Source: a virus. Taken from it: a stretch of DNA of 64,000 bases. A model generated the notes under the pieces. It was not told where the DNA came from, made no database searches, and was given only the letters and a program-made list of their open reading frames with translations. Positions 1-64,000 of this stretch are shown in pieces. The position numbers were made by a program, and so were the translations under genes. Within the stretch, counting starts at the first letter, position 1; each line of letters begins with the position of its first letter. Location: the IMG/VR virus record IMGVR_UViG_3300046516_001816, positions 1-64,000 of that record; one strand, given 5' to 3'.

Positions 1-124
1 CGGCTTGCAGTTCTCTTTTTGCGTATTGAAATACATCCGCTACTGGAAGTATGATAGCGAGCGCCACCCGTTCGTGTCCCAGCAGCGGATGTATTTCAAT
101 ACGCTCAAAGAGTACTGCAAGCCG
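1..124. repeat. Imperfect inverted repeat, 41-base arms
   Basis: Bases 1-41 are the reverse complement of 84-124 with three mismatches, separated by 42 bases. The arms lie inside an open reading frame, which is unusual for a natural hairpin of this length. Because it sits exactly at the window edge it may be a fold-back assembly or amplification artefact; a real cruciform is the alternative. Confidence 0.8.
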
Positions 125-916
125 GGTGAGTACTACCTGGGCAACCACGGTACCGAAGACGACATGCTCGGCAAGCGCATGTCCGATGGCTGCTACTCGG
201 TGGTGCGCTTAAAGACACCGGACCCCGCCATTGAAACGGTACGGGATTATACGCTGGAACTCGCGGAAGGCATGGACACCATTGTCATGATCCGCATCGA
301 CCAGTTGTTCTCGACCAACACGCACAAAGAAGTCTCGTCGTATGGCAAGATTGCGATGCCGCGAGCCAAACGCAGTCGTTTGGATTTGAACTGTCTCGAA
401 GAAGAACCGGGGGCGGGCAAAGACGAAGGTGGGGATCGTAAACGCAAGCCGTTGACCCGGGAGTTCCGTCCGCCGAAGCTCGCGATGCGGGCGGTGGAGT
501 CGGTTTCGGACTTGATTGAGAAGCTCGAACTGTACCTTGCAAAGGATCCGCGGATTGTTACCACGGATTTGACGGGTATTTTGTATGAGACGAAAGAAAA
601 ACCGGTCGGTAAGAAGGGTGAAGTCGTCTCGTCTACGGAGTTGCAGGAGCGCTTCGTAGTCGGTTTTGCTGCTCTTGAAGTTCAAGCCAACTACCAAGTC
701 GGGGAGGGCACTGGCCAAGCTGGCATCTCGCTCATGATGGGGATGGATATCCTGAACCGGAACTCGTTGAAGCGGTTGGAGAAATCCAATCCGAAAGTCA
801 CTTTGATTACCTGGCTCGAATCGTCACAAGCGTTTCGGTATGCTACGGTCATTGAAGCGGACGGCGACATCGGAATTTGGGCGGGAGTGTACGGCAACCA
901 GCGTCTGATCAAGTAA
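2..916 (+). CDS. Unknown protein, 5' end missing
   Basis: The frame is open from the first bases of the window, so the start lies upstream; about 304 codons are visible, ending in TAA. I recognise no domain. A charged, Gly/Glu/Lys/Arg-rich linker lies near visible residues 125-155, between two regions of mixed, globular-looking composition. The residues coded by the first 41 bases fall in the left arm of the inverted repeat and may not belong to the real protein; from about visible residue 28 on the sequence looks normal. The next gene follows on the same strand after a 77-base gap. Confidence 0.7.
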   Translation, partial: GLQFSFCVLKYIRYWKYDSERHPFVSQQRMYFNTLKEYCKPGEYYLGNHGTEDDMLGKRMSDGCYSVVRLKTPDPAIETVRDYTLELAEGMDTIVMIRIDQLFSTNTHKEVSSYGKIAMPRAKRSRLDLNCLEEEPGAGKDEGGDRKRKPLTREFRPPKLAMRAVESVSDLIEKLELYLAKDPRIVTTDLTGILYETKEKPVGKKGEVVSSTELQERFVVGFAALEVQANYQVGEGTGQAGISLMMGMDILNRNSLKRLEKSNPKVTLITWLESSQAFRYATVIEADGDIGIWAGVYGNQRLIK

Positions 917-993
917 CACGACTTTGTTAAACCTAACGAGCCTGAAGCGGTAGCGTAGACCAATACCGTTTGGGGCTTACATGGAGTGTATCA

Positions 994-1404
994 ATGAACC
1001 GTGTCACAGACGTCATCCGGGGTCGGTTTGCCAACATGCTCGATCGGCACCTGTCAGCGCGTACGAAACGTCTGCTGTTCCTCGCCTCCTTCAGCGCCCA
1101 ACTGAAGGATCCCAAGGAGATCAACAGCGAGATGCTGCGCAAACTCAATCAGATGCTCGAGTTGTCTTCGGACGACGCGGCCCTGAAGCTGCCGATGCAG
1201 TTGAGTCATGCGATCTGGCGAAATCGTCCGTTGGAACCGGGCCTTCGCTTGTCGTTGCGCACCCAAACGCTTCCGGGTGCAGCTTCGTCTATCGGCCTCA
1301 AGGTCATCAAGGCCATGCCGAAGTGGATGCGCTACGGCGACGACAAACGCATGCAAACGGATGTCGAGCAATTGTTGCGCAACTGGCAACGGGTTGGTGC
1401 ATAA
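994..1404 (+). CDS. Small basic protein of unknown function
   Basis: 136 residues. The ATG at 994 is preceded by GGAG seven bases upstream, which is better than the in-frame TTG at 970. The product is helical and basic, rich in Arg and Leu, with a hydrophobic patch near residues 29-35 (LLFLASF) too short for a membrane span. No motif is recognised. It is last in its plus-strand unit and runs into a bidirectional hairpin shared with the convergent gene that ends at 1467. Confidence 0.75.
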   Translation: MNRVTDVIRGRFANMLDRHLSARTKRLLFLASFSAQLKDPKEINSEMLRKLNQMLELSSDDAALKLPMQLSHAIWRNRPLEPGLRLSLRTQTLPGAASSIGLKVIKAMPKWMRYGDDKRMQTDVEQLLRNWQRVGA

Positions 1405-1423
1405 GGCAACGATGCGTCATAAA

Positions 1424-1464
1424 GCCACTGGGAGCCCCGTAGGAGCTCTCAGTGGCCCTTATGC
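1424..1464. terminator. Bidirectional terminator with TTATGCC tag
   Basis: A 12-bp stem (1424-1435 with 1445-1456, one G-T pair) lies between convergent genes. It is preceded by CATAAA and followed by CCTTATGCC, the tag seen at many other terminators in this window. Confidence 0.8.
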
Positions 1465-1466
1465 CC

Positions 1467-2297
1467 TTAGGCTTCTGCGTAGACACTCAGCAAGCTTGTC
1501 GTCGTCTTGTTGAGGCTCTCCGTGAGTGCAGTGGCTTTGTACCAAATGGCCACATACTGCTCGACTTCCCGTCCCATCTCGTACGATCCTTCCGCAAGCT
1601 CGTGCAGGATTTGCGGGGTGAGCTGGGCGAGGTCGCCACGCGTGGCTTTGTCGGCGATGATATCGAGATAGTGTGCAGCTTCCTCGATCTTCTTATCCAG
1701 CGTGCGACGGTTGACGTGGTTGATCTGCTCGCTCACCAGATTGAGGGCTTCGAACACCGGCTTCCAGTCGGAGTTGCGTTGGACCACATCGCCATAGAGG
1801 GCGTCGGTTTTGCCGGAACCGGCGATGAAGCATTCGCCGAGCATGCGGTTGAACTCGTCGCGCTGGGCTTTGAGCTGGTGGTAGTAGGCCCGGTCCATTT
1901 TGGTGCTGAGCTGGAAGCTGTGCTCGTTAATGAGCTGTCCCAAAAAGACGGTGAACTTGTTGAGGCGTTCCACAACCTGGACGGCATGAGCAGTCGCCTC
2001 CCCCAGAATGTGCAGATACTGAAGGTACGGGACCCGGAGGCCCTCAGGTACTTTCACCGGCATCTGCGAAAGATTCACATAGTTGCGACCGGCAACCTTC
2101 GAGAGAAACTCGTGCTGCTGCGCGGTAAGCGGCGCAATCGCGGGCGCGTTACGTGACACCAACCCTTGCAGGTGATGCAGCATCGTCTTGGCGACCGGAA
2201 CGATATGTTGCAGGCGTTGTACGGGAGCGGGGATCGAAAGCATCTCCAGTGCGATTTGGTCGCGCTGAGCTTTCAGGTCTTCTACGGGCGTGGTCAT
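1467..2297 (-). CDS. Helical protein, probably virion-associated
   Basis: 276 residues, ATG at 2297 with AGGA eight bases upstream. The sequence is predicted almost wholly alpha-helical, with heptad-like stretches over residues 95-150 and 185-270, and has no signal peptide or membrane span. No enzyme motif is seen. Long helical proteins without motifs are common among jumbo-phage virion proteins, which is the only basis for the guess. It is divergent from the ATPase gene that starts at 2414, with a 116-base gap that should hold promoters for both. Confidence 0.7.
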   Translation of the reverse strand: MTTPVEDLKAQRDQIALEMLSIPAPVQRLQHIVPVAKTMLHHLQGLVSRNAPAIAPLTAQQHEFLSKVAGRNYVNLSQMPVKVPEGLRVPYLQYLHILGEATAHAVQVVERLNKFTVFLGQLINEHSFQLSTKMDRAYYHQLKAQRDEFNRMLGECFIAGSGKTDALYGDVVQRNSDWKPVFEALNLVSEQINHVNRRTLDKKIEEAAHYLDIIADKATRGDLAQLTPQILHELAEGSYEMGREVEQYVAIWYKATALTESLNKTTTSLLSVYAEA

Positions 2298-2413
2298 AAG
2301 CGTGTCCTATGCACTGGGCGAAAAGAGGGGTTGCTATAAAATTGTACCTGCCCGAAGCATTCTTTGGTAGGGCATTACAGATTAATTGGACAACAAGCAC
2401 GGATACAAAAGCA
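2298..2413. promoter_or_regulatory. Divergent promoter region
   Basis: This 116-base gap separates two divergent genes and is AT-richer than its flanks. TATAAAAT at about 2335 resembles a bacterial -10 box on the plus strand; no clear -35 is seen. An upstream in-frame ATG at 2309 would read through this region. Confidence 0.4.
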
Positions 2414-3895
2414 ATGCAAATTGACCTTAGAACAAAACTGACGCCGGCTCCGCATGTCAAGTTGCTGATCAACATTGGCGCGTTGCTGGACGTTCCGACT
2501 GGCCACTATATCGAAGGCCGTCGCGGGGAATCGATCCTGCTGGGCGGGCTGGCGCCGATCACCGGGATCGTCGGCATCGGTAACAACTTCAAGTCCACGC
2601 TGATGCACTTCATGACGTTGACCGCCATGAGCCGCATGAAGTTCTCAGCTGGCAAAACGTACGACACCGAAGTGAACATCCACGAATGGCACTTGGCCAA
2701 TATCGTGGCGCGCACCGAATCGTTCTTGGGCGAAGACGTGCTGCAAACCCAGCGCTGGTCGATTACCGACAAGACGATGTACATCGGCGACGAATGGTAC
2801 CGCGAGCACAAGAAGGAGCTCGAGGACAAGGCCAAGCGCAAGGACATCGCGGTGAACACGCCGTTCTGGAATCGCGAACGCAGCGCACCGATGCAGATGA
2901 TGGTGCCGACGTACACCGAGATCGATTCGTTCTCCGAATTCGAAACCTCGGACGTGGTCGATATGCAAGACGTCGATCTGGGCGACTCGAAGGGCAACAC
3001 GATTCACATGCGCCAGGGTCTGCAAAAGACGCGTATCCTGATGGAAGCGCCGCGCATTCACGGCTCGGTCTATGACTACTTGTTGATGACGGCGCACCTG
3101 GGCAAAGAAACGACCATGCAGAACGCGGGTCCGGCGGGCTCGGTGCCGATCGTCAAGCTCAAGCACCTGAAGAACGGCGACAAGATCAAAGGCACGACCG
3201 ACAAGTTCACCTTCGTCACCCACAACTGCTGGCACGCGTTCAATGCGAGTCCGCTGATCAACCAGGGCACGAAGGCACCGGAATATCCGCGTCACCCGGG
3301 CGACGATTTGTTGCTCGACACGGACTTGAACACGGTGCAGATTCGGAACTTGCGCTCGAAGTCGGGCGCCTCGGGCATGGCTCTCACGCTGATCGTGTCG
3401 CAGTCTGAAGGCGTGCTGCCGTCGCTGACCGAATTCCATCACATCAAGGAAAACGAACGCTACGGCATGGAAGGCTCCAACGTCTCGTACTGGCTCACGC
3501 TGTACCCGGCGGCGAAGTTGGGTCGGACCACCGTGCGCTCGAAGATCGACAGCGATCCGCTGCTGCGGCGGGCACTGAACATCACCTCGGAGATGTGTCA
3601 GATGTCGTACCTCTGGCATACGCTGCGTCCCGAGTTCCAGATCACGCCCAAGGAACTGTACGAGAAGCTGAAGGCGGATGGCTACGACTGGAACGTGCTG
3701 CTCAATACGCGCGGCTGGTGGACGCACGAGCTCGGCGAAGCTGATCACTTGCCGTTCCTCTCGGTGATGGATCTGCTGCGTATGACGCTGCCGATCGACG
3801 ATCCGAAGTACTACTTCCCGTACTGGCTCAATGCGGACAAGACGGTGAAGGACGAATACCTTCATCATTTTCAACCTGAACTGAAAGCAGCGTAA
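2414..3895 (+). CDS. RecA/DnaB-superfamily ATPase
   Basis: 493 residues from ATG 2414. A P-loop of the variant type GxGNNFKST lies near residues 55-63; phage recombinases of the UvsX type have a similar FKS/FKT form in place of GKS/GKT. It is followed by a hydrophobic helix as in RecA-fold cores. The C-terminal third has conserved-looking Trp/Tyr-rich helices but no motif I can name. A role in recombination, replication or helicase loading is inferred from the fold only. A canonical Walker B aspartate is not obvious, so a non-enzymatic P-loop protein is possible. The ATG at 2309 is open in frame, but that extension would cross the divergent promoter region. Three small genes follow on the same strand. 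Confidence 0.6.
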   Translation: MQIDLRTKLTPAPHVKLLINIGALLDVPTGHYIEGRRGESILLGGLAPITGIVGIGNNFKSTLMHFMTLTAMSRMKFSAGKTYDTEVNIHEWHLANIVARTESFLGEDVLQTQRWSITDKTMYIGDEWYREHKKELEDKAKRKDIAVNTPFWNRERSAPMQMMVPTYTEIDSFSEFETSDVVDMQDVDLGDSKGNTIHMRQGLQKTRILMEAPRIHGSVYDYLLMTAHLGKETTMQNAGPAGSVPIVKLKHLKNGDKIKGTTDKFTFVTHNCWHAFNASPLINQGTKAPEYPRHPGDDLLLDTDLNTVQIRNLRSKSGASGMALTLIVSQSEGVLPSLTEFHHIKENERYGMEGSNVSYWLTLYPAAKLGRTTVRSKIDSDPLLRRALNITSEMCQMSYLWHTLRPEFQITPKELYEKLKADGYDWNVLLNTRGWWTHELGEADHLPFLSVMDLLRMTLPIDDPKYYFPYWLNADKTVKDEYLHHFQPELKAA

Positions 3896-3916
3896 GCTTT
3901 GAAAGGAAACCGGGCC

Positions 3917-4219
3917 ATGGACTGGATCGAACTCACTCCCGGGCACGAGAACGAAGCGCTCCATATGGGGCTGGAATACGGCGATGAAGTCCTCGTCTTA
4001 AAGACCCATAAGAAGCGCAGCCAGTTAAAGAGCCCGGCAACCTGGACAAGCAGTGGCTTGACGGATGTCTTTCGTGTCGTGGTGATCAATCGCGACAATC
4101 TGCTCGTGCGCCACGACAAGGCCTCCCATTTGCGCTATGTTATCTGGAGACAGGTGCTGGGCTTTCGTAAAGCCGCTAAGCCGTCTCCGGACCCTGAACA
4201 CACTGAACCAACACCATGA
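3917..4219 (+). CDS. Small protein of unknown function
   Basis: 100 residues. The ATG at 3917 has AAGGAA eight bases upstream, better than the TTG at 3899. Residues 20-85 look beta-rich with alternating hydrophobic residues (EVLVLKT, FRVVVINRD); the tail is Pro-rich and probably disordered. The stop codon overlaps the next start as ATGA, so the two genes are likely translationally coupled. Function unknown. Confidence 0.75.
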   Translation: MDWIELTPGHENEALHMGLEYGDEVLVLKTHKKRSQLKSPATWTSSGLTDVFRVVVINRDNLLVRHDKASHLRYVIWRQVLGFRKAAKPSPDPEHTEPTP

Positions 4220-4758
4220 ATAAAAACGCACTCGGTCAACTCTCTGAAGAAGACAAGATCGCACTGCGCCAGCAGCTGCATCCTTACATGCAAGCGTCGC
4301 TCGCGCATCAGCTCGACGCCGTGACGGGGACCTACAAGTTCCGGATCGGCTCCGAGGTCAAGCATCTGGAAACCGGCGGCATTTACATCATCACGGGCCT
4401 GCCCAACGAGAACGTCGTGAAAGCCGGGGACGGCTGGGCCGATGCCTACGCGTATCTGATGGTCGACGGTCGCACCGCGTATCGGGCGCAAGAAGCGATG
4501 GAAGACGGACGCTTTGAAGAAGTACCGGCGGGCTCGGCGCTCGAATACGCCAAACAGCTCGCGGAGAACAAACCGACGGTGGTTGAGAAAGCCGTCGCGG
4601 CTGATGCAAAGCCGACCACGATCAAGGTATCGCTCGAGCAACTCGAAGGCGCGCTGCCGTCGGAATGCAGCAAGATCTACACGGACTACGAGAAGGGCTA
4701 CAACAAGGCACTGCGTCATGCACGCGAGTCGCTCAAAGCCCTTTTCCCGGCAGTGTAA
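4216..4758 (+). CDS. Protein with DUF1653-like segment
   Basis: 180 residues, start overlapping the previous stop (ATGA). Residues 38-95 (YKFRIGSEVKH, GGIYIITGL, VDGRTAYRAQEAM, RFEEV) have the order of short motifs seen in DUF1653-type small domains, where a His/Gly-Gly strand is followed by a conserved Phe-x-Glu end; this is a weak match. An Ala/Lys linker joins it to a helical C-terminus (residues 130-178). A weak hairpin follows the gene. Function unknown. Confidence 0.65.
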   Translation: MNKNALGQLSEEDKIALRQQLHPYMQASLAHQLDAVTGTYKFRIGSEVKHLETGGIYIITGLPNENVVKAGDGWADAYAYLMVDGRTAYRAQEAMEDGRFEEVPAGSALEYAKQLAENKPTVVEKAVAADAKPTTIKVSLEQLEGALPSECSKIYTDYEKGYNKALRHARESLKALFPAV

Positions 4759-4775
4759 GAGTTATTTAACCTGGC

Positions 4776-4814
4776 TTAAGCGTTTGAAATTCGGACGCTT
4801 AATAGTATTATTGT
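4776..4814 (+). terminator. Possible terminator hairpin
   Basis: TTAAGCGT (4776-4783) pairs with ACGCTTAA (4795-4802), followed by an AT-rich run. The stem is only 8 bp and lacks the TTATGCC tag, so it may be weak. Confidence 0.45.
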
Positions 4815-4828
4815 AAAAAATTACTACC

Positions 4829-5203
4829 ATGACCCATAGTGTAGCAGTATCTGCTGAGGCAGAAAATACCGTCGCAGCACCCGAAATCAACGTCGAAAAT
4901 CTGGTCGCCTGGATGACCCAGCTGCTGGCCGAGCGCGGCCATCCGCAACCGGCTGCCTGGACGCAATTCCTGATGGCCGGTATCGACGGGCTGCCCGACA
5001 ACGATTACCAGATGTTCGAGATCAATCGCGCGTGGCGCGTGGCTTTTGCTCGCATTGCGGGTAAGGGCTTGATGACCTCGGAAGAGTCGATGAACGTGCG
5101 CTATTCGTTGATCGACAAGTGCCCCGTGGAAAACTGGAAGGAGTCCTTCGTATCAGGAGTCTTGCCGTGCATTCTTCGTCTTCAGTTGCCGATCCAAAGT
5201 TGA
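4829..5203 (+). CDS. Small protein of unknown function
   Basis: 124 residues, ATG 4829 after an AT-rich leader without a clear Shine-Dalgarno. The first 20 residues are Ala/Val/Glu-rich and probably disordered; the rest is helical with many Trp/Phe residues (AWMTQLL, WTQFLMAG, RAWRVAFARI). The 3' end overlaps the downstream SLOG-family gene by 37 bases, so the pair is likely co-translated. Not recognised. Confidence 0.65.
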   Translation: MTHSVAVSAEAENTVAAPEINVENLVAWMTQLLAERGHPQPAAWTQFLMAGIDGLPDNDYQMFEINRAWRVAFARIAGKGLMTSEESMNVRYSLIDKCPVENWKESFVSGVLPCILRLQLPIQS

Positions 5204-5712
5204 TCGCGCACCAGCCCCTGTCCCATGACGCGATTGCCAATTTCGACGTAGCGATGTTGATTGCGGGCTCGCGTGGTTTCACCGATTACGACCAGTTTGT
5301 GCAGACGCTCGAAGAAGAGATTCTGTACGAACATCCCAAGGATTCGATCATCTTTATCACGGGCGCGGCCAAAAGCGGCCCAGATGATATGATTATCCGC
5401 TGGTGCCGCGAAAACGGCTACGCCTGGACTGAGTTCCCGGCGGATTGGGATGACATTAGCGTACCGGGTTCCTTTGTGAAGAAGAACCGGTTCGGCAAGC
5501 TTTACAATGCCGCTGCCGGCCATCAGCGCAACCGCTTGATGGCTGAAGTGATGACGCATGCGTGTATTTGGTGGGACGGCAAATCGCCGGGCACTGAAAA
5601 CATGATCCGTGAAGCTGAGCGCGTGGGCATCACGCCTAGAGTCTTTATCGTAAACGGAGAAAGGAAACGGGACACGCGTTATGACGACGTTAGGCAAGCG
5701 CAAGGAAGCTGA
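5167..5712 (+). CDS. DUF2493/YspA-like SLOG-fold protein
   Basis: 181 residues from GTG 5167, chosen because AGGAG lies seven bases upstream and earlier candidates have none. The core after residue 30 shows the family pattern: a first strand with AGSRGFTDY, then IIFITGAAKSGPDDMIIRW, a FPADWDD segment, an NRLMAE helix and WWDGKSPGTENMI. Known relatives are Rossmann-like SLOG domains that bind nucleotides or nucleotide-derived ligands and turn up near stress, toxin and defence genes. Ligand and role here are unknown. It overlaps both neighbours. Confidence 0.8.
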   Translation: MHSSSSVADPKLIAHQPLSHDAIANFDVAMLIAGSRGFTDYDQFVQTLEEEILYEHPKDSIIFITGAAKSGPDDMIIRWCRENGYAWTEFPADWDDISVPGSFVKKNRFGKLYNAAAGHQRNRLMAEVMTHACIWWDGKSPGTENMIREAERVGITPRVFIVNGERKRDTRYDDVRQAQGS

Positions 5713-6364
5713 GGCGTTTATTCTGAAATGGATTGCGCGCCTCGTTCCGGGCAGTGACAACGCTGGGCTCTATGGCAACATGTTTGCCAAGATGGATGAC
5801 AAGACGTTTGACGCCTTTATCAAATCAGTCGGTAAGGTGGAAACACGTCTGTCGGTGGTCGTGCCCAACTTTGCGAAAGCGAAGGTCACGATCGAAAACA
5901 ATCTGGCCATTGCCAAAGAGCTCGGGCATGACTTCTACGAACGCCTGTGGATTAAACCCAGTGATGACCAGCCGGCGTATCTGACGCGAGAGAAGTACCT
6001 CGTGATGGATTTGCCGCTGCGTCGTCAAGCACAGCTGCTGGTGAAGAAGATCTCGATTCCGGAAGACAATCAAAGTGTGGACGATCTGACGGGGCAACCG
6101 TCGGGCAAGTCGGACAGCGCCAAGATCTCGTACCCGGAAACGATGGTGCTTACTTCCCTGAAGCTCGATCGCAACCTCACCGAGTTTTTGAAGTACCGAG
6201 GCGGCGACACGCAAGGGTTCAATGCAATGAACGACAGCTTTGCCAAGACGGGGGGTGCTTCGCAAGAAGCGATCAAACATCTGGCAGGCGGTGTTCGCAG
6301 CACACAGACGCTGCGCACCATTCTCACCGCGATGCATTTCTCGGTGGCGGGTCTGGGCGAATAA
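5681..6364 (+). CDS. Conserved-looking protein of unknown function
   Basis: 227 residues, ATG 5681 inside the end of the SLOG gene (32-base overlap). The product is helical with two blocks: residues 1-125, ending in basic helix LPLRRQAQLLVKK, and a second block from 150 with motifs KISYPETMVL, FLKYRGGD and RSTQTLRTIL. I do not recognise it. The overlap with the SLOG gene and the tight spacing to the next gene (18 bases) place it in one operon. Confidence 0.7.
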   Translation: MTTLGKRKEAEAFILKWIARLVPGSDNAGLYGNMFAKMDDKTFDAFIKSVGKVETRLSVVVPNFAKAKVTIENNLAIAKELGHDFYERLWIKPSDDQPAYLTREKYLVMDLPLRRQAQLLVKKISIPEDNQSVDDLTGQPSGKSDSAKISYPETMVLTSLKLDRNLTEFLKYRGGDTQGFNAMNDSFAKTGGASQEAIKHLAGGVRSTQTLRTILTAMHFSVAGLGE

Positions 6365-6382
6365 AGGATAACGGGGTAAACG

Positions 6383-6895
6383 ATGGCATTGACTGCCGAA
6401 GAATGGATTACAGTCGGGGAGGTCTATCAGGACAGCCTCAAGTTCGTGCTGGATAACAACAGCCGGATGCTTGCGCCTGACGTGAACGAGCGCATCATGC
6501 GCTTTATGTACACGTACGTGCTGGTGCAGAAGCCCTTCACCATCACGACTCCGCAAGGCATGCAGCATGCAGTTGAGACTGTCTTCACGGACGAAGCCGT
6601 GCGCGACTTCGTCCTCACGCTGGTCTATGTGTTCTTCAGTCGTTGGGGAGGCACGTCGCAGCGTTTCTCGGAACTCGTCGAGTCCATTGCGTTCGCCGTT
6701 AGCGCAAATGGAAACGGCCCCCTTGGGAATGGTGTAGGTTCGCGCAATGCGATTCCCAAACAACTCCTTGAGGATCTGCCCAAGGAAGACGGGGTACGGT
6801 CACTGCTGGGGGACAACAAATGGATGGTCGTCCTGCTCCTCATGCAACTGGTCGTCGCGTTCCCTGCTCCGCAAGAGAGCAAAACCAAGAAGTAG
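6383..6895 (+). CDS. Helical protein of unknown function
   Basis: 170 residues, ATG 6383. The predicted structure is helices with aromatic/hydrophobic faces (FVLTLVYVFFSRW near residues 76-88; MVVLLLMQLVVAFP near residues 149-162). The second segment is hydrophobic enough for a membrane anchor but is bounded by a charged tail, so a soluble helix is equally possible. No motif is recognised. It is followed by a hairpin at 6928. Confidence 0.7.
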   Translation: MALTAEEWITVGEVYQDSLKFVLDNNSRMLAPDVNERIMRFMYTYVLVQKPFTITTPQGMQHAVETVFTDEAVRDFVLTLVYVFFSRWGGTSQRFSELVESIAFAVSANGNGPLGNGVGSRNAIPKQLLEDLPKEDGVRSLLGDNKWMVVLLLMQLVVAFPAPQESKTKK

Positions 6896-6927
6896 GTCCA
6901 AACGCAGTACAACTGACGTAAACTAGC

Positions 6928-6950
6928 CCGGGAGCGGGACCATCTCCCGG
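6928..6950 (+). terminator. Weak hairpin after the 6383 gene
   Basis: CCGGGAG (6928-6934) pairs with CTCCCGG (6944-6950). There is no T-run and no TTATGCC tag, so it may be an attenuating or protective hairpin and not a strong terminator. Confidence 0.4.
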
Positions 6951-6980
6951 ATCATCATCTCTAAACGCAGCTATGCAACA

Positions 6981-7697
6981 ATGACTGCAAATAAAAAGAT
7001 CGAGACGTTGATGTTCGAGTTGGATGCATTGCTCGACACGCGACTCGGCACCATTCGAAAGATGGGGGTTGAACACGCCGAACGAGTTCTCACTCAGCAG
7101 TACCTTACGAGGGAGATTGACGAATTCGACGGCATCAGTAGTTCTGCCTTCAAAGAGCTGTACAAGAAGCGTGATGTAGAAACACTGAAGTTTAGTACGA
7201 TAACGGCGTTGGTTCCTCAGCTCAAGGATTTGACGACGTTCTTGAGCGAGATGGCGATCACGCGACCCTATTTCGATGGGGTGCAGATCGCAGTCAATGT
7301 GTGGCCTTACAAACTCTCTGCTGAAGAGCGTAAGGACCTGGGTGATTCCGTGTCGGCTTGGACGGGGGGTCTTGTCCCTGTTACGCTGATTAATATCAAA
7401 CCCGAAGCCCTGACGCCACAACTGGTTAAAACGCAGTTCGCCATGATGTTCATGTACGATTATGGCAGCTGGATGGAAATGCACTCGGAAGCGTTCAACG
7501 AAACTCGGCACCGCTGTGCTGAGATTCACCTCGTCGCTCCTGCCATGTATTTCAATGAGAAGCCGGATGAGAAGACTCTTAAGGAGTTGATCCGCGAAGC
7601 CGCGCACCCCTTCCAGGCCGCCATGATGCTGGCCTCTCCGCTAGTCGGCTTAGAACTCATTGACGTGAAGTATTTTAGCGTCGTAGCACCGCAATAA
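6981..7697 (+). CDS. Protein of unknown function
   Basis: 238 residues, ATG 6981. The N-terminal 70 residues look like a helical bundle (KIETLMFELDALLD, GVEHAERVL); the C-terminal half is alpha/beta with strands PVTLINI, MMFMYDYG and IHLVAPAMYF. No catalytic motif is seen. Its end faces the convergent gene that stops at 7804, with a shared hairpin between them. Confidence 0.7.
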   Translation: MTANKKIETLMFELDALLDTRLGTIRKMGVEHAERVLTQQYLTREIDEFDGISSSAFKELYKKRDVETLKFSTITALVPQLKDLTTFLSEMAITRPYFDGVQIAVNVWPYKLSAEERKDLGDSVSAWTGGLVPVTLINIKPEALTPQLVKTQFAMMFMYDYGSWMEMHSEAFNETRHRCAEIHLVAPAMYFNEKPDEKTLKELIREAAHPFQAAMMLASPLVGLELIDVKYFSVVAPQ

Positions 7698-7734
7698 ACG
7701 TACCCTGAGAACACCCGGCATACAACGCCTACCA

Positions 7735-7772
7735 CTCCTAGCCATGCCCAAATCATCGGGGTAGGCTAGGAG
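7735..7772. terminator. Bidirectional terminator hairpin
   Basis: CTCCTAGCC (7735-7743) pairs exactly with GGCTAGGAG (7764-7772), between convergent genes. The flanking TTATGCC tag is not evident here. Confidence 0.65.
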
Positions 7773-7803
7773 CGGAGGGCTAAATCGTCCGGTTAACGTG
7801 CTC

Positions 7804-8310
7804 TCACTGGCCCGGGGTTAAGCTCTGGGCCATAAAGGTATCGAAGTCCATTTGTGCCGCATCGCTGTCCATTTCACCGGGGACCACTTCGGGTTCGGGC
7901 AGGCCAACGGGTAACTGCGGTACAGCGCGACGTTCTTGAATCTGACCGTCGATCACCATCCCAGCTTGCATGGCACCCGGGGTCTGGAGGACCTGGGCAA
8001 TCAACGCTGCGGCCTGTGCCTGAGACGCACCGATCTTCTCATCGGTCTTCAGGCGTTTGCGACCGAGGGCGGCGCGGTCCATCCCGTCAAGCGCGGCCAG
8101 CACCACCATCTTGTCGCCCTTTTCCAGACTGTTCAGCTTCTCGCCGTCTTCCCCCATCATGGCGGTGACAATCTGCTGACGTTTCTTCTGGGTATAGGTA
8201 AGGACATGGTCCTCGCCTTCGATCACTTGCACAACAATTGGTGCGGCTTGATTTACACCAATCGTTTGAGGCGTGTGATCGTGTTGCGCTTCATCGTCGT
8301 CATAGTCCAT
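7804..8310 (-). CDS. Acidic protein of unknown function
   Basis: 168 residues. The ATG at 8310 is preceded on the minus strand by GAGG six bases upstream; the longer frame to 8346 has no such signal. The N-terminus is very acidic (DYDDDEAQHD). The middle (residues 45-120) is a charged helical region rich in Lys, Gln and Ala; the C-terminus is Pro/Glu-rich. No domain recognised. Divergent from the 8422 gene. Confidence 0.7.
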   Translation of the reverse strand: MDYDDDEAQHDHTPQTIGVNQAAPIVVQVIEGEDHVLTYTQKKRQQIVTAMMGEDGEKLNSLEKGDKMVVLAALDGMDRAALGRKRLKTDEKIGASQAQAAALIAQVLQTPGAMQAGMVIDGQIQERRAVPQLPVGLPEPEVVPGEMDSDAAQMDFDTFMAQSLTPGQ

Positions 8311-8421
8311 GACACACCTCGGTAGGCTAGATAGTTTGAGTAACATATCATTCTAATGAGCTTCTTCGCTGAATCTCACTTAAATCAAGCCAAAACGAAC
8401 GGTAAACGAATAGGAGTTGTG
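8311..8421 (+). promoter_or_regulatory. Divergent promoter with ATATCA...TGAG element
   Basis: The element ATATCATTCTAATGAG lies at 8345-8360, about 60 bases before the next plus-strand gene. It matches three other copies in the window (31165, 49726, 54584), each upstream of a plus-strand unit. It is a candidate promoter for a phage RNA polymerase. Confidence 0.5.
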
Positions 8422-8958
8422 ATGAGAAAATGGATTCTACACTGGAAGGCCTGGTGGATGCGACGCCAGTACCTGAAAGTGCGCTTGCTCAACCCGAAGC
8501 TCACGGACCATCAAGCCGCCCGGGAAACGCTGGAAGCCTTGCTCGGTCATCTGAGCGAAGTGCCGTTCCAGCATTTTCACAAGGATGCGGTGATTGGCGT
8601 GGAGCTGAAAGTCTTCTACAAGACGATCGACGAGTATCGTCAGGAGATGAAAGCGCTCTCGGGCCGCTTGCTCAATGAACAAATGATCCAGACCGCCTGG
8701 GCTGACCAGACGGAAAAAGAAGTCGCCATGGACCGGTTCCTCACCTCCAAGGACGGCTTCTACCTGGACGTCGTCGACGCGATTCATGGATTCAAACATG
8801 AAGCGCTGGTGCTCTGTGCCCTCATGCAGAAAAGCGATCAAGCCAAGTTTGGCGTGCATGAACACAACCGCCGCATGCTGCTCAAGTTTATGGCTAACTT
8901 GCGCACGGTGACGGTGCACCTGATCGACACCAGCCACAGCCTGTCCCCACAGGCCTGA
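8422..8958 (+). CDS. Helical protein of unknown function
   Basis: 178 residues. ATG 8422 has AGGAG five bases upstream, preferred over ATG 8356. The N-terminus is basic and Trp-rich (residues 1-16, WILHWKAWWMRR), possibly amphipathic and membrane- or nucleic-acid-binding. The rest is helical with His/Phe-rich stretches (VPFQHFHKD, GVHEHNRRMLLKFM). No family recognised. Confidence 0.7.
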   Translation: MRKWILHWKAWWMRRQYLKVRLLNPKLTDHQAARETLEALLGHLSEVPFQHFHKDAVIGVELKVFYKTIDEYRQEMKALSGRLLNEQMIQTAWADQTEKEVAMDRFLTSKDGFYLDVVDAIHGFKHEALVLCALMQKSDQAKFGVHEHNRRMLLKFMANLRTVTVHLIDTSHSLSPQA

Positions 8959-9006
8959 TGGCAATAAATAAACTAAACCAAGCAGGATTAAACCAAGGAA
9001 AGAATC

Positions 9007-9693
9007 ATGGCACGCAATCAGCTGATGCGTATCTTGAATCGCAAAGATAAAGGAGCGTCACGCGCGTATGGCGTCGGCGGCGTCCTCTCCCGTCTGTGGG
9101 CCCAGATGCTCACGGACTTGGATGTCAATGTAGCGCGCTGGAATGACTACATGCATTCATTTGTGACCGACCCCGGCAATGGGTATCCGCCTACCAAAAA
9201 CGGGCAGACCAGTGCACGCGGGAATCTCACTAAAGAATTCTCACGGCCTCAGATGACCTTTAAGGTCTTTATGAAGGCCCTGCGGTTCTTGAAAGTAATC
9301 CGTGTCGAGATTGCAATCAAATGTCATTACATGGATCGGCCGCCTAGCACGCACGGCACGGAAGTCAACTTTCGCGTCCCGTCCCAGCCTGCGACCACCT
9401 TCATGGAGGACATCAGTCGTCTGAACTCGCCGGAACCCGAGATTCCTCGATACAGTGAGGAAGAAGATGACGAATTCGTGCGAGACATGCTCTCGCTGCT
9501 GTCCAACCCTTTCATGTTCCCGTTCCCGGACGAGGACGTATCGGATCAGGACTTTGAAATCATCCGACCGCAATTTGGGACCACCTCCCAGCCGGCCGAG
9601 GACTTTGGAGGTAATCGTCTAGCACAGATTGCCTACAAGCAGTACCTGGCCGACAAACAACAAATGGAATTTGATCATGAAGAACGCTCCTGA
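9007..9693 (+). CDS. Protein of unknown function with acidic C-terminus
   Basis: 228 residues, ATG 9007 with AAGGAAAG upstream. Residues 1-115 are basic and globular-looking (RIEVAIKCHY-type strands, FKVFMKALRFLKVI helix); residues 140-190 are acidic (SEEEDDEFVRDM, PDEDVSDQD). The split into a basic head and an acidic tail suggests binding to another phage protein or nucleic acid, but nothing is recognised. It overlaps the next gene by 17 bases. Confidence 0.7.
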   Translation: MARNQLMRILNRKDKGASRAYGVGGVLSRLWAQMLTDLDVNVARWNDYMHSFVTDPGNGYPPTKNGQTSARGNLTKEFSRPQMTFKVFMKALRFLKVIRVEIAIKCHYMDRPPSTHGTEVNFRVPSQPATTFMEDISRLNSPEPEIPRYSEEEDDEFVRDMLSLLSNPFMFPFPDEDVSDQDFEIIRPQFGTTSQPAEDFGGNRLAQIAYKQYLADKQQMEFDHEERS

Positions 9694-10231
9694 GAAGCGC
9701 ACGGCCGCGCTGCTGATGCCGAAGGAAAAGCCGCTGCCCGAGTTCGATGGGAAGAAACACATCAACATCGCAGTGGACGCGGCGACGGAATTGGGGCGAA
9801 TGCTCACGCACTTTGCTTCGACACAGTTTATCCATCCCCTCTACGGTCCATTCAAAACCATGGAGGGCTTCTGGCACTTTATCAAGTGTGAAGAGCAGGA
9901 CGATCTGTTCCGCACGCTCTCCGCTTCGCGGGCCAAAAGCCATGCGAAGACGAAGAAAACTGTGTTCCGTGAAAACTTCATCGACATCATTCATGAAGCG
10001 AACTTCTACAAGATCGAGCAGACGCCCGGCTTGAAGGAGCTCATGGTCGAATCCAGCTTGCCGTTTACGTACTACTACATCTTCGGGCCCGAGAAGGTCC
10101 AGGTGTTTCCGAAGCAAGCCGAATGGCTGTGCGCGGGCTTCGAGGAGATCCGCCGCCTGATGAAGGCGGGTCAGGAATACCCGAAGCAACCGAAGGTGTC
10201 GTTTGCGGAACAACAACCGGCGACGGTCTAA
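9677..10231 (+). CDS. NADAR-like (YbiA-type) protein
   Basis: 184 residues from ATG 9677. The pattern after residue 50 (PLYGPFKTMEGFWHFIK) aligns with the YbiA/NADAR motif in which the Glu of P-T-V-E-H is catalytic; here this is E63. The following ASRAKSHAKTKK matches the family's SPxxAKxxG helix, and the C-terminal LKELMV...LCAGFEEIRRLM resembles the family's last helices. Known NADAR proteins act on ADP-ribose or riboflavin-pathway N-glycosides, and some reverse guanine ADP-ribosylation, opposing DarT-type toxins. An anti-defence role here is inference. It ends at a strong terminator. Confidence 0.6.
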   Translation: MKNAPEKRTAALLMPKEKPLPEFDGKKHINIAVDAATELGRMLTHFASTQFIHPLYGPFKTMEGFWHFIKCEEQDDLFRTLSASRAKSHAKTKKTVFRENFIDIIHEANFYKIEQTPGLKELMVESSLPFTYYYIFGPEKVQVFPKQAEWLCAGFEEIRRLMKAGQEYPKQPKVSFAEQQPATV

Positions 10232-10246
10232 ACCGACACAGAGAAA

Positions 10247-10277
10247 AGGGAGGGCCTTCGGGCTCTCTCTTTTTTTT
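10247..10277 (+). terminator. Rho-independent terminator
   Basis: A 10-bp stem (10247-10256 with 10261-10270) closes on a TTCG tetraloop and runs into a T-tract. Classical intrinsic terminator. Confidence 0.9.
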
Positions 10278-10295
10278 GTCTGCTAGGAGCGGGCA

Positions 10296-11852
10296 ATGCC
10301 ATCCAACATTATTGCAAGACCCACATTTCAGACGGGACCTCGGGATAACCTGATTACCGTCGACGTCTTCACCGGCACCTCCGGGGGGATTGTCAATTCG
10401 ATTAAAGCGCTTTCGCAAAAGTACGATGTCGATTTGATCGGCATGTTGCGCGCGGGGGCAGCTGTCGCCCAAGCGATTCCCGTGATTGAAGGGATTGCGC
10501 ACGGCAAACTGTTGATGAATCCGCAAGCGGCGATTGCACGGCTACTCACCGCCTCCAACACCTTGGTCGGGGCCCTGGGGGGTCCGATCAATGCCCTGAA
10601 CAGTACCTTCAGTGCGCTCTCGGCCGACGTACAAGCTGGCATTGCTGCGGCCGGTCAAGTGGTCGGGGAAGTGGAAGTGGCCATTGGCGGGGTGGTCTCC
10701 AGTGTGGTCAATGGTGCCATTGGTGACATCCAGGCGCTGGGCGGACTGATCAACCAGTTCGCGGGCGGCAATGGTTTTCTGATGGTGGACGTGCAGGCAC
10801 TCGGAGGCTTTGCCGCCGGCGTGATTAACGAATGTGCCCGCTACGGGATCTCGGGTGCGTTTGCCCAGATGACCAAGAACATCACCGACCCGCGCGTGCT
10901 CAATGCCATCATTGGGTCGACCCTGCCCAACCTGATTTCGGCCTCCGATATTGGAGGCTTGCAGGCGCTGGCCAACGTCGCCAACGTCGTGGGTATTGGC
11001 GCGATCAATCCGCGGATGTTGCCGCAGTTCACCCGGGCGTATGTTCGGATTGGCTCAGGCAGTGTTCAACAGGCCACCCCGTACCAGGACAGTCAGAACT
11101 GGAACGACATGATGGACTGTTACGACACGGCGCAACCGGACTGGAACGTAGCCAGTCGGGCAGGCGACGATCCGAGCGATCCGACCTTGGATATCACCGC
11201 GCTGCAAAACGGCACGGAAGATTTCAATGCGGCGCTCTCGGCAGGGGTGTACAACAACTCGGCCTCGGCGAGCCCGGACGACAATACGCATTTCTATGCG
11301 CTCGCGCCGCTCTATGAGGACACGGACGTCAATCAGCAAATGAAGGACGCCTATCCGAATAGCTATATCGATCCCGCGCTGCGCTCCACCGATCAAGTTA
11401 TCGATCCGCGGCAAGTGCAAAACGATACCACCCCCGCAGTGGATGCGTCCACCAGTGAGACAGCGTATCAGCCGTCGACCAGTGTGACGAATCAAATACC
11501 GGTCAAGCGGGCAGACGGCACCATCAACTCGGCCCAAAAAGCCAAGGAGATGGCCATGGGGTATAACAGCGGAGCGCTCGTGTTTGACGACAATGAAGCA
11601 CCGCAGAACTCCACTGCTACGAATGATTCGGTGGCTGATACGCCCTCGCCCGTCACGTTCTCGCGTAACGGCAAGACGTATATGACCATTACCGGGGGTC
11701 AGGATCGGGGCACGTATCAGATCGAGCCCAACACTACCGGTCAGCAGGCGCAGGCTAATTCGATTAACTGGGGTCAGGGGTATTGGCACAGCGACGAGAA
11801 GTATCTGTACAATCCCGTCGATGCGACCACCTTGCAACCGGTTAAGAACTAA
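10296..11852 (+). CDS. Virion/tail structural protein (inferred)
   Basis: 518 residues, ATG 10296 with TAGGAG upstream. The N-terminal half (residues 40-230) is Gly/Ala/Val-rich and strongly hydrophobic, with repeated small-residue helices (AAGQVVGEVEVAIGGVVSSVV, split over residues ~115-140); this resembles the membrane-active segments of tail proteins. The C-terminal half (residues 250-518) is Asp/Asn/Thr/Gln-rich, low in hydrophobics, probably extended or disordered. No enzyme motif. Its neighbours are the 717-residue protein and the giant tail protein, which supports a tail role. Confidence 0.6.
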   Translation: MPSNIIARPTFQTGPRDNLITVDVFTGTSGGIVNSIKALSQKYDVDLIGMLRAGAAVAQAIPVIEGIAHGKLLMNPQAAIARLLTASNTLVGALGGPINALNSTFSALSADVQAGIAAAGQVVGEVEVAIGGVVSSVVNGAIGDIQALGGLINQFAGGNGFLMVDVQALGGFAAGVINECARYGISGAFAQMTKNITDPRVLNAIIGSTLPNLISASDIGGLQALANVANVVGIGAINPRMLPQFTRAYVRIGSGSVQQATPYQDSQNWNDMMDCYDTAQPDWNVASRAGDDPSDPTLDITALQNGTEDFNAALSAGVYNNSASASPDDNTHFYALAPLYEDTDVNQQMKDAYPNSYIDPALRSTDQVIDPRQVQNDTTPAVDASTSETAYQPSTSVTNQIPVKRADGTINSAQKAKEMAMGYNSGALVFDDNEAPQNSTATNDSVADTPSPVTFSRNGKTYMTITGGQDRGTYQIEPNTTGQQAQANSINWGQGYWHSDEKYLYNPVDATTLQPVKN

Positions 11853-11870
11853 GCGCTGCATCACCTCACG

Positions 11871-11912
11871 GCATAAAGGCCCGGGCGCTGGCCCGGGCTT
11901 CTATGCTGTCTT
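11871..11912. terminator. Bidirectional terminator with GGCATAA / CTATGC flanks
   Basis: GCCCGGGC (11879-11886) and GCCCGGGC (11891-11898) pair around GCTG. The stem is flanked by GGCATAAA on the left and TTCTATGCTGTC plus a T-run on the right, so both convergent genes get a tagged terminator. Confidence 0.9.
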
Positions 11913-11918
11913 TCTTTT

Positions 11919-14072
11919 TTAGTTGTTCGGCACGCCTTGGAAATACATCTTGATAAAGCGTGACGGCAACGCATCGCCCATGAAGGAGGCAAAGTGGGAC
12001 GGCGTCAACCAGCTGCGCCACTGTTGCATCTGCATGGTGAGGTTGAGTTTGAAACGACGGAACGAGTAGATCTGATCCGCAAGCCCGAGCCCGCCCAGCA
12101 CCGCCATGTAATCGGCAAATGGCGTGTCGCCATCAAAGAGCCCGTTCAGTGAGGTGACGGCATTCACGGCGGCATCGCCGACCGCCCCCACCGCGGAGAG
12201 TGCTGCACCCCCCGTCTCCGACTGACTGACGACGTTGTCCTTGACGCCCCCATTCACGTCCGAGGTGCCCGCAGCGTCATTGACCAACCCACTCACGGCT
12301 CCCGTGACCGCTCCGCCTGCCATGCCCAACGCGCCCAAGAACGACGACGCAGCACTGGTCATGCCTTGGGTAATCGGCAGATACACCAGGTTCGAAAGAT
12401 CAAGCACCGTGAAGGTCACATCAATGGCCATGGCGTTGCCATCGTCATCGAAAGGCAGGTTGGCTGTGCCCCGTTGCACCGAGAGACTGTCAATCATGCC
12501 GAGGCGAATCTGGCAGCGACCCCGGTCATAGAGCTCACAGATAAACGGTGAGTTATACGACTGCGGACCCGTGGCCAAGGGCAGCGCGCCGGCGAGCAAC
12601 ATCGCGAGCGGCACGTACAGATTCGTGAGCTGCGAGATCGGGTTGCCGTACGGGCTCACCAGATTGATAGTGTACGACGAGCGCGAGAGTTGCGCGGTGG
12701 CTGACGCCCAGTGTTTGGGAATATCCACAAACGCCGAGCCACCGAGGGCAGCCAGCCCCGACATCCCAAAGCCATCCGCCACCCCCGAGATCAAGTCCTT
12801 CATGCCGTCGAGTGCGTGCCCCACGACCTTACCCATAAAGCCATCACTGATGTCGCCATCTTCGATGTCAAAACGGGTGGACCGTGATTGACTGGCCATG
12901 CTGTTGATCTTGCTGGCGAGGGCCGAGTCTTCCGCGCCGTTACCAAAGGTGTCGGTAACCGCACCCGTGGCATTGACCCGGAACGACACGAAGGCCCCGC
13001 CCTCATCCAACTCAGACTGATAAAACGCCCCCAAGCTATTGAGGTTCGGTCCATTGGTGTCAATCGCTTCGGTGCCTGCGGAGTTATTGCTGTCGTTGGA
13101 GATCAGCTCATTGGCACTCGCCACCTGAGAGGCCGGCACACTGAACCAGTTCTTCAGATAGACCAAGAAGTCGGTCTTGTTGGTATCCTGCAAGGTGGAG
13201 GCCGGACCAAACACACTTTGCAACCCCTTCTGAAGATTGGCTGACGCATTGTCGCTAAAGACCTGCGAGTACAGCTGCATCTGCTTGCGCTCGAGGCGCT
13301 TGGCACGGTTGGCCAATGCATACACGTCCACCCCACCGCCAGCAAAGAAGATATCCGGCAACAAGTCATGCATCTTCTGCAACCCGCTCTTATCGAACTG
13401 GTAGCTGTCCGCAATGCTGTTGGTATTGACCGAGGAGACGTCCGGGTCACCGCCCACCGGGTCATCGTAGTTGCTACCCGACAGCGCACGCGGCACAATG
13501 CCTCGGTTCACAGCGATCTGGTTGACGATGGTTTGCACCACCTGCCAATACACCGGCATCGTGGGCTTGAGGTAGTAGTACTTGGTCGAGGGCTTGCCCG
13601 CAAAGAACTTAAACGCCATGCCTGCCAAGTGAATGGCCAGCAGCTTCCAGCTCATTACCGAGACGACAAAGCCCACCGCGCGACCGATGTTGTACAGCAA
13701 GCCGGTGGCGTCGCGCCCCGTGCGCGCCAACACGCCGGCGCCCGTGTTATAGAAGTGCGTGAAGAACTGCGTCATCGAGTTAAACTGCGGCACCCCAAAA
13801 CGCAGATGGATGATCTGATTGTGATCGTCGATCGCTTCGGAGTAATACACGCCCATGCTCTTACCACCCTGAAAGCGCGTGCTGGCTTTGGGGTCGGCAT
13901 AGCGTGTGAACTGCGGGGGCGGGTTGATACAATGATTCCCACCCGGTGTGGTATCCGTGTACTTCAAAGACGCGCTGGTGAAAAAGCGATTCGCTTTGTC
14001 AATCGCCTCCAAGTCAGTCGAATTCAACAGAAAGGACTGCTTCATCCAGCTTGTGTTAGTTGCAGTAGCCAT
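11919..14072 (-). CDS. Large virion structural protein (inferred)
   Basis: 717 residues, ATG 14072 preceded by AAGGAGG. Residues 130-160 hold a hydrophobic stretch (VGFVVSVMSWKLLAIHLAGM) and a Gly/Ala/Val-rich region returns near residues 565-650, where small-residue helices alternate with Asp/Asn-rich linkers. The last 40 residues are Trp/Phe-rich. No catalytic motif. It lies directly downstream of the giant tail protein gene on the same strand, separated by that gene's terminator, and its composition resembles tail proteins of phiKZ relatives. Exact place in the virion unknown. Confidence 0.6.
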   Translation of the reverse strand: MATATNTSWMKQSFLLNSTDLEAIDKANRFFTSASLKYTDTTPGGNHCINPPPQFTRYADPKASTRFQGGKSMGVYYSEAIDDHNQIIHLRFGVPQFNSMTQFFTHFYNTGAGVLARTGRDATGLLYNIGRAVGFVVSVMSWKLLAIHLAGMAFKFFAGKPSTKYYYLKPTMPVYWQVVQTIVNQIAVNRGIVPRALSGSNYDDPVGGDPDVSSVNTNSIADSYQFDKSGLQKMHDLLPDIFFAGGGVDVYALANRAKRLERKQMQLYSQVFSDNASANLQKGLQSVFGPASTLQDTNKTDFLVYLKNWFSVPASQVASANELISNDSNNSAGTEAIDTNGPNLNSLGAFYQSELDEGGAFVSFRVNATGAVTDTFGNGAEDSALASKINSMASQSRSTRFDIEDGDISDGFMGKVVGHALDGMKDLISGVADGFGMSGLAALGGSAFVDIPKHWASATAQLSRSSYTINLVSPYGNPISQLTNLYVPLAMLLAGALPLATGPQSYNSPFICELYDRGRCQIRLGMIDSLSVQRGTANLPFDDDGNAMAIDVTFTVLDLSNLVYLPITQGMTSAASSFLGALGMAGGAVTGAVSGLVNDAAGTSDVNGGVKDNVVSQSETGGAALSAVGAVGDAAVNAVTSLNGLFDGDTPFADYMAVLGGLGLADQIYSFRRFKLNLTMQMQQWRSWLTPSHFASFMGDALPSRFIKMYFQGVPNN

Positions 14073-14101
14073 GGGCTACCTCCTTGATTGTCACCGCAAA
14101 A

Positions 14102-14137
14102 TAAAAGGCAGGCAGGAGCCGAAGCCCCCACCTGCCT
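14102..14137 (-). terminator. Intrinsic terminator of the giant tail gene
   Basis: Read on the minus strand, a 14-bp stem with G-T pairs (14124-14137 with 14106-14119) closes on a TTCG loop and is followed by TTTTATTTT. It lies just past the stop of the 14148 gene. Confidence 0.9.
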
Positions 14138-14147
14138 CACTACATCA

Positions 14148-17100
14148 TTAAACCATCTTGCTCATGGAGACAGGTGGCTTTACCATCTGCTGCATTTGCG
14201 GTTGCGGCTTGCTACTCACATTCGGATTCGGTGCTTGTGACGACTCGTCCGAGGCGGGTTGCCCTTTCTGAATGTCCGCCAGCATCGCGTAGATGTTCTT
14301 GAGGACATCACGGGATTCAGTCTGAATACCCAACTGCTTATTCAGTACATCCCCCACGTTGCCCATCACGGCCATCTTATCCTCATGCTGCGCTTGCTGC
14401 ACCGCGGCGATCTGCTGCGCGGGTGAACGACGCACCGCTTGCGCGGAGCCCAAACCAAAACCAAACGGATTGTTATCCGGTGCACTGCCGCTATTCTGGC
14501 CGTACATCTTGGTCTTGCCAGCTGCGCCCTCTGACGATCCGCTGTCAGCCGGTGCGGCATTGGTTTGCACCGCAGGCGTCGGTGTGCCCGTAGCAGCGGG
14601 ACTGGGTGCGGCCCCTGACGGTGCGTTGCCGGCAGCGGCAGAAGACTTCGCCACGGCGGCCTTTTGAGCATCCGTGAGCTCCGGGGTCGCCTTGTTCTTA
14701 CCCTGGAAGAACTTGTCATCGCTCTTGCTGTCCGCACCGGCCAGACCCGCATTGCCATGACCCGCATCGTTCTTGCTCGATACGGTGGTGACCCCCGTTG
14801 CCCCGGCGTCCGGCTTACCGTCCTTACCGTCAGCTGCCCCGTCCGCATTCAGCTTCCCAGCCTTCGCGTCCGCCAGATACTTCTGGAACTTCGACTGACG
14901 ATCATCCAAGCCGTTGAGTCCGCCGTTCACTGCATAGGTGACGTTCTTCACATCGCCCGCTTGTGCCGCGGAGCTCGACACCCGATCCTTCCAGTACGCC
15001 ACCGCCAACTGCGCGGCCACCTTCGGATCCGACGCCAGGTCCGGATTGTTGAGCAGATCCACCCCGATCATCTTGCCGTAACGGGCGTAGTTTGCCTTAC
15101 CCGTCAACTGCACGACGCCACGGCCTCGGTACTTAAAGCCATCACCCGGATCGGTGTTGCCCATCTTGCGGCCAAACTTCCCACCGTAGATCACGTTCGC
15201 AATGGCTTCTGCGCCTTGACCGGCCAGATCGTTCGAGCTTACGCCTGCTTCGCGCAGACGCGGACCGAAGAGCTTATCCAGCACCGACGGTTTGTAGTTC
15301 AGATTTTCCGAGAGCGACTTAAAACCACCGCTCTCATGGTCCATCTGCGCCATAAACATCGCCTGCTCGGTTGGGTTGGTAATGCCGGCTTTCGCCAACG
15401 CTGCCATCACCGCATCCTTCACCTGCTTGGCGCTGCCCGTGACGGCCTTGTAGGCTTTACCCAGCGTCGCCCCAAAACCCTTCATCGAGTCACCGACGCC
15501 GGAGACGACGGCCTTGCCCTTGTCGTAAGCATTGCCCAACGCGGTCTTCGCCTTGTTATAGACGTTGCTCACGGCGGTCTTTGCCCCATTCCAGGCATTG
15601 CCCAGCGTCTCTTTCATCGAGTCCAAGAAGCTCTTCCCGTTGGTCTGCTCCTTGCGCTGATCGGTCCAGCCCTTACCCCCGTCACCCGCTTCCACGGACT
15701 TCGGCTTCTTCTCGGTTTTCGTCTTGTCCGTCACGCCGTCATTAAGCGTCTTGGCCGAGACCTTGTCGTTCAGGAAGTCCATGATCTGTTCCACCGACTT
15801 TTGGTCCGTGTTCAGTTCATAGTTCTGCCACGGACTGTCCGTGATCTCCCAGACCGACTTGCCCTCAGGCGACTTCGACGCCACAATCAGCGGCGCCAAC
15901 TTCGCAGCGACCATCGGCTCCATCATGGTCTGATGGATATCCTTCTTGCCCGTGGCCTTCATGAGCGAACCCACGTAGGTCAGGTAAGTCGGCAAGAAGC
16001 GCCGCATGAACCACGCCACCCAGCGATAGGCGACCGTGTTATGCGTGCCGGAGACCCCGAAGCTCGCGCCCACTTGCTTGAGCACGTCATGCGGATCCCC
16101 AGTGAAGCGACACTGATAGTCGTTCAGCTTCTTATCCACGGCGATCAAGGGCAGGCAGACCTCTTCCAGCGTCTTCAAGGTGGTGACCTTATCCTGCTCG
16201 AGCGCCTTCAACCCGTAGGTCCGGAACCGCAGCGAGGACAGGGCGTCCACCTTGTTCTCGATCTTGGTAAGCGTCGGGCTGATCCCCACCGAAGCGGTCG
16301 TCTTCCCCGTCTTCTTCGGATCGTCCTTCTTCTTATCAAAGAGCCCACCCAGCCAATGCAAGCCCATGGCCGCCCAGCCCACGGGCGTGTACTTCAGGAA
16401 CTTGCCATACCCACGGGCGAGTTTCTCCATCGTGGTTTGTGGCTTGACCTTGCCGTCCTTATCCTTAGCCGGTTCACGACCGAGGATACCATCCATGATG
16501 CTCGAGCCCAGCTTCTTGATCGTCCCCTTAAGGTCCGATTCCTTCTCGATGGTTTTACGGGCTTCGGCCACCAACGCCGCAACTTCTTTGCGACCTGCCT
16601 TCAGGCCATCCTTGCCGTGGATAAAGAACACGTGCCAGGTATGCCAGGGTGATTCGTCAAAGCCGTAGGGACCGGCAGGATTCGCAATTGCTGACAGGAA
16701 CTTGAGTTTCAGTTCCTTATCCATCTTGTCAACGTTCTTCAGGCTCGCCTTGGGATCGACGCCATGCAGCGCCGTCATCGTGGTCAAGAACACCGGCTTA
16801 AAGCGCAGCGAGAACCATTGCAACCAGCTGCGCAGGTCCTGCTTATTGTTCTTGTCCACGCCAAACGGACCAAACGCTTCATCGGCACTGAATTTCTTCT
16901 TGTCGAGCTGCGCTTTGCCGTTCTCGTCGTAGATCACGTGCTTGAGCATGCTTTCTTCAAACTCACGCAAGTCGTTGACCTTTTCCCAGTCATCAGGCAT
17001 CACACCGTACTGCGCCATCCGTACGGCCTCCAGCGGGAGCACCTTCTTGCTCATCGCATGCTTGATGCCCTTGTAGCTGGCCCGAAGCCCCAAGCCCGCC

Positions 17101-20100
17101 ACGGTTACTGCCGCTGCCCCCAGGACCACCGGGGACGCAATAATCCCAGCGACTGCCGTGGCCGCCATGCCTAAGCCTGCGGCCAGGACGGACCCCAGAC
17201 CCAACTCCAGACCGAGGCCTGCAATCGTGCCTTCGGCGCCTGCGGCCAGCGCGCCGGTGCCGGCGGCAGCAGCCCCTGACCCCGCTGCGGTCGTGGCCGC
17301 CCCTGCGGCGGCTTCAATGCCCGTGGTCGCTGCGGCCCGCGTCGCGACCTGAGCTGCCGTGCGTCCTGCAAATTTCCCGAAGAGCTTCTTGCCTGCCAAC
17401 TTGGCCGCTTGCGTGCCGGCGTAGTCCGTGACGGCATCCTTCCCCGCCTTGATTGCAGCATGACCCTTGTCCTTGGCTTTCGCGAGTTCCTCCGCATCTT
17501 CCAACAAGGTGGCCAGCGCGCCGAGCTTACCCAGTCCCTTCTTCTTGGCAAGCTTCTCAAGTGCTTTCTTGCCGAGCGTCTTGGACTTCTTGGAAGCCAG
17601 GTCTTTACCCTTCTCCCACGCATAGCCCTGGAGCGCGTCTTCGCCCTTGTCGATGGCTTGGTCCTTGATCTTTTCAAACCAGGACTTGTTCTTCTCTTTG
17701 TTCTCCTTATCCTTGTCTGCTTGGTCCTTCGCGTCTTGCTTCTTGAAGTGACCGAAGAGTCCCTTGATCCCGGCGCCAATGGAGCTCATGGTGCCAAAGA
17801 GACCCGAGCCGCCCGGATTGACACCCGAGGCTGCTTGCGCGTCCTTCTTCTCGCCCTTGAGCTTATCTTCCAGGTCTTGCCACGAACCCTTACGCTTAGG
17901 CTTGGGCAGTCGGTCTTCCAACAGATCCCGAATCTCGGTGAGACGCGTGATCATCGTCTTCGAACCCGAGAAGACAATACCGTCCTTACCGAACCAGTTA
18001 AAGAAGAACTGACCGATCGCCTCGAACGGTTTCTTGATCAGGTTGGCGGCAAACGACAGACCATCATTGACCAGTCCCTTAATCTTCAGGAACGGCTTCT
18101 TGATGGTGTCCATCACCTTCTGACCCGCGGTGCGCACCGGCTTACCCTGCCAGTCGTAGAGCCCGCCTGCCAAGTCTTCGCGCGTCAATGCCAGACGCGG
18201 GTTCTTGGGCATCGACTGATCCATAATCGGACCATCAATCTGACCCGGCCGGAACACAGGCTTACCGGTGAGCGTCGAGATATAGCCACCGGCTTTCATC
18301 GTGCGTGCCAGCAAGACCGGTTCGGACTTGCCCTTCACGTAGATGTCAATCGGCTGGTCGAGGAAGTGGACCGCGAGGTCCACGGTCTTCTTGCCCCAGT
18401 CAATCGCCTTCGGGATATAGTCAAACACCGAGCCGGAGTTGTTCCACCACTCCAGCCCCATCTTCGCAAACTTACCCAGCTTCGCGCCAAGCGCCGTGAT
18501 CAGCTTCTTGCCGCCACCGATGGTATACGCGTACTTGATGTCCTTGAGCGAGAGCACCAGGTTGTTGTTGTCGTAGATGTCTTCAATATCACCCTTGATG
18601 TCCTTGTAGGAATGGATGATATCGCCCGTCACGCGATCACGGTAATGACCCGCGCGGAGTTTCCACGCCAGCAACGCCGGTTCCTTCAAGCCCGGGATAT
18701 AGATGTCGTCCCAGCGATCGGCGAGGTTCAGCGCCTTTTGCTTACCCGAAGCGAAGAGCTTACCGGCTTGGTCGCGAATGGCCTTCGACTTCTGCCAGCC
18801 TTCCTTACCCTTATCCCACGCCCGACCCGGCAAACCGGTGACCCAGTTCTTGGCGTTCTTCACACCCTGCCAGGCACCCGACAGCGCATCGCCCACGGTC
18901 ATCTGGTACAAGCCCTTGATCTTGCTGCCCGCTTGACCCGCGCCCCCCTTCAGGCGCGACATCAGATCTTCCCCGCTGATCTGATAGTTGTTGATGGTCA
19001 TGCCGTCGCCACCGTCAAACTTCTTGCGGATCGCCGTGAGCTGCTCCAGCATTTGCTCAGCGACACTCAGACTGCTGTTGGCTTCGATCGCATGGATGAT
19101 GGCGTCTTGACCCGCGAAGTGGACTTCGCTCGCCCCGTACCCCATGCTCTCCACCAGGTGGTGGTTCTTGACGGGGCTGACCTTGCGACGACGCTGGTAA
19201 CTCGCCAGGCGCTTCTTGGCGTGACGTTCGGCCTTGTTCTGTTGCGCTTGTTGCAGATGCGTTAACGACGGCGAGGCTTGCACGCCGGACGCCCCCTTTA
19301 CGCGACCGTAGCCCCGTGCCCCACCCATCGCGACACTGAGGCGCTTCTCGGCTTCATTGACGATATGGTTGACCACACTGTTGATGTGGTTGTGGATCTC
19401 GTGGTTATACTGATCGTGCGAGTCGTGTGCCGTGTTGTAGCTACGGTTGTCGTTGCGCGTGCTGTTCGACGTCCGGTTGTGGGTGGTCGAACGGTTATCC
19501 ACCTTGGCCGTGATATTGCCCTGGCGATCGACGTAGTACGTGTCGCCCCCGTAGGTCACCGTTTGACGATGATCGTGGTTCGTCTTCGAGACGCGCTTGC
19601 CGCCCTTGATATTGGTCACCACCGAGCCCAGGCCCGAGTGCACCGCGGACTTCACGCGCTGACCAATGCCGCGACCCCGACCGTGGGTGATATGGTGACC
19701 CCCTGGTGCATGGACATTGCCGGCAAAGCCATGCATGCCCAAACCGCCTGCTGCATGGAGGGCTTGCGGATCGTAGCTACCGTCATCGAACAGATTCTGG
19801 AAGCGCTTCAGGTTGATAAAGTTGCCCGTCTTATCGAGCAGCCCCATCTCGTTGACATAGTCCCCGTAACCCGAATTCATCAGCGTCTGAATATCCGAGC
19901 GTCCATCTGGCATGCTGTAGGACAGATCGGTCATCAACTTCTGAAAGCGCATCTTGCGCGAACCGTCTTGGTCGCCCTTGAAGTAATCGCGGAACAACTG
20001 CGACATCTCCGGGCCTTGCATGTAGTGCTCGCGGTTAAAATACGTCTGGGGGGCACCCAGGCGCTCCGGCGAACCAATGCGACGATTCAGGTTGTCTTCG

Positions 20101-21749
20101 CGCAACGTTTCCAGCAGCGCCTTACGCAACTCCGGGCTGATCTTCTTGCCCGTTTGCTTCTCGAGCTCCCCGACCAGGGTATCCGCACTGCGCTTGACCG
20201 TGCCGCGCGAGCCTTCGCTAAAGAGCGAGTTGTAAATCGCCTTGCCGGTTTCCGCCCGCGACTTGAACTTCCCCGAGGTCGGATCGAAGGTCGTCAGATC
20301 CACCTTGGTGTTGCCGGTGCGCATGATCTGGAGTTCCTGGTAAATGCGCGCCAGATACCCCGGGATCACTTCAGTCAACGACTTGCGTGCCAGCCCATTG
20401 AAGACGGCCGGCTCTTGCAGGTTACGCAAGTTGTCGCGCTCGATGCCCGTAGAGATGGCACCCGCTTCCTTCACGCGGTCTTTGCCCCACTTCGCGAGCC
20501 TCCCCAGCCCAAACGGCAGGTCGTTGCCCTTCTCGGACATCGCCAGTTCCATCAGGTGCTGCGGCACATTGCCCGTCACATACTCCAGGCCGTTGCTGCC
20601 CTTCTCGATCTGCTTGCCGTATTTGGACTTGCGCGCCCAGCCGCCGAGCTTCTTACCGAGCTTGCCCGCCAAGCCCCCGGCCAGTTGCCCGCCGACCATA
20701 CTGCCGGCCATCTCAGCCCCGCCCGGACCGCCCATGCCTTCCAAGGCACTGGCCGCGTCCATGCCCATCTCCATGCCGGAGATGCCCATGCGGGCGCCAT
20801 CGACAAAGCCCTTAACCTGACCTTGAATCGAATTGGTGATACTCGCCGTCAGCTTCTGCATGAACTGACTGTTGCTGCCCATGAGGCTTTGCCCCATGGT
20901 CGAGAAGAACTTGTTGCGCAACAACGTCGGGTAGTCTTGCGACACCTTGATCTTCAGCACGTCCGGCAAGCCCGTGTTCTTCTGGATATTCTCCAGCAGC
21001 TCCTTGGTCTTGACCGCACTCTCGCGTTGCAGCTGCAAGCTATCCATCGCGACGAAGTAATGGCGGTACTGCACTTCCAGCGCTTTGCGCTGATAGTTCA
21101 CCGTCACTTTGTCTTGGTAGTCCACCAGACGTTGCAAGGCCAGCCGCATGCCGTTGAGCATCCCCAACTGCATGTTGTCCTTGTTGTTCTGCATCTGGTG
21201 ACGGATGTCCGCTTCGGCCTTGTCCTCGGCACGAGCCTGGGCGTGTGACTCCGCTTGATACTTAAAGATGTCCCCGAGCTGCGCTTGCAGGGACTGATCA
21301 CGCATGCTGTCTGCATTGACTCCGGAGGCTCCGTCCTCGTAGGAGTCGGACCACTTCTTCAAGCGGTCACTCACGGCCTTGGGCAAGAACTTCTCACCGG
21401 CCGGCATGAGCTTCTTTGTTGCCCGCTTCATGTCGTTCAGAAGCGGCTTCACCTCGCGAGCCGAAGAATCGTATAGACTCTTCAAACTCTGACCGGTCTG
21501 GTCAGCCAGATCCAAGGCAGAACCATAGCCTTGGGGGAGTGCTGACTTCAAGGTCTTGCGGATAAACGAATCCGAGCGGGACGCATCCCAAATTCCCGAG
21601 CCGACGCCCTTGGCGAAATCCTTGCCGGCTTTGATCGCGGGATTGCGATCGTCCTTGACGCGCTTTTCGGAGTAGTCAAACGAGGGGATGTTCAGCGACG
21701 AGTCGAACCCCATATCGTCAGCTGATTTAAACTTCTTCTGTTTGGCCAT
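14148..21749 (-). CDS. Giant tail protein with GH19-like lysozyme/chitinase domain
   Basis: 2533 residues. ATG 21749 has GGAG six bases upstream; a GTG at 21761 is open but less likely. Order of parts: helical N-terminus; a tandem pair near residues 1013-1055 and 1131-1180 sharing the pattern DIYxxGxxEPxLLA...AGxY; a long Ala/Gly-rich hydrophobic region (~1450-1570) that could span membrane; a second diverged pair (~1577-1700, ~1842-1975) sharing WxxWFxxRFxPxxLT and a later SPW; then a GH19-type domain (~2100-2300) with a candidate catalytic Glu in DHESGGF (~2138) and the YRGRGVVQLTG motif (~2205). GH19 domains cut peptidoglycan or chitin; here cell-wall opening during injection is likely. 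It corresponds in size, domain and position to phiKZ gp181 as I recall it, and may act as tape measure. The C-terminus is Ala/Pro/Gln-rich. Confidence 0.85.
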   Translation of the reverse strand: MAKQKKFKSADDMGFDSSLNIPSFDYSEKRVKDDRNPAIKAGKDFAKGVGSGIWDASRSDSFIRKTLKSALPQGYGSALDLADQTGQSLKSLYDSSAREVKPLLNDMKRATKKLMPAGEKFLPKAVSDRLKKWSDSYEDGASGVNADSMRDQSLQAQLGDIFKYQAESHAQARAEDKAEADIRHQMQNNKDNMQLGMLNGMRLALQRLVDYQDKVTVNYQRKALEVQYRHYFVAMDSLQLQRESAVKTKELLENIQKNTGLPDVLKIKVSQDYPTLLRNKFFSTMGQSLMGSNSQFMQKLTASITNSIQGQVKGFVDGARMGISGMEMGMDAASALEGMGGPGGAEMAGSMVGGQLAGGLAGKLGKKLGGWARKSKYGKQIEKGSNGLEYVTGNVPQHLMELAMSEKGNDLPFGLGRLAKWGKDRVKEAGAISTGIERDNLRNLQEPAVFNGLARKSLTEVIPGYLARIYQELQIMRTGNTKVDLTTFDPTSGKFKSRAETGKAIYNSLFSEGSRGTVKRSADTLVGELEKQTGKKISPELRKALLETLREDNLNRRIGSPERLGAPQTYFNREHYMQGPEMSQLFRDYFKGDQDGSRKMRFQKLMTDLSYSMPDGRSDIQTLMNSGYGDYVNEMGLLDKTGNFINLKRFQNLFDDGSYDPQALHAAGGLGMHGFAGNVHAPGGHHITHGRGRGIGQRVKSAVHSGLGSVVTNIKGGKRVSKTNHDHRQTVTYGGDTYYVDRQGNITAKVDNRSTTHNRTSNSTRNDNRSYNTAHDSHDQYNHEIHNHINSVVNHIVNEAEKRLSVAMGGARGYGRVKGASGVQASPSLTHLQQAQQNKAERHAKKRLASYQRRRKVSPVKNHHLVESMGYGASEVHFAGQDAIIHAIEANSSLSVAEQMLEQLTAIRKKFDGGDGMTINNYQISGEDLMSRLKGGAGQAGSKIKGLYQMTVGDALSGAWQGVKNAKNWVTGLPGRAWDKGKEGWQKSKAIRDQAGKLFASGKQKALNLADRWDDIYIPGLKEPALLAWKLRAGHYRDRVTGDIIHSYKDIKGDIEDIYDNNNLVLSLKDIKYAYTIGGGKKLITALGAKLGKFAKMGLEWWNNSGSVFDYIPKAIDWGKKTVDLAVHFLDQPIDIYVKGKSEPVLLARTMKAGGYISTLTGKPVFRPGQIDGPIMDQSMPKNPRLALTREDLAGGLYDWQGKPVRTAGQKVMDTIKKPFLKIKGLVNDGLSFAANLIKKPFEAIGQFFFNWFGKDGIVFSGSKTMITRLTEIRDLLEDRLPKPKRKGSWQDLEDKLKGEKKDAQAASGVNPGGSGLFGTMSSIGAGIKGLFGHFKKQDAKDQADKDKENKEKNKSWFEKIKDQAIDKGEDALQGYAWEKGKDLASKKSKTLGKKALEKLAKKKGLGKLGALATLLEDAEELAKAKDKGHAAIKAGKDAVTDYAGTQAAKLAGKKLFGKFAGRTAAQVATRAAATTGIEAAAGAATTAAGSGAAAAGTGALAAGAEGTIAGLGLELGLGSVLAAGLGMAATAVAGIIASPVVLGAAAVTVAGLGLRASYKGIKHAMSKKVLPLEAVRMAQYGVMPDDWEKVNDLREFEESMLKHVIYDENGKAQLDKKKFSADEAFGPFGVDKNNKQDLRSWLQWFSLRFKPVFLTTMTALHGVDPKASLKNVDKMDKELKLKFLSAIANPAGPYGFDESPWHTWHVFFIHGKDGLKAGRKEVAALVAEARKTIEKESDLKGTIKKLGSSIMDGILGREPAKDKDGKVKPQTTMEKLARGYGKFLKYTPVGWAAMGLHWLGGLFDKKKDDPKKTGKTTASVGISPTLTKIENKVDALSSLRFRTYGLKALEQDKVTTLKTLEEVCLPLIAVDKKLNDYQCRFTGDPHDVLKQVGASFGVSGTHNTVAYRWVAWFMRRFLPTYLTYVGSLMKATGKKDIHQTMMEPMVAAKLAPLIVASKSPEGKSVWEITDSPWQNYELNTDQKSVEQIMDFLNDKVSAKTLNDGVTDKTKTEKKPKSVEAGDGGKGWTDQRKEQTNGKSFLDSMKETLGNAWNGAKTAVSNVYNKAKTALGNAYDKGKAVVSGVGDSMKGFGATLGKAYKAVTGSAKQVKDAVMAALAKAGITNPTEQAMFMAQMDHESGGFKSLSENLNYKPSVLDKLFGPRLREAGVSSNDLAGQGAEAIANVIYGGKFGRKMGNTDPGDGFKYRGRGVVQLTGKANYARYGKMIGVDLLNNPDLASDPKVAAQLAVAYWKDRVSSSAAQAGDVKNVTYAVNGGLNGLDDRQSKFQKYLADAKAGKLNADGAADGKDGKPDAGATGVTTVSSKNDAGHGNAGLAGADSKSDDKFFQGKNKATPELTDAQKAAVAKSSAAAGNAPSGAAPSPAATGTPTPAVQTNAAPADSGSSEGAAGKTKMYGQNSGSAPDNNPFGFGLGSAQAVRRSPAQQIAAVQQAQHEDKMAVMGNVGDVLNKQLGIQTESRDVLKNIYAMLADIQKGQPASDESSQAPNPNVSSKPQPQMQQMVKPPVSMSKMV

Positions 21750-21815
21750 TGTTGGCTCCACTTAACTGGGTCTACTCTGACCCCTCATAGATTTTCGCTA
21801 TTTAAGGAAACAAAC

Positions 21816-23441
21816 ATGGAAAGGCAAGCAATCCCTTTCAATATCAGCTTGCTGGAATTGACGGATGCGAAGATTGCACACATGCGTCCGGTGACCAGCT
21901 TGGACTTTCTGGAGGGTAATAGCACGGCCCCGCATCCCAATGGCTTGTTCTCCGCGGAGATCTTTGGGAAGGTCGGTGACGAAGCGCGCATGCGTCGATT
22001 CTCCTATATCAACGTGAAGACCACGGTGTTTCACCCGACGGTGTACCGTGCGCTGCTCGCGCTCAAGCGCCTCTATGGCGACATCATGGCGGGCACCGAG
22101 TACGCGGTGTGGAACTCGCTCGCGAAAGACTTCGAGCGCAGCGACGTGGTCCATGGGCAAACGGGCTTTAACTTCTTTGTCGAACACTGGAAGGATATCG
22201 AGTTCCAGGAAACGAAGAGCGATCAGCGCGAACAGAATATCCTGCTGATCCAGAAGTATAAGCAACGGGCCATGACGAGCCGGATCGTGGTGTTGCCTGC
22301 GGGCATGCGCGACCTGGAGTATGGACCGGACGGACGGATGCGGGAAGATGAAATCAACACCATCTACCGCTCGCTCATTGCCAAGTCCAATGCGATTACC
22401 GAGTCGGTACTGCGGGCCAATCCCGAGATGATCAACACAGTGCGCTACTCGATTCAGAATACGTTTAACCAGCTGTACGACCTGCTCGAGGCGATGGTCG
22501 AAGGTAAGCGCAAACTGATTCTGGGCAAGTGGGCAAGCCGCCGGATCTTTGACGGCACGCGAAACGTGATCACGGCCATGAATACGTCCAGCGAGATGCT
22601 GGGGGCCAAAGGCAACGTTGGCTACAATCACTCGGTGACGGGCCTTTACCAGGGTCTGAAAGCAGCGCGACCGGTCGCGGTGTTTGCGATCAAGAACGGC
22701 TTCTTGCAGAAAGTGTTTACGGGTCCGGGACAGCCGGCCAAGCTTGTAAACAAGCAAACGCTCAAGCTCGAGAACTGTGACCTGCGTCCCGAGTACTACG
22801 ACAAGTGGATGACCACCGAAGGCATCGAGAAGCTGCTCACGGCATTTAGTGAAGAAGACGTACGCCACAAGGCAATCGAAATCGACGGTCACTGGCTGGG
22901 CTTGATGTATAAGGGTCCGGACAAAACCTTCCGCTTCTGTCAGAGCATCGACGAGCTACCTGAAGGACGGGATCCGAAGGACTTGCATCCGCTCACGTTC
23001 TGCGAGCTGCTGTATCTGTCGACCTACCGCGAGCTTGACGATAAGCTCCCGGCGTTCGTGACCCGTTACCCGATTACCGGGATGGGTTCGATCGTGCCGT
23101 CGATCATGAAAATCAAGACCACGATTCGTCACGAGGTGCGCCGTGAACTCGGTCCGGACTGGCAACCGCTGCCGGAAGACTACACGGCGTATGAGTTTCC
23201 GGTGCCCGGTGGGGAGTTCGTCAATTCGATCTCGCCCCACACCTCGAAGCTCGCGCGCCTCGGGGCTGACTTTGACGGTGATACGTCATCGTTTAACGTC
23301 ACCTACACTGACGAATCGATTCAGGAGATGCGGGAGTTCCTGGCTTCCAAACGTGCGTACGTAGGCACGGATGGCCGACCCATCGCGTCCATCGCGATCT
23401 CGACGGTCAATCTGGTGCTTTACAACATGACAGGCGACTAA
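21816..23441 (+). CDS. RNA polymerase beta'-like subunit, N-terminal part
   Basis: 541 residues, ATG 21816. Several beta' landmarks appear in order: NGLFSAEIFGK (residues 42-52, like GLFCARIFGP of bacterial beta'), LPAGMRDLE (160-168), LILGKWASRR...GTRNVI (234-252, like LGKRVDYSGRSVI) and the catalytic GADFDGD, with Mg-binding D485, D487, D489. The bacterial zinc-binding cysteines after GLFCARIFG are absent. The chain ends about 50 residues after DFDGD, so bridge helix and trigger loop must be coded elsewhere, as in phages with split subunits. It matches the phiKZ gp180 type, probably part of the virion-packaged polymerase. The beta gene starts two bases after its stop. Confidence 0.9.
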   Translation: MERQAIPFNISLLELTDAKIAHMRPVTSLDFLEGNSTAPHPNGLFSAEIFGKVGDEARMRRFSYINVKTTVFHPTVYRALLALKRLYGDIMAGTEYAVWNSLAKDFERSDVVHGQTGFNFFVEHWKDIEFQETKSDQREQNILLIQKYKQRAMTSRIVVLPAGMRDLEYGPDGRMREDEINTIYRSLIAKSNAITESVLRANPEMINTVRYSIQNTFNQLYDLLEAMVEGKRKLILGKWASRRIFDGTRNVITAMNTSSEMLGAKGNVGYNHSVTGLYQGLKAARPVAVFAIKNGFLQKVFTGPGQPAKLVNKQTLKLENCDLRPEYYDKWMTTEGIEKLLTAFSEEDVRHKAIEIDGHWLGLMYKGPDKTFRFCQSIDELPEGRDPKDLHPLTFCELLYLSTYRELDDKLPAFVTRYPITGMGSIVPSIMKIKTTIRHEVRRELGPDWQPLPEDYTAYEFPVPGGEFVNSISPHTSKLARLGADFDGDTSSFNVTYTDESIQEMREFLASKRAYVGTDGRPIASIAISTVNLVLYNMTGD

Positions 23442-23443
23442 AC

Positions 23444-26400
23444 ATGCTTTTGTACGAATACTTCTACCGTCAGTTTGGGGTACGGCGTTCTTCCCAGCTG
23501 ATTAAACCACCGCTGCCCGGCGTGGATAAGCTGGTGCTACCTCGGCGCAGCCTGTTCCACTTCCTGGGCGACGGTCCGATGGCCAGTGGTCCGGACACGC
23601 ATCAGCTGGAATTCAACGGGATCACCAAACCGATCCTGGTGGAAACGATTCTGTCGCAGTCGGGCACCCTCGGTCAGCCGCGCCCGATTCCGATGGCCAC
23701 CACCACGCTGATGTCGCAGTGGTTCCAGAAGAACCGCCGCTATCGCAAGCTCATCAATTTCGAAACGGGCACCCGCGACGAAACGATGCTGGTGGTGATC
23801 AACTATGCGTTCCTGTGGCGCATGTACCGCTATCCGCGTTCGCTCTACACGAACCTGAACCAGTGGCATAACGTCGCCGAGACGCTGTGGTCGACCGTGG
23901 GCAGTTTGTCCGATAGCTCGGACCGTCATCAGTTTATTCCGGTGACGCTGCCGCGCGTGCTGCCGTCGCTGGTGGATCTGCAAACCGCGGAAACAGCGAT
24001 GCTCTCGGCGCGCACCGCCAAGCGCTTTGCCACGCACGAGTCCTTGCAGCTGCTGGAAATCTGGAAGTGGCTGGGGCCGAACCGTCAGACCTCGATGCTC
24101 TCGCATATTCCGGAGAAGCGCCTCGCACGGGTGAACCTGCTGATGGAAGAGGCGGGGCGCTGGTTTGTGGTGAATCTGAATGTGCTCAACTCCTGGCGCA
24201 TTGCCACCAAGGAAGAGCTCGACGCGAACCCCGATGCCAACCAGCACGGGCTCGATCCGCATATGCTTCAGAAGTACTTCCTGCGCATGTGCATGTCGCT
24301 CATGGAAGTGCGCACGGCCGCCGCCCCTGAAATCAGTGCAGCGAGCCAGGAAGGCGTGGACTCTGATGTCAAGGTCGACCTGGTCGCCAATGTGGTCGAT
24401 GAGCATGATCCGGAAACGGGGATTGCAGTGAAGTCGGTCACCGAGCCGTTCCTGGATCCGGTCGCCCATCTGAAAGCCACCCAGCAGGTGGACGCCGAAG
24501 TGCAGGACGTGGCAGACATGCACCTGGAGCTGCTCACCAATCAGCAGAAGGCCAAAGCCACGGCCAAGGTGATTGAGCTCAAAGAGAACGCACCGGATGA
24601 GCGCGGCGTGGACATCAAGCGGGACCTGGCGCTGGAAAAGCAGCTCGAAGCAGACTTGCAGCAGCTGGAGCACATTGCCAATCTGGCGATGCCGGAGGTC
24701 GATGAAGCCGCCCCGATTGAGCACCAAGCGCCGATCGATCCGCCGGTCGCTCTCACGCCCGAAGGTGCGGTCATGAAGATCTGTGACCGGCTGGCGGAGC
24801 AAGGGCTGCTGTCGGCTGGGGAGCACCGTCGCTACAAGTCGCTCTCGGAAGCATACAAGAAGATTGTGGCGCCGGACGGCAACTCGACGCTGGAACACTT
24901 CGTGCATATTCCGAAGGAAGACGTACAGATCGCCGAGTCCGCCACGATTCCGGATATCAAGACGGTCACCGACAAGACGATGCTCAAGTCGAGTCTGATT
25001 GATTTTGATGCGAAGTACATCCAGAAGGTCATGCAGAAAGACATCGCGGCGATGGTGTTGAATCTGCAACAGGCGGGCCTGTGTATTACCGATTACGAAG
25101 TCGAGGACATCGATGACGTGATGGGCCAATACAAGATGTACACCGCGCGGGTGACGCCGGTGGACGGGGCCACCTCGACCTTTCGCTTTCGCTTGCCGGT
25201 GGTGCGCGAAGACGGCACCTTTACCAGCAACGGCGTGAAGTATCGCGTCCGTAAGCAGCGGGGCGATTTGCCGATTCGCAAAATCGGGCCGGACAAGGTG
25301 GCGCTTACGTCCTACTACGGCAAGGTGTTTGTCAATCGCTCCACGAAGAAGGTCAATGACTATCCGTCGTGGTTGATCAACAACATCCAGGCGATGGGGT
25401 TGGACCGCGAGAACACGATTGTCACGGACCTGCATACGGCGGACGTGTTTGACAACCTCTTTGAAGCACCGCGCCTGTACTCGCTGCTCTCGATGGCGTT
25501 TCGCAGTTTCACGCTCTACGGCTACGTGTGGAACTTCGATCACACCAAGCGCAAAGAGTTGTTCGGGGAGAATGCGCTCAAGCTCTATGAGAAAGATCAG
25601 CGCACGCTCGTGGCGGTGAAAGCCGATGACCCCAACACCTACATGGTGATGGATCACCTGGACACGCTCTATAGTGTCACGACGGATCAGGGCAAAGAGC
25701 TGGTGGCGCTGCCCTCGATTGAAGAGATGCTCAAGCTGCCGGCTGAGAAAGCGCCGGTGGAGTTTGCCCAGGTGAAGATCCTGGGTCGGGACGTACCGTT
25801 GGGTGTCGTGCTCGGCTATGAGCTTGGGCTCGATAAGCTGATGCGCATGTTGAAGGTCACCCCGCGCCGGGTGCCGGCTGGTCAGCGTGTGGGTTTGCAG
25901 CCCGACGAGTACGATCTGGTGTTTGCCGATGAGACGCTGGTGTTCCCGCGGCATAACCGGTTTGCCTCGATGGTGATGGCGGGCTTTAACGAGTACCATC
26001 GTCAGCTGCGCAGCTACCCCGTGCATGAGTTTGATAAGCGCGGTGTGTATCTGAACTTGCTGGAGTCGGCCGGGGCGTCACAGCGCTACCTGCGTGAAAT
26101 CGATTTGCAGTACCAACTGTTTATCGATCCGATCACCAAGGAATTGCTGATCGACATGAAGGAGCCCACCGACTATCAGAGCCTGTTGCTCAAGGCCTGT
26201 TCGATGCTGCTCACCGACACGCACCCCGACGAGCTCGACTCCAAGTGGATGCGCATCAAGGGCTATGAGCGGATGGCCGGGGCCGTGTACTCGGAGATTG
26301 TGCGCTCGATTCGTATTCACAACGGCAAGGTCGGCAAGAGTCGCAGCCCGATTGATTTGAATCCGTTCCAGGTCTGGAAGAATGTCACGCAAGATCCAGC

Positions 26401-27832
26401 GAAGGTGCAGATCAATGAAATCAACCCGATCCAAAACCTGAAGGAAGGCGAAGCCGTTACGTACTCCGGCGTGGGTGGTCGAGGTGGTCGCTCGATGACG
26501 AAGTCCACCCGTGTCTACCACAAGAACGACATGGGTACGATTTCGGAATCCACGGTGGACTCCTCGGACGTGGCGATCAACACCTATCTGTCGGCGGACC
26601 CGCAGTTCAGTTCACTGCGCGGGCTCTCCAAGGGCTACAGTTTCGAGAAGCAAGGAGCCACCCCGCTGCTGTCGACCTCGGCGTTGATTTCGCCGGCGGC
26701 CGATCGAGACGATCCGAAGCGGGTGAACTTTATCGGCATTCAGCAATCGCACGGCATTGCTTGCAAGGGTTACACACAGGCACCGATTCGCACCGGCTAT
26801 GAGCAAGTGATTGCCCACCGCACGGGTGACCTGTTTGCGCTGACGGCGAAGAAACCGGGGAAGGTCCTCTCGGTCAATGAGCACGGCATGCAGGTGCAGT
26901 ATGAGGACGGTGAGCTGCAAGGCATTGAGCTAGGTCGGCGCTATGGATCAGCGGCGGGTCTCACGATTCCGCATGAAGTCAAGACCACGATGAAAGCAGG
27001 CCAGGTCTTTAAGCCCGGTCAGCTGCTGTGCTTTAACGACGGGTTCTTTGAACGCGATCTCTTGAATCCCGACGGCGTCATTCTGAAGAACTCCATCACC
27101 GTGAAGACGGCGTTGTTGGAGGCGATGAATACGCTGGAAGACTCCTCAGCGATTTCGAAAGAAGCCGCCGAACTCCTGACCACGAAGACCACGAAGGTGC
27201 GCACCATCGTCGTGAACTTCGAACAGGAAATCCATAAGCTGACCAAAACGGGCACGCCGGTGGGTTCTGAGGATATTTTATGCGTGATTGAAGATGCCGT
27301 GACCGCCGGCAATCGCCTCTTCGATGAGGCGTCGCTGGATACGCTGCGACTGCTGTCGGCGCAAACCCCGAAGGCGAAAGCCAAGGGTGTCGTAGAGCGG
27401 ATCGAAGTGTTCTACCATGGTGACTTGGAAGACATGAGCGAGAGTCTACGGGCTTTGGCTCAAGACTCCGATAAGCTGATGCTCAAGCGCACCCGGTCCA
27501 CCGGCGGCAAGGGCTACACCGGCAGTGTTGACGAGAGTTATCGCGTCGACGGTGAACCCCTCTTGCTGGACACGGCGGCAATCAAGATCTACATCACCGC
27601 GGAAGTCTCAGCGGGCGTGGGGGATAAGGGTGTCTTTGGCAATCAGCTGAAGACGGTGTTCGGTGAAATCATGGAGCATGATCTGTTGACCGAATCGGGT
27701 ACGAAGGTGGATGCGCTCTTTGGCGCGGTGTCCATTCAGGCTCGTATCGTGTCGTCTCCGGATATTATCGGCACCACCACCACCTTGCTGGAAGTGATTG
27801 CCAAAAAGGCGTTGGAGATCTACCGTTCTTAA
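23444..27832 (+). CDS. RNA polymerase beta-like subunit
   Basis: 1462 residues, ATG 23444 two bases after the beta' gene, so probably translationally coupled. The C-terminal half carries beta landmarks: EDSSAISKEAA (like the bacterial EDGIVISE element) and GVGDKGVFGNQLK (residues 1391-1403), which aligns with the bacterial GDKMAGRHGNKG segment whose two lysines contact the nascent RNA; K1395 and probably K1403 are the equivalents. The N-terminal half is less conserved; a helical, acidic insertion lies near residues 290-440. With the DFDGD subunit it would form most of a phage RNA polymerase without alpha or omega, as for phiKZ gp178. It ends in a strong terminator. Confidence 0.88.
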   Translation: MLLYEYFYRQFGVRRSSQLIKPPLPGVDKLVLPRRSLFHFLGDGPMASGPDTHQLEFNGITKPILVETILSQSGTLGQPRPIPMATTTLMSQWFQKNRRYRKLINFETGTRDETMLVVINYAFLWRMYRYPRSLYTNLNQWHNVAETLWSTVGSLSDSSDRHQFIPVTLPRVLPSLVDLQTAETAMLSARTAKRFATHESLQLLEIWKWLGPNRQTSMLSHIPEKRLARVNLLMEEAGRWFVVNLNVLNSWRIATKEELDANPDANQHGLDPHMLQKYFLRMCMSLMEVRTAAAPEISAASQEGVDSDVKVDLVANVVDEHDPETGIAVKSVTEPFLDPVAHLKATQQVDAEVQDVADMHLELLTNQQKAKATAKVIELKENAPDERGVDIKRDLALEKQLEADLQQLEHIANLAMPEVDEAAPIEHQAPIDPPVALTPEGAVMKICDRLAEQGLLSAGEHRRYKSLSEAYKKIVAPDGNSTLEHFVHIPKEDVQIAESATIPDIKTVTDKTMLKSSLIDFDAKYIQKVMQKDIAAMVLNLQQAGLCITDYEVEDIDDVMGQYKMYTARVTPVDGATSTFRFRLPVVREDGTFTSNGVKYRVRKQRGDLPIRKIGPDKVALTSYYGKVFVNRSTKKVNDYPSWLINNIQAMGLDRENTIVTDLHTADVFDNLFEAPRLYSLLSMAFRSFTLYGYVWNFDHTKRKELFGENALKLYEKDQRTLVAVKADDPNTYMVMDHLDTLYSVTTDQGKELVALPSIEEMLKLPAEKAPVEFAQVKILGRDVPLGVVLGYELGLDKLMRMLKVTPRRVPAGQRVGLQPDEYDLVFADETLVFPRHNRFASMVMAGFNEYHRQLRSYPVHEFDKRGVYLNLLESAGASQRYLREIDLQYQLFIDPITKELLIDMKEPTDYQSLLLKACSMLLTDTHPDELDSKWMRIKGYERMAGAVYSEIVRSIRIHNGKVGKSRSPIDLNPFQVWKNVTQDPAKVQINEINPIQNLKEGEAVTYSGVGGRGGRSMTKSTRVYHKNDMGTISESTVDSSDVAINTYLSADPQFSSLRGLSKGYSFEKQGATPLLSTSALISPAADRDDPKRVNFIGIQQSHGIACKGYTQAPIRTGYEQVIAHRTGDLFALTAKKPGKVLSVNEHGMQVQYEDGELQGIELGRRYGSAAGLTIPHEVKTTMKAGQVFKPGQLLCFNDGFFERDLLNPDGVILKNSITVKTALLEAMNTLEDSSAISKEAAELLTTKTTKVRTIVVNFEQEIHKLTKTGTPVGSEDILCVIEDAVTAGNRLFDEASLDTLRLLSAQTPKAKAKGVVERIEVFYHGDLEDMSESLRALAQDSDKLMLKRTRSTGGKGYTGSVDESYRVDGEPLLLDTAAIKIYITAEVSAGVGDKGVFGNQLKTVFGEIMEHDLLTESGTKVDALFGAVSIQARIVSSPDIIGTTTTLLEVIAKKALEIYRS

Positions 27833-27843
27833 TTGAGCCCCAG

Positions 27844-27888
27844 GGTGGCTGCTGGCACTGCGGTGTCGGCGGCTGCCTCTCTTTTTTT
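27844..27888 (+). terminator. Strong intrinsic terminator
   Basis: A 15-bp stem with several G-T pairs (27844-27858 with 27863-27877) closes on TGCG and is followed by TCTC and seven T. It ends the RNA polymerase operon. Confidence 0.85.
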
Positions 27889-27923
27889 GTGTTTGTATGC
27901 GGTCCTCGCTGATAGGAATTTTC

Positions 27924-28112
27924 ATGAAGAACAGAGAATCTGAAAAGACGCTCGTGACGCTGGCGAACGCCACGGAACTCGTGCGTGTCGTGGTGCAGGG
28001 CGTTGTCGGCAACGACGTTGCAGACACGATCGCAGGCTCGCCGCTCACGGGCGATGTCATCAACCAGATCGCCCTGACGAAGTTTCAGGCTGCGCTCCAA
28101 ACGTACCTGTAA
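27924..28112 (+). CDS. Small helical protein of unknown function
   Basis: 62 residues. ATG 27924 has AGGA seven bases upstream and is chosen over ATG 27897, which overlaps the end of the terminator region. A single amphipathic helix-rich domain with Val/Ala/Thr-rich core (TLANATELVRVVVQGVVG). It sits 12 bases before the next gene and is presumably co-expressed with the structural genes that follow. Confidence 0.65.
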   Translation: MKNRESEKTLVTLANATELVRVVVQGVVGNDVADTIAGSPLTGDVINQIALTKFQAALQTYL

Positions 28113-28124
28113 GGAGCATCCACC

Positions 28125-29552
28125 ATGTTGAATCAAAATTCGTTGATGGCCGCGGTGCCGTTGACCGAACGTCTCGAATGCGCCCGCATGGCGCTCTACC
28201 CGATTTCGAGCACGCCGCTCGAAGCGATGGTGAACGCCACGCGCTCGGACGAAGGGCTCTTCGATGCTGCCCAAGGCAATGTCGAAGTCTTTATCGGTCA
28301 CGTCGCTACGATGGCCAACAAAGTGCAGCCCGCCTATGGCGTGTCGCACCATAACGCCACGCTCGACCCGATTGCCACGATGGCGATCCAAGCCGTGTCG
28401 CGTCACCTGCAAGTCGCCAAGAACGTGGTACGGCCGGTGATCAACGATCTCTACACCCGTGTGAAGAGCTCGCTCGCTGAACTGAACGCGTCCTCGCTGC
28501 TGGGCATGGAAGTCGACGTGCTGCGCGAACCCGCGCCGCTGGGCAACGCGCAACTCGCCAACGCGGTGCGCAAGCTCGACGGGCTCACGATCGAAGATCT
28601 GCCGATGCGCATGCGTCTGCCCGATCTCGGCCCGAAGGAACTCGCGGAACTCGTGATGTCGGGCTCCAGCCAGCTCGATACGGCGATTGCCGAGTGGATG
28701 TCGCAAGACGAAGGGCTGCTCCAGTATATCTGGCGCCATGTCTTCCAGCAAAACCCGCTCGACAACCCGAAGACGTTCCTGCAACTGATCACCGATCGCG
28801 TGCATGGCGTGAACAACGCGCTGGCGATCTATCTGTTCAGCCGCAAGCTGATGGAAGGCAAGCCGCTCGAGGGCACCGAGATGAGTCTCTCGGGCTACAA
28901 GCAACAACTCGTTGACCTGCGTAACCAGTCGGCCGCCGCCCTGTGCCGGGCGCTGGACCGTATTGACCGCTCGATCAAGAACGGCGTGCTGGTGCGTGAA
29001 ATCGTCGACAATAAGACGATCGTCTACGAACCGCTCTACCGCAAGTTCCTCGAAGAAGGCGGCAGCAACGAAGTGCTCTTCGCCAATGCGATCGGTGGCC
29101 AGAAGTTCTTCACCACGCTCAAGGACCTGCTCGCGAATAAGGCGCAACTCACGGAGCGCTGGAATTTCCATGCCGCCCTCGTGCGCACCGAAGAAGCGAA
29201 CCAGCGCTTTGTGAAGACCAAGGACTTCTTGCGTCTGCACTTTTTCGCGCAGCTCGCGGAAATCGCCCACACCGACGAAGGCACGGAAAGCAATATCGCC
29301 GAAGTCAAGAAGCTCTTTGACGTCGTGATGAAGGACGTGCGCGACGCGGACATCGACGATCTGCACAACCTCTGCATGAAGCTCGTGTGCCGGGCGCGTT
29401 TCTACAAGACCGACGCGGAAGTGATCCTCACGGGCATCTCCAATGCGATGAAGGACAATCCGCAAATCCACCCGCGTGAAGCGGCGACGATTTCCGCGAT
29501 CAACTACGTCGCGGTGTGGGTGGCGCGTCAGATGAAGCTCGTGTCGATGTAA
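28125..29552 (+). CDS. Helical structural protein (inferred)
   Basis: 475 residues, ATG 28125 with AAGGAG upstream. Almost all alpha-helical, no cysteine-rich or enzyme motif; codon use is strongly biased to C/G-ending codons, as in the sheath and tube genes, which suggests high expression. In phiKZ relatives the genes between the beta subunit and the prohead protease code for virion proteins; this one holds that place, so a head or inner-body role is inferred. Confidence 0.6.
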   Translation: MLNQNSLMAAVPLTERLECARMALYPISSTPLEAMVNATRSDEGLFDAAQGNVEVFIGHVATMANKVQPAYGVSHHNATLDPIATMAIQAVSRHLQVAKNVVRPVINDLYTRVKSSLAELNASSLLGMEVDVLREPAPLGNAQLANAVRKLDGLTIEDLPMRMRLPDLGPKELAELVMSGSSQLDTAIAEWMSQDEGLLQYIWRHVFQQNPLDNPKTFLQLITDRVHGVNNALAIYLFSRKLMEGKPLEGTEMSLSGYKQQLVDLRNQSAAALCRALDRIDRSIKNGVLVREIVDNKTIVYEPLYRKFLEEGGSNEVLFANAIGGQKFFTTLKDLLANKAQLTERWNFHAALVRTEEANQRFVKTKDFLRLHFFAQLAEIAHTDEGTESNIAEVKKLFDVVMKDVRDADIDDLHNLCMKLVCRARFYKTDAEVILTGISNAMKDNPQIHPREAATISAINYVAVWVARQMKLVSM

Positions 29553-29586
29553 GCGTCACCCCATCTTCTGTTAACCTGGAGTGGTA

Positions 29587-30312
29587 ATGAATCCGAAGCA
29601 TATGGTCCGCGATGCGGACAAAGTCAAAGCCGCGCTGCGTGAAACGGAAGATGGCAAGTTGGTGGCACTCAAACCGGTGAAGATTTACGTGCCGACCCGG
29701 TTTGAGGAGCGCGGGCTCGCCAGCATCGGGATCGAAACGATGATCTGTGGTGTCTACGCGATGACCATCGAAGACAGCTACTACGCGGTGAGTCTGATCA
29801 ATGCAATGATCCGCGTGGAACCGTCCTCGATGATGAAGGTGCTGATCGACGGCGATGAGTACTTTGAATTCGAATTCGACAAGGGTGCCACGGTATTCCC
29901 CTCGCTGGATCTGGTGAAGACCGACTCGCTCGTGTACAAGATCTATAACGAGATCGTCGCTGGGGGGCACACGCCCTGGTATTTGAGCTACACCGACTTG
30001 GCGCTCATCTTCGATACGGCGAAAGAACACGCCGGCGCGAACATCGGGCAGAACCACGAAGTCACGGAGTTGCTCGTGTCCATCGTCGCACGCGACCCCA
30101 AGAACCGTCACGAGTATTACCGTAAGACGATTCAAGCGATCAGCGATCTTCAAACCAACAAGCCTGTCTTCATTCCGCTACGCTCGGTGGAATTTGCGGC
30201 GAGCAATACACTAAACAAACTCGCAGGCAGTTACTTCAGTCGCGGCGTTGTGAGTGCGCTTGTCACACCGACCACCCGTCTTGAGCGCTTGGACGCGCTT
30301 CTCAGTCAGTAG
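29587..30312 (+). CDS. Structural or head-assembly protein (inferred)
   Basis: 241 residues. ATG 29587 has GGAG five bases upstream and is preferred over GTG 29581. Mixed alpha/beta: strands VKIYVP, ICGVYAM, YFEFEF, then helical C-terminus. No motif. It sits directly before the prohead protease gene (13-base gap), the place where phiKZ relatives keep a virion protein gene. Function unknown. Confidence 0.6.
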   Translation: MNPKHMVRDADKVKAALRETEDGKLVALKPVKIYVPTRFEERGLASIGIETMICGVYAMTIEDSYYAVSLINAMIRVEPSSMMKVLIDGDEYFEFEFDKGATVFPSLDLVKTDSLVYKIYNEIVAGGHTPWYLSYTDLALIFDTAKEHAGANIGQNHEVTELLVSIVARDPKNRHEYYRKTIQAISDLQTNKPVFIPLRSVEFAASNTLNKLAGSYFSRGVVSALVTPTTRLERLDALLSQ

Positions 30313-30325
30313 TGGAGTTTTGAAA

Positions 30326-31078
30326 ATGAATAACTATGTGCGCTTTGGGTTCACGGCCTTGAATGGCCTGAACAAGACTGGCAGCATCAAGCCAGACGAT
30401 GCGGGGTATTACCCGGTGGTGCTGGGTGGGCTGGACATCTACAACTCGGCCAACCAGTTCTATCCGTACGCGCCGGCCAAGGAACTCTTCACGGGCTCCA
30501 GCCAGCTGATGCGCCGGGTGAGCAATGGCGCGCTGCGCGGGGAGTATGGTCATCCGAAGTTCATGCCGGGCATGAGTCAGGATCAGTACGCGCAACGCAT
30601 CCTCGCGATCTGGGAAGAGAACGTCTCGCACCACATCAAAGAAGTCACGCTGGATTTCGATAACTACAAGGATCCGTCAGGTCGCAAGTGTATCGCGATC
30701 ATCGGCATGGTGAAGCCCTCTGGTCCGCGCGGCGAAGACCTGCGCTCGTCGCTCGAGAACAAGGACGAGAACGTGTGTTTCTCGATCCGGGCGTTTACGC
30801 GTGACGAGACGTACGGTCGCACCACCAACCGGATCCTGCGCAACATCGTGACGTGGGACTATGTGAACGAGCCGGGCATCTCGATTGCCAACAAGTTCGC
30901 CTCACCCGCGCTGGAAGAGATCGACAACGTGATGTTCACGCGCAAGAATTTCGAGCGTGTGGCCAATTTGCCGGGCATCGGCATGGAGTCGGTGCGCCTC
31001 ACCACCAGCGAGTTGTTCGAGAGCCTCGGCTGGGGCACTCAGAAGGGCGTACAAGCGCCCGGCTGGGCCAAGTGGTAA
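30326..31078 (+). CDS. Prohead protease, T4 gp21 / phiKZ gp175 type
   Basis: 250 residues. ATG 30326 has TGGAG upstream; the longer open frame from 30254 overlaps the previous gene. The two hallmarks of the phage prohead (S80/herpes-like) serine protease fold are present in order: GEYGHP with His76, and VCFSIRAF with the nucleophile Ser153. Such proteases cleave capsid and inner-body proteins during head maturation, then degrade themselves. Neighbours (structural proteins and RNA polymerase subunits, some of which are virion proteins in phiKZ) would be plausible substrates. The gene ends at a perfect palindromic terminator. Confidence 0.85.
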   Translation: MNNYVRFGFTALNGLNKTGSIKPDDAGYYPVVLGGLDIYNSANQFYPYAPAKELFTGSSQLMRRVSNGALRGEYGHPKFMPGMSQDQYAQRILAIWEENVSHHIKEVTLDFDNYKDPSGRKCIAIIGMVKPSGPRGEDLRSSLENKDENVCFSIRAFTRDETYGRTTNRILRNIVTWDYVNEPGISIANKFASPALEEIDNVMFTRKNFERVANLPGIGMESVRLTTSELFESLGWGTQKGVQAPGWAKW

Positions 31079-31094
31079 GCAGATAGCCATGAAC

Positions 31095-31137
31095 GGCTAC
31101 AGAGGCTCCTAGGAGCCTCTGTAGCCTTTTATGCCGC
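31095..31137 (+). terminator. Perfect 32-base palindrome terminator with TTATGCCG tag
   Basis: 31095-31126 is an exact palindrome (16-bp arms, no mismatch) followed by TTTTATGCCG. In RNA it forms a long stem with the loop taken from the centre. It ends the protease operon. Confidence 0.9.
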
Positions 31138-31273
31138 ATGCCTGCATTCAATCTTTTTTTACTGATATATCACTATCCTGAGCCCAACCGCAAGAAGCCT
31201 TGCAAACGGGATAAAACTTACACGCATAGCGTATTGAATGATTGACTTTAAACAACGGAGATTTAGGAACTCT
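31138..31273 (+). promoter_or_regulatory. Promoter region with TGATATATCA...TGAG element
   Basis: After a T-rich run, TGATATATCACTATCCTGAG lies at 31163-31182, about 90 bases before the next gene. It is the best example of a four-copy element in the window. Confidence 0.55.
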
Positions 31274-31822
31274 ATGGAAACGACTACCTCGGCACTCTTA
31301 CTCTTCAAAGACGCGAAGTATCGCGTGAGTGCTTTACTCGGCCTGCTCAAACAAGCACCGGTCATCGAGGTCAAACGAGACGACATCAACCCCATCACCG
31401 TGCTGCTGCCGGAGAACGCCAAGTTCAAGGTACAGCTCGAGCCGGACACCCCGGAATTGAAACTCGGTGAAGTCGTCTTTTTCAAGCAGGAAGGCAAGTA
31501 CACCGTACTCATGGGTCAGACCAAAGCCCAGCGCGCCCTGCAAGATGGACAAGCGATCCTCAAAGGTCGACTCGTCACATCGGTCGGTATGAAGAAAGCG
31601 TTGGTCGTGGACATCGTGCGCGAGACCCTGCGCGCAAGCGATCAACCCACGGCGATTCAACAAGCCTTTGCCAAACAAATCGAACGTAAGGCATCGGACG
31701 CACGCACGCATTCCCCGCGCTCAGACGATCGGCCAGCCCGGCCGCCGCACAAGCGCCCCGCCCCCTTTAACGCAACCGTTACGCGGAGAGGCTTCGCGAG
31801 CCGTAACGGAAGCGGGCAGTAA
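31274..31822 (+). CDS. Protein of unknown function, ParB-like segment possible
   Basis: 182 residues. ATG 31274 has AGGA upstream; the longer frame from 31238 has none. Residues 35-110 (DDINPITVLLPENAKFKV ... KYTVLMGQTKAQRALQDG) have the spacing of a ParB/sulfiredoxin-like segment in which a strand is followed by G-x-x-K/R-x-x-A, but the match is weak and key residues cannot be judged by eye. Residues 140-182 are Arg/Pro-rich and disordered, perhaps nucleic-acid binding. First gene after a candidate phage promoter. Confidence 0.55.
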   Translation: METTTSALLLFKDAKYRVSALLGLLKQAPVIEVKRDDINPITVLLPENAKFKVQLEPDTPELKLGEVVFFKQEGKYTVLMGQTKAQRALQDGQAILKGRLVTSVGMKKALVVDIVRETLRASDQPTAIQQAFAKQIERKASDARTHSPRSDDRPARPPHKRPAPFNATVTRRGFASRNGSGQ

Positions 31823-31892
31823 CTTCTCCACGAAACCTTAGCTAAGGGTTTGCAGCATCCTTCACCAATCGAGACCAGTAAAAGGAATCATC

Positions 31893-32435
31893 ATGAGCAA
31901 CATGGCAGACGTCGCAGCAGTCAAAGCAGTTACCCTCAAGCCCACCACGCAAGAACTCGCCGATCGCATGAAGAAGGAGATCAAGGTCGAGAAGAACGGC
32001 CAGGGCAAGATCAGCGAAAACTGGTACGTCGACAACCTCGGCGCCGAAGCAGTGCCCGAAGCCATCAAGGCGAAGTACCCGGGCATCGAAGCGGACATCG
32101 TGCCGATCGTCAAGGGCGTGATGGACTTCAACACGCGTGTGGCAGCCGCCGGCGGCTTCGCCTTCGGTCAACACGCCGAGAAGGTCATGCACAGCCACAA
32201 GGACGTCACCCGCTGCGAACTCGAAATCCCGACCATCGGCAAGGACGGCTTCGAGTTCACGTACGACCGCGAGCGTCAAGTGCCGTCGCGTAACGCCGAT
32301 GGCACCACGGGCACGAAGACGGCGTACGGCATGCTGCGCGTGGGCTATCGCACCTACGGCGCGGAATCGGTCGGCGAACTGAAGAAGGCCAAGGCTTTGC
32401 TGTCGCAATCGGCCACGTCCGTTTTCGGCGGTTAA
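31893..32435 (+). CDS. Unknown protein, likely abundant
   Basis: 180 residues, ATG 31893 with AAGGAA upstream. Codon use is strongly biased towards C/G-ending codons, like the sheath gene, which suggests high expression. The product has a Lys-rich N-terminus, a Gly/Phe segment (GGFAFGQH), and a beta-rich middle (CELEIP, FEFTYD). No domain recognised. A leader-like stretch with a 14-codon reading frame follows. Confidence 0.65.
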   Translation: MSNMADVAAVKAVTLKPTTQELADRMKKEIKVEKNGQGKISENWYVDNLGAEAVPEAIKAKYPGIEADIVPIVKGVMDFNTRVAAAGGFAFGQHAEKVMHSHKDVTRCELEIPTIGKDGFEFTYDRERQVPSRNADGTTGTKTAYGMLRVGYRTYGAESVGELKKAKALLSQSATSVFGG

Positions 32436-32492
32436 GTCACCACAGTCGGCGCGCTGCGCGAAGAGTAAAAAGCTACTCACGGGAGGTATCTC

Positions 32493-32537
32493 ATGAATAC
32501 GCTTTTACTTCTTCGCCAGCTGAGCAGCAGTCGTTAG
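32493..32537 (+). CDS. 14-residue leader-like peptide with four Leu codons
   Basis: The reading frame MNTLLLLRQLSSSR starts at ATG 32493, six bases after a strong GGGAGG, and ends with TAG. Four consecutive Leu codons (CTT TTA CTT CTT) are of types otherwise uncommon in this C/G-rich genome. The stop codon lies in the left arm of a hairpin, and a terminator hairpin follows before the next gene. This is the layout of an amino-acid attenuator leader; a free small peptide is the alternative. Confidence 0.5.
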   Translation: MNTLLLLRQLSSSR

Positions 32538-32558
32538 TGCACTTCTTAGCGCACTAAC
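32533..32558 (+). promoter_or_regulatory. Hairpin at the leader stop codon
   Basis: GTTAGTGC (32533-32540) pairs exactly with GCACTAAC (32551-32558). The left arm contains the TAG stop of the leader peptide, so a ribosome at the stop would block this stem. Confidence 0.6.
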
Positions 32559-32577
32559 GGATGACTTGTTCTCCTGG

Positions 32578-32620
32578 GCGAGAGGGGCAACCCTCTCGCT
32601 TTATGCCCTCTTTCTTTTTT
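32578..32620 (+). terminator. Terminator before the DUF488 gene, TTATGCC tag
   Basis: GCGAGAGGG (32578-32586) pairs exactly with CCCTCTCGC (32591-32599) around GCAA, then TTTATGCCC and a T-rich run. It lies between the leader peptide and the 32633 gene, so it could act as an attenuator. Confidence 0.85.
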
Positions 32621-32632
32621 GGTATGACGATC

Positions 32633-33061
32633 ATGGCTAAGACAATCCAGATCTACACAGTACAGATGGCAAAGTGGCGGCTGGCACGTGAACTTGGGAT
32701 TCATTTTCTGGACATCACCGCTAAGAGTGGTCAACCAGAATTCGCTCCAATGTACGAAGACGTGATGGCCTTTAAGCACCACAAGCTGAATTGGGATGAA
32801 TATGAGAAGATTTACCGACAGCGTATGTGGCAGTCTAAGCGAGACAATCCGGAGGCCTGGGCGAAACTGAAAGAGCTTCCCGAGAAAGTCGCGCTGGCGT
32901 GTTATTGCAAACCCGACGAGCGTCACTGTCATCGCCATATCTTCAAGGAGATTCTGGGTGACTATTTGAAGGATGCCCATTACGACGTGAGCTTCAAGGG
33001 TGAGCTGACCACTTACTTACCTACACCAAAACAAGATGCTCTGGAGAAAACATGTACCTAA
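32633..33061 (+). CDS. DUF488-family protein
   Basis: 142 residues from ATG 32633; ATG 32624 is a close alternative and neither has a clean Shine-Dalgarno. The segment VALACYCKPDERHCHRHIFKEIL (split across residues ~105-127) is the DUF488 signature, in which the Cys-x-Cys...Cys-His-Arg residues are conserved. The family's function is not settled; it is found in phages and near nucleotide-sugar or defence genes. The preceding leader and terminator suggest conditional expression. It overlaps the next gene by 10 bases. Confidence 0.7.
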   Translation: MAKTIQIYTVQMAKWRLARELGIHFLDITAKSGQPEFAPMYEDVMAFKHHKLNWDEYEKIYRQRMWQSKRDNPEAWAKLKELPEKVALACYCKPDERHCHRHIFKEILGDYLKDAHYDVSFKGELTTYLPTPKQDALEKTCT

Positions 33062-33285
33062 CCCTTGACATTGGGCTGTTGGTGATCATCGTACTCTGGC
33101 TGACGATCGGCTGGAAGGTGTTCAAAAGCCTGCCCGGTAGCAACCTGGTGGCGTTCAGTCGCTACCATCCGAGACTGGCACCGTTTATCGTGCTCGCGCT
33201 CATTATCTTCTGGCCGGTGGCACGGATCATCTGGACCGTGACCTCGACCGTAACTGCCAACCTCGATAAATACAAAAAGAAATGA
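33052..33285 (+). CDS. Small membrane protein, two spans
   Basis: 77 residues, ATG 33052 inside the end of the DUF488 gene. Two hydrophobic segments, about residues 6-24 and 41-62, with a basic loop between and a Lys-rich tail (DKYKKK). It is the first of three consecutive small membrane proteins. Holin, spanin partner, or superinfection-exclusion roles are all possible; nothing in the sequence decides. Confidence 0.7.
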   Translation: MYLTLDIGLLVIIVLWLTIGWKVFKSLPGSNLVAFSRYHPRLAPFIVLALIIFWPVARIIWTVTSTVTANLDKYKKK

Positions 33286-33509
33286 CTTACTACGTCGTCT
33301 GGGCCCTGATCTATTTTCTGCTGGGCCTCGCTTGGTTTGACCGTCATCCGGATGTGTGGAAGATCATCCTGAAACATTCGGGTAGCGGCGCTGGAGCCGT
33401 GATCACGGGCAACATCGTCATCCTCACCTGGATCGGCTGGTGCTTTGCCTATCAGCATCACCTGCGTCGCGAGCGCCTCGCTAAACGCAACAAGTTTCGT
33501 CGTAATTAA
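33282..33509 (+). CDS. Small membrane protein, two spans
   Basis: 75 residues, ATG 33282 overlapping the previous stop. Two hydrophobic segments (residues ~3-19 and ~38-57) and a very basic C-terminus (RRERLAKRNKFRRN) that should stay in the cytoplasm. The overlap suggests coupled translation with its neighbour, so the two may form one complex. Confidence 0.7.
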   Translation: MTYYVVWALIYFLLGLAWFDRHPDVWKIILKHSGSGAGAVITGNIVILTWIGWCFAYQHHLRRERLAKRNKFRRN

Positions 33510-33534
33510 AAACAAAAACCCAAGGAAAAAAGCC

Positions 33535-34008
33535 ATGACCCTCACCAGCTTCATCAATGAGCCTCACCTGTACTCCCGGGTGCTGCTGGGCATCATCGTG
33601 TTTTTGCTGTCCTGTCTGTGGTTGATCGCCGGCGTGGCGCTCACCCGCTCCAAGTGGTTCGGAGACAATGGCACCATCGCCATGATCCACTACAACTTCC
33701 GCGGGCTGGGCTGGGCGATGTTCTTCTTCTATGTAGTCTGCTGGCCGGCGGCTTTGTTAGCGCGACTGATTATCGAGTTTATCTGGGCCCCGGTCTATTA
33801 TTGGTACGCGGGCTTGAGCGAGCAGATTACCTTGCGCATGACGGCTGATACACGTGCGAGCTTGAAGGAGCTGGAAACCGGCGACCTCACGGAGCTCTTT
33901 CGGCGCATGTGTGGTACGTATCACTTTATCACCGATGCGAAAAAGAAGGGCGGGACGTTTTACCTGATCGATGCTCAAGGTGAGCACCACCATGTGGATT
34001 TCCCCTAA
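33535..34008 (+). CDS. Membrane protein with cytoplasmic tail
   Basis: 157 residues from ATG 33535 (AAGGAA upstream). Hydrophobic segments at about residues 15-36 and 55-89 (the second long enough for two spans or a hairpin), then a soluble tail of about 65 residues with a beta-like end (GTFYLIDAQGEHHHVDF). It is the third and largest of the membrane cassette. Function not recognised. Confidence 0.7.
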   Translation: MTLTSFINEPHLYSRVLLGIIVFLLSCLWLIAGVALTRSKWFGDNGTIAMIHYNFRGLGWAMFFFYVVCWPAALLARLIIEFIWAPVYYWYAGLSEQITLRMTADTRASLKELETGDLTELFRRMCGTYHFITDAKKKGGTFYLIDAQGEHHHVDFP

Positions 34009-34011
34009 TTG

Positions 34012-34055
34012 ACGGCATAAGAGCCCTCCCCGGTTGGGGAGGGCTTCTATGACGT
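34012..34055. terminator. Bidirectional terminator with GACGGCATAA / CTATGACGT flanks
   Basis: AGCCCTCCCC (34022-34031) pairs exactly with GGGGAGGGCT (34036-34045) around GGTT. GACGGCATAAG on the left is the tag for the minus-strand transcript (TTATGCCGTC); TCTATGACGT on the right serves the plus strand. Confidence 0.92.
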
Positions 34056-34091
34056 GTGCTTATTTTTTTGGTCTGAACGAGCCCCAAAACC

Positions 34092-35078
34092 TTAAGCGAT
34101 GACTTGCTCGCCCGGATTGGCGATGACCGACTCACCCGCGTCGAGCGTCATCTGTGCCGTGATCGGCTCACCCGTAGCGTACGTCGACGCGACCGGATCG
34201 ATCTGGCTAGCCGCGATCTGATCCACCTCGTTCTGGTAGCCCGTGTTCGTGTAGAGCACGTTCTGGTCGATCGAGTTCACGAAGGCGTTTTCCGTGTACG
34301 GGTTGGCACCAGCGATGCTGATCGAGGTGAGCAGCTGCTGCGCAAACGCGTCCACGCCCAGGCCGTACTGTGCGATACCTGCGTAGGTGATTTCCACTTG
34401 CAGGTTTTCGTTTTGCACGGTCAGGTCGCGCGAGCCGACGATGTCGCCCGTGGAGAGCGGGAACATGTTCGTCACGAGCCAGGACTTCACCACACGCGTG
34501 TGGGTCGGATCCGGTTCGATGAAGATCATCGTCGCGGTGTACATGTCCGCGAGCATGTCGGTCGGCGGACCGCCAGCCGAGTTCACGTCGGCCGTCGACA
34601 GCGTGGCGATGTTCGCGAACTTGGTGTCCGGGTCCATCATCAGGTTGGTGATCCAGCCCTGGTGGAACATCGTGACGGGCATGCCGTACTTTTCGTTCCA
34701 CGAGAACTGAGGCACCGAACGCTCACGCTTGACGTCGGTCACGTCCTGCTGCATGTTACCGCCGCCGCCGACCGGCGTTTCCGCCACTTCGACGTTCAGA
34801 CGCGCGTTCAGGCCGCTGATGCGCAGCGCGTGGAGTTCCACGAGTGCGCGCAACGTACCCACCCAGACGTCCGGGTTCGGCAGATACTGGAAACCCAGCG
34901 GGGCTTCGATGAGCAAGCAGATCAGGTTCTTTCGAATGTACTGCTGGTTGCTCACCCACTGATTGTAGTTGGGTGTGAAACCCATCTGACCACCATACTG
35001 GAGGTCCAGCATGGGGTTGTTGTGACCTTGTGCGAACGCCGAAGTGTTCTGCAAGATCGCATTAGCGAGACGACCCAT
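34092..35078 (-). CDS. Tail tube protein
   Basis: 328 residues, ATG 35078 with AGGAG upstream. It follows the sheath gene directly on the same strand, the usual order for contractile tails. The middle is beta-rich; the segment FIEPDPTHTRVVKSWLVTNM, followed by FPLSTGDIVGSRDLTVQNEN and EVEITYAGIAQYG-like strands, resembles tube proteins of phiKZ relatives, where the tube subunits stack around the DNA channel. The last 60 residues are Asp/Ala/Thr-rich. The tube call rests on position, size and strand pattern; motif evidence is limited. It ends at the bidirectional terminator. Confidence 0.75.
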   Translation of the reverse strand: MGRLANAILQNTSAFAQGHNNPMLDLQYGGQMGFTPNYNQWVSNQQYIRKNLICLLIEAPLGFQYLPNPDVWVGTLRALVELHALRISGLNARLNVEVAETPVGGGGNMQQDVTDVKRERSVPQFSWNEKYGMPVTMFHQGWITNLMMDPDTKFANIATLSTADVNSAGGPPTDMLADMYTATMIFIEPDPTHTRVVKSWLVTNMFPLSTGDIVGSRDLTVQNENLQVEITYAGIAQYGLGVDAFAQQLLTSISIAGANPYTENAFVNSIDQNVLYTNTGYQNEVDQIAASQIDPVASTYATGEPITAQMTLDAGESVIANPGEQVIA

Positions 35079-35100
35079 GATTCAGATTCTCCTGTTGACA

Positions 35101-35138
35101 AAAGCGTGACGCGCCGCGCGCGGAGGTGCGCACGCTTT
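35101..35138 (-). terminator. Hairpin between sheath and tube genes
   Basis: AAAGCGTG (35101-35108) pairs with CACGCTTT (35131-35138), with a further inner GC stem. It lacks a tag or T-run beyond TTTTG, so partial termination or RNA processing to set the sheath:tube ratio is likely. Confidence 0.5.
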
Positions 35139-35151
35139 CGTCTGGGTGTGG

Positions 35152-37266
35152 TTAGTTGCCCGACGTGAGGCTGTCGAGGCGGTACGATTCGATCGCGAGC
35201 GTGCCCACCGTCTTCATGTTCGGTGCGTAGATCTGGATCTTCAACGTCCAGCTGTAACCACGCTGAGCGTCCTGACCCGTGATCGTCGTGACCGGCACGA
35301 TCTTGAAACGGTTGTCGAAAATACCGTTGACGGCATTCGTCACGAACTTGTTGATCGCGCTGATCAACTGGCCGTTGCTCATGCTCGTCACGCCCGAGTA
35401 CGTACGACGGGCCTTGTCGCCGATCTTCTCCAGGTAGCAGATTGCCACCGCGTTGAAGAACGAGTTCAACACCGAGGTGTCGTCGTCATAGATCGTCTTC
35501 AGGGCCGGGAAGTACGCCTTGCGACGCTCGAACAGTTCCACACCCACCATACCGTTGGTCCAGTCCTTGTTGCGCACTTGCGCCGGCCAGAACGTCACGT
35601 TGATGTCGCTGAACAGATCGATTTCCGAACCCGGGGTCATGTCGAAGGACTTGCCCGACTTCCACTTGCCGTTGCCCGCACCCATGTACGCAGCCGCCTT
35701 GTAAGCGACTTCGAGCGTGAGGGGGAGCGGCTTCGTGTACTGCGAACCCGTGAGCGTGCCCGAACCGGGCACCACCATGCCGCGCATCGTCGGCGTACCG
35801 AAGTAGTCCGACTCCGGGAACTGCTGGAGGTAGGCCTTCAGTGCCACTGCCATCGACGATTCTTCCGATGCCGTCAGCGTGGGCGACAGGGTCGAGAACG
35901 TCGAGAGGACCACGAACAGATCCTTACGCTGCGAGATGAACTGCGCGAGCGCTTGCTTCGTGGTGAGCGGATAGCCCGAGTCGTAGAAGATCGATTCCGG
36001 GGAACCGACCATATCCATCACCGGGTTGGTCGTGTCGGCATACGCCGCGATGAAGTCCGACACCAGGCCTGCGAACAGCGTGTCGTTCATCGTACCGTCA
36101 GTGCCGCCGGCGGCGTACAGATTGCTGGCCGGCGACAGGTAGACTGCATCCACGTCACCCGTGTTGAGCGCGTACGTCGAGTACGGCACGCCTTGCGACG
36201 TTTGCGCGCCCACGAAGTTGAACAGCCACTCTTCGCCTGCGGCGCCCGTGAAGTCGCTGTAGGTCGTGAGTGCCGCGTTGTGCGCGTATTCCGCTGCGTA
36301 GAACTGGGCAACCAGCGCCTGGATGTTCGCATCGTACACGTGGATCTGACCGAACGGACCGAACTGGTCGGCCGTGCCGTCTGCCTTGTTCAGCGCCTGC
36401 CAGGCCGGGATAAAGATATCCTGGATCGACACTTGCGCATCGAGGGCGAGGTTGATCGTGTTCGGCTTGAACGTGAAGTCCAGGAACTGCGCGCCGTCGA
36501 TCGTCGAGATCGCCTTGGCCGTGCCCGTCGTGGTCGACTTCTGCACGCAGGCGATCCGGAACGGATACACGCCGTCGTTTTCGAGGATCGACTGGTTCAG
36601 CGGCGTGCTCGACTTCAACGTCGGGGCCCAGAGGCGGATCCCGTTGTTGTTGCCGTACGCGCCGAAGCTCGGCACTTGCAGGTCGAGGATCGGGGTGCGC
36701 TGGGACGTGCCCGTGCCGCCCGTGAACGTCAAGTCACCTGCCTTTTCTACCGCCGCGCCAAAATCGCTCACGCCTTCGACGACTTGGACTTGTTCCAGCA
36801 CCCATTTGGCGATGAAGCCCGGGGCCGTCGCGCCACCACCGGTGACCGGCACGGGGTTACCCGAGGTGTCGGTCTTGAACGAACCGTCGGCATTGCGCTG
36901 GTATTGCGGCATCTGGACGGGCAGCACGTCCAAGAACAGGCGCAGCGTGGCCGGGGGTGCTGCATCGGCCGGTTGCATGCGCTTGACTTGAATCGCGTTG
37001 CCCTGACCGTTCACGAGTTTCGCGAGTACGGTCGCGTGGTTAGCCCACGGCTTGCGCAGATCGAAAGAATCCGCGCCGTAAATCGTCGTCAGGTCCGCAC
37101 CGCTGACAAGCTCAGTCGTCAGTGGGCCTTGCTGGGTGTAGAGCGGAATCAGCGGCAAGTGCTGCGGAATCTGCTCCGGCGCCGGTGTCACCTGTTGGGT
37201 GCTGAGGTCATCAGCGCCCTGGAAGATGGTCATCGGAGCGCCATTGACAATCTGTGCAGTTGTCAT
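35152..37266 (-). CDS. Contractile tail sheath protein
   Basis: 704 residues, ATG 37266 with AGGAA upstream. The C-terminal 200 residues have the typical sheath pattern: a segment naming the final domain (TNGMVGVELFERRKAYFPAL), a helix with NAVAICYLEKIGDKARRTY, then LISAINKFVTNAVNGIFDN and alternating strands with a Gln/Lys-rich last strand (WTLKIQIYAP). The middle is variable and Gly/Thr-rich, as expected for the outer domains. Length and place between the structural genes and the tube match phiKZ gp29. Strong codon bias suggests it is made in large amounts. Confidence 0.85.
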   Translation of the reverse strand: MTTAQIVNGAPMTIFQGADDLSTQQVTPAPEQIPQHLPLIPLYTQQGPLTTELVSGADLTTIYGADSFDLRKPWANHATVLAKLVNGQGNAIQVKRMQPADAAPPATLRLFLDVLPVQMPQYQRNADGSFKTDTSGNPVPVTGGGATAPGFIAKWVLEQVQVVEGVSDFGAAVEKAGDLTFTGGTGTSQRTPILDLQVPSFGAYGNNNGIRLWAPTLKSSTPLNQSILENDGVYPFRIACVQKSTTTGTAKAISTIDGAQFLDFTFKPNTINLALDAQVSIQDIFIPAWQALNKADGTADQFGPFGQIHVYDANIQALVAQFYAAEYAHNAALTTYSDFTGAAGEEWLFNFVGAQTSQGVPYSTYALNTGDVDAVYLSPASNLYAAGGTDGTMNDTLFAGLVSDFIAAYADTTNPVMDMVGSPESIFYDSGYPLTTKQALAQFISQRKDLFVVLSTFSTLSPTLTASEESSMAVALKAYLQQFPESDYFGTPTMRGMVVPGSGTLTGSQYTKPLPLTLEVAYKAAAYMGAGNGKWKSGKSFDMTPGSEIDLFSDINVTFWPAQVRNKDWTNGMVGVELFERRKAYFPALKTIYDDDTSVLNSFFNAVAICYLEKIGDKARRTYSGVTSMSNGQLISAINKFVTNAVNGIFDNRFKIVPVTTITGQDAQRGYSWTLKIQIYAPNMKTVGTLAIESYRLDSLTSGN

Positions 37267-37462
37267 GGTTGAGTTCCTGTCAATAATGGTATGGTTTCGA
37301 AGACGATGCGCCGCATCATAGTAATTCGGGCGTTTTTTACGTGGGTCACGGTGAGCTTTGCGTGCATAACACGCCTCACTCGGCCCGTCCGAATTTCGTT
37401 TTTATAAGACATAGGATGCTAGATAAAATTTGTCTAGTATTAGATTCCATGAGGCTTGGGCT
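37267..37462. promoter_or_regulatory. Divergent promoter region, sheath and structural gene
   Basis: The 196 bases between divergent genes include an AT-rich part (37395-37450) with TTTTTATAAGACATAGGATG and TCTAGTATTAGATTCC. A weak partial match to the four-copy element ends at 37451. No terminator is seen, so both units probably start here. Confidence 0.4.
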
Positions 37463-38383
37463 ATGAATCATTTTGCTACCGCATACGACACGACGGTGTG
37501 CGCGGGCTACGTACTGGACAAATTGCAAGAAGGCATCCAGCTCGCCCTGATCAAAGGTGATCTGGCATTTAGCCGGATTCCCAACACCCGCATCTTTCAA
37601 GTAAAGGCGATGGGGGCCACGATGGCCTCGATCCCGGAGTTCGCGCATCCGTTCCCGTTTGAGTATAACGGCGAGAAATGTCTGGCGATCGACGTGCGTC
37701 CGTTCGGCCATTACGATCGCCTCAAGGGTGACTTCGTGGTGCGCAACCCGATCGAGTATCAGTTGCTGGTCACGCGGGCCAAACTCAACGACATCTGGTT
37801 GAGCGACGAGTACGCGACGCTGCGTGATATCTCACCGATGGCACTTGCCTACTTTGCGTCCTGGATTGCGGAGAACGTGGCGCGCCGCTTTGGTCTCGAT
37901 CCGCGTGAGCAGTTGAACCTGGCGATTCTCGCAGCCTTCCACTACCAGTGCCTGTTCCTGCACGACGACCAGCTCCCGGAAGCGGGCAAGCTCAAGATGG
38001 TGGCGGCGATTTCGCGGGCGCTGCGCTGCTCGGCGCAAGATGTGCTGGCCGTGCTCGATGAACAACACCAGCCGTGCTTCTCGATTGCGCAGTTCTGCGC
38101 GGAAGCGAAGACGGCCACCAAGAGCGTGCGGCTGCAAGACTTCAATCCGGGCGTGCTGATCTCGATCATCAAGGGCACCTGGTTTGGCGTGCACTCGCAA
38201 GAACTCCTGGGCGTGGCGACGGAACATCCGCCCACCTGGCTGGCGGTGCTACTGGCCGCGCACGTCGAGCGCACCTACAAGAATACGATGCTCGGACGCC
38301 TGGTCGAGAAGCAAGCGCAACGCGAAGGCGGACAGCAGTTCGTGCGAGCCGTGGGTAAGCTCACCGAGTTGGCGACGATTTAA
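37463..38383 (+). CDS. Virion structural protein (phiKZ gp28 position)
   Basis: 306 residues. ATG 37463 is preceded by GAGG; the longer frame from 37430 lacks a signal. Mixed fold: a beta-rich first third (PFPFEYNGEKCLAIDV) and helical remainder with many Ala/Leu. No enzyme motif. It stands first in a plus-strand run (this gene, 877, 564, terminase) that mirrors the phiKZ order 28-27-26-25, and a structural role is inferred from that. Confidence 0.6.
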   Translation: MNHFATAYDTTVCAGYVLDKLQEGIQLALIKGDLAFSRIPNTRIFQVKAMGATMASIPEFAHPFPFEYNGEKCLAIDVRPFGHYDRLKGDFVVRNPIEYQLLVTRAKLNDIWLSDEYATLRDISPMALAYFASWIAENVARRFGLDPREQLNLAILAAFHYQCLFLHDDQLPEAGKLKMVAAISRALRCSAQDVLAVLDEQHQPCFSIAQFCAEAKTATKSVRLQDFNPGVLISIIKGTWFGVHSQELLGVATEHPPTWLAVLLAAHVERTYKNTMLGRLVEKQAQREGGQQFVRAVGKLTELATI

Positions 38384-38394
38384 ATCCCCTGACG

Positions 38395-38432
38395 CCTGGA
38401 GCGAGCTCAGTCGGGCTCGTCTCCAGGTTTTA
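38395..38432 (+). terminator. Intrinsic terminator
   Basis: CCTGGAGCGAGC (38395-38406) pairs with GCTCG-T-CTCCAGG (38415-38427, one bulge), followed by TTTTATT. No TTATGCC tag. Confidence 0.8.
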
Positions 38433-38452
38433 TTCACCAATCGGGATGGCTT

Positions 38453-41086
38453 ATGGCTTACGATTACTTAGTCGACAATGCACTACGCAATGTGTGGTGC
38501 GCGCCGACCTCAGAAAAACAAGACATCTTTCAGCTCGCGCGCATGACTCCCGATGGTGGAGCCTTCAATAGCGTGCAGCTGATGTGGCATAACGTGGGCT
38601 TGCCCACGGCCGCTGAAGGCTACCATGTCTATCAGCTCGGGCAGATCAACCCACGCATGTTGGGTCTGCTGTTGCCGTCGCCGAATGTGTGGACCTCGTT
38701 CACCGCCGCGATGAACGCGAAGAACCTCGTCGCCGATCTGTATACGAATAAAGGCGTGCAGTTCCCGCGCTTTCAATCGTACTATTTGATCACCCCCGAG
38801 AAGCTGGTGGTGGTGGCGGTGAAGGTCAACCCGAAGATCAATGCGAATCTGGATACGGAAGCGGTGTTCCTGCGCTTGTACAGCAACGGCTTCTTTAACA
38901 GTCACCGGGCGCGCGCCGGCAATGCGGTGAACTATATCCAGACCGCGGGGATTGTGCCGTCGAAAAAGAGCGACATCCTCGCGCTACAAGATACGATCAC
39001 CGCGCTTTCGCAGCAACCGGGGTGTGTCTACGCCTTTGTCAATGGCTACAAGGTCGCCGCAGTCAATGTGCTGACAGTCGCCATGGGGGACTCGGTCGAG
39101 TATGTCTACGACAGCTCGATCTACAAGGTGGTGGATTTCCCGTACGAGAACCTGCCCACGTTTAACTCCTCGCTCGATAACAAGTACAAGTTTCTCTTGC
39201 ACTACGCGGGGAGCTCGGACAATGTGATTGACTTCCAGGGCGACGTGGATGTCTGGATCAATTACAACACGGGCAATGGGAACTCGCAGGGCGTGTTCTA
39301 CCACCACAACGCCAAGGACGCGATTCGCAACGTCACGCACCGGGACTATTCGCTGCCCACCGCGTACGTCGCCGGCTTCGTGCAGGATCAAGACGCCTGG
39401 GATGATGCCACCAATGTGACGATTCGGCTGCATGTGCGCCAAGCCGCGTTTGCACGCCCGCTCGTGTTTGAGAACAACCGCATTCTGGATCTCTACACGC
39501 TGCCTGACCAAGCGATTCTCTCGGCAATGGTGGGCGTGAATTCCACGCTGCCCAACTGGCAAGCGGGCACCCTCGAAGCCTCCGAGTACGTGCAGCTGAT
39601 GAATGTGAGCGATACGCGCACGGTCACGCGTCAGATGGTAGAAGACGCGTATGGTTACAACGCAGTAGCCAATCTGGTGGGCGCTTCGCCGCTCGTGCCG
39701 ACGCCCATGTCGGGCAAGCTGATCGTGATGTTGCCGTACAACCTGCAAAGCAATTCGACTGCCTGGGAGTACGACAACGAAGGAACCTTGCTGGGTTTCT
39801 ATGCACACACCAACGGCGGGGCCTACACCTGCACGAATGCTAACTGCGCGCTGGTGGAGATGGTGAGTGGCAATGCGAGCCAGCAGCTCGATGACACGTA
39901 CGGGCAGACCACGCAGCTGATTGACCCGACGCTCGATTACCGGATGTATATCTGCGCGATCGATCAGGGTAACGGCATGCCGACCTACGTGTGGCAAGAC
40001 GTGACGGGCTCGTCGATGTACACGATCCTGAACAACACGCTGTCCTGGTCACTCAATCCGACGCAGTGGTACACCTGTGTGCGCTCCAACAAAACGCATC
40101 TGGCGTATCAGCTCTTTATCCAGCCGAGCGAGGGGATCCTCTCGATTCAGTTGCAGCAGGAAGGCATTCGCAATTATATCTTGCAGATGTTTGCGATGCA
40201 GATTCCGATGGGTCAGTTCGATGTGTTCTTGAATGGTCGCACGATGGTGCCGGACATCGACTACAAGTTCATCTTCCCGAACTTGATGATCAACAACATC
40301 GAAGCACTCGACTATCCGCAAGATCGCCAGCAGGTGATCACGTTGCGCTGGCAAGGGTTCTGTAACACGGACCTGACAATGCCGCTCGCGGATGTGAGTA
40401 CAGGGTTCGTGCAGTACGGGCTCTTGGCCAACACGAACAAGTACACGATCATCGATGACGAGCCGCTGCGCATCTCGGTGGGCGGGGGCGTGTTTCCGCT
40501 GTCGAGTCTGTCGTTCCCGGAAACCAGCGCGGATATTCTCACGCCGGTGCCGGCCAATGGCAAGCCGTACATGCTGCAAAAGACCGTGGTGCCAATGCGG
40601 GGGGTGACCAACCAGGGCACGTATGCGTATCGCGCACAGTCCCAAGTCATTGATGCGGCGCTGACCGACTATATGACCAAGTACTTCCCGCTGCCCAGTG
40701 CGTCGGGCCCGGACACGATCACGGAGCTGTACCCGGTGTTCAGCCCCTTCCTGTGTCGCATCATCTATGACCTGGTCAATGGCACGATCGAGACGTCGCA
40801 GTTCCAGACGTTCTATAACGACAAGTTTGTGAAGCAAGTCTGTGCGCCCTACGAGTATCTGTTGGCGTTTGACCCGACGCAGACCAACAACCAACCGGAT
40901 GCGCGGTTTGTCACGATCCGGCCGCACAACCTGAATGTCACGATCGGTCTGAACCTGTACTGCTACAACTTCCTGCAAAGCGTGGTGCGGATTTATCTGC
41001 GGGGCTTGGTGCAGTTGAATAACTTCGTGTCCATTGCGAACCTCGGCGCGCAACAAGGCACGAATGGTCAGTCGGCCAGCCAGTAA
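38453..41086 (+). CDS. Large virion structural protein (phiKZ gp27 position)
   Basis: 877 residues, ATG 38453; only a weak GGGA lies upstream. Beta-rich throughout, with many Asn, Thr, Tyr and Gln and few long helices, as in baseplate or fibre-like proteins. The C-terminal part has an ordered helix-strand region (CRIIYDLVNGTI, YEYLLAFDPTQ). No catalytic motif. It is followed after 22 bases by the 564-residue protein; the two share composition and may be partners in the tail or baseplate. Confidence 0.65.
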   Translation: MAYDYLVDNALRNVWCAPTSEKQDIFQLARMTPDGGAFNSVQLMWHNVGLPTAAEGYHVYQLGQINPRMLGLLLPSPNVWTSFTAAMNAKNLVADLYTNKGVQFPRFQSYYLITPEKLVVVAVKVNPKINANLDTEAVFLRLYSNGFFNSHRARAGNAVNYIQTAGIVPSKKSDILALQDTITALSQQPGCVYAFVNGYKVAAVNVLTVAMGDSVEYVYDSSIYKVVDFPYENLPTFNSSLDNKYKFLLHYAGSSDNVIDFQGDVDVWINYNTGNGNSQGVFYHHNAKDAIRNVTHRDYSLPTAYVAGFVQDQDAWDDATNVTIRLHVRQAAFARPLVFENNRILDLYTLPDQAILSAMVGVNSTLPNWQAGTLEASEYVQLMNVSDTRTVTRQMVEDAYGYNAVANLVGASPLVPTPMSGKLIVMLPYNLQSNSTAWEYDNEGTLLGFYAHTNGGAYTCTNANCALVEMVSGNASQQLDDTYGQTTQLIDPTLDYRMYICAIDQGNGMPTYVWQDVTGSSMYTILNNTLSWSLNPTQWYTCVRSNKTHLAYQLFIQPSEGILSIQLQQEGIRNYILQMFAMQIPMGQFDVFLNGRTMVPDIDYKFIFPNLMINNIEALDYPQDRQQVITLRWQGFCNTDLTMPLADVSTGFVQYGLLANTNKYTIIDDEPLRISVGGGVFPLSSLSFPETSADILTPVPANGKPYMLQKTVVPMRGVTNQGTYAYRAQSQVIDAALTDYMTKYFPLPSASGPDTITELYPVFSPFLCRIIYDLVNGTIETSQFQTFYNDKFVKQVCAPYEYLLAFDPTQTNNQPDARFVTIRPHNLNVTIGLNLYCYNFLQSVVRIYLRGLVQLNNFVSIANLGAQQGTNGQSASQ

Positions 41087-41108
41087 CTTATCCTAGCGGA
41101 GTCTTTTA

Positions 41109-42803
41109 ATGTCGACAATCAATCTCCCGACCGGGTCCGACGGCGGGGTGCCGATCTACAATCCGAATGGGTTGTGGCAGATCTGGCCGCTGGCCAATCT
41201 GTTTCGCGGTCAGGCGGGCACCAATATGTACATTGGCAAGGTCAACGACTATGTCTGCGACTATACGACCAATGACTGGTATCGGATTTCCTACGTGGAT
41301 CCGACCACCTACGTGCCGACACTGGTGCCGCTTTCCACCGCGCCCAATGCCGTGCTCACCTCGGGCGATCTGCTTCAGGGCGTGGGTGCGGGCTCAGGTG
41401 CTGATACGTTCCGCGTCTACCTGGACGAGTCGGTGATCCCTTACTCGCTCGCCGTCGATGCGCGCCTGTGGTTCCCGGGCACCGAAGTCGTCGCCGTGAA
41501 GATCTTCACGGGATCGGATTTCTCGAACAACAACAACTGTATCAGCGCGTACTACAGCCAGTCGGGTACGCTGCAAAGCCAGGCGATCCAAACGGTCGAG
41601 TCGCAAGTCACGTTCCCGGACGGCTCGGTCGGTGCAGTGATGACGATTCCGGTGTGCTACACCAACGTCGATCTGCCTGATGGTACGCCGGTCACGGCGG
41701 TGGCCTACTACGCGTCCGGCATGGTGGCCTCCAAGCGTCAGCTGATGATTGAGAAGTCGTCGTTCATTCGTCTGGCGGACTCGGGGGCCAAGTACGTGCA
41801 GAGCATCCAGTTGCTCTCGCCGTATATGTCGCAGACGAACCCGAACCAGATTCAGTTCCCGGTCAACGTGTTGCTCGCGGGCCTGAACATCATGGGTCAG
41901 GTGAACTACAGCGACGGCTCCTCGGTGAAACTGCCGGTGGATGGCACGAAGTTCCAGATCATGGGCTTCGATGGTTTTGTCTCGAGCATCGTCGGCGAAG
42001 AGTTCGACATCGTGCTCAAGTACAACCTCTCGAGCGACGAAGCGGTGTACGGGGCGAATTCGGTGAACAACCAAAAGTTTATCACCGAAACCTACACGGC
42101 TAAGTCGATCAATGCCGATGGTGCTTACACGCTGAAACTGTACGCCTACCCGGTCTGGATCAACGCGGTATCGGGTTACCGCCTGCAATGGTTCCTGTAC
42201 GATCTGGATCGCAGCCAGTGGTGGGACGTGACGAGCCTGGTGACCTTCTCGGCCTCCAGCCCCGCTTTCCAGCCGCTCACCTACGGCACGCTTCAGAACA
42301 TCACCGCCCAGGTGCTGCTCTCGCGGGTTGACGGTAGCTTCACGAACTACAACTTCACCGACTCGGTGGCGATCACCTTGTTGCAACCGGGCACGAATGC
42401 GTCGCCCTGGCAGGTGCAGTTCAGTCCGGGTCAAGTGCCGGCCTACGGTCCGGGCTTGGTGGCGAATGTGCAGGAGCTCGCCGCCAACAGCTACACGATC
42501 GATCTGAGCTCGGGCTTTGCCGATCAAGCCTCGTGGCTGAATGCGCTCTACTACAACAGTGAGCCGCTCACCGATCCGGCGCAAGAAGCAGTGGTCCCGG
42601 CACCGAACTACTTCGCGATCCAGTTGCCTGATGGCACGGAAATCGAAGCACCGATCGCGGCCTGGAACGCTGTGCAGTCCACGACGGTGCCACTGACGAA
42701 CTACGGCACGCTCTTTGTAACGTTCTTCCTGAGGACGTCCACCAACGATCTGCAACTCTCGATCGCGGGTGTACCGATTCAGATCACGAACATGACGAAC
42801 TAA
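41109..42803 (+). CDS. Virion structural protein (phiKZ gp26 position)
   Basis: 564 residues, ATG 41109 with GGAG eight bases upstream. Predicted as a chain of beta domains of about 90 residues each (strands such as VVAVKIF, YTLKLYAYPVW, QLSIAGVPIQI), rich in Ser, Thr, Asn and Tyr; immunoglobulin-like domains are possible. No helical coiled coil. A long hairpin follows and separates it from the terminase gene. Its role in the tail or baseplate is inferred from its neighbours. Confidence 0.65.
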   Translation: MSTINLPTGSDGGVPIYNPNGLWQIWPLANLFRGQAGTNMYIGKVNDYVCDYTTNDWYRISYVDPTTYVPTLVPLSTAPNAVLTSGDLLQGVGAGSGADTFRVYLDESVIPYSLAVDARLWFPGTEVVAVKIFTGSDFSNNNNCISAYYSQSGTLQSQAIQTVESQVTFPDGSVGAVMTIPVCYTNVDLPDGTPVTAVAYYASGMVASKRQLMIEKSSFIRLADSGAKYVQSIQLLSPYMSQTNPNQIQFPVNVLLAGLNIMGQVNYSDGSSVKLPVDGTKFQIMGFDGFVSSIVGEEFDIVLKYNLSSDEAVYGANSVNNQKFITETYTAKSINADGAYTLKLYAYPVWINAVSGYRLQWFLYDLDRSQWWDVTSLVTFSASSPAFQPLTYGTLQNITAQVLLSRVDGSFTNYNFTDSVAITLLQPGTNASPWQVQFSPGQVPAYGPGLVANVQELAANSYTIDLSSGFADQASWLNALYYNSEPLTDPAQEAVVPAPNYFAIQLPDGTEIEAPIAAWNAVQSTTVPLTNYGTLFVTFFLRTSTNDLQLSIAGVPIQITNMTN

Positions 42804-42859
42804 TTCGTCAGCCTCCTGCCCCAGCTTCTCACGAGGCTCGGGTGGGAGGCGGATGAATT
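42802..42859 (+). terminator. Long imperfect hairpin before the terminase gene
   Basis: 42802-42821 pairs with 42840-42859 through about 19 of 20 positions, counting G-T pairs. There is no T-run or tag, so it may be a processing site or partial terminator that lowers terminase expression relative to the virion proteins upstream. Confidence 0.6.
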
Positions 42860-42879
42860 AAACCAAGCAGGTGAGATAA

Positions 42880-45126
42880 ATGATTCTCTTCGAAGACGAT
42901 TGGAAGAAATACCCCACAGCGATCATCGATACGATGACCAGCAATCAGAGTTATGTGCGCTTAGCCAAGCTCTACCAGAAAATGGGGATTCGCAATAACG
43001 CGTTCTGTCTGGCGCTGATTAACCCACAGTTGCAAGGGCTCAATCCGTTTGATCCGGACTTGACGCTCGAACAGATGGCGATGATTGCCATTGAATGCGC
43101 GACCAACCCCTGGTACTACATGCGTGAAGTCGCGCGGGTGCCGGCCATTGGTGCAGGCGAAGCCACCCCCTTCGAGGGCAACCGCGGCAACGTCGCGTTG
43201 TTCTGGTGTTTCTTTAACCACGTGATGACGTTCCTGATTCAGATCCGTCAGACCGGTAAGTCGCTCTCCACTGACTTGCTGATGACGCTGCTGATGAACT
43301 TCATGTGTCAGAATACGGAAATCAACTTGTTGACCAAGGATGAGATTCTCCGTAAGACCAATATCGACCGGTTGAAGAAATGTATCGATGAATTGCCGCC
43401 GTACCTGATTCAACGGAACGCCAAACTCGATACGAATAACACCGAAGCGATTACCATCAAGGCGCTTCAGAACATCTACAAAACGCACGTGCCGCAAGCA
43501 TCGGAAAAAGGCGCGTATAAGCTTGGCCGTGGTTTGACCTCCCCGATTATGCATATCGACGAGGCCCCCTTCCAGCCGAACGTGAAGATCGCGGTGGGCT
43601 CGGCGCTGGCGGCCACGGGTGCGGCAGTCGATAAGGTGAAGGCCAAGGGCGGGATGTACGGCACCATCTTCACGACGACGGCGGGCAAGATCGATGACAA
43701 GGATGGCGCGTTTGTCTACGGGCTGCTCCAAGAAGCGGCGGTGTGGACCGAGAAGTTCTACGACGCGAAGAATGCGCAAGAGCTCGAGAAGATGATCCGC
43801 GGGGCCAGTCGGGGCGGCGGTGGTGGGGTGTTCCGGGTGAACATTACGCTGAACCACCGGCAGTTGGGCAAGACCGATGCGTGGTTGCGTGAAAAGCTCG
43901 AAGCCTCCACGGCCTCGGGTGATGACGCGAACCGCGATTACTTTAACATGTGGACAGCCGGCTCGCTCACCAATCCGCTGCCGATCAGTGTGCTGAAGGC
44001 GATTAGCCAAAGCGTGAAAGAAGTCAAGCACACCGAGATCAGTCCGGAAGGCTATATCACCCGCTGGTATATCGAAGAGCACGAGATCGAGGAACGCATG
44101 CGCACCTCGCGCTTTGTGGTCGGTATGGATACGTCCGAAGCCTCGGGGGGCGATGATATCTCGCTGGTGATGATGGACGTCGAGACGCTGGAAGTGATTG
44201 CTGCGGGCACGTTCAACGAAACCAACCTGATTACCTTTGCGTCCTGGGTGTGCTCCTGGTTGACCCGCTGGGAAACGACCACCATGATCATTGAGCGGCG
44301 CAGCACGGGCGGCATGTTGATGGATTACCTGTTGCTGATGCTGCCGTCGATGGGCGTGGATCCGTTTAAACGCGTCTACAACCGTGTGGTGCAAGAGTAC
44401 GACGAAATGCCCGATCGTTGGAAAGAGATTCAAGTGCCGATGGGGCGGCGGCCGCAAGAGATCTATGTGCGGCAAAAGAAGGCCTTTGGCTTCTCGACCT
44501 CCGGGGGCCTGGGTCAAACGTCACGCTCGGAGCTCTACTCCACCACGCTGCAACTGGGGGCCAAGCGCGCCTGTCACATGGTGCATGACAAGTCGCTGAT
44601 TGATCAGATCACCTCCTTGATTTCCAAGAACGGTCGCATCGATCACCCGACGGGCGGGCATGATGACATGGTGATTGGCTGGTTGCTCTGTCACTGGTTG
44701 CTCACCAAAGGCAAGCAGCTTTCCTACTACGGCATTGATCAGCGTCGGATTGGGACGGCTTTGGGCGGCGAGCAAACCGAAGAGACCAAGCGCGACCATG
44801 CCTTCCGTCAGGAGCAGGAGCTGTTGCGTGAGCGCATGGAAAAGCTCGGCGACGAGCTGGGTCGGGAGTCAGATGAGTGGATCATCAAACGACTGGAGCA
44901 TCAGCTGCGCATTCTCAACAGCCAAGTGGTCCGGGAAGAAGGCGAAGTGTTCTCGCTTGATACCTTGATCAACAAGGCCAAGGAACAGCGCCGCGAACGC
45001 GTGCGCTCCAAGTCAGGTATGCAGAAGTCGGGCTATGCGTCGTCGCAGTATGGTAACGCGCATCTCACGGTGACCGACAAACCGCCCACGATGGGCAGTT
45101 ATTACAACCGTTTTATGATGCGCTAA
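42880..45126 (+). CDS. terL: Terminase large subunit
   Basis: 748 residues, ATG 42880 with AGGTGAG upstream. ATPase part: Walker A IRQTGKS (residues 122-128) and Walker B IMHIDEAPF with D227-E228. Nuclease part (RNase H fold): GMDTSE with D417, IIERRSTG with E472, and GGHDDMVIG with D595-D596, the usual three acidic positions. The C-terminal 120 residues are helical and charged, a phiKZ-like extension. The protein cuts concatemeric DNA and drives it into the prohead. No small terminase subunit was recognised nearby. The gene ends at a tagged bidirectional terminator. Confidence 0.93.
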   Translation: MILFEDDWKKYPTAIIDTMTSNQSYVRLAKLYQKMGIRNNAFCLALINPQLQGLNPFDPDLTLEQMAMIAIECATNPWYYMREVARVPAIGAGEATPFEGNRGNVALFWCFFNHVMTFLIQIRQTGKSLSTDLLMTLLMNFMCQNTEINLLTKDEILRKTNIDRLKKCIDELPPYLIQRNAKLDTNNTEAITIKALQNIYKTHVPQASEKGAYKLGRGLTSPIMHIDEAPFQPNVKIAVGSALAATGAAVDKVKAKGGMYGTIFTTTAGKIDDKDGAFVYGLLQEAAVWTEKFYDAKNAQELEKMIRGASRGGGGGVFRVNITLNHRQLGKTDAWLREKLEASTASGDDANRDYFNMWTAGSLTNPLPISVLKAISQSVKEVKHTEISPEGYITRWYIEEHEIEERMRTSRFVVGMDTSEASGGDDISLVMMDVETLEVIAAGTFNETNLITFASWVCSWLTRWETTTMIIERRSTGGMLMDYLLLMLPSMGVDPFKRVYNRVVQEYDEMPDRWKEIQVPMGRRPQEIYVRQKKAFGFSTSGGLGQTSRSELYSTTLQLGAKRACHMVHDKSLIDQITSLISKNGRIDHPTGGHDDMVIGWLLCHWLLTKGKQLSYYGIDQRRIGTALGGEQTEETKRDHAFRQEQELLRERMEKLGDELGRESDEWIIKRLEHQLRILNSQVVREEGEVFSLDTLINKAKEQRRERVRSKSGMQKSGYASSQYGNAHLTVTDKPPTMGSYYNRFMMR

Positions 45127-45129
45127 CTT

Positions 45130-45171
45130 GACGGCATAAGGGGAGGGCGCACGCCCTCCCTCTATGACGTT
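45130..45171. terminator. Bidirectional terminator, same flanks as at 34012
   Basis: GGGAGGGC (45141-45148) pairs exactly with GCCCTCCC (45153-45160) around GCAC. The flanks GACGGCATAAG and TCTATGACGT are the same as at the terminator near 34030, although the stems differ. Confidence 0.92.
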
Positions 45172-45589
45172 AGAATAACCGAGCGTCTTGACGACGTTCT
45201 AGCTTGGCGACGAGCAAGTCCAAGTATGCCTCGATTGCCCGCTGTTTCTGGTACTGCTCTCCCAACCAGTGGCACTCACGGGGAAAGGTCGCCGCAAACT
45301 CACCGGCAACATCCCGGAGCAGTTGGGGTGCGTCCGCCGTTACGATAGCCGAAATCCGGTACACTGCCATGCGCCGCGTCGGTACCCACAAGCGTTGAAA
45401 GATCCGCTTGTAATACGTAGCTTGGCAATTCAGTGTCACCTGACAGCCGTGCACACTGTGCACCGTCAGACTCGCGACGTGATTGACCACATCCTGATCG
45501 AACATGACGCGGGAGGGGCCTGTCGCCCGCTTACATGTTTGAACAAGTGCATTGAAGAGAGAACCCCCGAAACCACCGAAAAAAGCCAT
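45170..45589 (-). CDS. Small protein of unknown function
   Basis: 139 residues, ATG 45589. The N-terminus is Gly/Phe-rich and hydrophobic (MAFFGGFGGSLFNALV) and could insert in a membrane or be buried in a virion. The rest is mixed with five Cys and many Arg; the C-terminal 50 residues are helical. No family recognised. It is downstream of the 408-residue gene on the same strand. Confidence 0.65.
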   Translation of the reverse strand: MAFFGGFGGSLFNALVQTCKRATGPSRVMFDQDVVNHVASLTVHSVHGCQVTLNCQATYYKRIFQRLWVPTRRMAVYRISAIVTADAPQLLRDVAGEFAATFPRECHWLGEQYQKQRAIEAYLDLLVAKLERRQDARLF

Positions 45590-45630
45590 GATGGGAGTGC
45601 CTTAAAAAGGAAATGAATCGACGCATGTTC

Positions 45631-46857
45631 TTACTTCGTGTAATACGTCATGGTCATTGTCCGGGCAACCAAATACAACAGTACCGCAGTGCGCACCGAC
45701 GCAACGACGCTTTCGTTTTTATTTCCCGTAGCCTGCTTGACACACCATTCGGTCTTCTCGCGCAACGAGAACAACGCGGGATCGATCGAGCGAGAAGACG
45801 TGTACACCCCGCGCAATCGGGCCAGAAGCGTCGGGAGGTCGACGTGGTTGGCCACCATCATGCGTTCTTCCGCTAGGTAGTCGAAGCTATGGATCAGCAC
45901 TTCATTCAGGAGCTCTTCAATCTTCTTGGCCCCTGAACGACGATAGTTGTCTGAGAGCCACACGAGCGTTTCGCGAAACAGGCGCGGGGGCGTCGTGTAC
46001 ATCAGCTTCTCGATAATGCCGAGGAGCTCCTCTCGGATAAACGACCCGCGGTCCGTCACGATCGCATGCAAGTAGCGCGTGTAGGCAAGCAGGTTCTTGT
46101 TCTTGTCTTTCAGGATGACTTCGCCGTCATAGTCCACCAGGGCCGAGGTCGACTGAATGCGCACGCCCTGGTGGTGAATCGTCAAGAACACGTCATAGAT
46201 GTTCTTCAGCATATCGCGAATACGACCTTGCGTGTCGTTAAGCAGATACACCACGCCGAGATCGTTATCGAACTTGACAATGGTTTCCCAGTGAATGCTC
46301 TCAGGGCTGATCAAGTCTTCGCTGCGCTGATTCAGTACCGCGTTCCAGCTGCCGAGCTGCTTGATCGCATACTTGTTCGAGAGTGACGCATACGTCGCTT
46401 CCGCGGTTTCCCGGTTCGCCGGATAACGGAAGTGACGATACAGTCGCGAGGTGAGGAACTTGTACTGCAACACCAAGGCCACGTCCATCATGCCCTGGTG
46501 CTTTTGCTCGCGCGAGAGCTTGGGCGACGTGTAGATCGCATGCAGCAACCAGGCGCACGAGATATTGATCGTGTCTGAGGACACGTGGTGGTTCGCATTC
46601 ACTGTGGGCAGGGCGAGCAGTTCTTCGGTCAAAGCATGTTGGTCGACGTGTAAGATTTCATCGAACCAGGCACTCTGGTCCGCGTCGGTAAAACGCACGA
46701 CTTGCACGCCCGTCAGATTGCCACCGAAGAAGTTGATATGATCTTCGTTCTTGTGCATCCAGCGGGTGCGATACGTGGAGAGCTTCTTGATGAAAGCCGT
46801 ATCGATGATAAGACCTCGACAGGCCTCGTTAAAGACATCCTGAATATTCTTGGCCAT
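45631..46857 (-). CDS. Conserved-looking helical protein of unknown function
   Basis: 408 residues, ATG 46857 with GAGG upstream. Mostly helical, with a beta hairpin in the middle (STSALVDYDGEVILKDKNKN). His/Tyr-rich segments (NANHHVSSDTINISCAW, LTIHHQGV) are notable but form no known metal site. No domain recognised. A virion or replication role cannot be told apart. A terminator for the upstream operon lies 46 bases before its start, so it has its own promoter. Confidence 0.65.
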   Translation of the reverse strand: MAKNIQDVFNEACRGLIIDTAFIKKLSTYRTRWMHKNEDHINFFGGNLTGVQVVRFTDADQSAWFDEILHVDQHALTEELLALPTVNANHHVSSDTINISCAWLLHAIYTSPKLSREQKHQGMMDVALVLQYKFLTSRLYRHFRYPANRETAEATYASLSNKYAIKQLGSWNAVLNQRSEDLISPESIHWETIVKFDNDLGVVYLLNDTQGRIRDMLKNIYDVFLTIHHQGVRIQSTSALVDYDGEVILKDKNKNLLAYTRYLHAIVTDRGSFIREELLGIIEKLMYTTPPRLFRETLVWLSDNYRRSGAKKIEELLNEVLIHSFDYLAEERMMVANHVDLPTLLARLRGVYTSSRSIDPALFSLREKTEWCVKQATGNKNESVVASVRTAVLLYLVARTMTMTYYTK

Positions 46858-46890
46858 GCCTAAGTCCTCGTGGGTTCCGGATCACACGAT

Positions 46891-46924
46891 TTGGCGGCAT
46901 AAGTGCCGGACCGAAGCCCGGCAC
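46891..46924 (-). terminator. Terminator with TTATGCCGCC tag (minus strand)
   Basis: GTGCCGG (46903-46909) pairs with CCGGCAC (46918-46924). Read on the minus strand the stem is followed by TTATGCCGCC. It closes the operon 49075-46939. Confidence 0.85.
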
Positions 46925-46938
46925 CTTGGCTCATGGAG

Positions 46939-47028
46939 TTACCACAACCACCACGGGGTCATCATCATTTCCAATCCGGCGCGCTGCATCGGAATGCACC
47001 ACAGAGTCCACATCGTCATCCCACACAT
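46939..47028 (-). CDS. 29-residue Met/Trp-rich microprotein
   Basis: A 29-codon frame from ATG 47028 has AGGAG six bases upstream and stops 15 bases before the operon terminator. Of 29 residues, 7 are Met and 6 Trp (start MCGMTMWTLW, end MTPWWLW). It is unlike chance translation of this region and could be a small membrane-active or regulatory peptide. Seen: frame and Shine-Dalgarno. Function unknown. Confidence 0.5.
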   Translation of the reverse strand: MCGMTMWTLWCIPMQRAGLEMMMTPWWLW

Positions 47029-47065
47029 GTCCTGCTCCTGATAAACGGCTTGGTGACGCGTCTGC

Positions 47066-47500
47066 TCAATCCTTGGCGGCCTTGAGTTTCAGCTTGTACT
47101 CGGGCGCATGCCCCTTGAACTCAGGGTCGATCGACTTGAGATGGATCTCGTAGCCGTTGCCGGACGTGGTGATGTTCGCACGGATGTGCTGATTGGCGAG
47201 CGACTCCAGCTTGGACTTGAGACCCCCGGCTGCGCCCTGCAACTTCTTGAGCACGGCCTGGAAGCGCTTGTCTGTGCCTTCGTCCTTCTTCGCTTCGAGG
47301 GCAATCGTTTCCATTGGTGCGTCGATCTCTTCGGTCGCGATGAACTGAGACTCTACCGGCACCTGTTCCACCAGGCGTTCACCCAGTTGCACGAAGAACT
47401 CGCGCGTTTCGTCTTCGGACAGATGGCCGATCGATTCGAGGGCGAGTTCCACCGGTGTTTTGGACTGAGGTTCTGCCCAGGTAAAGATTCCTTTCTTCAT
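47066..47500 (-). CDS. Protein of unknown function
   Basis: 144 residues, ATG 47500 with AAGGAG seven bases upstream. The N-terminal half is acidic and helical; the C-terminal half (residues 90-144) is basic with strands RANITTSGNGYEIHLKS-like and a Lys-rich end. No domain recognised. It starts 10 bases after the frameshifted frame ends, within the same operon. Confidence 0.65.
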   Translation of the reverse strand: MKKGIFTWAEPQSKTPVELALESIGHLSEDETREFFVQLGERLVEQVPVESQFIATEEIDAPMETIALEAKKDEGTDKRFQAVLKKLQGAAGGLKSKLESLANQHIRANITTSGNGYEIHLKSIDPEFKGHAPEYKLKLKAAKD

Positions 47501-47510
47501 GGACTGCTCC

Positions 47511-48170
47511 TTAACGCTGCACCAGAGTCATCTCAAGCTCCTTTCCATCTGGCAAGAAGACACTCTCGCCAAAGGTCGGGAACTTCGCGCTCTCGTGCAG
47601 TTCAAAGTTCTTCGCATCTCGTACCAAGTACGCGATCACGATCTCGTTGGTGATATGGAACATCCGCGCATGTTCGCGCGCAAAGTCCACACTCACGATG
47701 ATATCGCCAAAGTCTTCGCTGGTGCCGCGATTAAACGTGAACGACAACATGCGCTCAGGCACATACGCTGCTTTCTGACCGACGTCCACCGTAGCGAACG
47801 CGGCCTCCGGTCCTTTGTTGCTCGAAGGAAAGCCCCGGAACAACTTGCCGCGCGACTTTGGCTGCTGAATCTTCTCGAACACCTTCTTCGCTTCGCGCAG
47901 CTTAGGCAGGATCGCATAGTCGGTATGAACAATCCAGCGCTCGACCGCCGCGAGGAGCTCAGCGTGCTTGATCATCTCCCGCACCGCGTGTTCGTCGATG
48001 TCTTCCTTCTGGAAGGTGACTTGCGGGAAGTACCGCGCCCGCCCGGCCAAGAGCATCAGCAATTTGCCAAAGAAACCTTTCGACTGATATTGCTCGTCGT
48101 AGGCTTCTTCTTTCTCCAGGCTGATGCCCAGGCTCTGCCAGTCGTCTTCGGCGCGCTGCTCAGTGGCTAT
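47511..48170 (-). CDS. Downstream frame of a probable -1 frameshift product
   Basis: 219 codons, open in the -1 frame from the A9 run at 48170 to the stop at 47511. The first 36 codons after the run read like a real protein (charged helices, EDDWQSLGISLEKEEAYDE), but contain no ATG, GTG or TTG; the first start codons are TTG 48062 and ATG 48056, without a Shine-Dalgarno. So it is probably made as a C-terminal extension of the 302-residue upstream protein. The product is a mixed alpha/beta protein (SFTFNRGTSEDFGDIIVSVDF-type strands, split here). If the A-run length is a sequencing error, the two genes would be one. Confidence 0.6.
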   Translation of the reverse strand: MATEQRAEDDWQSLGISLEKEEAYDEQYQSKGFFGKLLMLLAGRARYFPQVTFQKEDIDEHAVREMIKHAELLAAVERWIVHTDYAILPKLREAKKVFEKIQQPKSRGKLFRGFPSSNKGPEAAFATVDVGQKAAYVPERMLSFTFNRGTSEDFGDIIVSVDFAREHARMFHITNEIVIAYLVRDAKNFELHESAKFPTFGESVFLPDGKELEMTLVQR

Positions 48171-48180
48171 TTTTTTTTGC
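48167..48180 (-). other. A9 slippery run for -1 frameshifting
   Basis: Minus-strand sequence GGC AAA AAA AAA TAG ends the upstream gene. A one-base backward slip on the nine A residues would read on as ATA GCC ACT GAG and enter the 219-codon frame. A-runs of this kind are classic slippery sites in phages and bacteria. Confidence 0.6.
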
Positions 48181-49075
48181 CGGCAAACTTTAGCGCGGTA
48201 GCCTTGTCGTGGGACTGGCTGAAGTACGCGGCCAGTTGCTTGGGCGTCGTGATCTTGTCGCCCGCTTCCTTCGTGATCTTCTTGCCCTTAAAGTGCAGTT
48301 CGATCTCGCCGATGAATTCCTTCATCTTCTCAGCCTTGAGCTTGGTGATCTTCTCACCGGCCGGGAAGAACTCGCTGTCCGCACCGAGGTTCACGTCGAA
48401 CTTGTCCTGCGCCATCTTGACGACGACCCCGAGCACGTCCGGATCACAGAAGTCAAGCCCTTGGCCTTCATCACCCGCGGCATGGCCTTCGGTGAGCTTG
48501 GCCTGGCCCTTACCGAACTTCAGTGCCTTGACCTTGTCCTTGACTTCCTTGCGCTTTTCGGCGAAGGCTTCGAGCGACGGGAAGATCTGCACGCCGGCGC
48601 GATCACACATTGCTTCGAGGGCTTTGGCGTACTCGTTGACCGATTCGGTCGCCGGGTCGCCATTCATCACCAGCACAAAGTCGGGGTTTTCCGGATCGAA
48701 CTCGGTGATCTCTTGCGAGACTTCCACCACGTCTTCGGGTTTCACGTCCGCTTCGTCGACACCGTACACGGTGGTAGCGCCATCCTGAACGTCTTCTTCG
48801 CCCAGGATCTGAACGTCTTCAGCCAGGTCAGCCAGGGAGAGCGCGTCATTGGCTTGCGACTCGGTCGCCACGCCTTCGACAGCGGCTTCTTCCTGTTGCT
48901 CGACCGGCTTGTTCTTGTTGTACATCTGAGCGAGCGCTTGCGAGAACTGCTCAGCGAGCGGCCCTTTCAGGACCATCAATTCTTTCTGGCCCTCTTCATG
49001 AGCTTCGGGTTGGCCACTACCAGTGTCCAGGGTACCGAGTTCACCTTCGAGCGCCATTTGCAAAAACGAAGTCAT
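48167..49075 (-). CDS. Acidic protein upstream of the frameshift site
   Basis: 302 residues. ATG 49075 follows GAGG by six bases; the frame is open to 49147 but without a signal. Residues 50-150 are very acidic (Glu/Asp/Val/Gln) and probably disordered; residues 160-302 are Lys-rich and helical (EKITKLKAEKMKEFIGEIELHFKG-type, split). The end reads ALKFAGKKK and stops on the A9 run. An acid/base split like this occurs in scaffold or inner-body proteins, but no family is recognised. It is first in the minus-strand operon and leaves the divergent region at 49.1-49.8 kb. Confidence 0.65.
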   Translation of the reverse strand: MTSFLQMALEGELGTLDTGSGQPEAHEEGQKELMVLKGPLAEQFSQALAQMYNKNKPVEQQEEAAVEGVATESQANDALSLADLAEDVQILGEEDVQDGATTVYGVDEADVKPEDVVEVSQEITEFDPENPDFVLVMNGDPATESVNEYAKALEAMCDRAGVQIFPSLEAFAEKRKEVKDKVKALKFGKGQAKLTEGHAAGDEGQGLDFCDPDVLGVVVKMAQDKFDVNLGADSEFFPAGEKITKLKAEKMKEFIGEIELHFKGKKITKEAGDKITTPKQLAAYFSQSHDKATALKFAGKKK

Positions 49076-49763
49076 CATCATCCTCATTGGAGAGTGCAGT
49101 GCACAGAATAAGGGGTAAATCTTATTCGGCATTAGAGCGCCTGCCACGAAAAGGTAGGGTTAGGTATGTCCTGGCCCCCGCCGAGCCCGCCTGCGCCCGC
49201 TGCGCGCCCCCCAGCCTGGTCCTCGCCCGCCCCGCGCCCCGGCCGCCGCCCGCCGCGCCCATTACGTTCTCATTTGGAGGTTTTCTTTACCATCCGGTAG
49301 ATCTTCTACCAACATTAAACCAGTCAGTGCTTTGCCGTTGTTTGCTTCGCCGTTAAGGCTTTGCTACCTAGAGGATGGGCCATCGAGCCCATCCGTCTAT
49401 ACATCTACTTCGATTTTTCCAAAAAGAAAACACTTCATGCAAGGGGTTGGTCGTTCTCCCCTGAGCTGGTCCTGTTGGGACCAGCGATCTTTTCATAGAC
49501 ACCAATATGTCATTCTAGTATTTTCTTACTGCATACTGGACATAGTTATGCATTGAGGTACTATAGAACAATAAGAAAAACAAGAGGTACCCTCAATACT
49601 TATATATGGGAAGTTATGGTTTTGGAAGAGGGGCCCATATTCTAGTAAAAGGGGGAGACCCCCTTTTACTCATATATAAGACTGTCTACAGTTGGGGAGA
49701 AACCTTTACAAACTAACTTCAGACATATATCACCTACCTGATCCCCAATCACGGAGGTGCGAG
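49076..49763. promoter_or_regulatory. Divergent regulatory region with GC tract and hairpins
   Basis: No convincing gene. Contents from left: a 90-base tract (49171-49260) with 56 C, 26 G and 8 A/T; hairpins 49373-49394 (GGATGGGC stem), 49465-49485 (GCTGGTCC stem, then GATCTTTTC), 49551-49597 (ATTGAGGTAC with GTACCCTCAAT), and a perfect 12-bp stem at 49644-49670. The right part is AT-rich with TATATA motifs and ends in the promoter-like element at 49724. It separates divergent operons. Promoter cluster, small RNAs, or a replication origin are possible. Confidence 0.55.
49724..49743 (+). promoter_or_regulatory. Copy of the ATATCA...CTGA element
   Basis: CATATATCACCTACCTGATC lies 20 bases before ATG 49764 and matches the copies at 8345, 31163 and 54582. 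Its short distance to the gene would give a short leader. Confidence 0.5.
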
Positions 49764-50084
49764 ATGAAACGCAAACGAGGCAGCAGTCGTCTGATCAAAC
49801 GCCCCAGGCAGTTTTCGATTCAGGACACGCCCACGCCTGAGCTCCAGGACGAGCTTGAGCAGTGCCGCATTGTGACGCGCGCGCTTAACGATGCGTTCGA
49901 ACAAATCTGGGAAGCGCAACCGCCCCACGGCGATTACGGTATTCGTCCCAATATCAAGGAGTACGAGCTCACTCGGCTCTTGGGCCGTGCTGAACGCGGC
50001 ATCCTGGATGTGCTTAACTACTCGATGGCTCAGACGCATGACATCGAGCACGAGTTGCGTCGTCGAAAACAATACAAGCGATAA
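49764..50084 (+). CDS. Small basic protein of unknown function
   Basis: 106 residues. ATG 49764 has GGAGG seven bases upstream; the longer frame from 49692 crosses the promoter element. The N-terminus is very basic (KRKRGSSRLIKRPR) and may bind nucleic acid; the rest is helical with an Arg/Lys-rich end. First gene of a plus-strand unit, so possibly expressed early. Terminator follows. Confidence 0.7.
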   Translation: MKRKRGSSRLIKRPRQFSIQDTPTPELQDELEQCRIVTRALNDAFEQIWEAQPPHGDYGIRPNIKEYELTRLLGRAERGILDVLNYSMAQTHDIEHELRRRKQYKR

Positions 50085-50090
50085 AAACGG

Positions 50091-50119
50091 GGCAGGGCTT
50101 TGGCCTTGCCTTTATGCCG
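50091..50119 (+). terminator. Terminator with TTTATGCCG tag
   Basis: GGCAGGGC (50091-50098) pairs with GCCTTGCC (50103-50110, one G-T) around TTTG, followed by TTTATGCCG. Confidence 0.85.
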
Positions 50120-50175
50120 CTTGGCAAACTTTACTGCGCACCCAGTAGCGTATGAGACGCTCTAAGGAGAGCTTA

Positions 50176-50667
50176 GTGAGACAGATTAAGTTGTGGCAGG
50201 TCGACACGCCTCGGATGCTCGAGCCCGTGTTGAACAAGTTGTGCATGCGTTTCGAGTTTCCGGAAGACAGTCGCGATCCCATCTGCCTGGTGGCAGTGAC
50301 TGGATTTATCGATGCGCAGTTTAACCACAAGGTCATCACGATGCTGGGTGTGATGAATCCGGATCGCATTATCCAAGCCACTATCGGTGACAGCGTCTCG
50401 ATTGGCATGGATGAGATTGCGCAGCTGGCGATGCACTACGTGGTGTTGTTCGAGTCAATTGACCAAGCCAATACCTTTGTGCTGCTCAGCGGCGGGGACA
50501 CGCCCGGCCAGGTCCTGGACGAAGGCATTGCGGTCGGTGAAGAGTTTGGTCGCGCTTTCCTTGTGGAGCAGCTGATCAAGCATCTGAACCTCGGTGCGTT
50601 TCAAACCAACAGCAATCTCGAGATGCTCAACAAGACTCGAGACTTTCTTAACAAACTTAAAGGGTAA
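50176..50667 (+). CDS. Protein of unknown function
   Basis: 163 residues from GTG 50176, preferred because AAGGAGAG lies just upstream; ATG 50152 would add eight residues without a signal. Alpha/beta-looking: hydrophobic strands ICLVAVTGFI and HKVITMLGV, helix DEIAQLAMHYVVLF, C-terminal helix NLEMLNKTRDFLNKL. No motif recognised. It ends two bases before the next start, so the two are coupled. Confidence 0.65.
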   Translation: MRQIKLWQVDTPRMLEPVLNKLCMRFEFPEDSRDPICLVAVTGFIDAQFNHKVITMLGVMNPDRIIQATIGDSVSIGMDEIAQLAMHYVVLFESIDQANTFVLLSGGDTPGQVLDEGIAVGEEFGRAFLVEQLIKHLNLGAFQTNSNLEMLNKTRDFLNKLKG

Positions 50668-50668
50668 C

Positions 50669-51205
50669 ATGTTTCCGTACGCCAAAGCACCCACGCCCCC
50701 GAAACACATCACCGAACAGATCAAGCCGTACAAGGAATACTTCGACGGCAAGTTCGACGAGATCGAAGTCCACACGGCGCTGCCCTTTGATATCACCGAA
50801 GACGGCTTGCGCTTCGATCAGCACGAAGACAACTTCACCATCGTGCCGGGCAAGTATCTGACTGCGACGCTCGCCAATGGCAAGCGCGTGGTGGCGCTCG
50901 GTACGGCGCTGGGCGTGGTGGCGATGTACGAAGTCGACTACGACATTCCGGTACCCAAAGAACACTGGGTGAAAGAAGGCACCGAGAAGTTTACGGTAAC
51001 CAACTACACCCTGCATGCGCCTGAAATCTTCTGGACCACCGGGCTGCTGAAACTCACGTTGCATGGCAAGACGGATCTGTCCACTTTTATCGATCTCTTC
51101 GGTTATCCGAAGCGTGAAGGCCGCGACGACCACAATGTCCACAACATCGCGAACCGTCTTAACACGATTCACGCCGCGATTGTCTCACGCGGTTGCAGCA
51201 AGTAA
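50669..51205 (+). CDS. Protein of unknown function
   Basis: 178 residues, ATG 50669 one base after the previous stop. Two-part: residues 1-40 Pro/Lys-rich, residues 40-150 beta-rich with aromatic residues (DNFTIVPGKYLTATLANGKR region, EIFWTTGLLKLTLHG). The end (residues 150-178) is His/Arg/Asn-rich. No domain is recognised. Same operon as the histone-like gene that follows. Confidence 0.65.
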   Translation: MFPYAKAPTPPKHITEQIKPYKEYFDGKFDEIEVHTALPFDITEDGLRFDQHEDNFTIVPGKYLTATLANGKRVVALGTALGVVAMYEVDYDIPVPKEHWVKEGTEKFTVTNYTLHAPEIFWTTGLLKLTLHGKTDLSTFIDLFGYPKREGRDDHNVHNIANRLNTIHAAIVSRGCSK

Positions 51206-51238
51206 CCCTCCCCAACTAAAACCAAGGTAAAACGCATC

Positions 51239-52351
51239 ATGACGAAAAAGACCACGACGGCTTCGAACGCCGCAGCCGCCAAGCGCGCTTTGAAGAAACC
51301 CCTGACGAAGCCGACCGACGCCCAGGTGAAGGAAGCCGAAACGAATGCGGTCGCCGGTGTGATGAAGACGCGTCGTTCGGCGAAGAAGCCCACTGCCGCG
51401 AATCTGGAAGCGGCCCGCAAGAACATCACCGAGCATGTCAGCAAAGACGCCGCGGTTGTGAACGGCGTGCCCTGCGCGCTTATCGACAATACCGATGCCA
51501 GGCGTCGCGTTGCGGCGAAAAAGGCTCCGGCACAAAAGGCTACGACGCCCGCCGACGGTGGCAAGCCCGAAGCCATTCACGCGGCTGCGAAGAAAGCTGC
51601 GAAGCTGGTGGACGCGCCTGCTGACGCGGCCGTGAAGACGACGCGCAAGCGTACCCCGAAACTGATCGAGAACGCACCGGTGAAGACGATCGCCCGTGCG
51701 GAACTGGACCACGCATGGAATCCGGTGACGCTGCCGATGAAGCTTGCAAAGGCTGATTTTCTGGGCAACGAGTTCCTGGCCACGATTCCGGATGCGGCGA
51801 CGCGTGTCAAGACGTATCACGTGGTGTACTTCCTCGAACACTGGTTTGCCGTGATCGAGCGCGAGATCAAGGTCCCGGAGCTCAACAACGCCGACTTCCA
51901 GAACTGGGTGGACAGCGAGCTGCGTCTGCAACTGGAAGATGGCGAGTACGCGCGTCTGGTGTTTAGCGATGGTCGTCGCGGCATTGCGTTGGGCACGCTG
52001 TTCCATCCGGCGGTGTTGTTCCAGCGTACGGACGATTTCCTGGCGCTGCTCAAGAAGTCGGACGCCAAGCGCTATGAGGAAGCGAAGAAGCAGCCGGAGC
52101 TTCAGCCGCGCATTTCGATGCAGATGGCGATCCCGATGTTCTTCACGGGACTGTTGGGTGAGGCGACGAGCCGGCTCACGCTGGACGGCCTGCATACTGT
52201 CTTCGGTTCGCCGATGACATATATCACGCCGAAGGGCTTTAACATGAACATCGCGTTCTCGATGCGCGACGCGCGGGATTTCCTCAACAAGCAGGTCTTG
52301 CTTGACCATTTGGAAGGTGAAAAGCTGTCCGACGGCAAGGCGGCGGCGTAA
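51239..52351 (+). CDS. Protein with histone H1-like basic N-terminus
   Basis: 370 residues, ATG 51239. The first 135 residues are Ala/Lys/Thr/Pro-rich (AAKRALKKPLTKPTDAQ, RRVAAKKAPAQKA, HAAAKKAAKLVDAP), like bacterial and eukaryotic linker-histone tails, and should bind DNA or RNA non-specifically. Residues 150-355 form a globular domain of unknown type (strands EYARLVFSDGRRGIAL, hydrophobic helix QMAIPMFFTGLLGEAT). The combination suggests a nucleoid-binding or packaging-associated protein. Similar tails in phage proteins can also be processed off by the prohead protease. Confidence 0.65.
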   Translation: MTKKTTTASNAAAAKRALKKPLTKPTDAQVKEAETNAVAGVMKTRRSAKKPTAANLEAARKNITEHVSKDAAVVNGVPCALIDNTDARRRVAAKKAPAQKATTPADGGKPEAIHAAAKKAAKLVDAPADAAVKTTRKRTPKLIENAPVKTIARAELDHAWNPVTLPMKLAKADFLGNEFLATIPDAATRVKTYHVVYFLEHWFAVIEREIKVPELNNADFQNWVDSELRLQLEDGEYARLVFSDGRRGIALGTLFHPAVLFQRTDDFLALLKKSDAKRYEEAKKQPELQPRISMQMAIPMFFTGLLGEATSRLTLDGLHTVFGSPMTYITPKGFNMNIAFSMRDARDFLNKQVLLDHLEGEKLSDGKAAA

Positions 52352-52415
52352 CTGCCAAATCCTGTGCTGTTAAAAAACACCAGACCAGATAAACCATTCA
52401 AGGATTTCGACTAGC

Positions 52416-53141
52416 ATGAGCCAGAAGAATCAGGGCAACTCGCACAACCTGCTCTACCAGGACTACCAATTCCCGCTCGAAGACCGCAAGTTCCTCGACG
52501 ACGTCGCGTACCACATCTACTCCGTGCCGGCCAAGCGCCTGACGGACGCGATCCGTGAAACGCTGCGCATCCTCACGAACTTCAAGGTCAAGATCCAGTA
52601 CGCGCTGCACGTGACGGATTCGTCGCCGCAGACCGACGCTTGGCGCGTGGTCAACGAACACATCGCGCTGATCGGCCAGCACGACCTGCCGTTCGTCACG
52701 ATCGAAATCGCCAACGGTCCGCTCATGGTGCAAGACAAGGCGATTTACCTGTCGCCTCTCGAACTCGCGAAGTCGTTCGACGCGATGCTGCTCGAGATGT
52801 CGGGTTCATTCACCGAATGGTGGCTGGAAGGCACCCAGACCTTCGAGCAAGACAAGTCCAAGCAACTGTTCAACAAGTACACGGTGGCCAATACGTTCCA
52901 GGTGGCTACCCTCGGCTACGAACTGCGCCGCATCCTGCTCGACACGTCCACGGCCTGGGAAGGTCGCTGCTACAAGGACGCGCACGGCAAGCTGCAACTG
53001 ATGCTCACGCAGAAGGGTCCGATGCAGTTCGACGACGAGCGCGTCGTCGTAAAGGTCTCGATCATTCCGCCGGCCGTGTTCAATGCGGCTGTAGTGGAAG
53101 TGACCGAGCGCGAAAAGCAGAAGGCTCAGCAACCTGCGTAA
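52416..53141 (+). CDS. Protein of unknown function, likely abundant
   Basis: 241 residues, ATG 52416 with AAGGA upstream. Codon use is strongly biased to C-ending codons, as in the virion genes. Mixed alpha/beta with a helical core (LAKSFDAMLLEMSGSFTEW) and strands KLQLMLTQKG, VVVKVSIIP. No motif recognised. It ends at a tagged terminator. Confidence 0.65.
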   Translation: MSQKNQGNSHNLLYQDYQFPLEDRKFLDDVAYHIYSVPAKRLTDAIRETLRILTNFKVKIQYALHVTDSSPQTDAWRVVNEHIALIGQHDLPFVTIEIANGPLMVQDKAIYLSPLELAKSFDAMLLEMSGSFTEWWLEGTQTFEQDKSKQLFNKYTVANTFQVATLGYELRRILLDTSTAWEGRCYKDAHGKLQLMLTQKGPMQFDDERVVVKVSIIPPAVFNAAVVEVTEREKQKAQQPA

Positions 53142-53175
53142 GTGTAATACCTTCATCGTTACAAAGTGTCATTGC

Positions 53176-53205
53176 GCCCCGGGTTCGCCCGGGGCCTTAT
53201 GCCGT
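53176..53205 (+). terminator. Terminator with TTATGCCGTC tag
   Basis: GCCCCGGG (53176-53183) pairs exactly with CCCGGGGC (53188-53195) around TTCG, followed by CTTATGCCGTC. Confidence 0.9.
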
Positions 53206-53230
53206 CAACTAAACCAAAACGGAGCAGTCC

Positions 53231-53701
53231 ATGTCTGATATCAAACATTCCCCCGAAGTGCAACCCACCATCGACACCAAAGACATCGAGAACTTCATTG
53301 ACCGTCGCCAGTGGGAAATGCTTCCGGAGAAAACGTACCTGCAACGCTTCACGGTTACGCACGCGCTGCGCCGCCAACTGCCCTACGGCAAGTGGACCTG
53401 TGCGGATGGTCGTGAAGTCGTGTTCAACCGTGAGTACCAACCGATCCTGCAACGCCTCAACGGCGTCTGCGCCTACGCCAATCCGGGCGAGTGGGTCGAG
53501 AACATCATCGACACCGAAATGTACTACGACGACCTCACCAACCCGATCGGTGCTACGAAGTACGCCGGCCATCTGCCTGAAGCCCGCGTGCGTCGTATGT
53601 GCAAGCGCTCGATGTTGATTTGTTTGAAGGTTCTCAAGGAGTTCACCCCGGAAGAAAGGGGATCGGTGAGCCGTGAGTGGAGCATCAAGCAAAGCTATTA
53701 A
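53231..53701 (+). CDS. Protein of unknown function
   Basis: 156 residues, ATG 53231 with GGAG upstream. Mostly helical, with Arg-rich stretches (EARVRRMCKRSM) and a beta hairpin near residues 55-70 (YGKWTCADGREVVFNREY region). No motif recognised. Codon bias resembles the previous gene. It converges on the 53756 gene. Confidence 0.65.
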   Translation: MSDIKHSPEVQPTIDTKDIENFIDRRQWEMLPEKTYLQRFTVTHALRRQLPYGKWTCADGREVVFNREYQPILQRLNGVCAYANPGEWVENIIDTEMYYDDLTNPIGATKYAGHLPEARVRRMCKRSMLICLKVLKEFTPEERGSVSREWSIKQSY

Positions 53702-53708
53702 GTTAGCT

Positions 53709-53757
53709 GGCATAAACCCCTCCCTCACGGGAGGGGCGTAGACTGCCTTCTTTTTTT
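53709..53757. terminator. Bidirectional terminator with GGCATAAA flank
   Basis: CCCCTCCC (53717-53724) pairs exactly with GGGAGGGG (53729-53736) around TCAC. GGCATAAA precedes it; a T-rich run follows. Minus-strand tag: TTTATGCC. Confidence 0.9.
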
Positions 53758-54559
53758 AGCGATTGCCGCCGAGCATCAACCGCAACGTGCGCGTGTAGCG
53801 TTCCCGGTCGTTCATATACGCGACCTTGGTCCACTTGTCCCGCAGATGATCCTGGTAGTTCTGTTCGGCATCCGCGTAACCGTCGATGATGTCCTTGATC
53901 CGGCCAATCGTCTGACCCCCACGCAGTTCCCCGACATCCAGGTCAATCACGTAGTTGTTGTAGATATAGGACTTGACCGCGTACTCCACCAGCTTGGCAA
54001 AGACGTGGTAGCTGCGCAGCTGGATGTTGTTCAGGTTCTCATCGTTGGCGACGATACAGCGCAGGTATGCGTTGGCCGGCATCGTCATCACGTCTTCGAT
54101 CAGCACGATGTTCTCGCCAATCAAACTGATCCGGGCAGTGGAGGTTTGTGGAATCATCCCCATCGCATCCATCACGGCTTGTCCGGCTTGGAGCATCATG
54201 TTGTTCTGACCGTTCGCCGCGACCCCCGCAGCACTGATACGCGACGGATCGGCAAAGGACACGTTGAGCACCGACATGATGGACGCGCCATTGGTGCGAT
54301 CTTTCGGGATGCGGTAGACCGACTGGTACATCTCGTCGCCCCCGGTGCGCAGCCCATCCAGACAGATCCAGATCTCACGGCCTCCCACGAGGTTACAGTC
54401 GACCAACACGCGCGGCCGCATAACCAAGGCCATAATCTGCTCATCGACGCTCTTGGGCGTATCGCGCCAGCGCTCGGTGCGGTTCACAAAAACCGTATGC
54501 AGGATTTCCTTGGGAATCCGGAACTGCACTTCGGTGAGGGCTTTCGAAATTGGGTTCAC
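53756..54559 (-). CDS. Protein of unknown function, perhaps virion structural
   Basis: 267 residues, GTG 54559 with AGGAG six bases upstream. Two parts: a beta-rich N-terminal half (RPRVLVDCNLVG, EIWICLDGL) and a half with long charged helices (NNYVIDLDVGELRGGQTIGRIKD region). No motif recognised. Divergent from the 54641 gene. Structural role is a guess from its overall look. Confidence 0.6.
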   Translation of the reverse strand: MNPISKALTEVQFRIPKEILHTVFVNRTERWRDTPKSVDEQIMALVMRPRVLVDCNLVGGREIWICLDGLRTGGDEMYQSVYRIPKDRTNGASIMSVLNVSFADPSRISAAGVAANGQNNMMLQAGQAVMDAMGMIPQTSTARISLIGENIVLIEDVMTMPANAYLRCIVANDENLNNIQLRSYHVFAKLVEYAVKSYIYNNYVIDLDVGELRGGQTIGRIKDIIDGYADAEQNYQDHLRDKWTKVAYMNDRERYTRTLRLMLGGNR

Positions 54560-54640
54560 ACTGGACTCCTAAAAAATTCGGTGATATATCATATTCTTGA
54601 GTCGCCTATCAAATGATTTCGATTTACAAGGAGCTAAACC
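54560..54640 (+). promoter_or_regulatory. Divergent promoter with TGATATATCA element
   Basis: TGATATATCATATTCTTGAG at 54582-54601 lies 40 bases before ATG 54641 and is one of the four matching elements. The core TGATATATCA is itself a palindrome. Confidence 0.5.
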
Positions 54641-54838
54641 ATGGGTCAAGTTATTCCGTTTACGGCACGCCGGGCTGCCCAGCGCGTAGCTGAACAAAAA
54701 CAGAAGCGTGATGCGGAGCTTGCTCCTGTCATGCAAGCACTGCGCGATAAGGACGCCGGCGCATTTGAAATTGCACTGAAAGAATGCCTCGGACTGGATA
54801 TGTTTGATATGGCCCAAAGTGCGCTGCGGAACAGTTAA
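54641..54838 (+). CDS. Small helical protein of unknown function
   Basis: 65 residues, ATG 54641 with AAGGAG upstream. A basic N-terminal helix (ARRAAQRVAEQKQKRDAE) is followed by a short acidic helical domain (LKECLGLDMFDMAQ). It sits between a candidate phage promoter and the tubulin gene and may be co-transcribed with it. Function unknown. Confidence 0.65.
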   Translation: MGQVIPFTARRAAQRVAEQKQKRDAELAPVMQALRDKDAGAFEIALKECLGLDMFDMAQSALRNS

Positions 54839-54917
54839 CCGAAGAGATACTTTTTTACAGCCCCTCATGTTGTTATGTGAGGGAATACCACTCCAGTGAT
54901 TTACAAGGAAACGAACC

Positions 54918-55913
54918 ATGACGACTCATGAACGTGAGCGCGGTCGCGTGCGGTTGTATGCATGCGGTGGCGCTGGCATCAACATGGGCAGCAAGCTCGC
55001 GCACTTCAAGAACGAACCCAGCGAAGCTTACGCCCAGCTCGACACGGTTTACGTCGACACCTCTAAGTCCAACCTCCATGCGAAGATCGATGCGGAATCG
55101 ATCTATCTGATCGACGGCCTCGACGGCTCCGGTCAAGTGCGCAAGGAAAACTACGGCGCGATTTCCGAACGCGTGCGGGATATCCTGCAAACGTTCAAGC
55201 CCGTGGACCTGAACCTGATGCTGCATTCGCTCTCCGGCGGCAGCGGCTCCGTGATCGCCCCATCGATTGTCTCGGAACTGCTCTCGAAGGATCTGCCGAC
55301 CATCGTCATCTGCGTGGGTGACGACTCGACGAAGAAATTCGCCGAGAACACGCTCAATACGCTGAAGTCGTACGAGCAGATCGCGAAGCTGCGCAAGGCG
55401 CCGGTGTTGATGTACTATCTGCAAAACGGCCCCGACATGCCGCGTGCGAAGATCGACGAGCGGGTGCAGGCGCTGGTCGCCTCGCTATGCATGCTGTTCT
55501 CGCGTCGCAACCGTGAGCTCGACAGCAAAGACCTGTACAACTGGGTGAACTACCCGAATGTCACGTCGCATGCACCGGGCCTCACGGCACTCACGCTGGT
55601 TACGTCGCTCAACCCAGCTACGCTCGGCACGCTGGGCAACCTGATCTCGATCGCCACCCTCACCAAGGGTGATGTCGACCCGACGCTCTCGATTCGCCCC
55701 GAAGTGCAGTACGTGGGCTACGTCGACGATACGCTCGGCGGCGACTTCAAGGCGCCGTATCATTACGTTACCTCCGATGGTGTCTTCGGCGACGTCGCGG
55801 CGCACCTCAATGGCGTGCTGCGCGAACTCGACGACCAATCGGCAGCTCGCCTGAAAAAGGGCGGCATCAGCACCGGTGCGGACCAGGTCACTGATTCCGG
55901 CATGGTGTTGTAA
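54918..55913 (+). CDS. phuZ: Phage tubulin/FtsZ-like GTPase (PhuZ type)
   Basis: 331 residues, ATG 54918 with AAGGAAACG upstream. The tubulin-superfamily nucleotide loops are visible: CGGAGINMGS (residues 16-25, T1-like), GLDGSGQVRKEN (67-78, T3-like) and the signature SGGSGSV (106-112, T4; FtsZ/tubulin have GGGTGxG). A typical strand TIVICVGDD follows. In phiKZ relatives such proteins form a bipolar, dynamic spindle that centres the phage nucleus and delivers capsids. The T4 loop has Ser for the usual Thr, as in some PhuZ proteins. The C-terminus is short and mildly acidic. The family call is firm; spindle function is inferred. Confidence 0.88.
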   Translation: MTTHERERGRVRLYACGGAGINMGSKLAHFKNEPSEAYAQLDTVYVDTSKSNLHAKIDAESIYLIDGLDGSGQVRKENYGAISERVRDILQTFKPVDLNLMLHSLSGGSGSVIAPSIVSELLSKDLPTIVICVGDDSTKKFAENTLNTLKSYEQIAKLRKAPVLMYYLQNGPDMPRAKIDERVQALVASLCMLFSRRNRELDSKDLYNWVNYPNVTSHAPGLTALTLVTSLNPATLGTLGNLISIATLTKGDVDPTLSIRPEVQYVGYVDDTLGGDFKAPYHYVTSDGVFGDVAAHLNGVLRELDDQSAARLKKGGISTGADQVTDSGMVL

Positions 55914-56510
55914 CTGGCTTAAGGACATCTTCAGGCTATGGGAGACCGTAGCCTGGAAAGTGTTCTTAGGTAACAAGGTTCTCTCGGAAAGGGCCGCAGC
56001 GTCGCGTCGTTGCGTACCCGTCTCTAGACCTGTCACGCGCCTAACCGTTGGGGATACCGCCGTAAAGAGGATACGGTATGGACCCCCAACTGACAGGCTT
56101 ACCGAGACATCCGAGAGCTACCTGTCAGTTCTTCCACCTACAACGAACAAATACAAGCCTGCTTCTTAGTGGGTTGATCATAGCGGTCTGACCAATGTCG
56201 AGACTTGAGTTCCGTTTACCGGGTTGATCGCCTGGACCGGTTCCGAATGAGGACAGAGGGTTACTGATACATGTCGGGGAGAAGACCAGTATAAGTCCGG
56301 AGTAGCTTCTGGGGATAGGTCTCGGTGTATCCGCATCGCGCGCGATCGTAAGGTCAGGAAGACCAAATCTATTTGCCAGCGTCCAGGATCGGGAAACCGA
56401 GGAGACGTTTGTGGCCCAACCATGCAATTGCGGCTGGTTTGGAATACCTACAAAACGGGGTAGGCATTCGAAAGCAGCTGCGGGTAGTAATGCGAGTGAG
56501 ACCAATCATC
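55914..56510 (+). ncRNA. Structured non-coding region A
   Basis: 597 bases without a convincing gene, between the tubulin and a histidine phosphatase. Strong pairing: a 10-bp hairpin with a GAGA (GNRA) loop at 55932-55955; a nested stack CCTGTCA (56029-35), GTTGGGG (56047-53), ATACCG (56054-59) with CGGTAT (56074-79), CCCCAAC (56084-90) and TGACAGG (56091-97); and a rival partner CCTGTCAG at 56121-28. A hairpin CCTAC/GTAGG at 56446-56463 is near the next gene. This looks like a large ornate RNA or a long regulatory leader. No terminator is seen at its end. Confidence 0.5.
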
Positions 56511-56990
56511 ATGCATAAAAGACCTACCAAAATCATCGTCCTGCGACACGCAGAGAAACCGATCGATCCGATCGACCAGCGCTTAGCGCATCGCGGATAT
56601 AAACGGGCTGAGTACTTGGCGGAGTTCATTCCGAAGAACTTCGGGCGACCGAGCATGATCTTCGCGACCGAACCCACCAAGAGCAGCTTCCGACCGTTTC
56701 TGACGATGCAACCATTATGGGATGCAGTAAAAGAATCCTGGATGGATGTATCGATTGACGATGAGGCCGCTTTACACCTCGGGCACAAGTTGCGCGCAGG
56801 AGACCTCTCAGTTGGCGAAAACGTCGTCGTCTGCTGGCACCATGGCAAGATCCCGGAATTGATGAAGGGGCTCGGGTGCAGCGTGCACGACTACCCGGCG
56901 AAGTGGCCGGATAACGATTACAGCACCATCTACGTCGTGACCTATGAAAAGGGCGAGGCGGTGGTGTCCCAGTATAAACAGCTCTTCTAG
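56511..56990 (+). CDS. Histidine phosphatase (SixA/phosphoglycerate mutase fold)
   Basis: 159 residues from ATG 56511; ATG 56490 would add seven residues, and neither has a clear Shine-Dalgarno. Motif [10 protein letters not shown] (phosphorylated His13, Arg12) and the second His in [12 protein letters not shown] (His111) are the two catalytic histidines of the family. The segment between has [11 protein letters not shown], where the family usually has SPxxR; a Lys stands in the Arg place. SixA-type enzymes remove phosphate from phosphohistidine, others act on small phosphoesters. Substrate here unknown. The acyl carrier protein gene starts 8 bases later, so both are probably co-expressed. 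Confidence 0.8.
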
Positions 56991-56998
56991 GATTCGCA

Positions 56999-57241
56999 GT
57001 GGAAAACATCGAACAACAAGTCAAGCGCATCGTCGCTGCGCAACTCGGTCTGGAAGTGGCTGACATCAAGAACGACAGCCATATCACGCACGACCTCGGC
57101 GCGGACTCGCTCGACAAGATCGAACTCGTGATGGCGCTCGAAGACGATTTCAAGCTGGACATTCGCGACGAGGATGAAGAAAAGCTCCTCACCGTGCAGA
57201 ACATCATCGACTACGTGTCGGCCGAAAAGGCCAACGCGTAG
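56999..57241 (+). CDS. acpP: Acyl carrier protein
   Basis: 80 residues, GTG 56999 with AGGA six bases upstream. The full ACP pattern is present: helix 1, then [20 protein letters not shown], with Ser37 in the DSL motif as the 4'-phosphopantetheine site, and a final helix VQNIIDYV. The chain is acidic as usual. It is closest in look to betaproteobacterial AcpP, so it was probably taken from a host. Known bacterial ACP feeds fatty acid synthesis and also binds enzymes such as acyltransferases and SpoT; in a phage it could redirect lipid or lipid A synthesis. Pathway is inference. Confidence 0.92.
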
Positions 57242-58075
57242 CAGTCTTTTTCGGCGCGCGCCGGACGACTGGTAAGTGCGGGATACAGACCGCGCTCACC
57301 GGGGGCTCTCGTGATTCAATCAAGATCTTCTCCCGTTATAGGGACGTCCATCTTGGCGGGCGACGCGGCTTGCATACCCGCGTCGTAACCCGCGCGTGCG
57401 CGCGCCGACGGGTGAGCGTCAATCGGTGCAGTATCTAGATGTTGGTTTGTTTAGGTATTTCGGTTGACTCTTTGGAAAAGCGGCTCTTTGAAAAAGCGGT
57501 TTGGCTGACTTCGATCTCGGGCGTGGGAACCTGGGGTGGACGGGCACTCATTGACCGACTGGCGCTCACCGCTACTCGCCCTGCCTTTCGCAGGGCGCAT
57601 CTGGGCCCAATGTACACCAGCTCTTGTCGCTCGCCGCGGGCTTACATTTTTGGCGATTTGGATTCACCGCGGCTGGCGGGGGCAACAATAACGTACATTG
57701 AGGAAGATTGGCCACGACCCATTGGCCCCATCAACGCTACGGGCGCGAGAACGCGAAAGAGTACAGGTGTCAAAATGAAATAGGTTTAGCCCAGCGCACT
57801 TTTTCATGATCCCAAACCGCAAGGACTAACGGCACGCTTGGCGCCTGCCGGAAGCACGCGGGAGAGGGACGGCGATACCATTCCTATGAGTAATGGCTCT
57901 TTTTAAAGAGTCCGACGTACGAGACCCGTCCACGGGCATTACGGAGCCAAGCGGAGCTGCCTGCGCGATCTACGCATCGCCAATAGGAGTGACCGCCTAC
58001 CTGCTGTAAGCGTGAGTCTCACTGAAGTCGAGATAGGACCGCAACTGCTCAGCGTGGGAAATATAGAGCACACCC
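57242..58075 (+). ncRNA. Structured non-coding region B
   Basis: About 830 bases after the ACP gene, ending at a strong tagged terminator. Visible pairing: CGACGCGG/CCGCGTCG (57361-57368 with 57378-57385); CGCCCTGC/GCAGGGCG (57577-57584 with 57590-57597); GGTGAGCG (57411-57418) with either CGCTCACC copy (57293-57300 or 57563-57570); GGCTCTTT/AAAGAG near 57895-57910. A 16-base tandem repeat (CTCTTTGRAAAAGCGG) lies at 57468-57499. A 114-codon frame (57439-57783) has no Shine-Dalgarno and odd codon use, so I do not call it. Size and pairing resemble giant phage RNAs (GOLLD/ROOL kind) but identity is not shown. Confidence 0.5.
57468..57499 (+). repeat. Tandem 16-base repeat in region B
   Basis: 57468-57483 and 57484-57499 are copies of CTCTTTGRAAAAGCGG with one mismatch. 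It lies inside the non-coding region. Confidence 0.85.
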
Positions 58076-58149
58076 GGAAGGGCTTCCAGGATCGTGAGCG
58101 CGAGCCACGAAGCGAAGCCCTTCCCCCTTCTTTCTTTTATGCCGTCAGG
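58076..58149 (+). terminator. Terminator with TTTTATGCCGTC tag
   Basis: GGAAGGGCTTC (58076-58086) pairs exactly with GAAGCCCTTCC (58114-58124), with an inner TCGTG/CACGA pair of arms. Then CCCTTCTTTC and TTTTATGCCGTC. It is the likely 3' end of RNA B. Confidence 0.88.
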
Positions 58150-58230
58150 ACGCGTTTACAGCCTCTGTAGCGGCTTGGTTACAATAAAGAAATACCGGAC
58201 ACCGGAATCATGTGTCCATAAGGAGCTAGC

Positions 58231-58605
58231 ATGCATAGACAAGCGGTTCTGGTCCAAGACATCGGGCAGTTGCGTTCCATGCTGGACCCGGTGATCTGTT
58301 CTGTTCTGGAACCCTTTATCTATGTCGGCTTGACATTGGAGGGGGTGATCGAATGGATCATCAAGGAAGAGCTGTGGAAGGCCTATCAGTTTCCGATTGA
58401 CAACCATTTCCCCAAACAAAACCCGCATCGTGAGTTCTACAATCTTGTTAAAAGCAAGATGGAACACCCGACGTTGGAACAAGTCGTTCAGCATTTCGTT
58501 CGTGTCCCCAAGTTATACGGCGACAATTTGGCCGTTGTCGCTGTGAAAGGACGGAATCTGTACATTCATTATTACTTAAACCAACAACTCCAATACCCAA
58601 CATGA
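58231..58605 (+). CDS. Small array protein 1, unknown function
   Basis: 124 residues, ATG 58231 with AAGGAG upstream. First of six or seven genes in a tight run. N-terminal strand VLVQDIGQL then a helical middle and a C-terminal strand pair (NLAVVAVKGRNLYIHYYL). The same outline (strand V-x(5)-L, helices, final hydrophobic strand) recurs in the neighbours, which suggests old duplications. Function unknown. The stop overlaps the next start. Confidence 0.7.
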   Translation: MHRQAVLVQDIGQLRSMLDPVICSVLEPFIYVGLTLEGVIEWIIKEELWKAYQFPIDNHFPKQNPHREFYNLVKSKMEHPTLEQVVQHFVRVPKLYGDNLAVVAVKGRNLYIHYYLNQQLQYPT

Positions 58606-59258
58606 ACGAGTACCCGACCGTAGATGCACTCAGTCTCGATCCCATGCCGACCGCTGCGATGGTGGAAATGGTCGTGGGCGACTATCTTCGGGCGCCGGAT
58701 GCAGGGATTTATTTCAAAGGCAAGATCGAACCAGTGATGGTGCCGGGGCGTCTGTATCGTCAGCAACCCATGATGAATGGCGTGAAGTCTGGCGAGGCCT
58801 ACATCGTGGCTACCTTGGCCGATCTGAACCCACGCTTTCCGGTGATCGATGAGTTCCACCAAGTCGTCGTCACCCCCAACCAGATCCCGTTTCTGGATTT
58901 CGCCCCGAGCTTGCCCGTCGCGGGCTTGCGCGTCGTGCGCCGTGCGGTGGAAGACATCATCGAAAGCTACGGCAGTACCCCGGCGGGCAGTCGTGTCAAT
59001 GTTGATCCGGTGCAGCTCTACACCGAGTTCCTCAGCGACGTTCTCTTGCAAGAGCAGCAGGAAGTGGCCGAGCACGTGATCGATCAGATCACGGGCATCG
59101 TGGGGGAGATCCGGGCCCAGGTTCGGAACTTCTGTGGCGACAACCGTTGGGTCATGCATTTTCTGCGTGAACTCTACGGCACGTTCCTGATCGAGAAGTC
59201 GATCGATTGGCGCGTGATCGAGTACCATCGACTGACGAAGACCAAATATGGACGTTGA
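58602..59258 (+). CDS. Small array protein 2, unknown function
   Basis: 218 residues, ATGA overlap with the gene before. The first 100 residues include DAGIYFKGKIEPVMVPGRLY, which resembles the DIYxKGxxEPVLLA repeat of the giant tail protein; whether this is homology is open. The rest is helical with Val/Glu/Gln-rich stretches. Longest member of the run and the least like the others. It overlaps the next gene by 11 bases. Confidence 0.65.
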   Translation: MNEYPTVDALSLDPMPTAAMVEMVVGDYLRAPDAGIYFKGKIEPVMVPGRLYRQQPMMNGVKSGEAYIVATLADLNPRFPVIDEFHQVVVTPNQIPFLDFAPSLPVAGLRVVRRAVEDIIESYGSTPAGSRVNVDPVQLYTEFLSDVLLQEQQEVAEHVIDQITGIVGEIRAQVRNFCGDNRWVMHFLRELYGTFLIEKSIDWRVIEYHRLTKTKYGR

Positions 59259-59694
59259 TCCGTTTGTCATGAATGCCGAATGCTACGTGATTAACCTCGC
59301 GGTTCTGAAGCGTCAGCTCGAGGCAGAGCTCCATCAGTACTGGGGCAGCAACGGCGGCTTTCGAAGCATTCTGGAACATCATGGGTCGCAGCAGTGGGTA
59401 ACGATGGCGGGCACGGCGCCCAAGATCGTGGATGACATTCTCGCCGCCTTGATCAGCGAACTGTTCACCGAGACGCAAACCGATCTGCGTAATGCCGGTC
59501 AGCTCGTCATGACCGAGCAAGCGCTGATGCAGCGGGCACGACTCGATGAACGCATGGCGCATCAGTTTGCTGAGGACCTCTTTAGTCATTTCGTGAATTA
59601 CGTCGGCGGTCACATTCCCCATTTGACTTTCGGCGGGCATGATGGGTTTAAGTTCCAGATCAAGGGGCTGGACCTGATCATCTATCGTCAATAA
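59248..59694 (+). CDS. Small array protein 3, unknown function
   Basis: 148 residues, ATG 59248 inside the previous gene. Outline: strand VINLAVLKRQL, long helices, then an end strand FKFQIKGLDLIIYR. His-rich middle (FSHFVNYVGGHIPHL). Fits the array outline. No known domain. Confidence 0.65.
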   Translation: MDVDPFVMNAECYVINLAVLKRQLEAELHQYWGSNGGFRSILEHHGSQQWVTMAGTAPKIVDDILAALISELFTETQTDLRNAGQLVMTEQALMQRARLDERMAHQFAEDLFSHFVNYVGGHIPHLTFGGHDGFKFQIKGLDLIIYRQ

Positions 59695-59717
59695 ACCTAT
59701 AACCAAGGAAGGAGCGC

Positions 59718-60218
59718 ATGACACCGATCATTTTGGACACGCGCGCGCTCTTGCAAGAGTACGCCGACTTTGCCCCATTCTTTCAGTTCTACGAGATGGG
59801 GTTGCGAGACCTGATTCGCGAAGCTGTGATTACCCGGAGTTTCAATAGCCCGTACACCACGCAGTATCATCCTGGCCACCGCTACTCGCAGGGACTGGCC
59901 GCTAAAGTGAAGATGGATTTCGAGTTTGCCCTCGATCATCATCACGACAGCTTTGGTGCGGATACGCCGGTGGCACTGTATAACCTCAAGAGTGCGCTGA
60001 ACAATATCGAGGTGATTGGTCAGATCGCGGAGGCAATGGAGCGTAGCGTGGATGATTTGTTGTTCATGCATTTGCGCACCAAGCTCTTTGAAATCGCGCA
60101 GGAAGGAAGCGGTGAAGCTGTACGGCCGAGATGGATAGGTCCGGACCTCGCTGTTTTTATTCGGATGCTAAGTCACAAGGAGCTCCGTATATGGGTTCCG
60201 CCCCATCACTTGTCGTGA
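59718..60218 (+). CDS. Small array protein 4, unknown function
   Basis: 166 residues, ATG 59718 with AAGGAAGGAG upstream. Starts PIILDTRALLQEY, a close relative of the opening VISTREVIKPLL two genes downstream. Helical middle, HHHHD cluster near residue 75 (DFEFALDHHHDSF), and an end strand KELRIWV. No known domain. Overlaps the next gene. Confidence 0.65.
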   Translation: MTPIILDTRALLQEYADFAPFFQFYEMGLRDLIREAVITRSFNSPYTTQYHPGHRYSQGLAAKVKMDFEFALDHHHDSFGADTPVALYNLKSALNNIEVIGQIAEAMERSVDDLLFMHLRTKLFEIAQEGSGEAVRPRWIGPDLAVFIRMLSHKELRIWVPPHHLS

Positions 60219-60586
60219 TAGATTCTCCAGCTGAGCTCCGGTTGTTGCGGAGTTGGCTGGGGGATCCGAATATGCCGTCGATTGATTTCACGATGCTCTT
60301 CCAGACGCTGTACGACGCGATAGCGACACGAGACAAATATTATCAGCTCGCGCTTTATCATCTGGCGACCCGGATGGCGCATCACGACTATTTAATCGAA
60401 ACCAACACCCTGAGTCAAATGGACCGGGATGACTTGGAGCGCATGATCATTAACGCCGGGCACGCGATCGCCCAGCAACTCGATGCCATGCGACTTTATC
60501 ATCCGACAGGTCAATTACTCTATCGATTTCGCGAGTATCGACATGACAACATTCTCATCTTTGAACTCGCGCCGCTCACCCGATAA
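60191..60586 (+). CDS. Small array protein 5, unknown function
   Basis: 131 residues. ATG 60191 has AAGGAG eight bases upstream; the longer frame from 60131 has no signal. Opens SLVVIDSPAELRLL, helical middle with QALYHLATRMAHHD-type helices, end strand DNILIFELAPL. Overlaps both neighbours by 28 and 44 bases. Function unknown. Confidence 0.65.
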   Translation: MGSAPSLVVIDSPAELRLLRSWLGDPNMPSIDFTMLFQTLYDAIATRDKYYQLALYHLATRMAHHDYLIETNTLSQMDRDDLERMIINAGHAIAQQLDAMRLYHPTGQLLYRFREYRHDNILIFELAPLTR

Positions 60587-61037
60587 CCTGGTGATCTCGA
60601 CGCGTGAAGTAATCAAACCCCTGCTGAAATATGTGCAAGCGTACGGTATGCAGGAAGGCAATATCTTGCATCAGTTGGTGCAGTCCTTAGCGGTGGAGCA
60701 GGATGCGGAAGCCGAGCTGTCGTTTCTCTGTATCGCGCCGCTGGAAGAACGCCTGCATGATCCGAATGACGTGACTGACGGCGAGCTCTTTTTGCCCACC
60801 GAGGCCATGGCGGAATACAGCAATGTCTTGCATCGACTCGGCCAGCACTTGTATCGGGAGCTGCGCCGCCATCGGATGTATCAGTTAGGCTATCTGCCGT
60901 ACCACTACCACAGCCGACACTGTGGGGACCTGGTCCTCACCCGGTTGATGGTGCCGGAAATCGATCCGCCCAAATACAAGACCCCCGATCGGTTTGATCT
61001 GGAGGACTTCTATCATCGCCTGGAGATCTTCCGGTGA
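60543..61037 (+). CDS. Small array protein 6, unknown function
   Basis: 164 residues from ATG 60543, inside the end of the gene before; the longer frame from 60483 is less likely. Opens (after a Ser/Arg-rich lead) VISTREVIKPLLKY, helices with LHRLGQHLYRELRRHRMY, His-rich turn (YHYHSRHCGDL), end strand GDLVLTRL. The last four bases overlap the next start (GTGA). Function unknown. Confidence 0.65.
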   Translation: MTTFSSLNSRRSPDNLVISTREVIKPLLKYVQAYGMQEGNILHQLVQSLAVEQDAEAELSFLCIAPLEERLHDPNDVTDGELFLPTEAMAEYSNVLHRLGQHLYRELRRHRMYQLGYLPYHYHSRHCGDLVLTRLMVPEIDPPKYKTPDRFDLEDFYHRLEIFR

Positions 61038-61423
61038 ATATGGGCGAACGCGTGATCCTGCCGGCCAAGGACCTGATCAACGAGCTCCGAGAAAAGCTCG
61101 CGCCTTATCAGGTGCCGGGTGCCAGTTTTGAGGAAATCGTGCGTCAGTGCCTGGACGTCTATATGGAATGGAATGGGGAAGAAGAGCAGATTGCCATGCT
61201 TCCTTATTTCAATCGTATAGAAGTCCCCGCACTTTTTGGCGATCAGTACCAGAATGTGTACGAGAGCGTCTCACATGCCGTTCAGAACTTTGCGCAGCAA
61301 GTCTACCTTCGGTTGATGCGTTACGGGTTTTTCCCGAAGACGAATATTCGACCGAACATGGACTTTACGTTCGAACGCTTTGTGCTAGGCGGGGATATTG
61401 TGTTAAGTTATTTCCCCTTCTAG
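61034..61423 (+). CDS. Small array protein 7, unknown function
   Basis: 129 residues, GTG 61034 overlapping the previous stop, GGAG upstream. Opens VILPAKDLINEL, helices with HAVQNFAQQVYLRLMRYGFFP, end GGDIVLSYFPF. The end is close to GDLVLTRL of the gene before and the helix to its HRLGQHLYRELRRHRMYQLGYLP. Strongest evidence that the run is a paralogous family. Ends at an intrinsic terminator. Confidence 0.7.
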   Translation: MNMGERVILPAKDLINELREKLAPYQVPGASFEEIVRQCLDVYMEWNGEEEQIAMLPYFNRIEVPALFGDQYQNVYESVSHAVQNFAQQVYLRLMRYGFFPKTNIRPNMDFTFERFVLGGDIVLSYFPF

Positions 61424-61425
61424 TT

Positions 61426-61451
61426 AAAAGAGGGTCCGCCCTCTTTTTTTT
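61426..61451 (+). terminator. Intrinsic terminator of the array
   Basis: GAGGG (61430-61434) pairs with CCCTC (61439-61443) around TCCG, extended by A-T pairs, followed by eight T. No TTATGCC tag. Confidence 0.85.
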
Positions 61452-61461
61452 GTGAGCGATC

Positions 61462-61890
61462 ATGACGTATAACTATCAACTCGGCCAGATTCTGAGCTTT
61501 GACACGAATGCCGCTTCGGTGCTCGGCCAGAGCTTTGAGAACGTGACGGTCCTCTCCTTGATGGATCCGCAATCGGCGAACAACGTGATTGACATCGTAG
61601 GCATGCACGCCGCAGTGTATCCGTTGCTGGTGCAAGCGGGCTTGTCGGTGCCCAACGATCCGAGTCAGTACAACTATCTCAAGATCCGGACCCAGGCGGG
61701 TAAGGTCACGTGTCTGGGGATGCCCTGGATTAACGAGTCGACCATTACGGCCACCACCAACCAAGTCATCACGGCGGTGATTGCCGGGGTGACGGCCGCC
61801 GACGTGCAAGGCGTGCAGAACGCACTGATTGCCAACGGCTACAACCAGTTTAAAGTGACGATCACGCCGCTCTCCACCACGGGTGGTTGA
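61462..61890 (+). CDS. Protein of unknown function, perhaps virion
   Basis: 142 residues, ATG 61462; it has a short leader after the terminator and no clear Shine-Dalgarno. Ser/Thr/Val-rich, beta-like, with Asn/Gln and few charged residues (NVTVLSLMDPQSANNVIDIVG, VITAVIAGVTAADVQG regions). Composition resembles small decoration or baseplate proteins, which is only an impression. Followed by a tagged leader and a terminator at 62005. Confidence 0.6.
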   Translation: MTYNYQLGQILSFDTNAASVLGQSFENVTVLSLMDPQSANNVIDIVGMHAAVYPLLVQAGLSVPNDPSQYNYLKIRTQAGKVTCLGMPWINESTITATTNQVITAVIAGVTAADVQGVQNALIANGYNQFKVTITPLSTTGG

Positions 61891-62004
61891 TAGTATGTAG
61901 GGCATAAAGCAGGGAAGATAGTAGTTCGGGGGTAGTACGAGCAGGACCGCAGGTTGACCATGTTGTACCGTTGTAGAAGTGTTTCAGTTTCCTTGGTAAT
62001 TGTG

Positions 62005-62037
62005 CCTAGTCATCCCCCCGGGTGACTAGGTCTTTTT
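62005..62037 (+). terminator. Terminator hairpin
   Basis: CCTAGTCA (62005-62012) pairs exactly with TGACTAGG (62023-62030), with an inner CCC/GGG, followed by TCTTTTT. It probably ends the transcript of the 61462 gene after about 110 non-coding bases. Confidence 0.85.
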
Positions 62038-62428
62038 GCCGGCATGTGGTTGATTAGTATAAAACTTATCGCGTTTGTATATGTTACGACGGAGTGCCAT
62101 GCTCCGTGTAGGAAGGGTGTTGATGCGTGCTCCTCGGGCTTTTGGTGGCGGGCGCGGGCAGCAACACTAATGGGATCGGCTAAACCCATTTGCTAAGTGT
62201 CGAAAGATGACGACAGCGAGAATCTCGTTGGGGAACGAGAAGACGCCAACCAGGAAGGGTTGAAGCTGGTTTCTTTAAAGGTGGTGTGCCAAGGCTTTTC
62301 CTTGGGGCATGCGGTGCATCACTGAACACGGGGCTGATCGCGCCCTCGTGAAGGAGAAGCTAAGCTCCCGTTCCTGTTTTTCACGTTGGGGAGGGTCTTT
62401 CGGGAACCCTCCCCTTCTTTTTTCCTTT
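62038..62428 (+). ncRNA. Structured non-coding region C
   Basis: About 390 bases bounded by the terminator at 62005 and a tagged terminator at 62388. An AT-rich start (TATAAAACTT at ~62059; TATATGTTAC at 62078-62087) may be its promoter. Hairpins: ACGGAG/CTCCGT (62089-62107), GTGTTG/CAACAC (62117-62167), TCTCGTT/AACGAGA with GGGG loop (62223-62240), CCAAGG/CCTTGG (62289-62305). Short frames inside lack start signals. A discrete small RNA is the best reading; its identity is unknown. Confidence 0.5.
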
Positions 62429-62445
62429 TATGCCGTCTCGCTTAT
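62388..62445 (+). terminator. Terminator with TTTTATGCCGTC tag
   Basis: GGGGAGGGT (62388-62396) pairs exactly with ACCCTCCCC (62406-62414), followed by TTCTTTTTTCC and TTTTATGCCGTC. Probable 3' end of RNA C. Confidence 0.92.
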
Positions 62446-62493
62446 TTTTACCGTCCGGGTGTACCTTATGAGAATAAGACAAGGAGTTCCCCC

Positions 62494-64000
62494 GTGGCAT
62501 TTGACAACCCCTTTGCTTTACAGGCTAATGAATACGTCCGCGATCTGGACGTGTTCAAGCATTACGTGAATCAGACCGTGACGTACCTCGTGAAGATGAC
62601 CGGGTGTACGGAAGACGAAGCGAAAGAGTACGTGAAAAAGAACCTCGGTCCCGACGGCAAGTTCCCGTTCAAGGATCCGAAGGTGTGGTATCTCGAGCGC
62701 AATGAGCACGGCGATCGGGAAAAGAAAGAAGGCACGCTGGCGCAGTATATCGGTGAGGCGATTCAGAAGGAGCAGTTGATTGCCCCGACCTTCACCACGT
62801 ATTTGCCGGTCAAGCAAAAGCAGTCGCTGCTCGCCATGTTCATTGACGCGAACGTGAAGCGACGCAAGGTGGCTAAGCACGCCATGTTCGAAGCCAAGAT
62901 GGCGGGTAACGAAGTGCTGCGAATTTTGAAGGATAACGAGCAGACCAATATGAAGCTCTCGAACAATGCTTGTTCGGGCGCGCACGTGTCGGCCTCCACG
63001 CCGCTGTATAACAAGACCGCTCACTCGACGCTGACCTCTAACTGCCGGGTGACCGCAGGCTATGGCTCGGCCAATAACGAGAAGTTCCTGAACGGCAATC
63101 GGCACTATTGGTCGCCGGACATCGTGAAGTACAATATCACCTCGATCATCAACAACACGGACTATGTGGCGATTCGCCATGCGATGGATAAGTTTGACAT
63201 TCGCAATCCGTCGGTCGAAGAAGTGATGGACTGCATCGAGTATTCCACCAAGCTCTACTGGTGGGATAAGCGCCATATGCAGTTGATTCGTCAGTATGTG
63301 GAAACATTGACGCCGATCGAGCGCGCGGCGTTTGTCTACACAGGTGACCTGTACCACCTGATGAAATACAACGACGGCGTGGCCCGTACCTTTATCGAAC
63401 GCTTGTCGTTGCCGGTGAAGGTGGCGCATCCAGAACCGGGTCCGGTGATCAAGAACGCCCACGAGGATCATCTGGCGCTGGCTAAACAGTTGCTGCCTGA
63501 TCTGATGCGCGGCAAGAAGTTGGAAGACATCAAGGGCACGGAAACGGAAGGCATTCTGGCGTCGACCGTGCAGCATGTGGCCGATACCGTGACTGCATAT
63601 GCAGATCTGATCAAAGCGTTTTGGGTCACGAAGAATGTCCCGGCGTCGCTTGCGCGCTTTCCGGAATCCATTCGTCGTTCCGCACTGATGGGTGACACCG
63701 ACTCGACCATCTTTACCGTGCAGGATTGGGTGAGCTGGTACAACAACGGTCGTATTGGGTATGATGATCGTTCGTCGGGGGTGGCAGCTACGATGATCTT
63801 TCTGTCAGCCCAGGCCATCGTGCACTTGCTCGCCCGAATGTCGGCGAACTTTGGCGTGGAAGAAAAGCGGACGTTCCAGACCGCGATGAAGAACGAGTAC
63901 AAGTTTGACGTGTTCGTTCCGACGCAGGTGGCCAAACACTACTATGCGCTGATCGGCTGTCAGGAGGGCAACCTCTACAAGGAGTTTGACACCGAAATCA
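62494..64000 (+). CDS. Family B DNA polymerase, C-terminal half of a split enzyme (partial)
   Basis: 502 codons visible; the gene runs past the window end. GTG 62494 has AAGGAG eight bases upstream. Motif C appears as MGDTDSTIF (residues 399-407; YGDTDS in family B), with the metal-binding D401 and D403. Motif B is read in KLSNNACSGAHV (about residues 152-163), and AKHYYALIG near the visible end resembles the KxRY element. Motif A (DxxSLYPS) is absent, and the 150 residues before motif B do not contain it, so it must be coded by another gene, as in phiKZ relatives whose polymerase is split. Together the parts would copy the phage genome. Confidence 0.8.
   Translation, partial: MAFDNPFALQANEYVRDLDVFKHYVNQTVTYLVKMTGCTEDEAKEYVKKNLGPDGKFPFKDPKVWYLERNEHGDREKKEGTLAQYIGEAIQKEQLIAPTFTTYLPVKQKQSLLAMFIDANVKRRKVAKHAMFEAKMAGNEVLRILKDNEQTNMKLSNNACSGAHVSASTPLYNKTAHSTLTSNCRVTAGYGSANNEKFLNGNRHYWSPDIVKYNITSIINNTDYVAIRHAMDKFDIRNPSVEEVMDCIEYSTKLYWWDKRHMQLIRQYVETLTPIERAAFVYTGDLYHLMKYNDGVARTFIERLSLPVKVAHPEPGPVIKNAHEDHLALAKQLLPDLMRGKKLEDIKGTETEGILASTVQHVADTVTAYADLIKAFWVTKNVPASLARFPESIRRSALMGDTDSTIFTVQDWVSWYNNGRIGYDDRSSGVAATMIFLSAQAIVHLLARMSANFGVEEKRTFQTAMKNEYKFDVFVPTQVAKHYYALIGCQEGNLYKEFDTEI

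Follow-up and report, generated by a model that had tools for sequence, protein, structure and literature searches.

Hairpins and tags at gene ends in the window

The window analyzed here comprises the first 64 kb (64,000 nucleotides) of a 284,983-bp phiKZ-like jumbo phage; a stretch of it, when compared, had no DNA similarity to known phages. A covariance-model search found no Rfam family at gathering score anywhere in it. A GC-rich hairpin lies closely behind the stop codon at 117 gene ends of this genome, as at intrinsic terminators, and a sequence-only reading of the window had proposed that a common tag directly follows most such hairpins. All of the tag copies that it placed exist, and they are given below with their hairpins and neighboring genes.

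1424-1456, no strand: hairpin of a bidirectional terminator where genes 994-1404 (+) and 1467-2297 (-) converge
1460-1468, +: tag TATGCCCTT behind hairpin 1424-1456
1413-1421, -: opposed tag TATGACGCA of hairpin 1424-1456
11868-11909, no strand: hairpin at the convergent junction of genes 10296-11852 (+) and 11919-14072 (-), with the two tags paired at the base
11867-11875, -: tag TATGCCGTG of hairpin 11868-11909
11902-11910, +: opposed tag TATGCTGTC of hairpin 11868-11909, T-rich stretch next
14105-14138, -: hairpin 3' of tail gene 14148-21749, listed for contrast: no tag, but the second-class tail TTTTATTTTGCG
31088-31133, +: hairpin 3' of gene 30326-31078
31130-31138, +: tag TATGCCGCA; eight relatives keep the tag at the orthologous end
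32576-32601, +: hairpin upstream of gene 32624-33061
32602-32610, +: tag TATGCCCTC behind hairpin 32576-32601
34016-34051, no strand: hairpin at the convergent junction of genes 33535-34008 (+) and 34092-35078 (-)
34011-34019, -: tag TATGCCGTC of hairpin 34016-34051
34048-34056, +: opposed tag TATGACGTG of hairpin 34016-34051
45135-45166, no strand: hairpin between terminase gene 42880-45126 (+) and gene 45170-45505 (-)
45130-45138, -: tag TATGCCGTC, a few bases past the opposite stop codon
45163-45171, +: opposed tag TATGACGTT of hairpin 45135-45166
46903-46924, -: hairpin 3' of gene 47066-47500 (-)
46893-46901, -: tag TATGCCGCC of hairpin 46903-46924
50089-50112, +: hairpin 3' of gene 49764-50084
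50113-50121, +: tag TATGCCGCT of hairpin 50089-50112
53176-53195, +: hairpin 3' of gene 52416-53141
53198-53206, +: tag TATGCCGTC, without a perfect pairing partner upstream of the stem
53717-53736, no strand: hairpin between convergent genes 53231-53701 (+) and 53756-54559 (-)
53706-53714, -: tag TATGCCAGC of hairpin 53717-53736
58076-58124, +: branched hairpin upstream of a spaced tag
58138-58146, +: tag TATGCCGTC, 13 nt past the stem
62388-62414, +: hairpin, then T-run, upstream of a spaced tag
62429-62437, +: tag TATGCCGTC, 14 nt past the stem

The earlier list of strands was incomplete, as it missed the partner tags at 1421 (-), 11902 (+), 34048 (+) and 45163 (+). The flanks that it described as shared by the sites at 34012 and 45130 are present, but they are simply two opposed tags. 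Immediate contact between stem and tag fails at 58138 and 62429, where a T/C-rich stretch intervenes. The second-class tail at 14105-14138 recurs at the end orthologous to that of the same tail gene in phiKZ, FLC9, G004 and G001.

The conserved core of the tag is YTTATGYYGTY, and the consensus of the whole tail, C-T-T-T-A-T-G-Y-Y-G-T-Y, lies about 0-3 nt past the hairpin. Exact TTATGCCG occurs ten times in the window against 1.5 expected, a count reached in 0 of 100 shuffles, and nine of these copies are intergenic, with the tenth (25949, minus) inside the RNAP gene. The genome-wide enrichment that the sequence-only reading had proposed to look for is found in the whole record, where 35 copies are intergenic and 4 coding (a 74-fold density ratio), as against 0 intergenic and 30 coding copies of the look-alike TATGGCG. 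A 10-mer search allowing two mismatches masks this signal (66 vs 51 expected). Few copies of the tag are distant from hairpins, and 529 tagged gene ends in nine phages adjoin one.

The tag stands in place of the T-run

In our phage, TATG is found at the stem end of 26 of the 28 hairpin-bearing convergent gene ends and of only 6/387 hairpins in coding regions (4/336 in Noxifer). The claim that most terminators are tagged therefore holds at convergent ends but not for all hairpin-bearing ends, about half of which (58/117; tandem, 32/89) carry the tag. Pooling nine phages gives 256/306 convergent and 273/750 tandem hairpin ends with TATG at the stem end; more than half of the tandem ends are thus without it, so the tag is not required everywhere. 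When the fourth base is left free, as in YTAT-N-YYG, the matches behind convergent-end hairpins have G in 149 cases and any other base in 3, and coding hairpins yield 3 matches in 1317 overall. Tandem ends also show a second tail class, TTTATT(Y)YGT, which indicates that the G is replaceable there.

A U-tract is generally missing from these ends. The stretch before TATG mostly holds 0-3 T, and a T-run of at least five is present in only 5% of the 529 tagged ends. A scan for U-run terminators over positions 1-20000 gave 21 hits against 19.0 in shuffles, which is no excess, and overlooked the tagged hairpins at 1424 and 11868. In this giant phage and most of the relatives examined, gene ends consist of a hairpin followed by the fixed word TTTATGCCGTC where the T-run would usually be, and this substitution suggests a stop at a specific sequence by an unusual phage RNA polymerase.

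Orientation relative to genes

Convergent junctions have a single hairpin for both strands, with an outward tag on each side. Across nine phages, TATGCCG has 122 copies in convergent regions versus 7 in divergent ones, and in tandem regions 147 tags lie on the same strand as the genes versus 31 on the opposite strand (p = 3e-19). Since the tag points outward on both strands at convergent junctions and is nearly absent from the divergent regions that bear promoters, it is a gene 3'-end signal and not a promoter.

The sequence-only reading had also offered a TATG-type late promoter behind each terminator, starting at the G as in phiKZ. There are grounds for the suggestion: TATG is the promoter word of the phiKZ non-virion RNA polymerase (PMC4666361), the tag presents it on the non-template strand, and in six phages the next start codon follows some 40% of tandem tags (76/183) at a distance of 20-60 nt. 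However, a late promoter should lie 5' of late genes, divergent regions included, whereas TATGCCG is concentrated in convergent regions, where a promoter would make antisense RNA, and the TATG words of divergent regions mostly lack the CCG that follows. Moreover, the tag tracks the hairpin and keeps no fixed distance to the start codon, and a second, separate TATG of promoter type precedes the next start codon by 20-60 nt more often at tagged than at other tandem ends (42/183 vs 40/355; p = 6e-4). A promoter as the main role of the tag is therefore very unlikely. The orientation of TATG in divergent 5' flanks was uninformative as a promoter test because both strands carry the word. With respect to gene class, 27/41 structural-gene units of phiKZ are tagged versus 7/27 early-promoter units (p = 0.003); this difference is significant only in phiKZ, and outside it structural and other genes do not differ in tag use.

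Conservation across phages

The arrangement of hairpin plus tag is present in all nine tag-bearing phages analyzed, phiKZ included, which infect Pseudomonas, Erwinia and Klebsiella, while the stems at orthologous genes are unrelated; phiKZ has 32 tagged convergent ends. In PCH45, SPN3US, EL and AR9 the tag is absent or replaced. The state of orthologous ends agrees between our phage and G004 (27 tagged in both, 30 in neither, 7 discordant; p = 3e-11), also when only tandem ends are counted (p = 2e-7). The end of gene 245827-248037, which aligns with the end of the phiKZ major head protein gene, is tagged in 9/9 phages. We did not find a terminator tag for this phage group in the literature searched; phiKZ transcriptome work may hold an earlier mention. 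A MEME analysis of Ea35-70-group Erwinia jumbo phage genomes led to no motif being followed up, for lack of significance (PMC6690015).

Could the tag just be the base of a longer perfect stem and be conserved for pairing? GGCATA and TATGCC do flank the hairpin at many convergent ends and can pair. About half of the tagged tandem ends, however, have no pairing partner and keep TATGCCGT equally, and a stem would need both arms equally, whereas tandem tags favor the sense strand. At 122 ends without a possible upstream partner the tag is conserved to the same degree, which indicates that it is not merely stem, and we find the pairing explanation hardly credible.

In Neisseria, the DNA uptake word includes ATGCCGTC and commonly occurs in terminators. 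A DNA-level repeat of this kind, an uptake or packaging word, might lie at terminators incidentally, and the title of PMC1852404 links terminators with DNA uptake. Against this, the 285-kb record holds only two copies of the full 10-mer GCCGTCTGAA, and each relative 0-2. The tag also requires a preceding TAT and a closely spaced hairpin, is strand-specific at gene ends and spans phages of three host genera. We consider such a repeat extremely improbable.

Discussion

The contrast between convergent and divergent regions, the strand bias in tandem regions and the conservation across phages strongly support a sequence-specific signal at transcript 3' ends, as the sequence-only reading had proposed. 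Judged from the hairpin, the tag, their spacing and orientation, the strand bias, the conservation across phages and at orthologous ends, and the missing T-run, these gene ends are probably intrinsic terminators of a variant type, in which a sequence-specific tail replaces the U-tract and which serve a multisubunit RNA polymerase of the phage itself.

An alternative hypothesis is that transcription runs on and that a nuclease or RNA-binding protein recognizes the hairpin with UUUAUGCCGUC to process or protect the RNA 3' end. The same pattern would be expected from sequence alone, namely a strand-specific, hairpin-adjoining signal at gene 3' ends, and processed 3'-UTR RNA is known from phiKZ (PMC8545117). 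However, often no more than 40-60 bp separates convergent genes, and the tags then reach the opposite stop codon (e.g., 45127-45169); run-on at such spacing would give antisense RNA, which favors stopping at the tag; no candidate nuclease was identified. Processing is therefore unlikely.

How would termination at the tag work? The GC-rich hairpin would form in the nascent RNA, with the tag next to it in the U-tract's place. The tag is likely read by a multisubunit RNA polymerase of the phage itself, with the non-virion enzyme, the producer of late mRNA, as the most plausible candidate. The RNA would end by termination at the tag, with its 3' end about 7-9 nt past the stem, in the GCC. The tail contains TATG, the late-promoter word bound by the five-subunit non-virion polymerase of phiKZ, so the polymerase may re-read this word as a pause. 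GP123 of phiKZ binds non-template TATG, from -3 to +1, beneath its beta-lobe (PMC12809450). This pocket might catch TATG during elongation, and capture would pause the polymerase so that the hairpin releases the RNA. The proposed pocket was incomplete in the structure of the transcribing complex, so that capture during elongation is hypothetical. Its residues F151, H331 and Q466 are kept in the untagged PCH45, SPN3US and EL, so the link to the pocket is not exclusive. Loss of the tag could not be tied to the GP123 pocket, whose conserved contacts fail to separate tagged from untagged phages; the vRNAP tree needs several label changes. A more speculative idea, which we put forward only tentatively, is that TATG serves both transcript ends: it would set the start site when bound in an open pocket and act as a stop for an elongating enzyme behind a hairpin when YYGT follows. 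Ends with the G-to-T tail (TTTATT..GT) would then be leaky by design or products of the other phage polymerase.

Little work exists on how phiKZ-like, nucleus-forming phages end transcription by their multisubunit RNA polymerases; one review remarks only that the AR9 enzyme should depart from canonical ones in its elongation and termination properties (PMC7598289). The shared tail predicts transcript ends from sequence, explains the misses of U-run predictors and would allow operon mapping in unannotated jumbo phages. It also offers a handle on whether the TATG pocket works in termination, and it bears on the problem that a word as short as TATG cannot by itself specify promoters: part of the intergenic TATG words, those with hairpin and tail, look like stops.

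Compared with bacterial intrinsic (Rho-independent) terminators, the tagged ends share the GC-rich hairpin after the stop codon, a short T stretch (0-3 T) and bidirectional use at convergent genes, but they lack the U-tract and carry a fixed word, with a near-invariant G after TAT at convergent ends and then YYGT. With phiKZ late promoters, at which the non-virion polymerase starts at the G, they share TATG on the non-template strand; the tag differs in lying at 3' ends behind hairpins, in the YYGTY that follows and in its avoidance of divergent regions. T7 RNA polymerase, a single-subunit enzyme, terminates sequence-specifically without a hairpin at its class II signal. There, as proposed for the tag, a phage polymerase stops at a fixed word rather than at a U-run, but the T7 signal has another sequence and serves a single-subunit enzyme. 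Neisseria uptake-sequence terminators likewise hold ATGCCGTC in inverted pairs, whereas the phage tag lacks the CTGAA half and any link to uptake, and its stem sequence is free. Finally, in sigma70-dependent pausing of elongating E. coli RNA polymerase (PMC7876045), a promoter word is re-read during elongation to cause a pause, which is the logic proposed for the tag; that pause regulates elongation and needs retained sigma70, whereas here the pause would occur at terminators and depend on a beta-like subunit.

A fixed word behind hairpins at gene 3′ ends

A hairpin followed by a fixed TATG-containing word, hereafter the tag, is directly visible at gene 3′ ends. The window holds 10 copies of the exact form TTATGCCG against 1.5 expected, and the whole genome has 35 intergenic and 4 genic copies. 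In an unbiased ranking of 7-mers by intergenic versus coding DNA, TATGCCG is first and TTATGCC second in this phage, and both lie near the top in G004, FLC9, Ea35-70, Noxifer, G001 and LucasX. All tag copies listed in the sequence-only reading are present in the window; its statement that they lie directly behind the stems fails at 58138 and 62429, where a gap of 13–14 nt intervenes. These belong to a spaced variant, listed here with one further site:

58138 and 62429, plus strand: hairpin, T/C-rich stretch, then TTTTATGCCG at most 14 nt from the stem
138484 and 219451 of the record: further spaced variants
61898-61907, minus strand: TTATGCCCTA without a recognisable hairpin, in a 600-bp gap (61891-62493) with no called gene inside

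The words TAAACCA (38 intergenic, 10 coding), CTAAACC and AACCAAG are also strongly enriched in intergenic regions genome-wide, and may reflect an extended context for ribosome binding. In close relatives, AACCAAG or ACAAGGA is seen.

The phage and its relatives

The window covers positions 1-64000 of a viral record 284,983 bp long. PHROG matches in the window identify a virion-type RNA polymerase β subunit (23444-27832), a tail sheath and a terminase. By this β subunit, Burkholderia phage FLC9 (53%) and then Xanthomonas phage LucasX (40%) are the nearest named relatives; many phiKZ-like phages come next. We analysed the whole record, ten relatives and EL; SPN3US was covered for the most part, and AR9 and PhiPA3 in part. 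Hairpins were detected with a simple scoring scheme, and genes were called by a simple purpose-written codon-usage dynamic programme whose starts are approximate and whose stops are reliable enough for gene-end analysis. The close relatives L030 (G001), L031 and L032 are contigs of 139–172 kb (2902759955, 2756170199 and 2852743531), possibly from bacterial isolate assemblies, their names having no metagenome prefix. TTATGCCG is absent from the whole record behind L032.

Anatomy of the hairpin and tag

Among hairpins behind stop codons in this phage, TATG stands at the stem end in 93% of those at convergent ends and 36% of those at tandem ends, compared with 6 of 387 intragenic hairpins. Pooling nine tag-bearing phages gives 256/306 convergent and 273/750 tandem ends, although these phages are related and the counts are not independent trials. 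The background at coding hairpins is high in phiKZ (30/204) owing to its AT-rich genome. Anchored profiles yield the consensus YTTTATGYYGTY, with TATG usually starting 0–3 nt past the stem. Where the opposite flank has a complementary word, TATG may instead pair at the stem base. In a search pattern that leaves the base after TAT unspecified, this base is G in 149/152 convergent and 127/174 tandem matches, and mostly T in the remainder. Tandem ends without a pairing partner conserve the tag equally, which argues that it acts as sequence.

Tagged ends seldom have T-runs in the nine phages, and a standard U-run scan of positions 1-20000 missed both tagged hairpins there (1424 and 11868). Many convergent pairs have a T-run on one strand only, about 10 nt past the stem and beyond the tag, and the tag alone on the other:

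11902, and 238626 and 254801 of the record: convergent hairpins with a one-strand T-run

A probable stop rather than a start

Because convergent pairs hold only transcript ends and divergent pairs only starts, placement of the tag separates the two functions. TATGCCG is found in convergent regions of this phage (14/16), Noxifer (17/19), Ea35-70 (15/16), Eowyn (15/22), G004 (14/17) and phiKZ (5/20), whereas divergent regions hold just 0–2 copies per genome. Convergent hairpins are commonly flanked on both sides by an outward-facing TATG tag, and in tandem regions the tag lies on the sense strand in 147 cases and on the opposite strand in 31. Together these patterns represent the behavior of a 3′-end signal, as had been proposed from sequence. 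The same proposal had offered a promoter as an alternative, and as the main role of the tag this is rejected: besides the scarcity of TATGCCG in divergent regions, the TATG words found there, including the mapped phiKZ promoter P119L, mostly have no CCG, and in phiKZ they cluster 25–50 nt upstream of the start codon. RNA processing instead of termination is a minority explanation for such a 3′-end signal. We infer that transcription would terminate at the hairpin and tag.

Conservation and loss

Orthologous gene ends preserve the tag state around unrelated stems. Comparison with G004 gives 27 ends tagged in both, 30 in neither and 7 discordant (p = 3e-11), with similar agreement for FLC9 and G001. 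For tandem ends alone, G004 remains significant (p = 2e-7), FLC9 and G001 are borderline, and more distant phages offer too few cases. Gene 245827-248037, whose end aligns with that of the phiKZ major head protein, has a tagged end in 9/9 phages. FLC6 has a weak tag. The tag was not found in EL (whole), SPN3US (most) or AR9 (part), nor in PCH45, where T-runs and a few TTGTGCTGTT tails occur instead. On the virion RNA polymerase tree this distribution requires several losses or gains, a soft count since most untagged phages lie on the longest branches.

Other tails

A second tail class is found behind untagged hairpins; its form is TTTATTTTG(T/C) in this phage and TTTATTYCGT in both Noxifer and phiKZ. 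This class is nearly absent at convergent ends and is preserved at orthologous ends (pooled p = 1e-4):

14105-14138, minus strand: second tail class, with orthologous ends in phiKZ, G004, FLC9 and G001

Convergent hairpins of SPN3US and EL have a TTTATTTT-like stretch a few bases away, often symmetrical across both strands, which is a different fixed tail with the same role as the tag.

A model for termination

Taken together, the sequence comparisons argue that the putative terminator signature is real, strand-specific and widely conserved in phiKZ-like phages, and that it would be an intrinsic terminator variant with a sequence-specific tail. Apparently no earlier description exists in the literature searched, outside of which lies the main phiKZ transcriptome paper.

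Which polymerase reads the tag? With gene classes assigned by homology to the phiKZ annotation and early promoters by motif match, 27/41 structural-gene units of phiKZ are tagged versus 7/27 early-promoter units (p = 0.003), a difference that would be expected of a tag used by the late polymerase; the other phages, with genes classified singly, show no such structural-gene bias. The contacts F151, H331 and Q466 of the phiKZ GP123 pocket are preserved in all aligned relatives, tagged or untagged, so that the link between pocket and tag is permissive, not proven.

Bacterial terminators release RNA about 7–9 nt beyond the stem, which here would fall in the GCC of the tag. An RNA–DNA hybrid at this GCC is much stronger than one of oligo-U; stopping there should therefore require the polymerase to pause in a sequence-specific manner. 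Genome-wide pausing is described for E. coli RNA polymerase with retained σ70 (PMC7876045). This σ70 pausing offers a precedent for a promoter word that is re-read during elongation.
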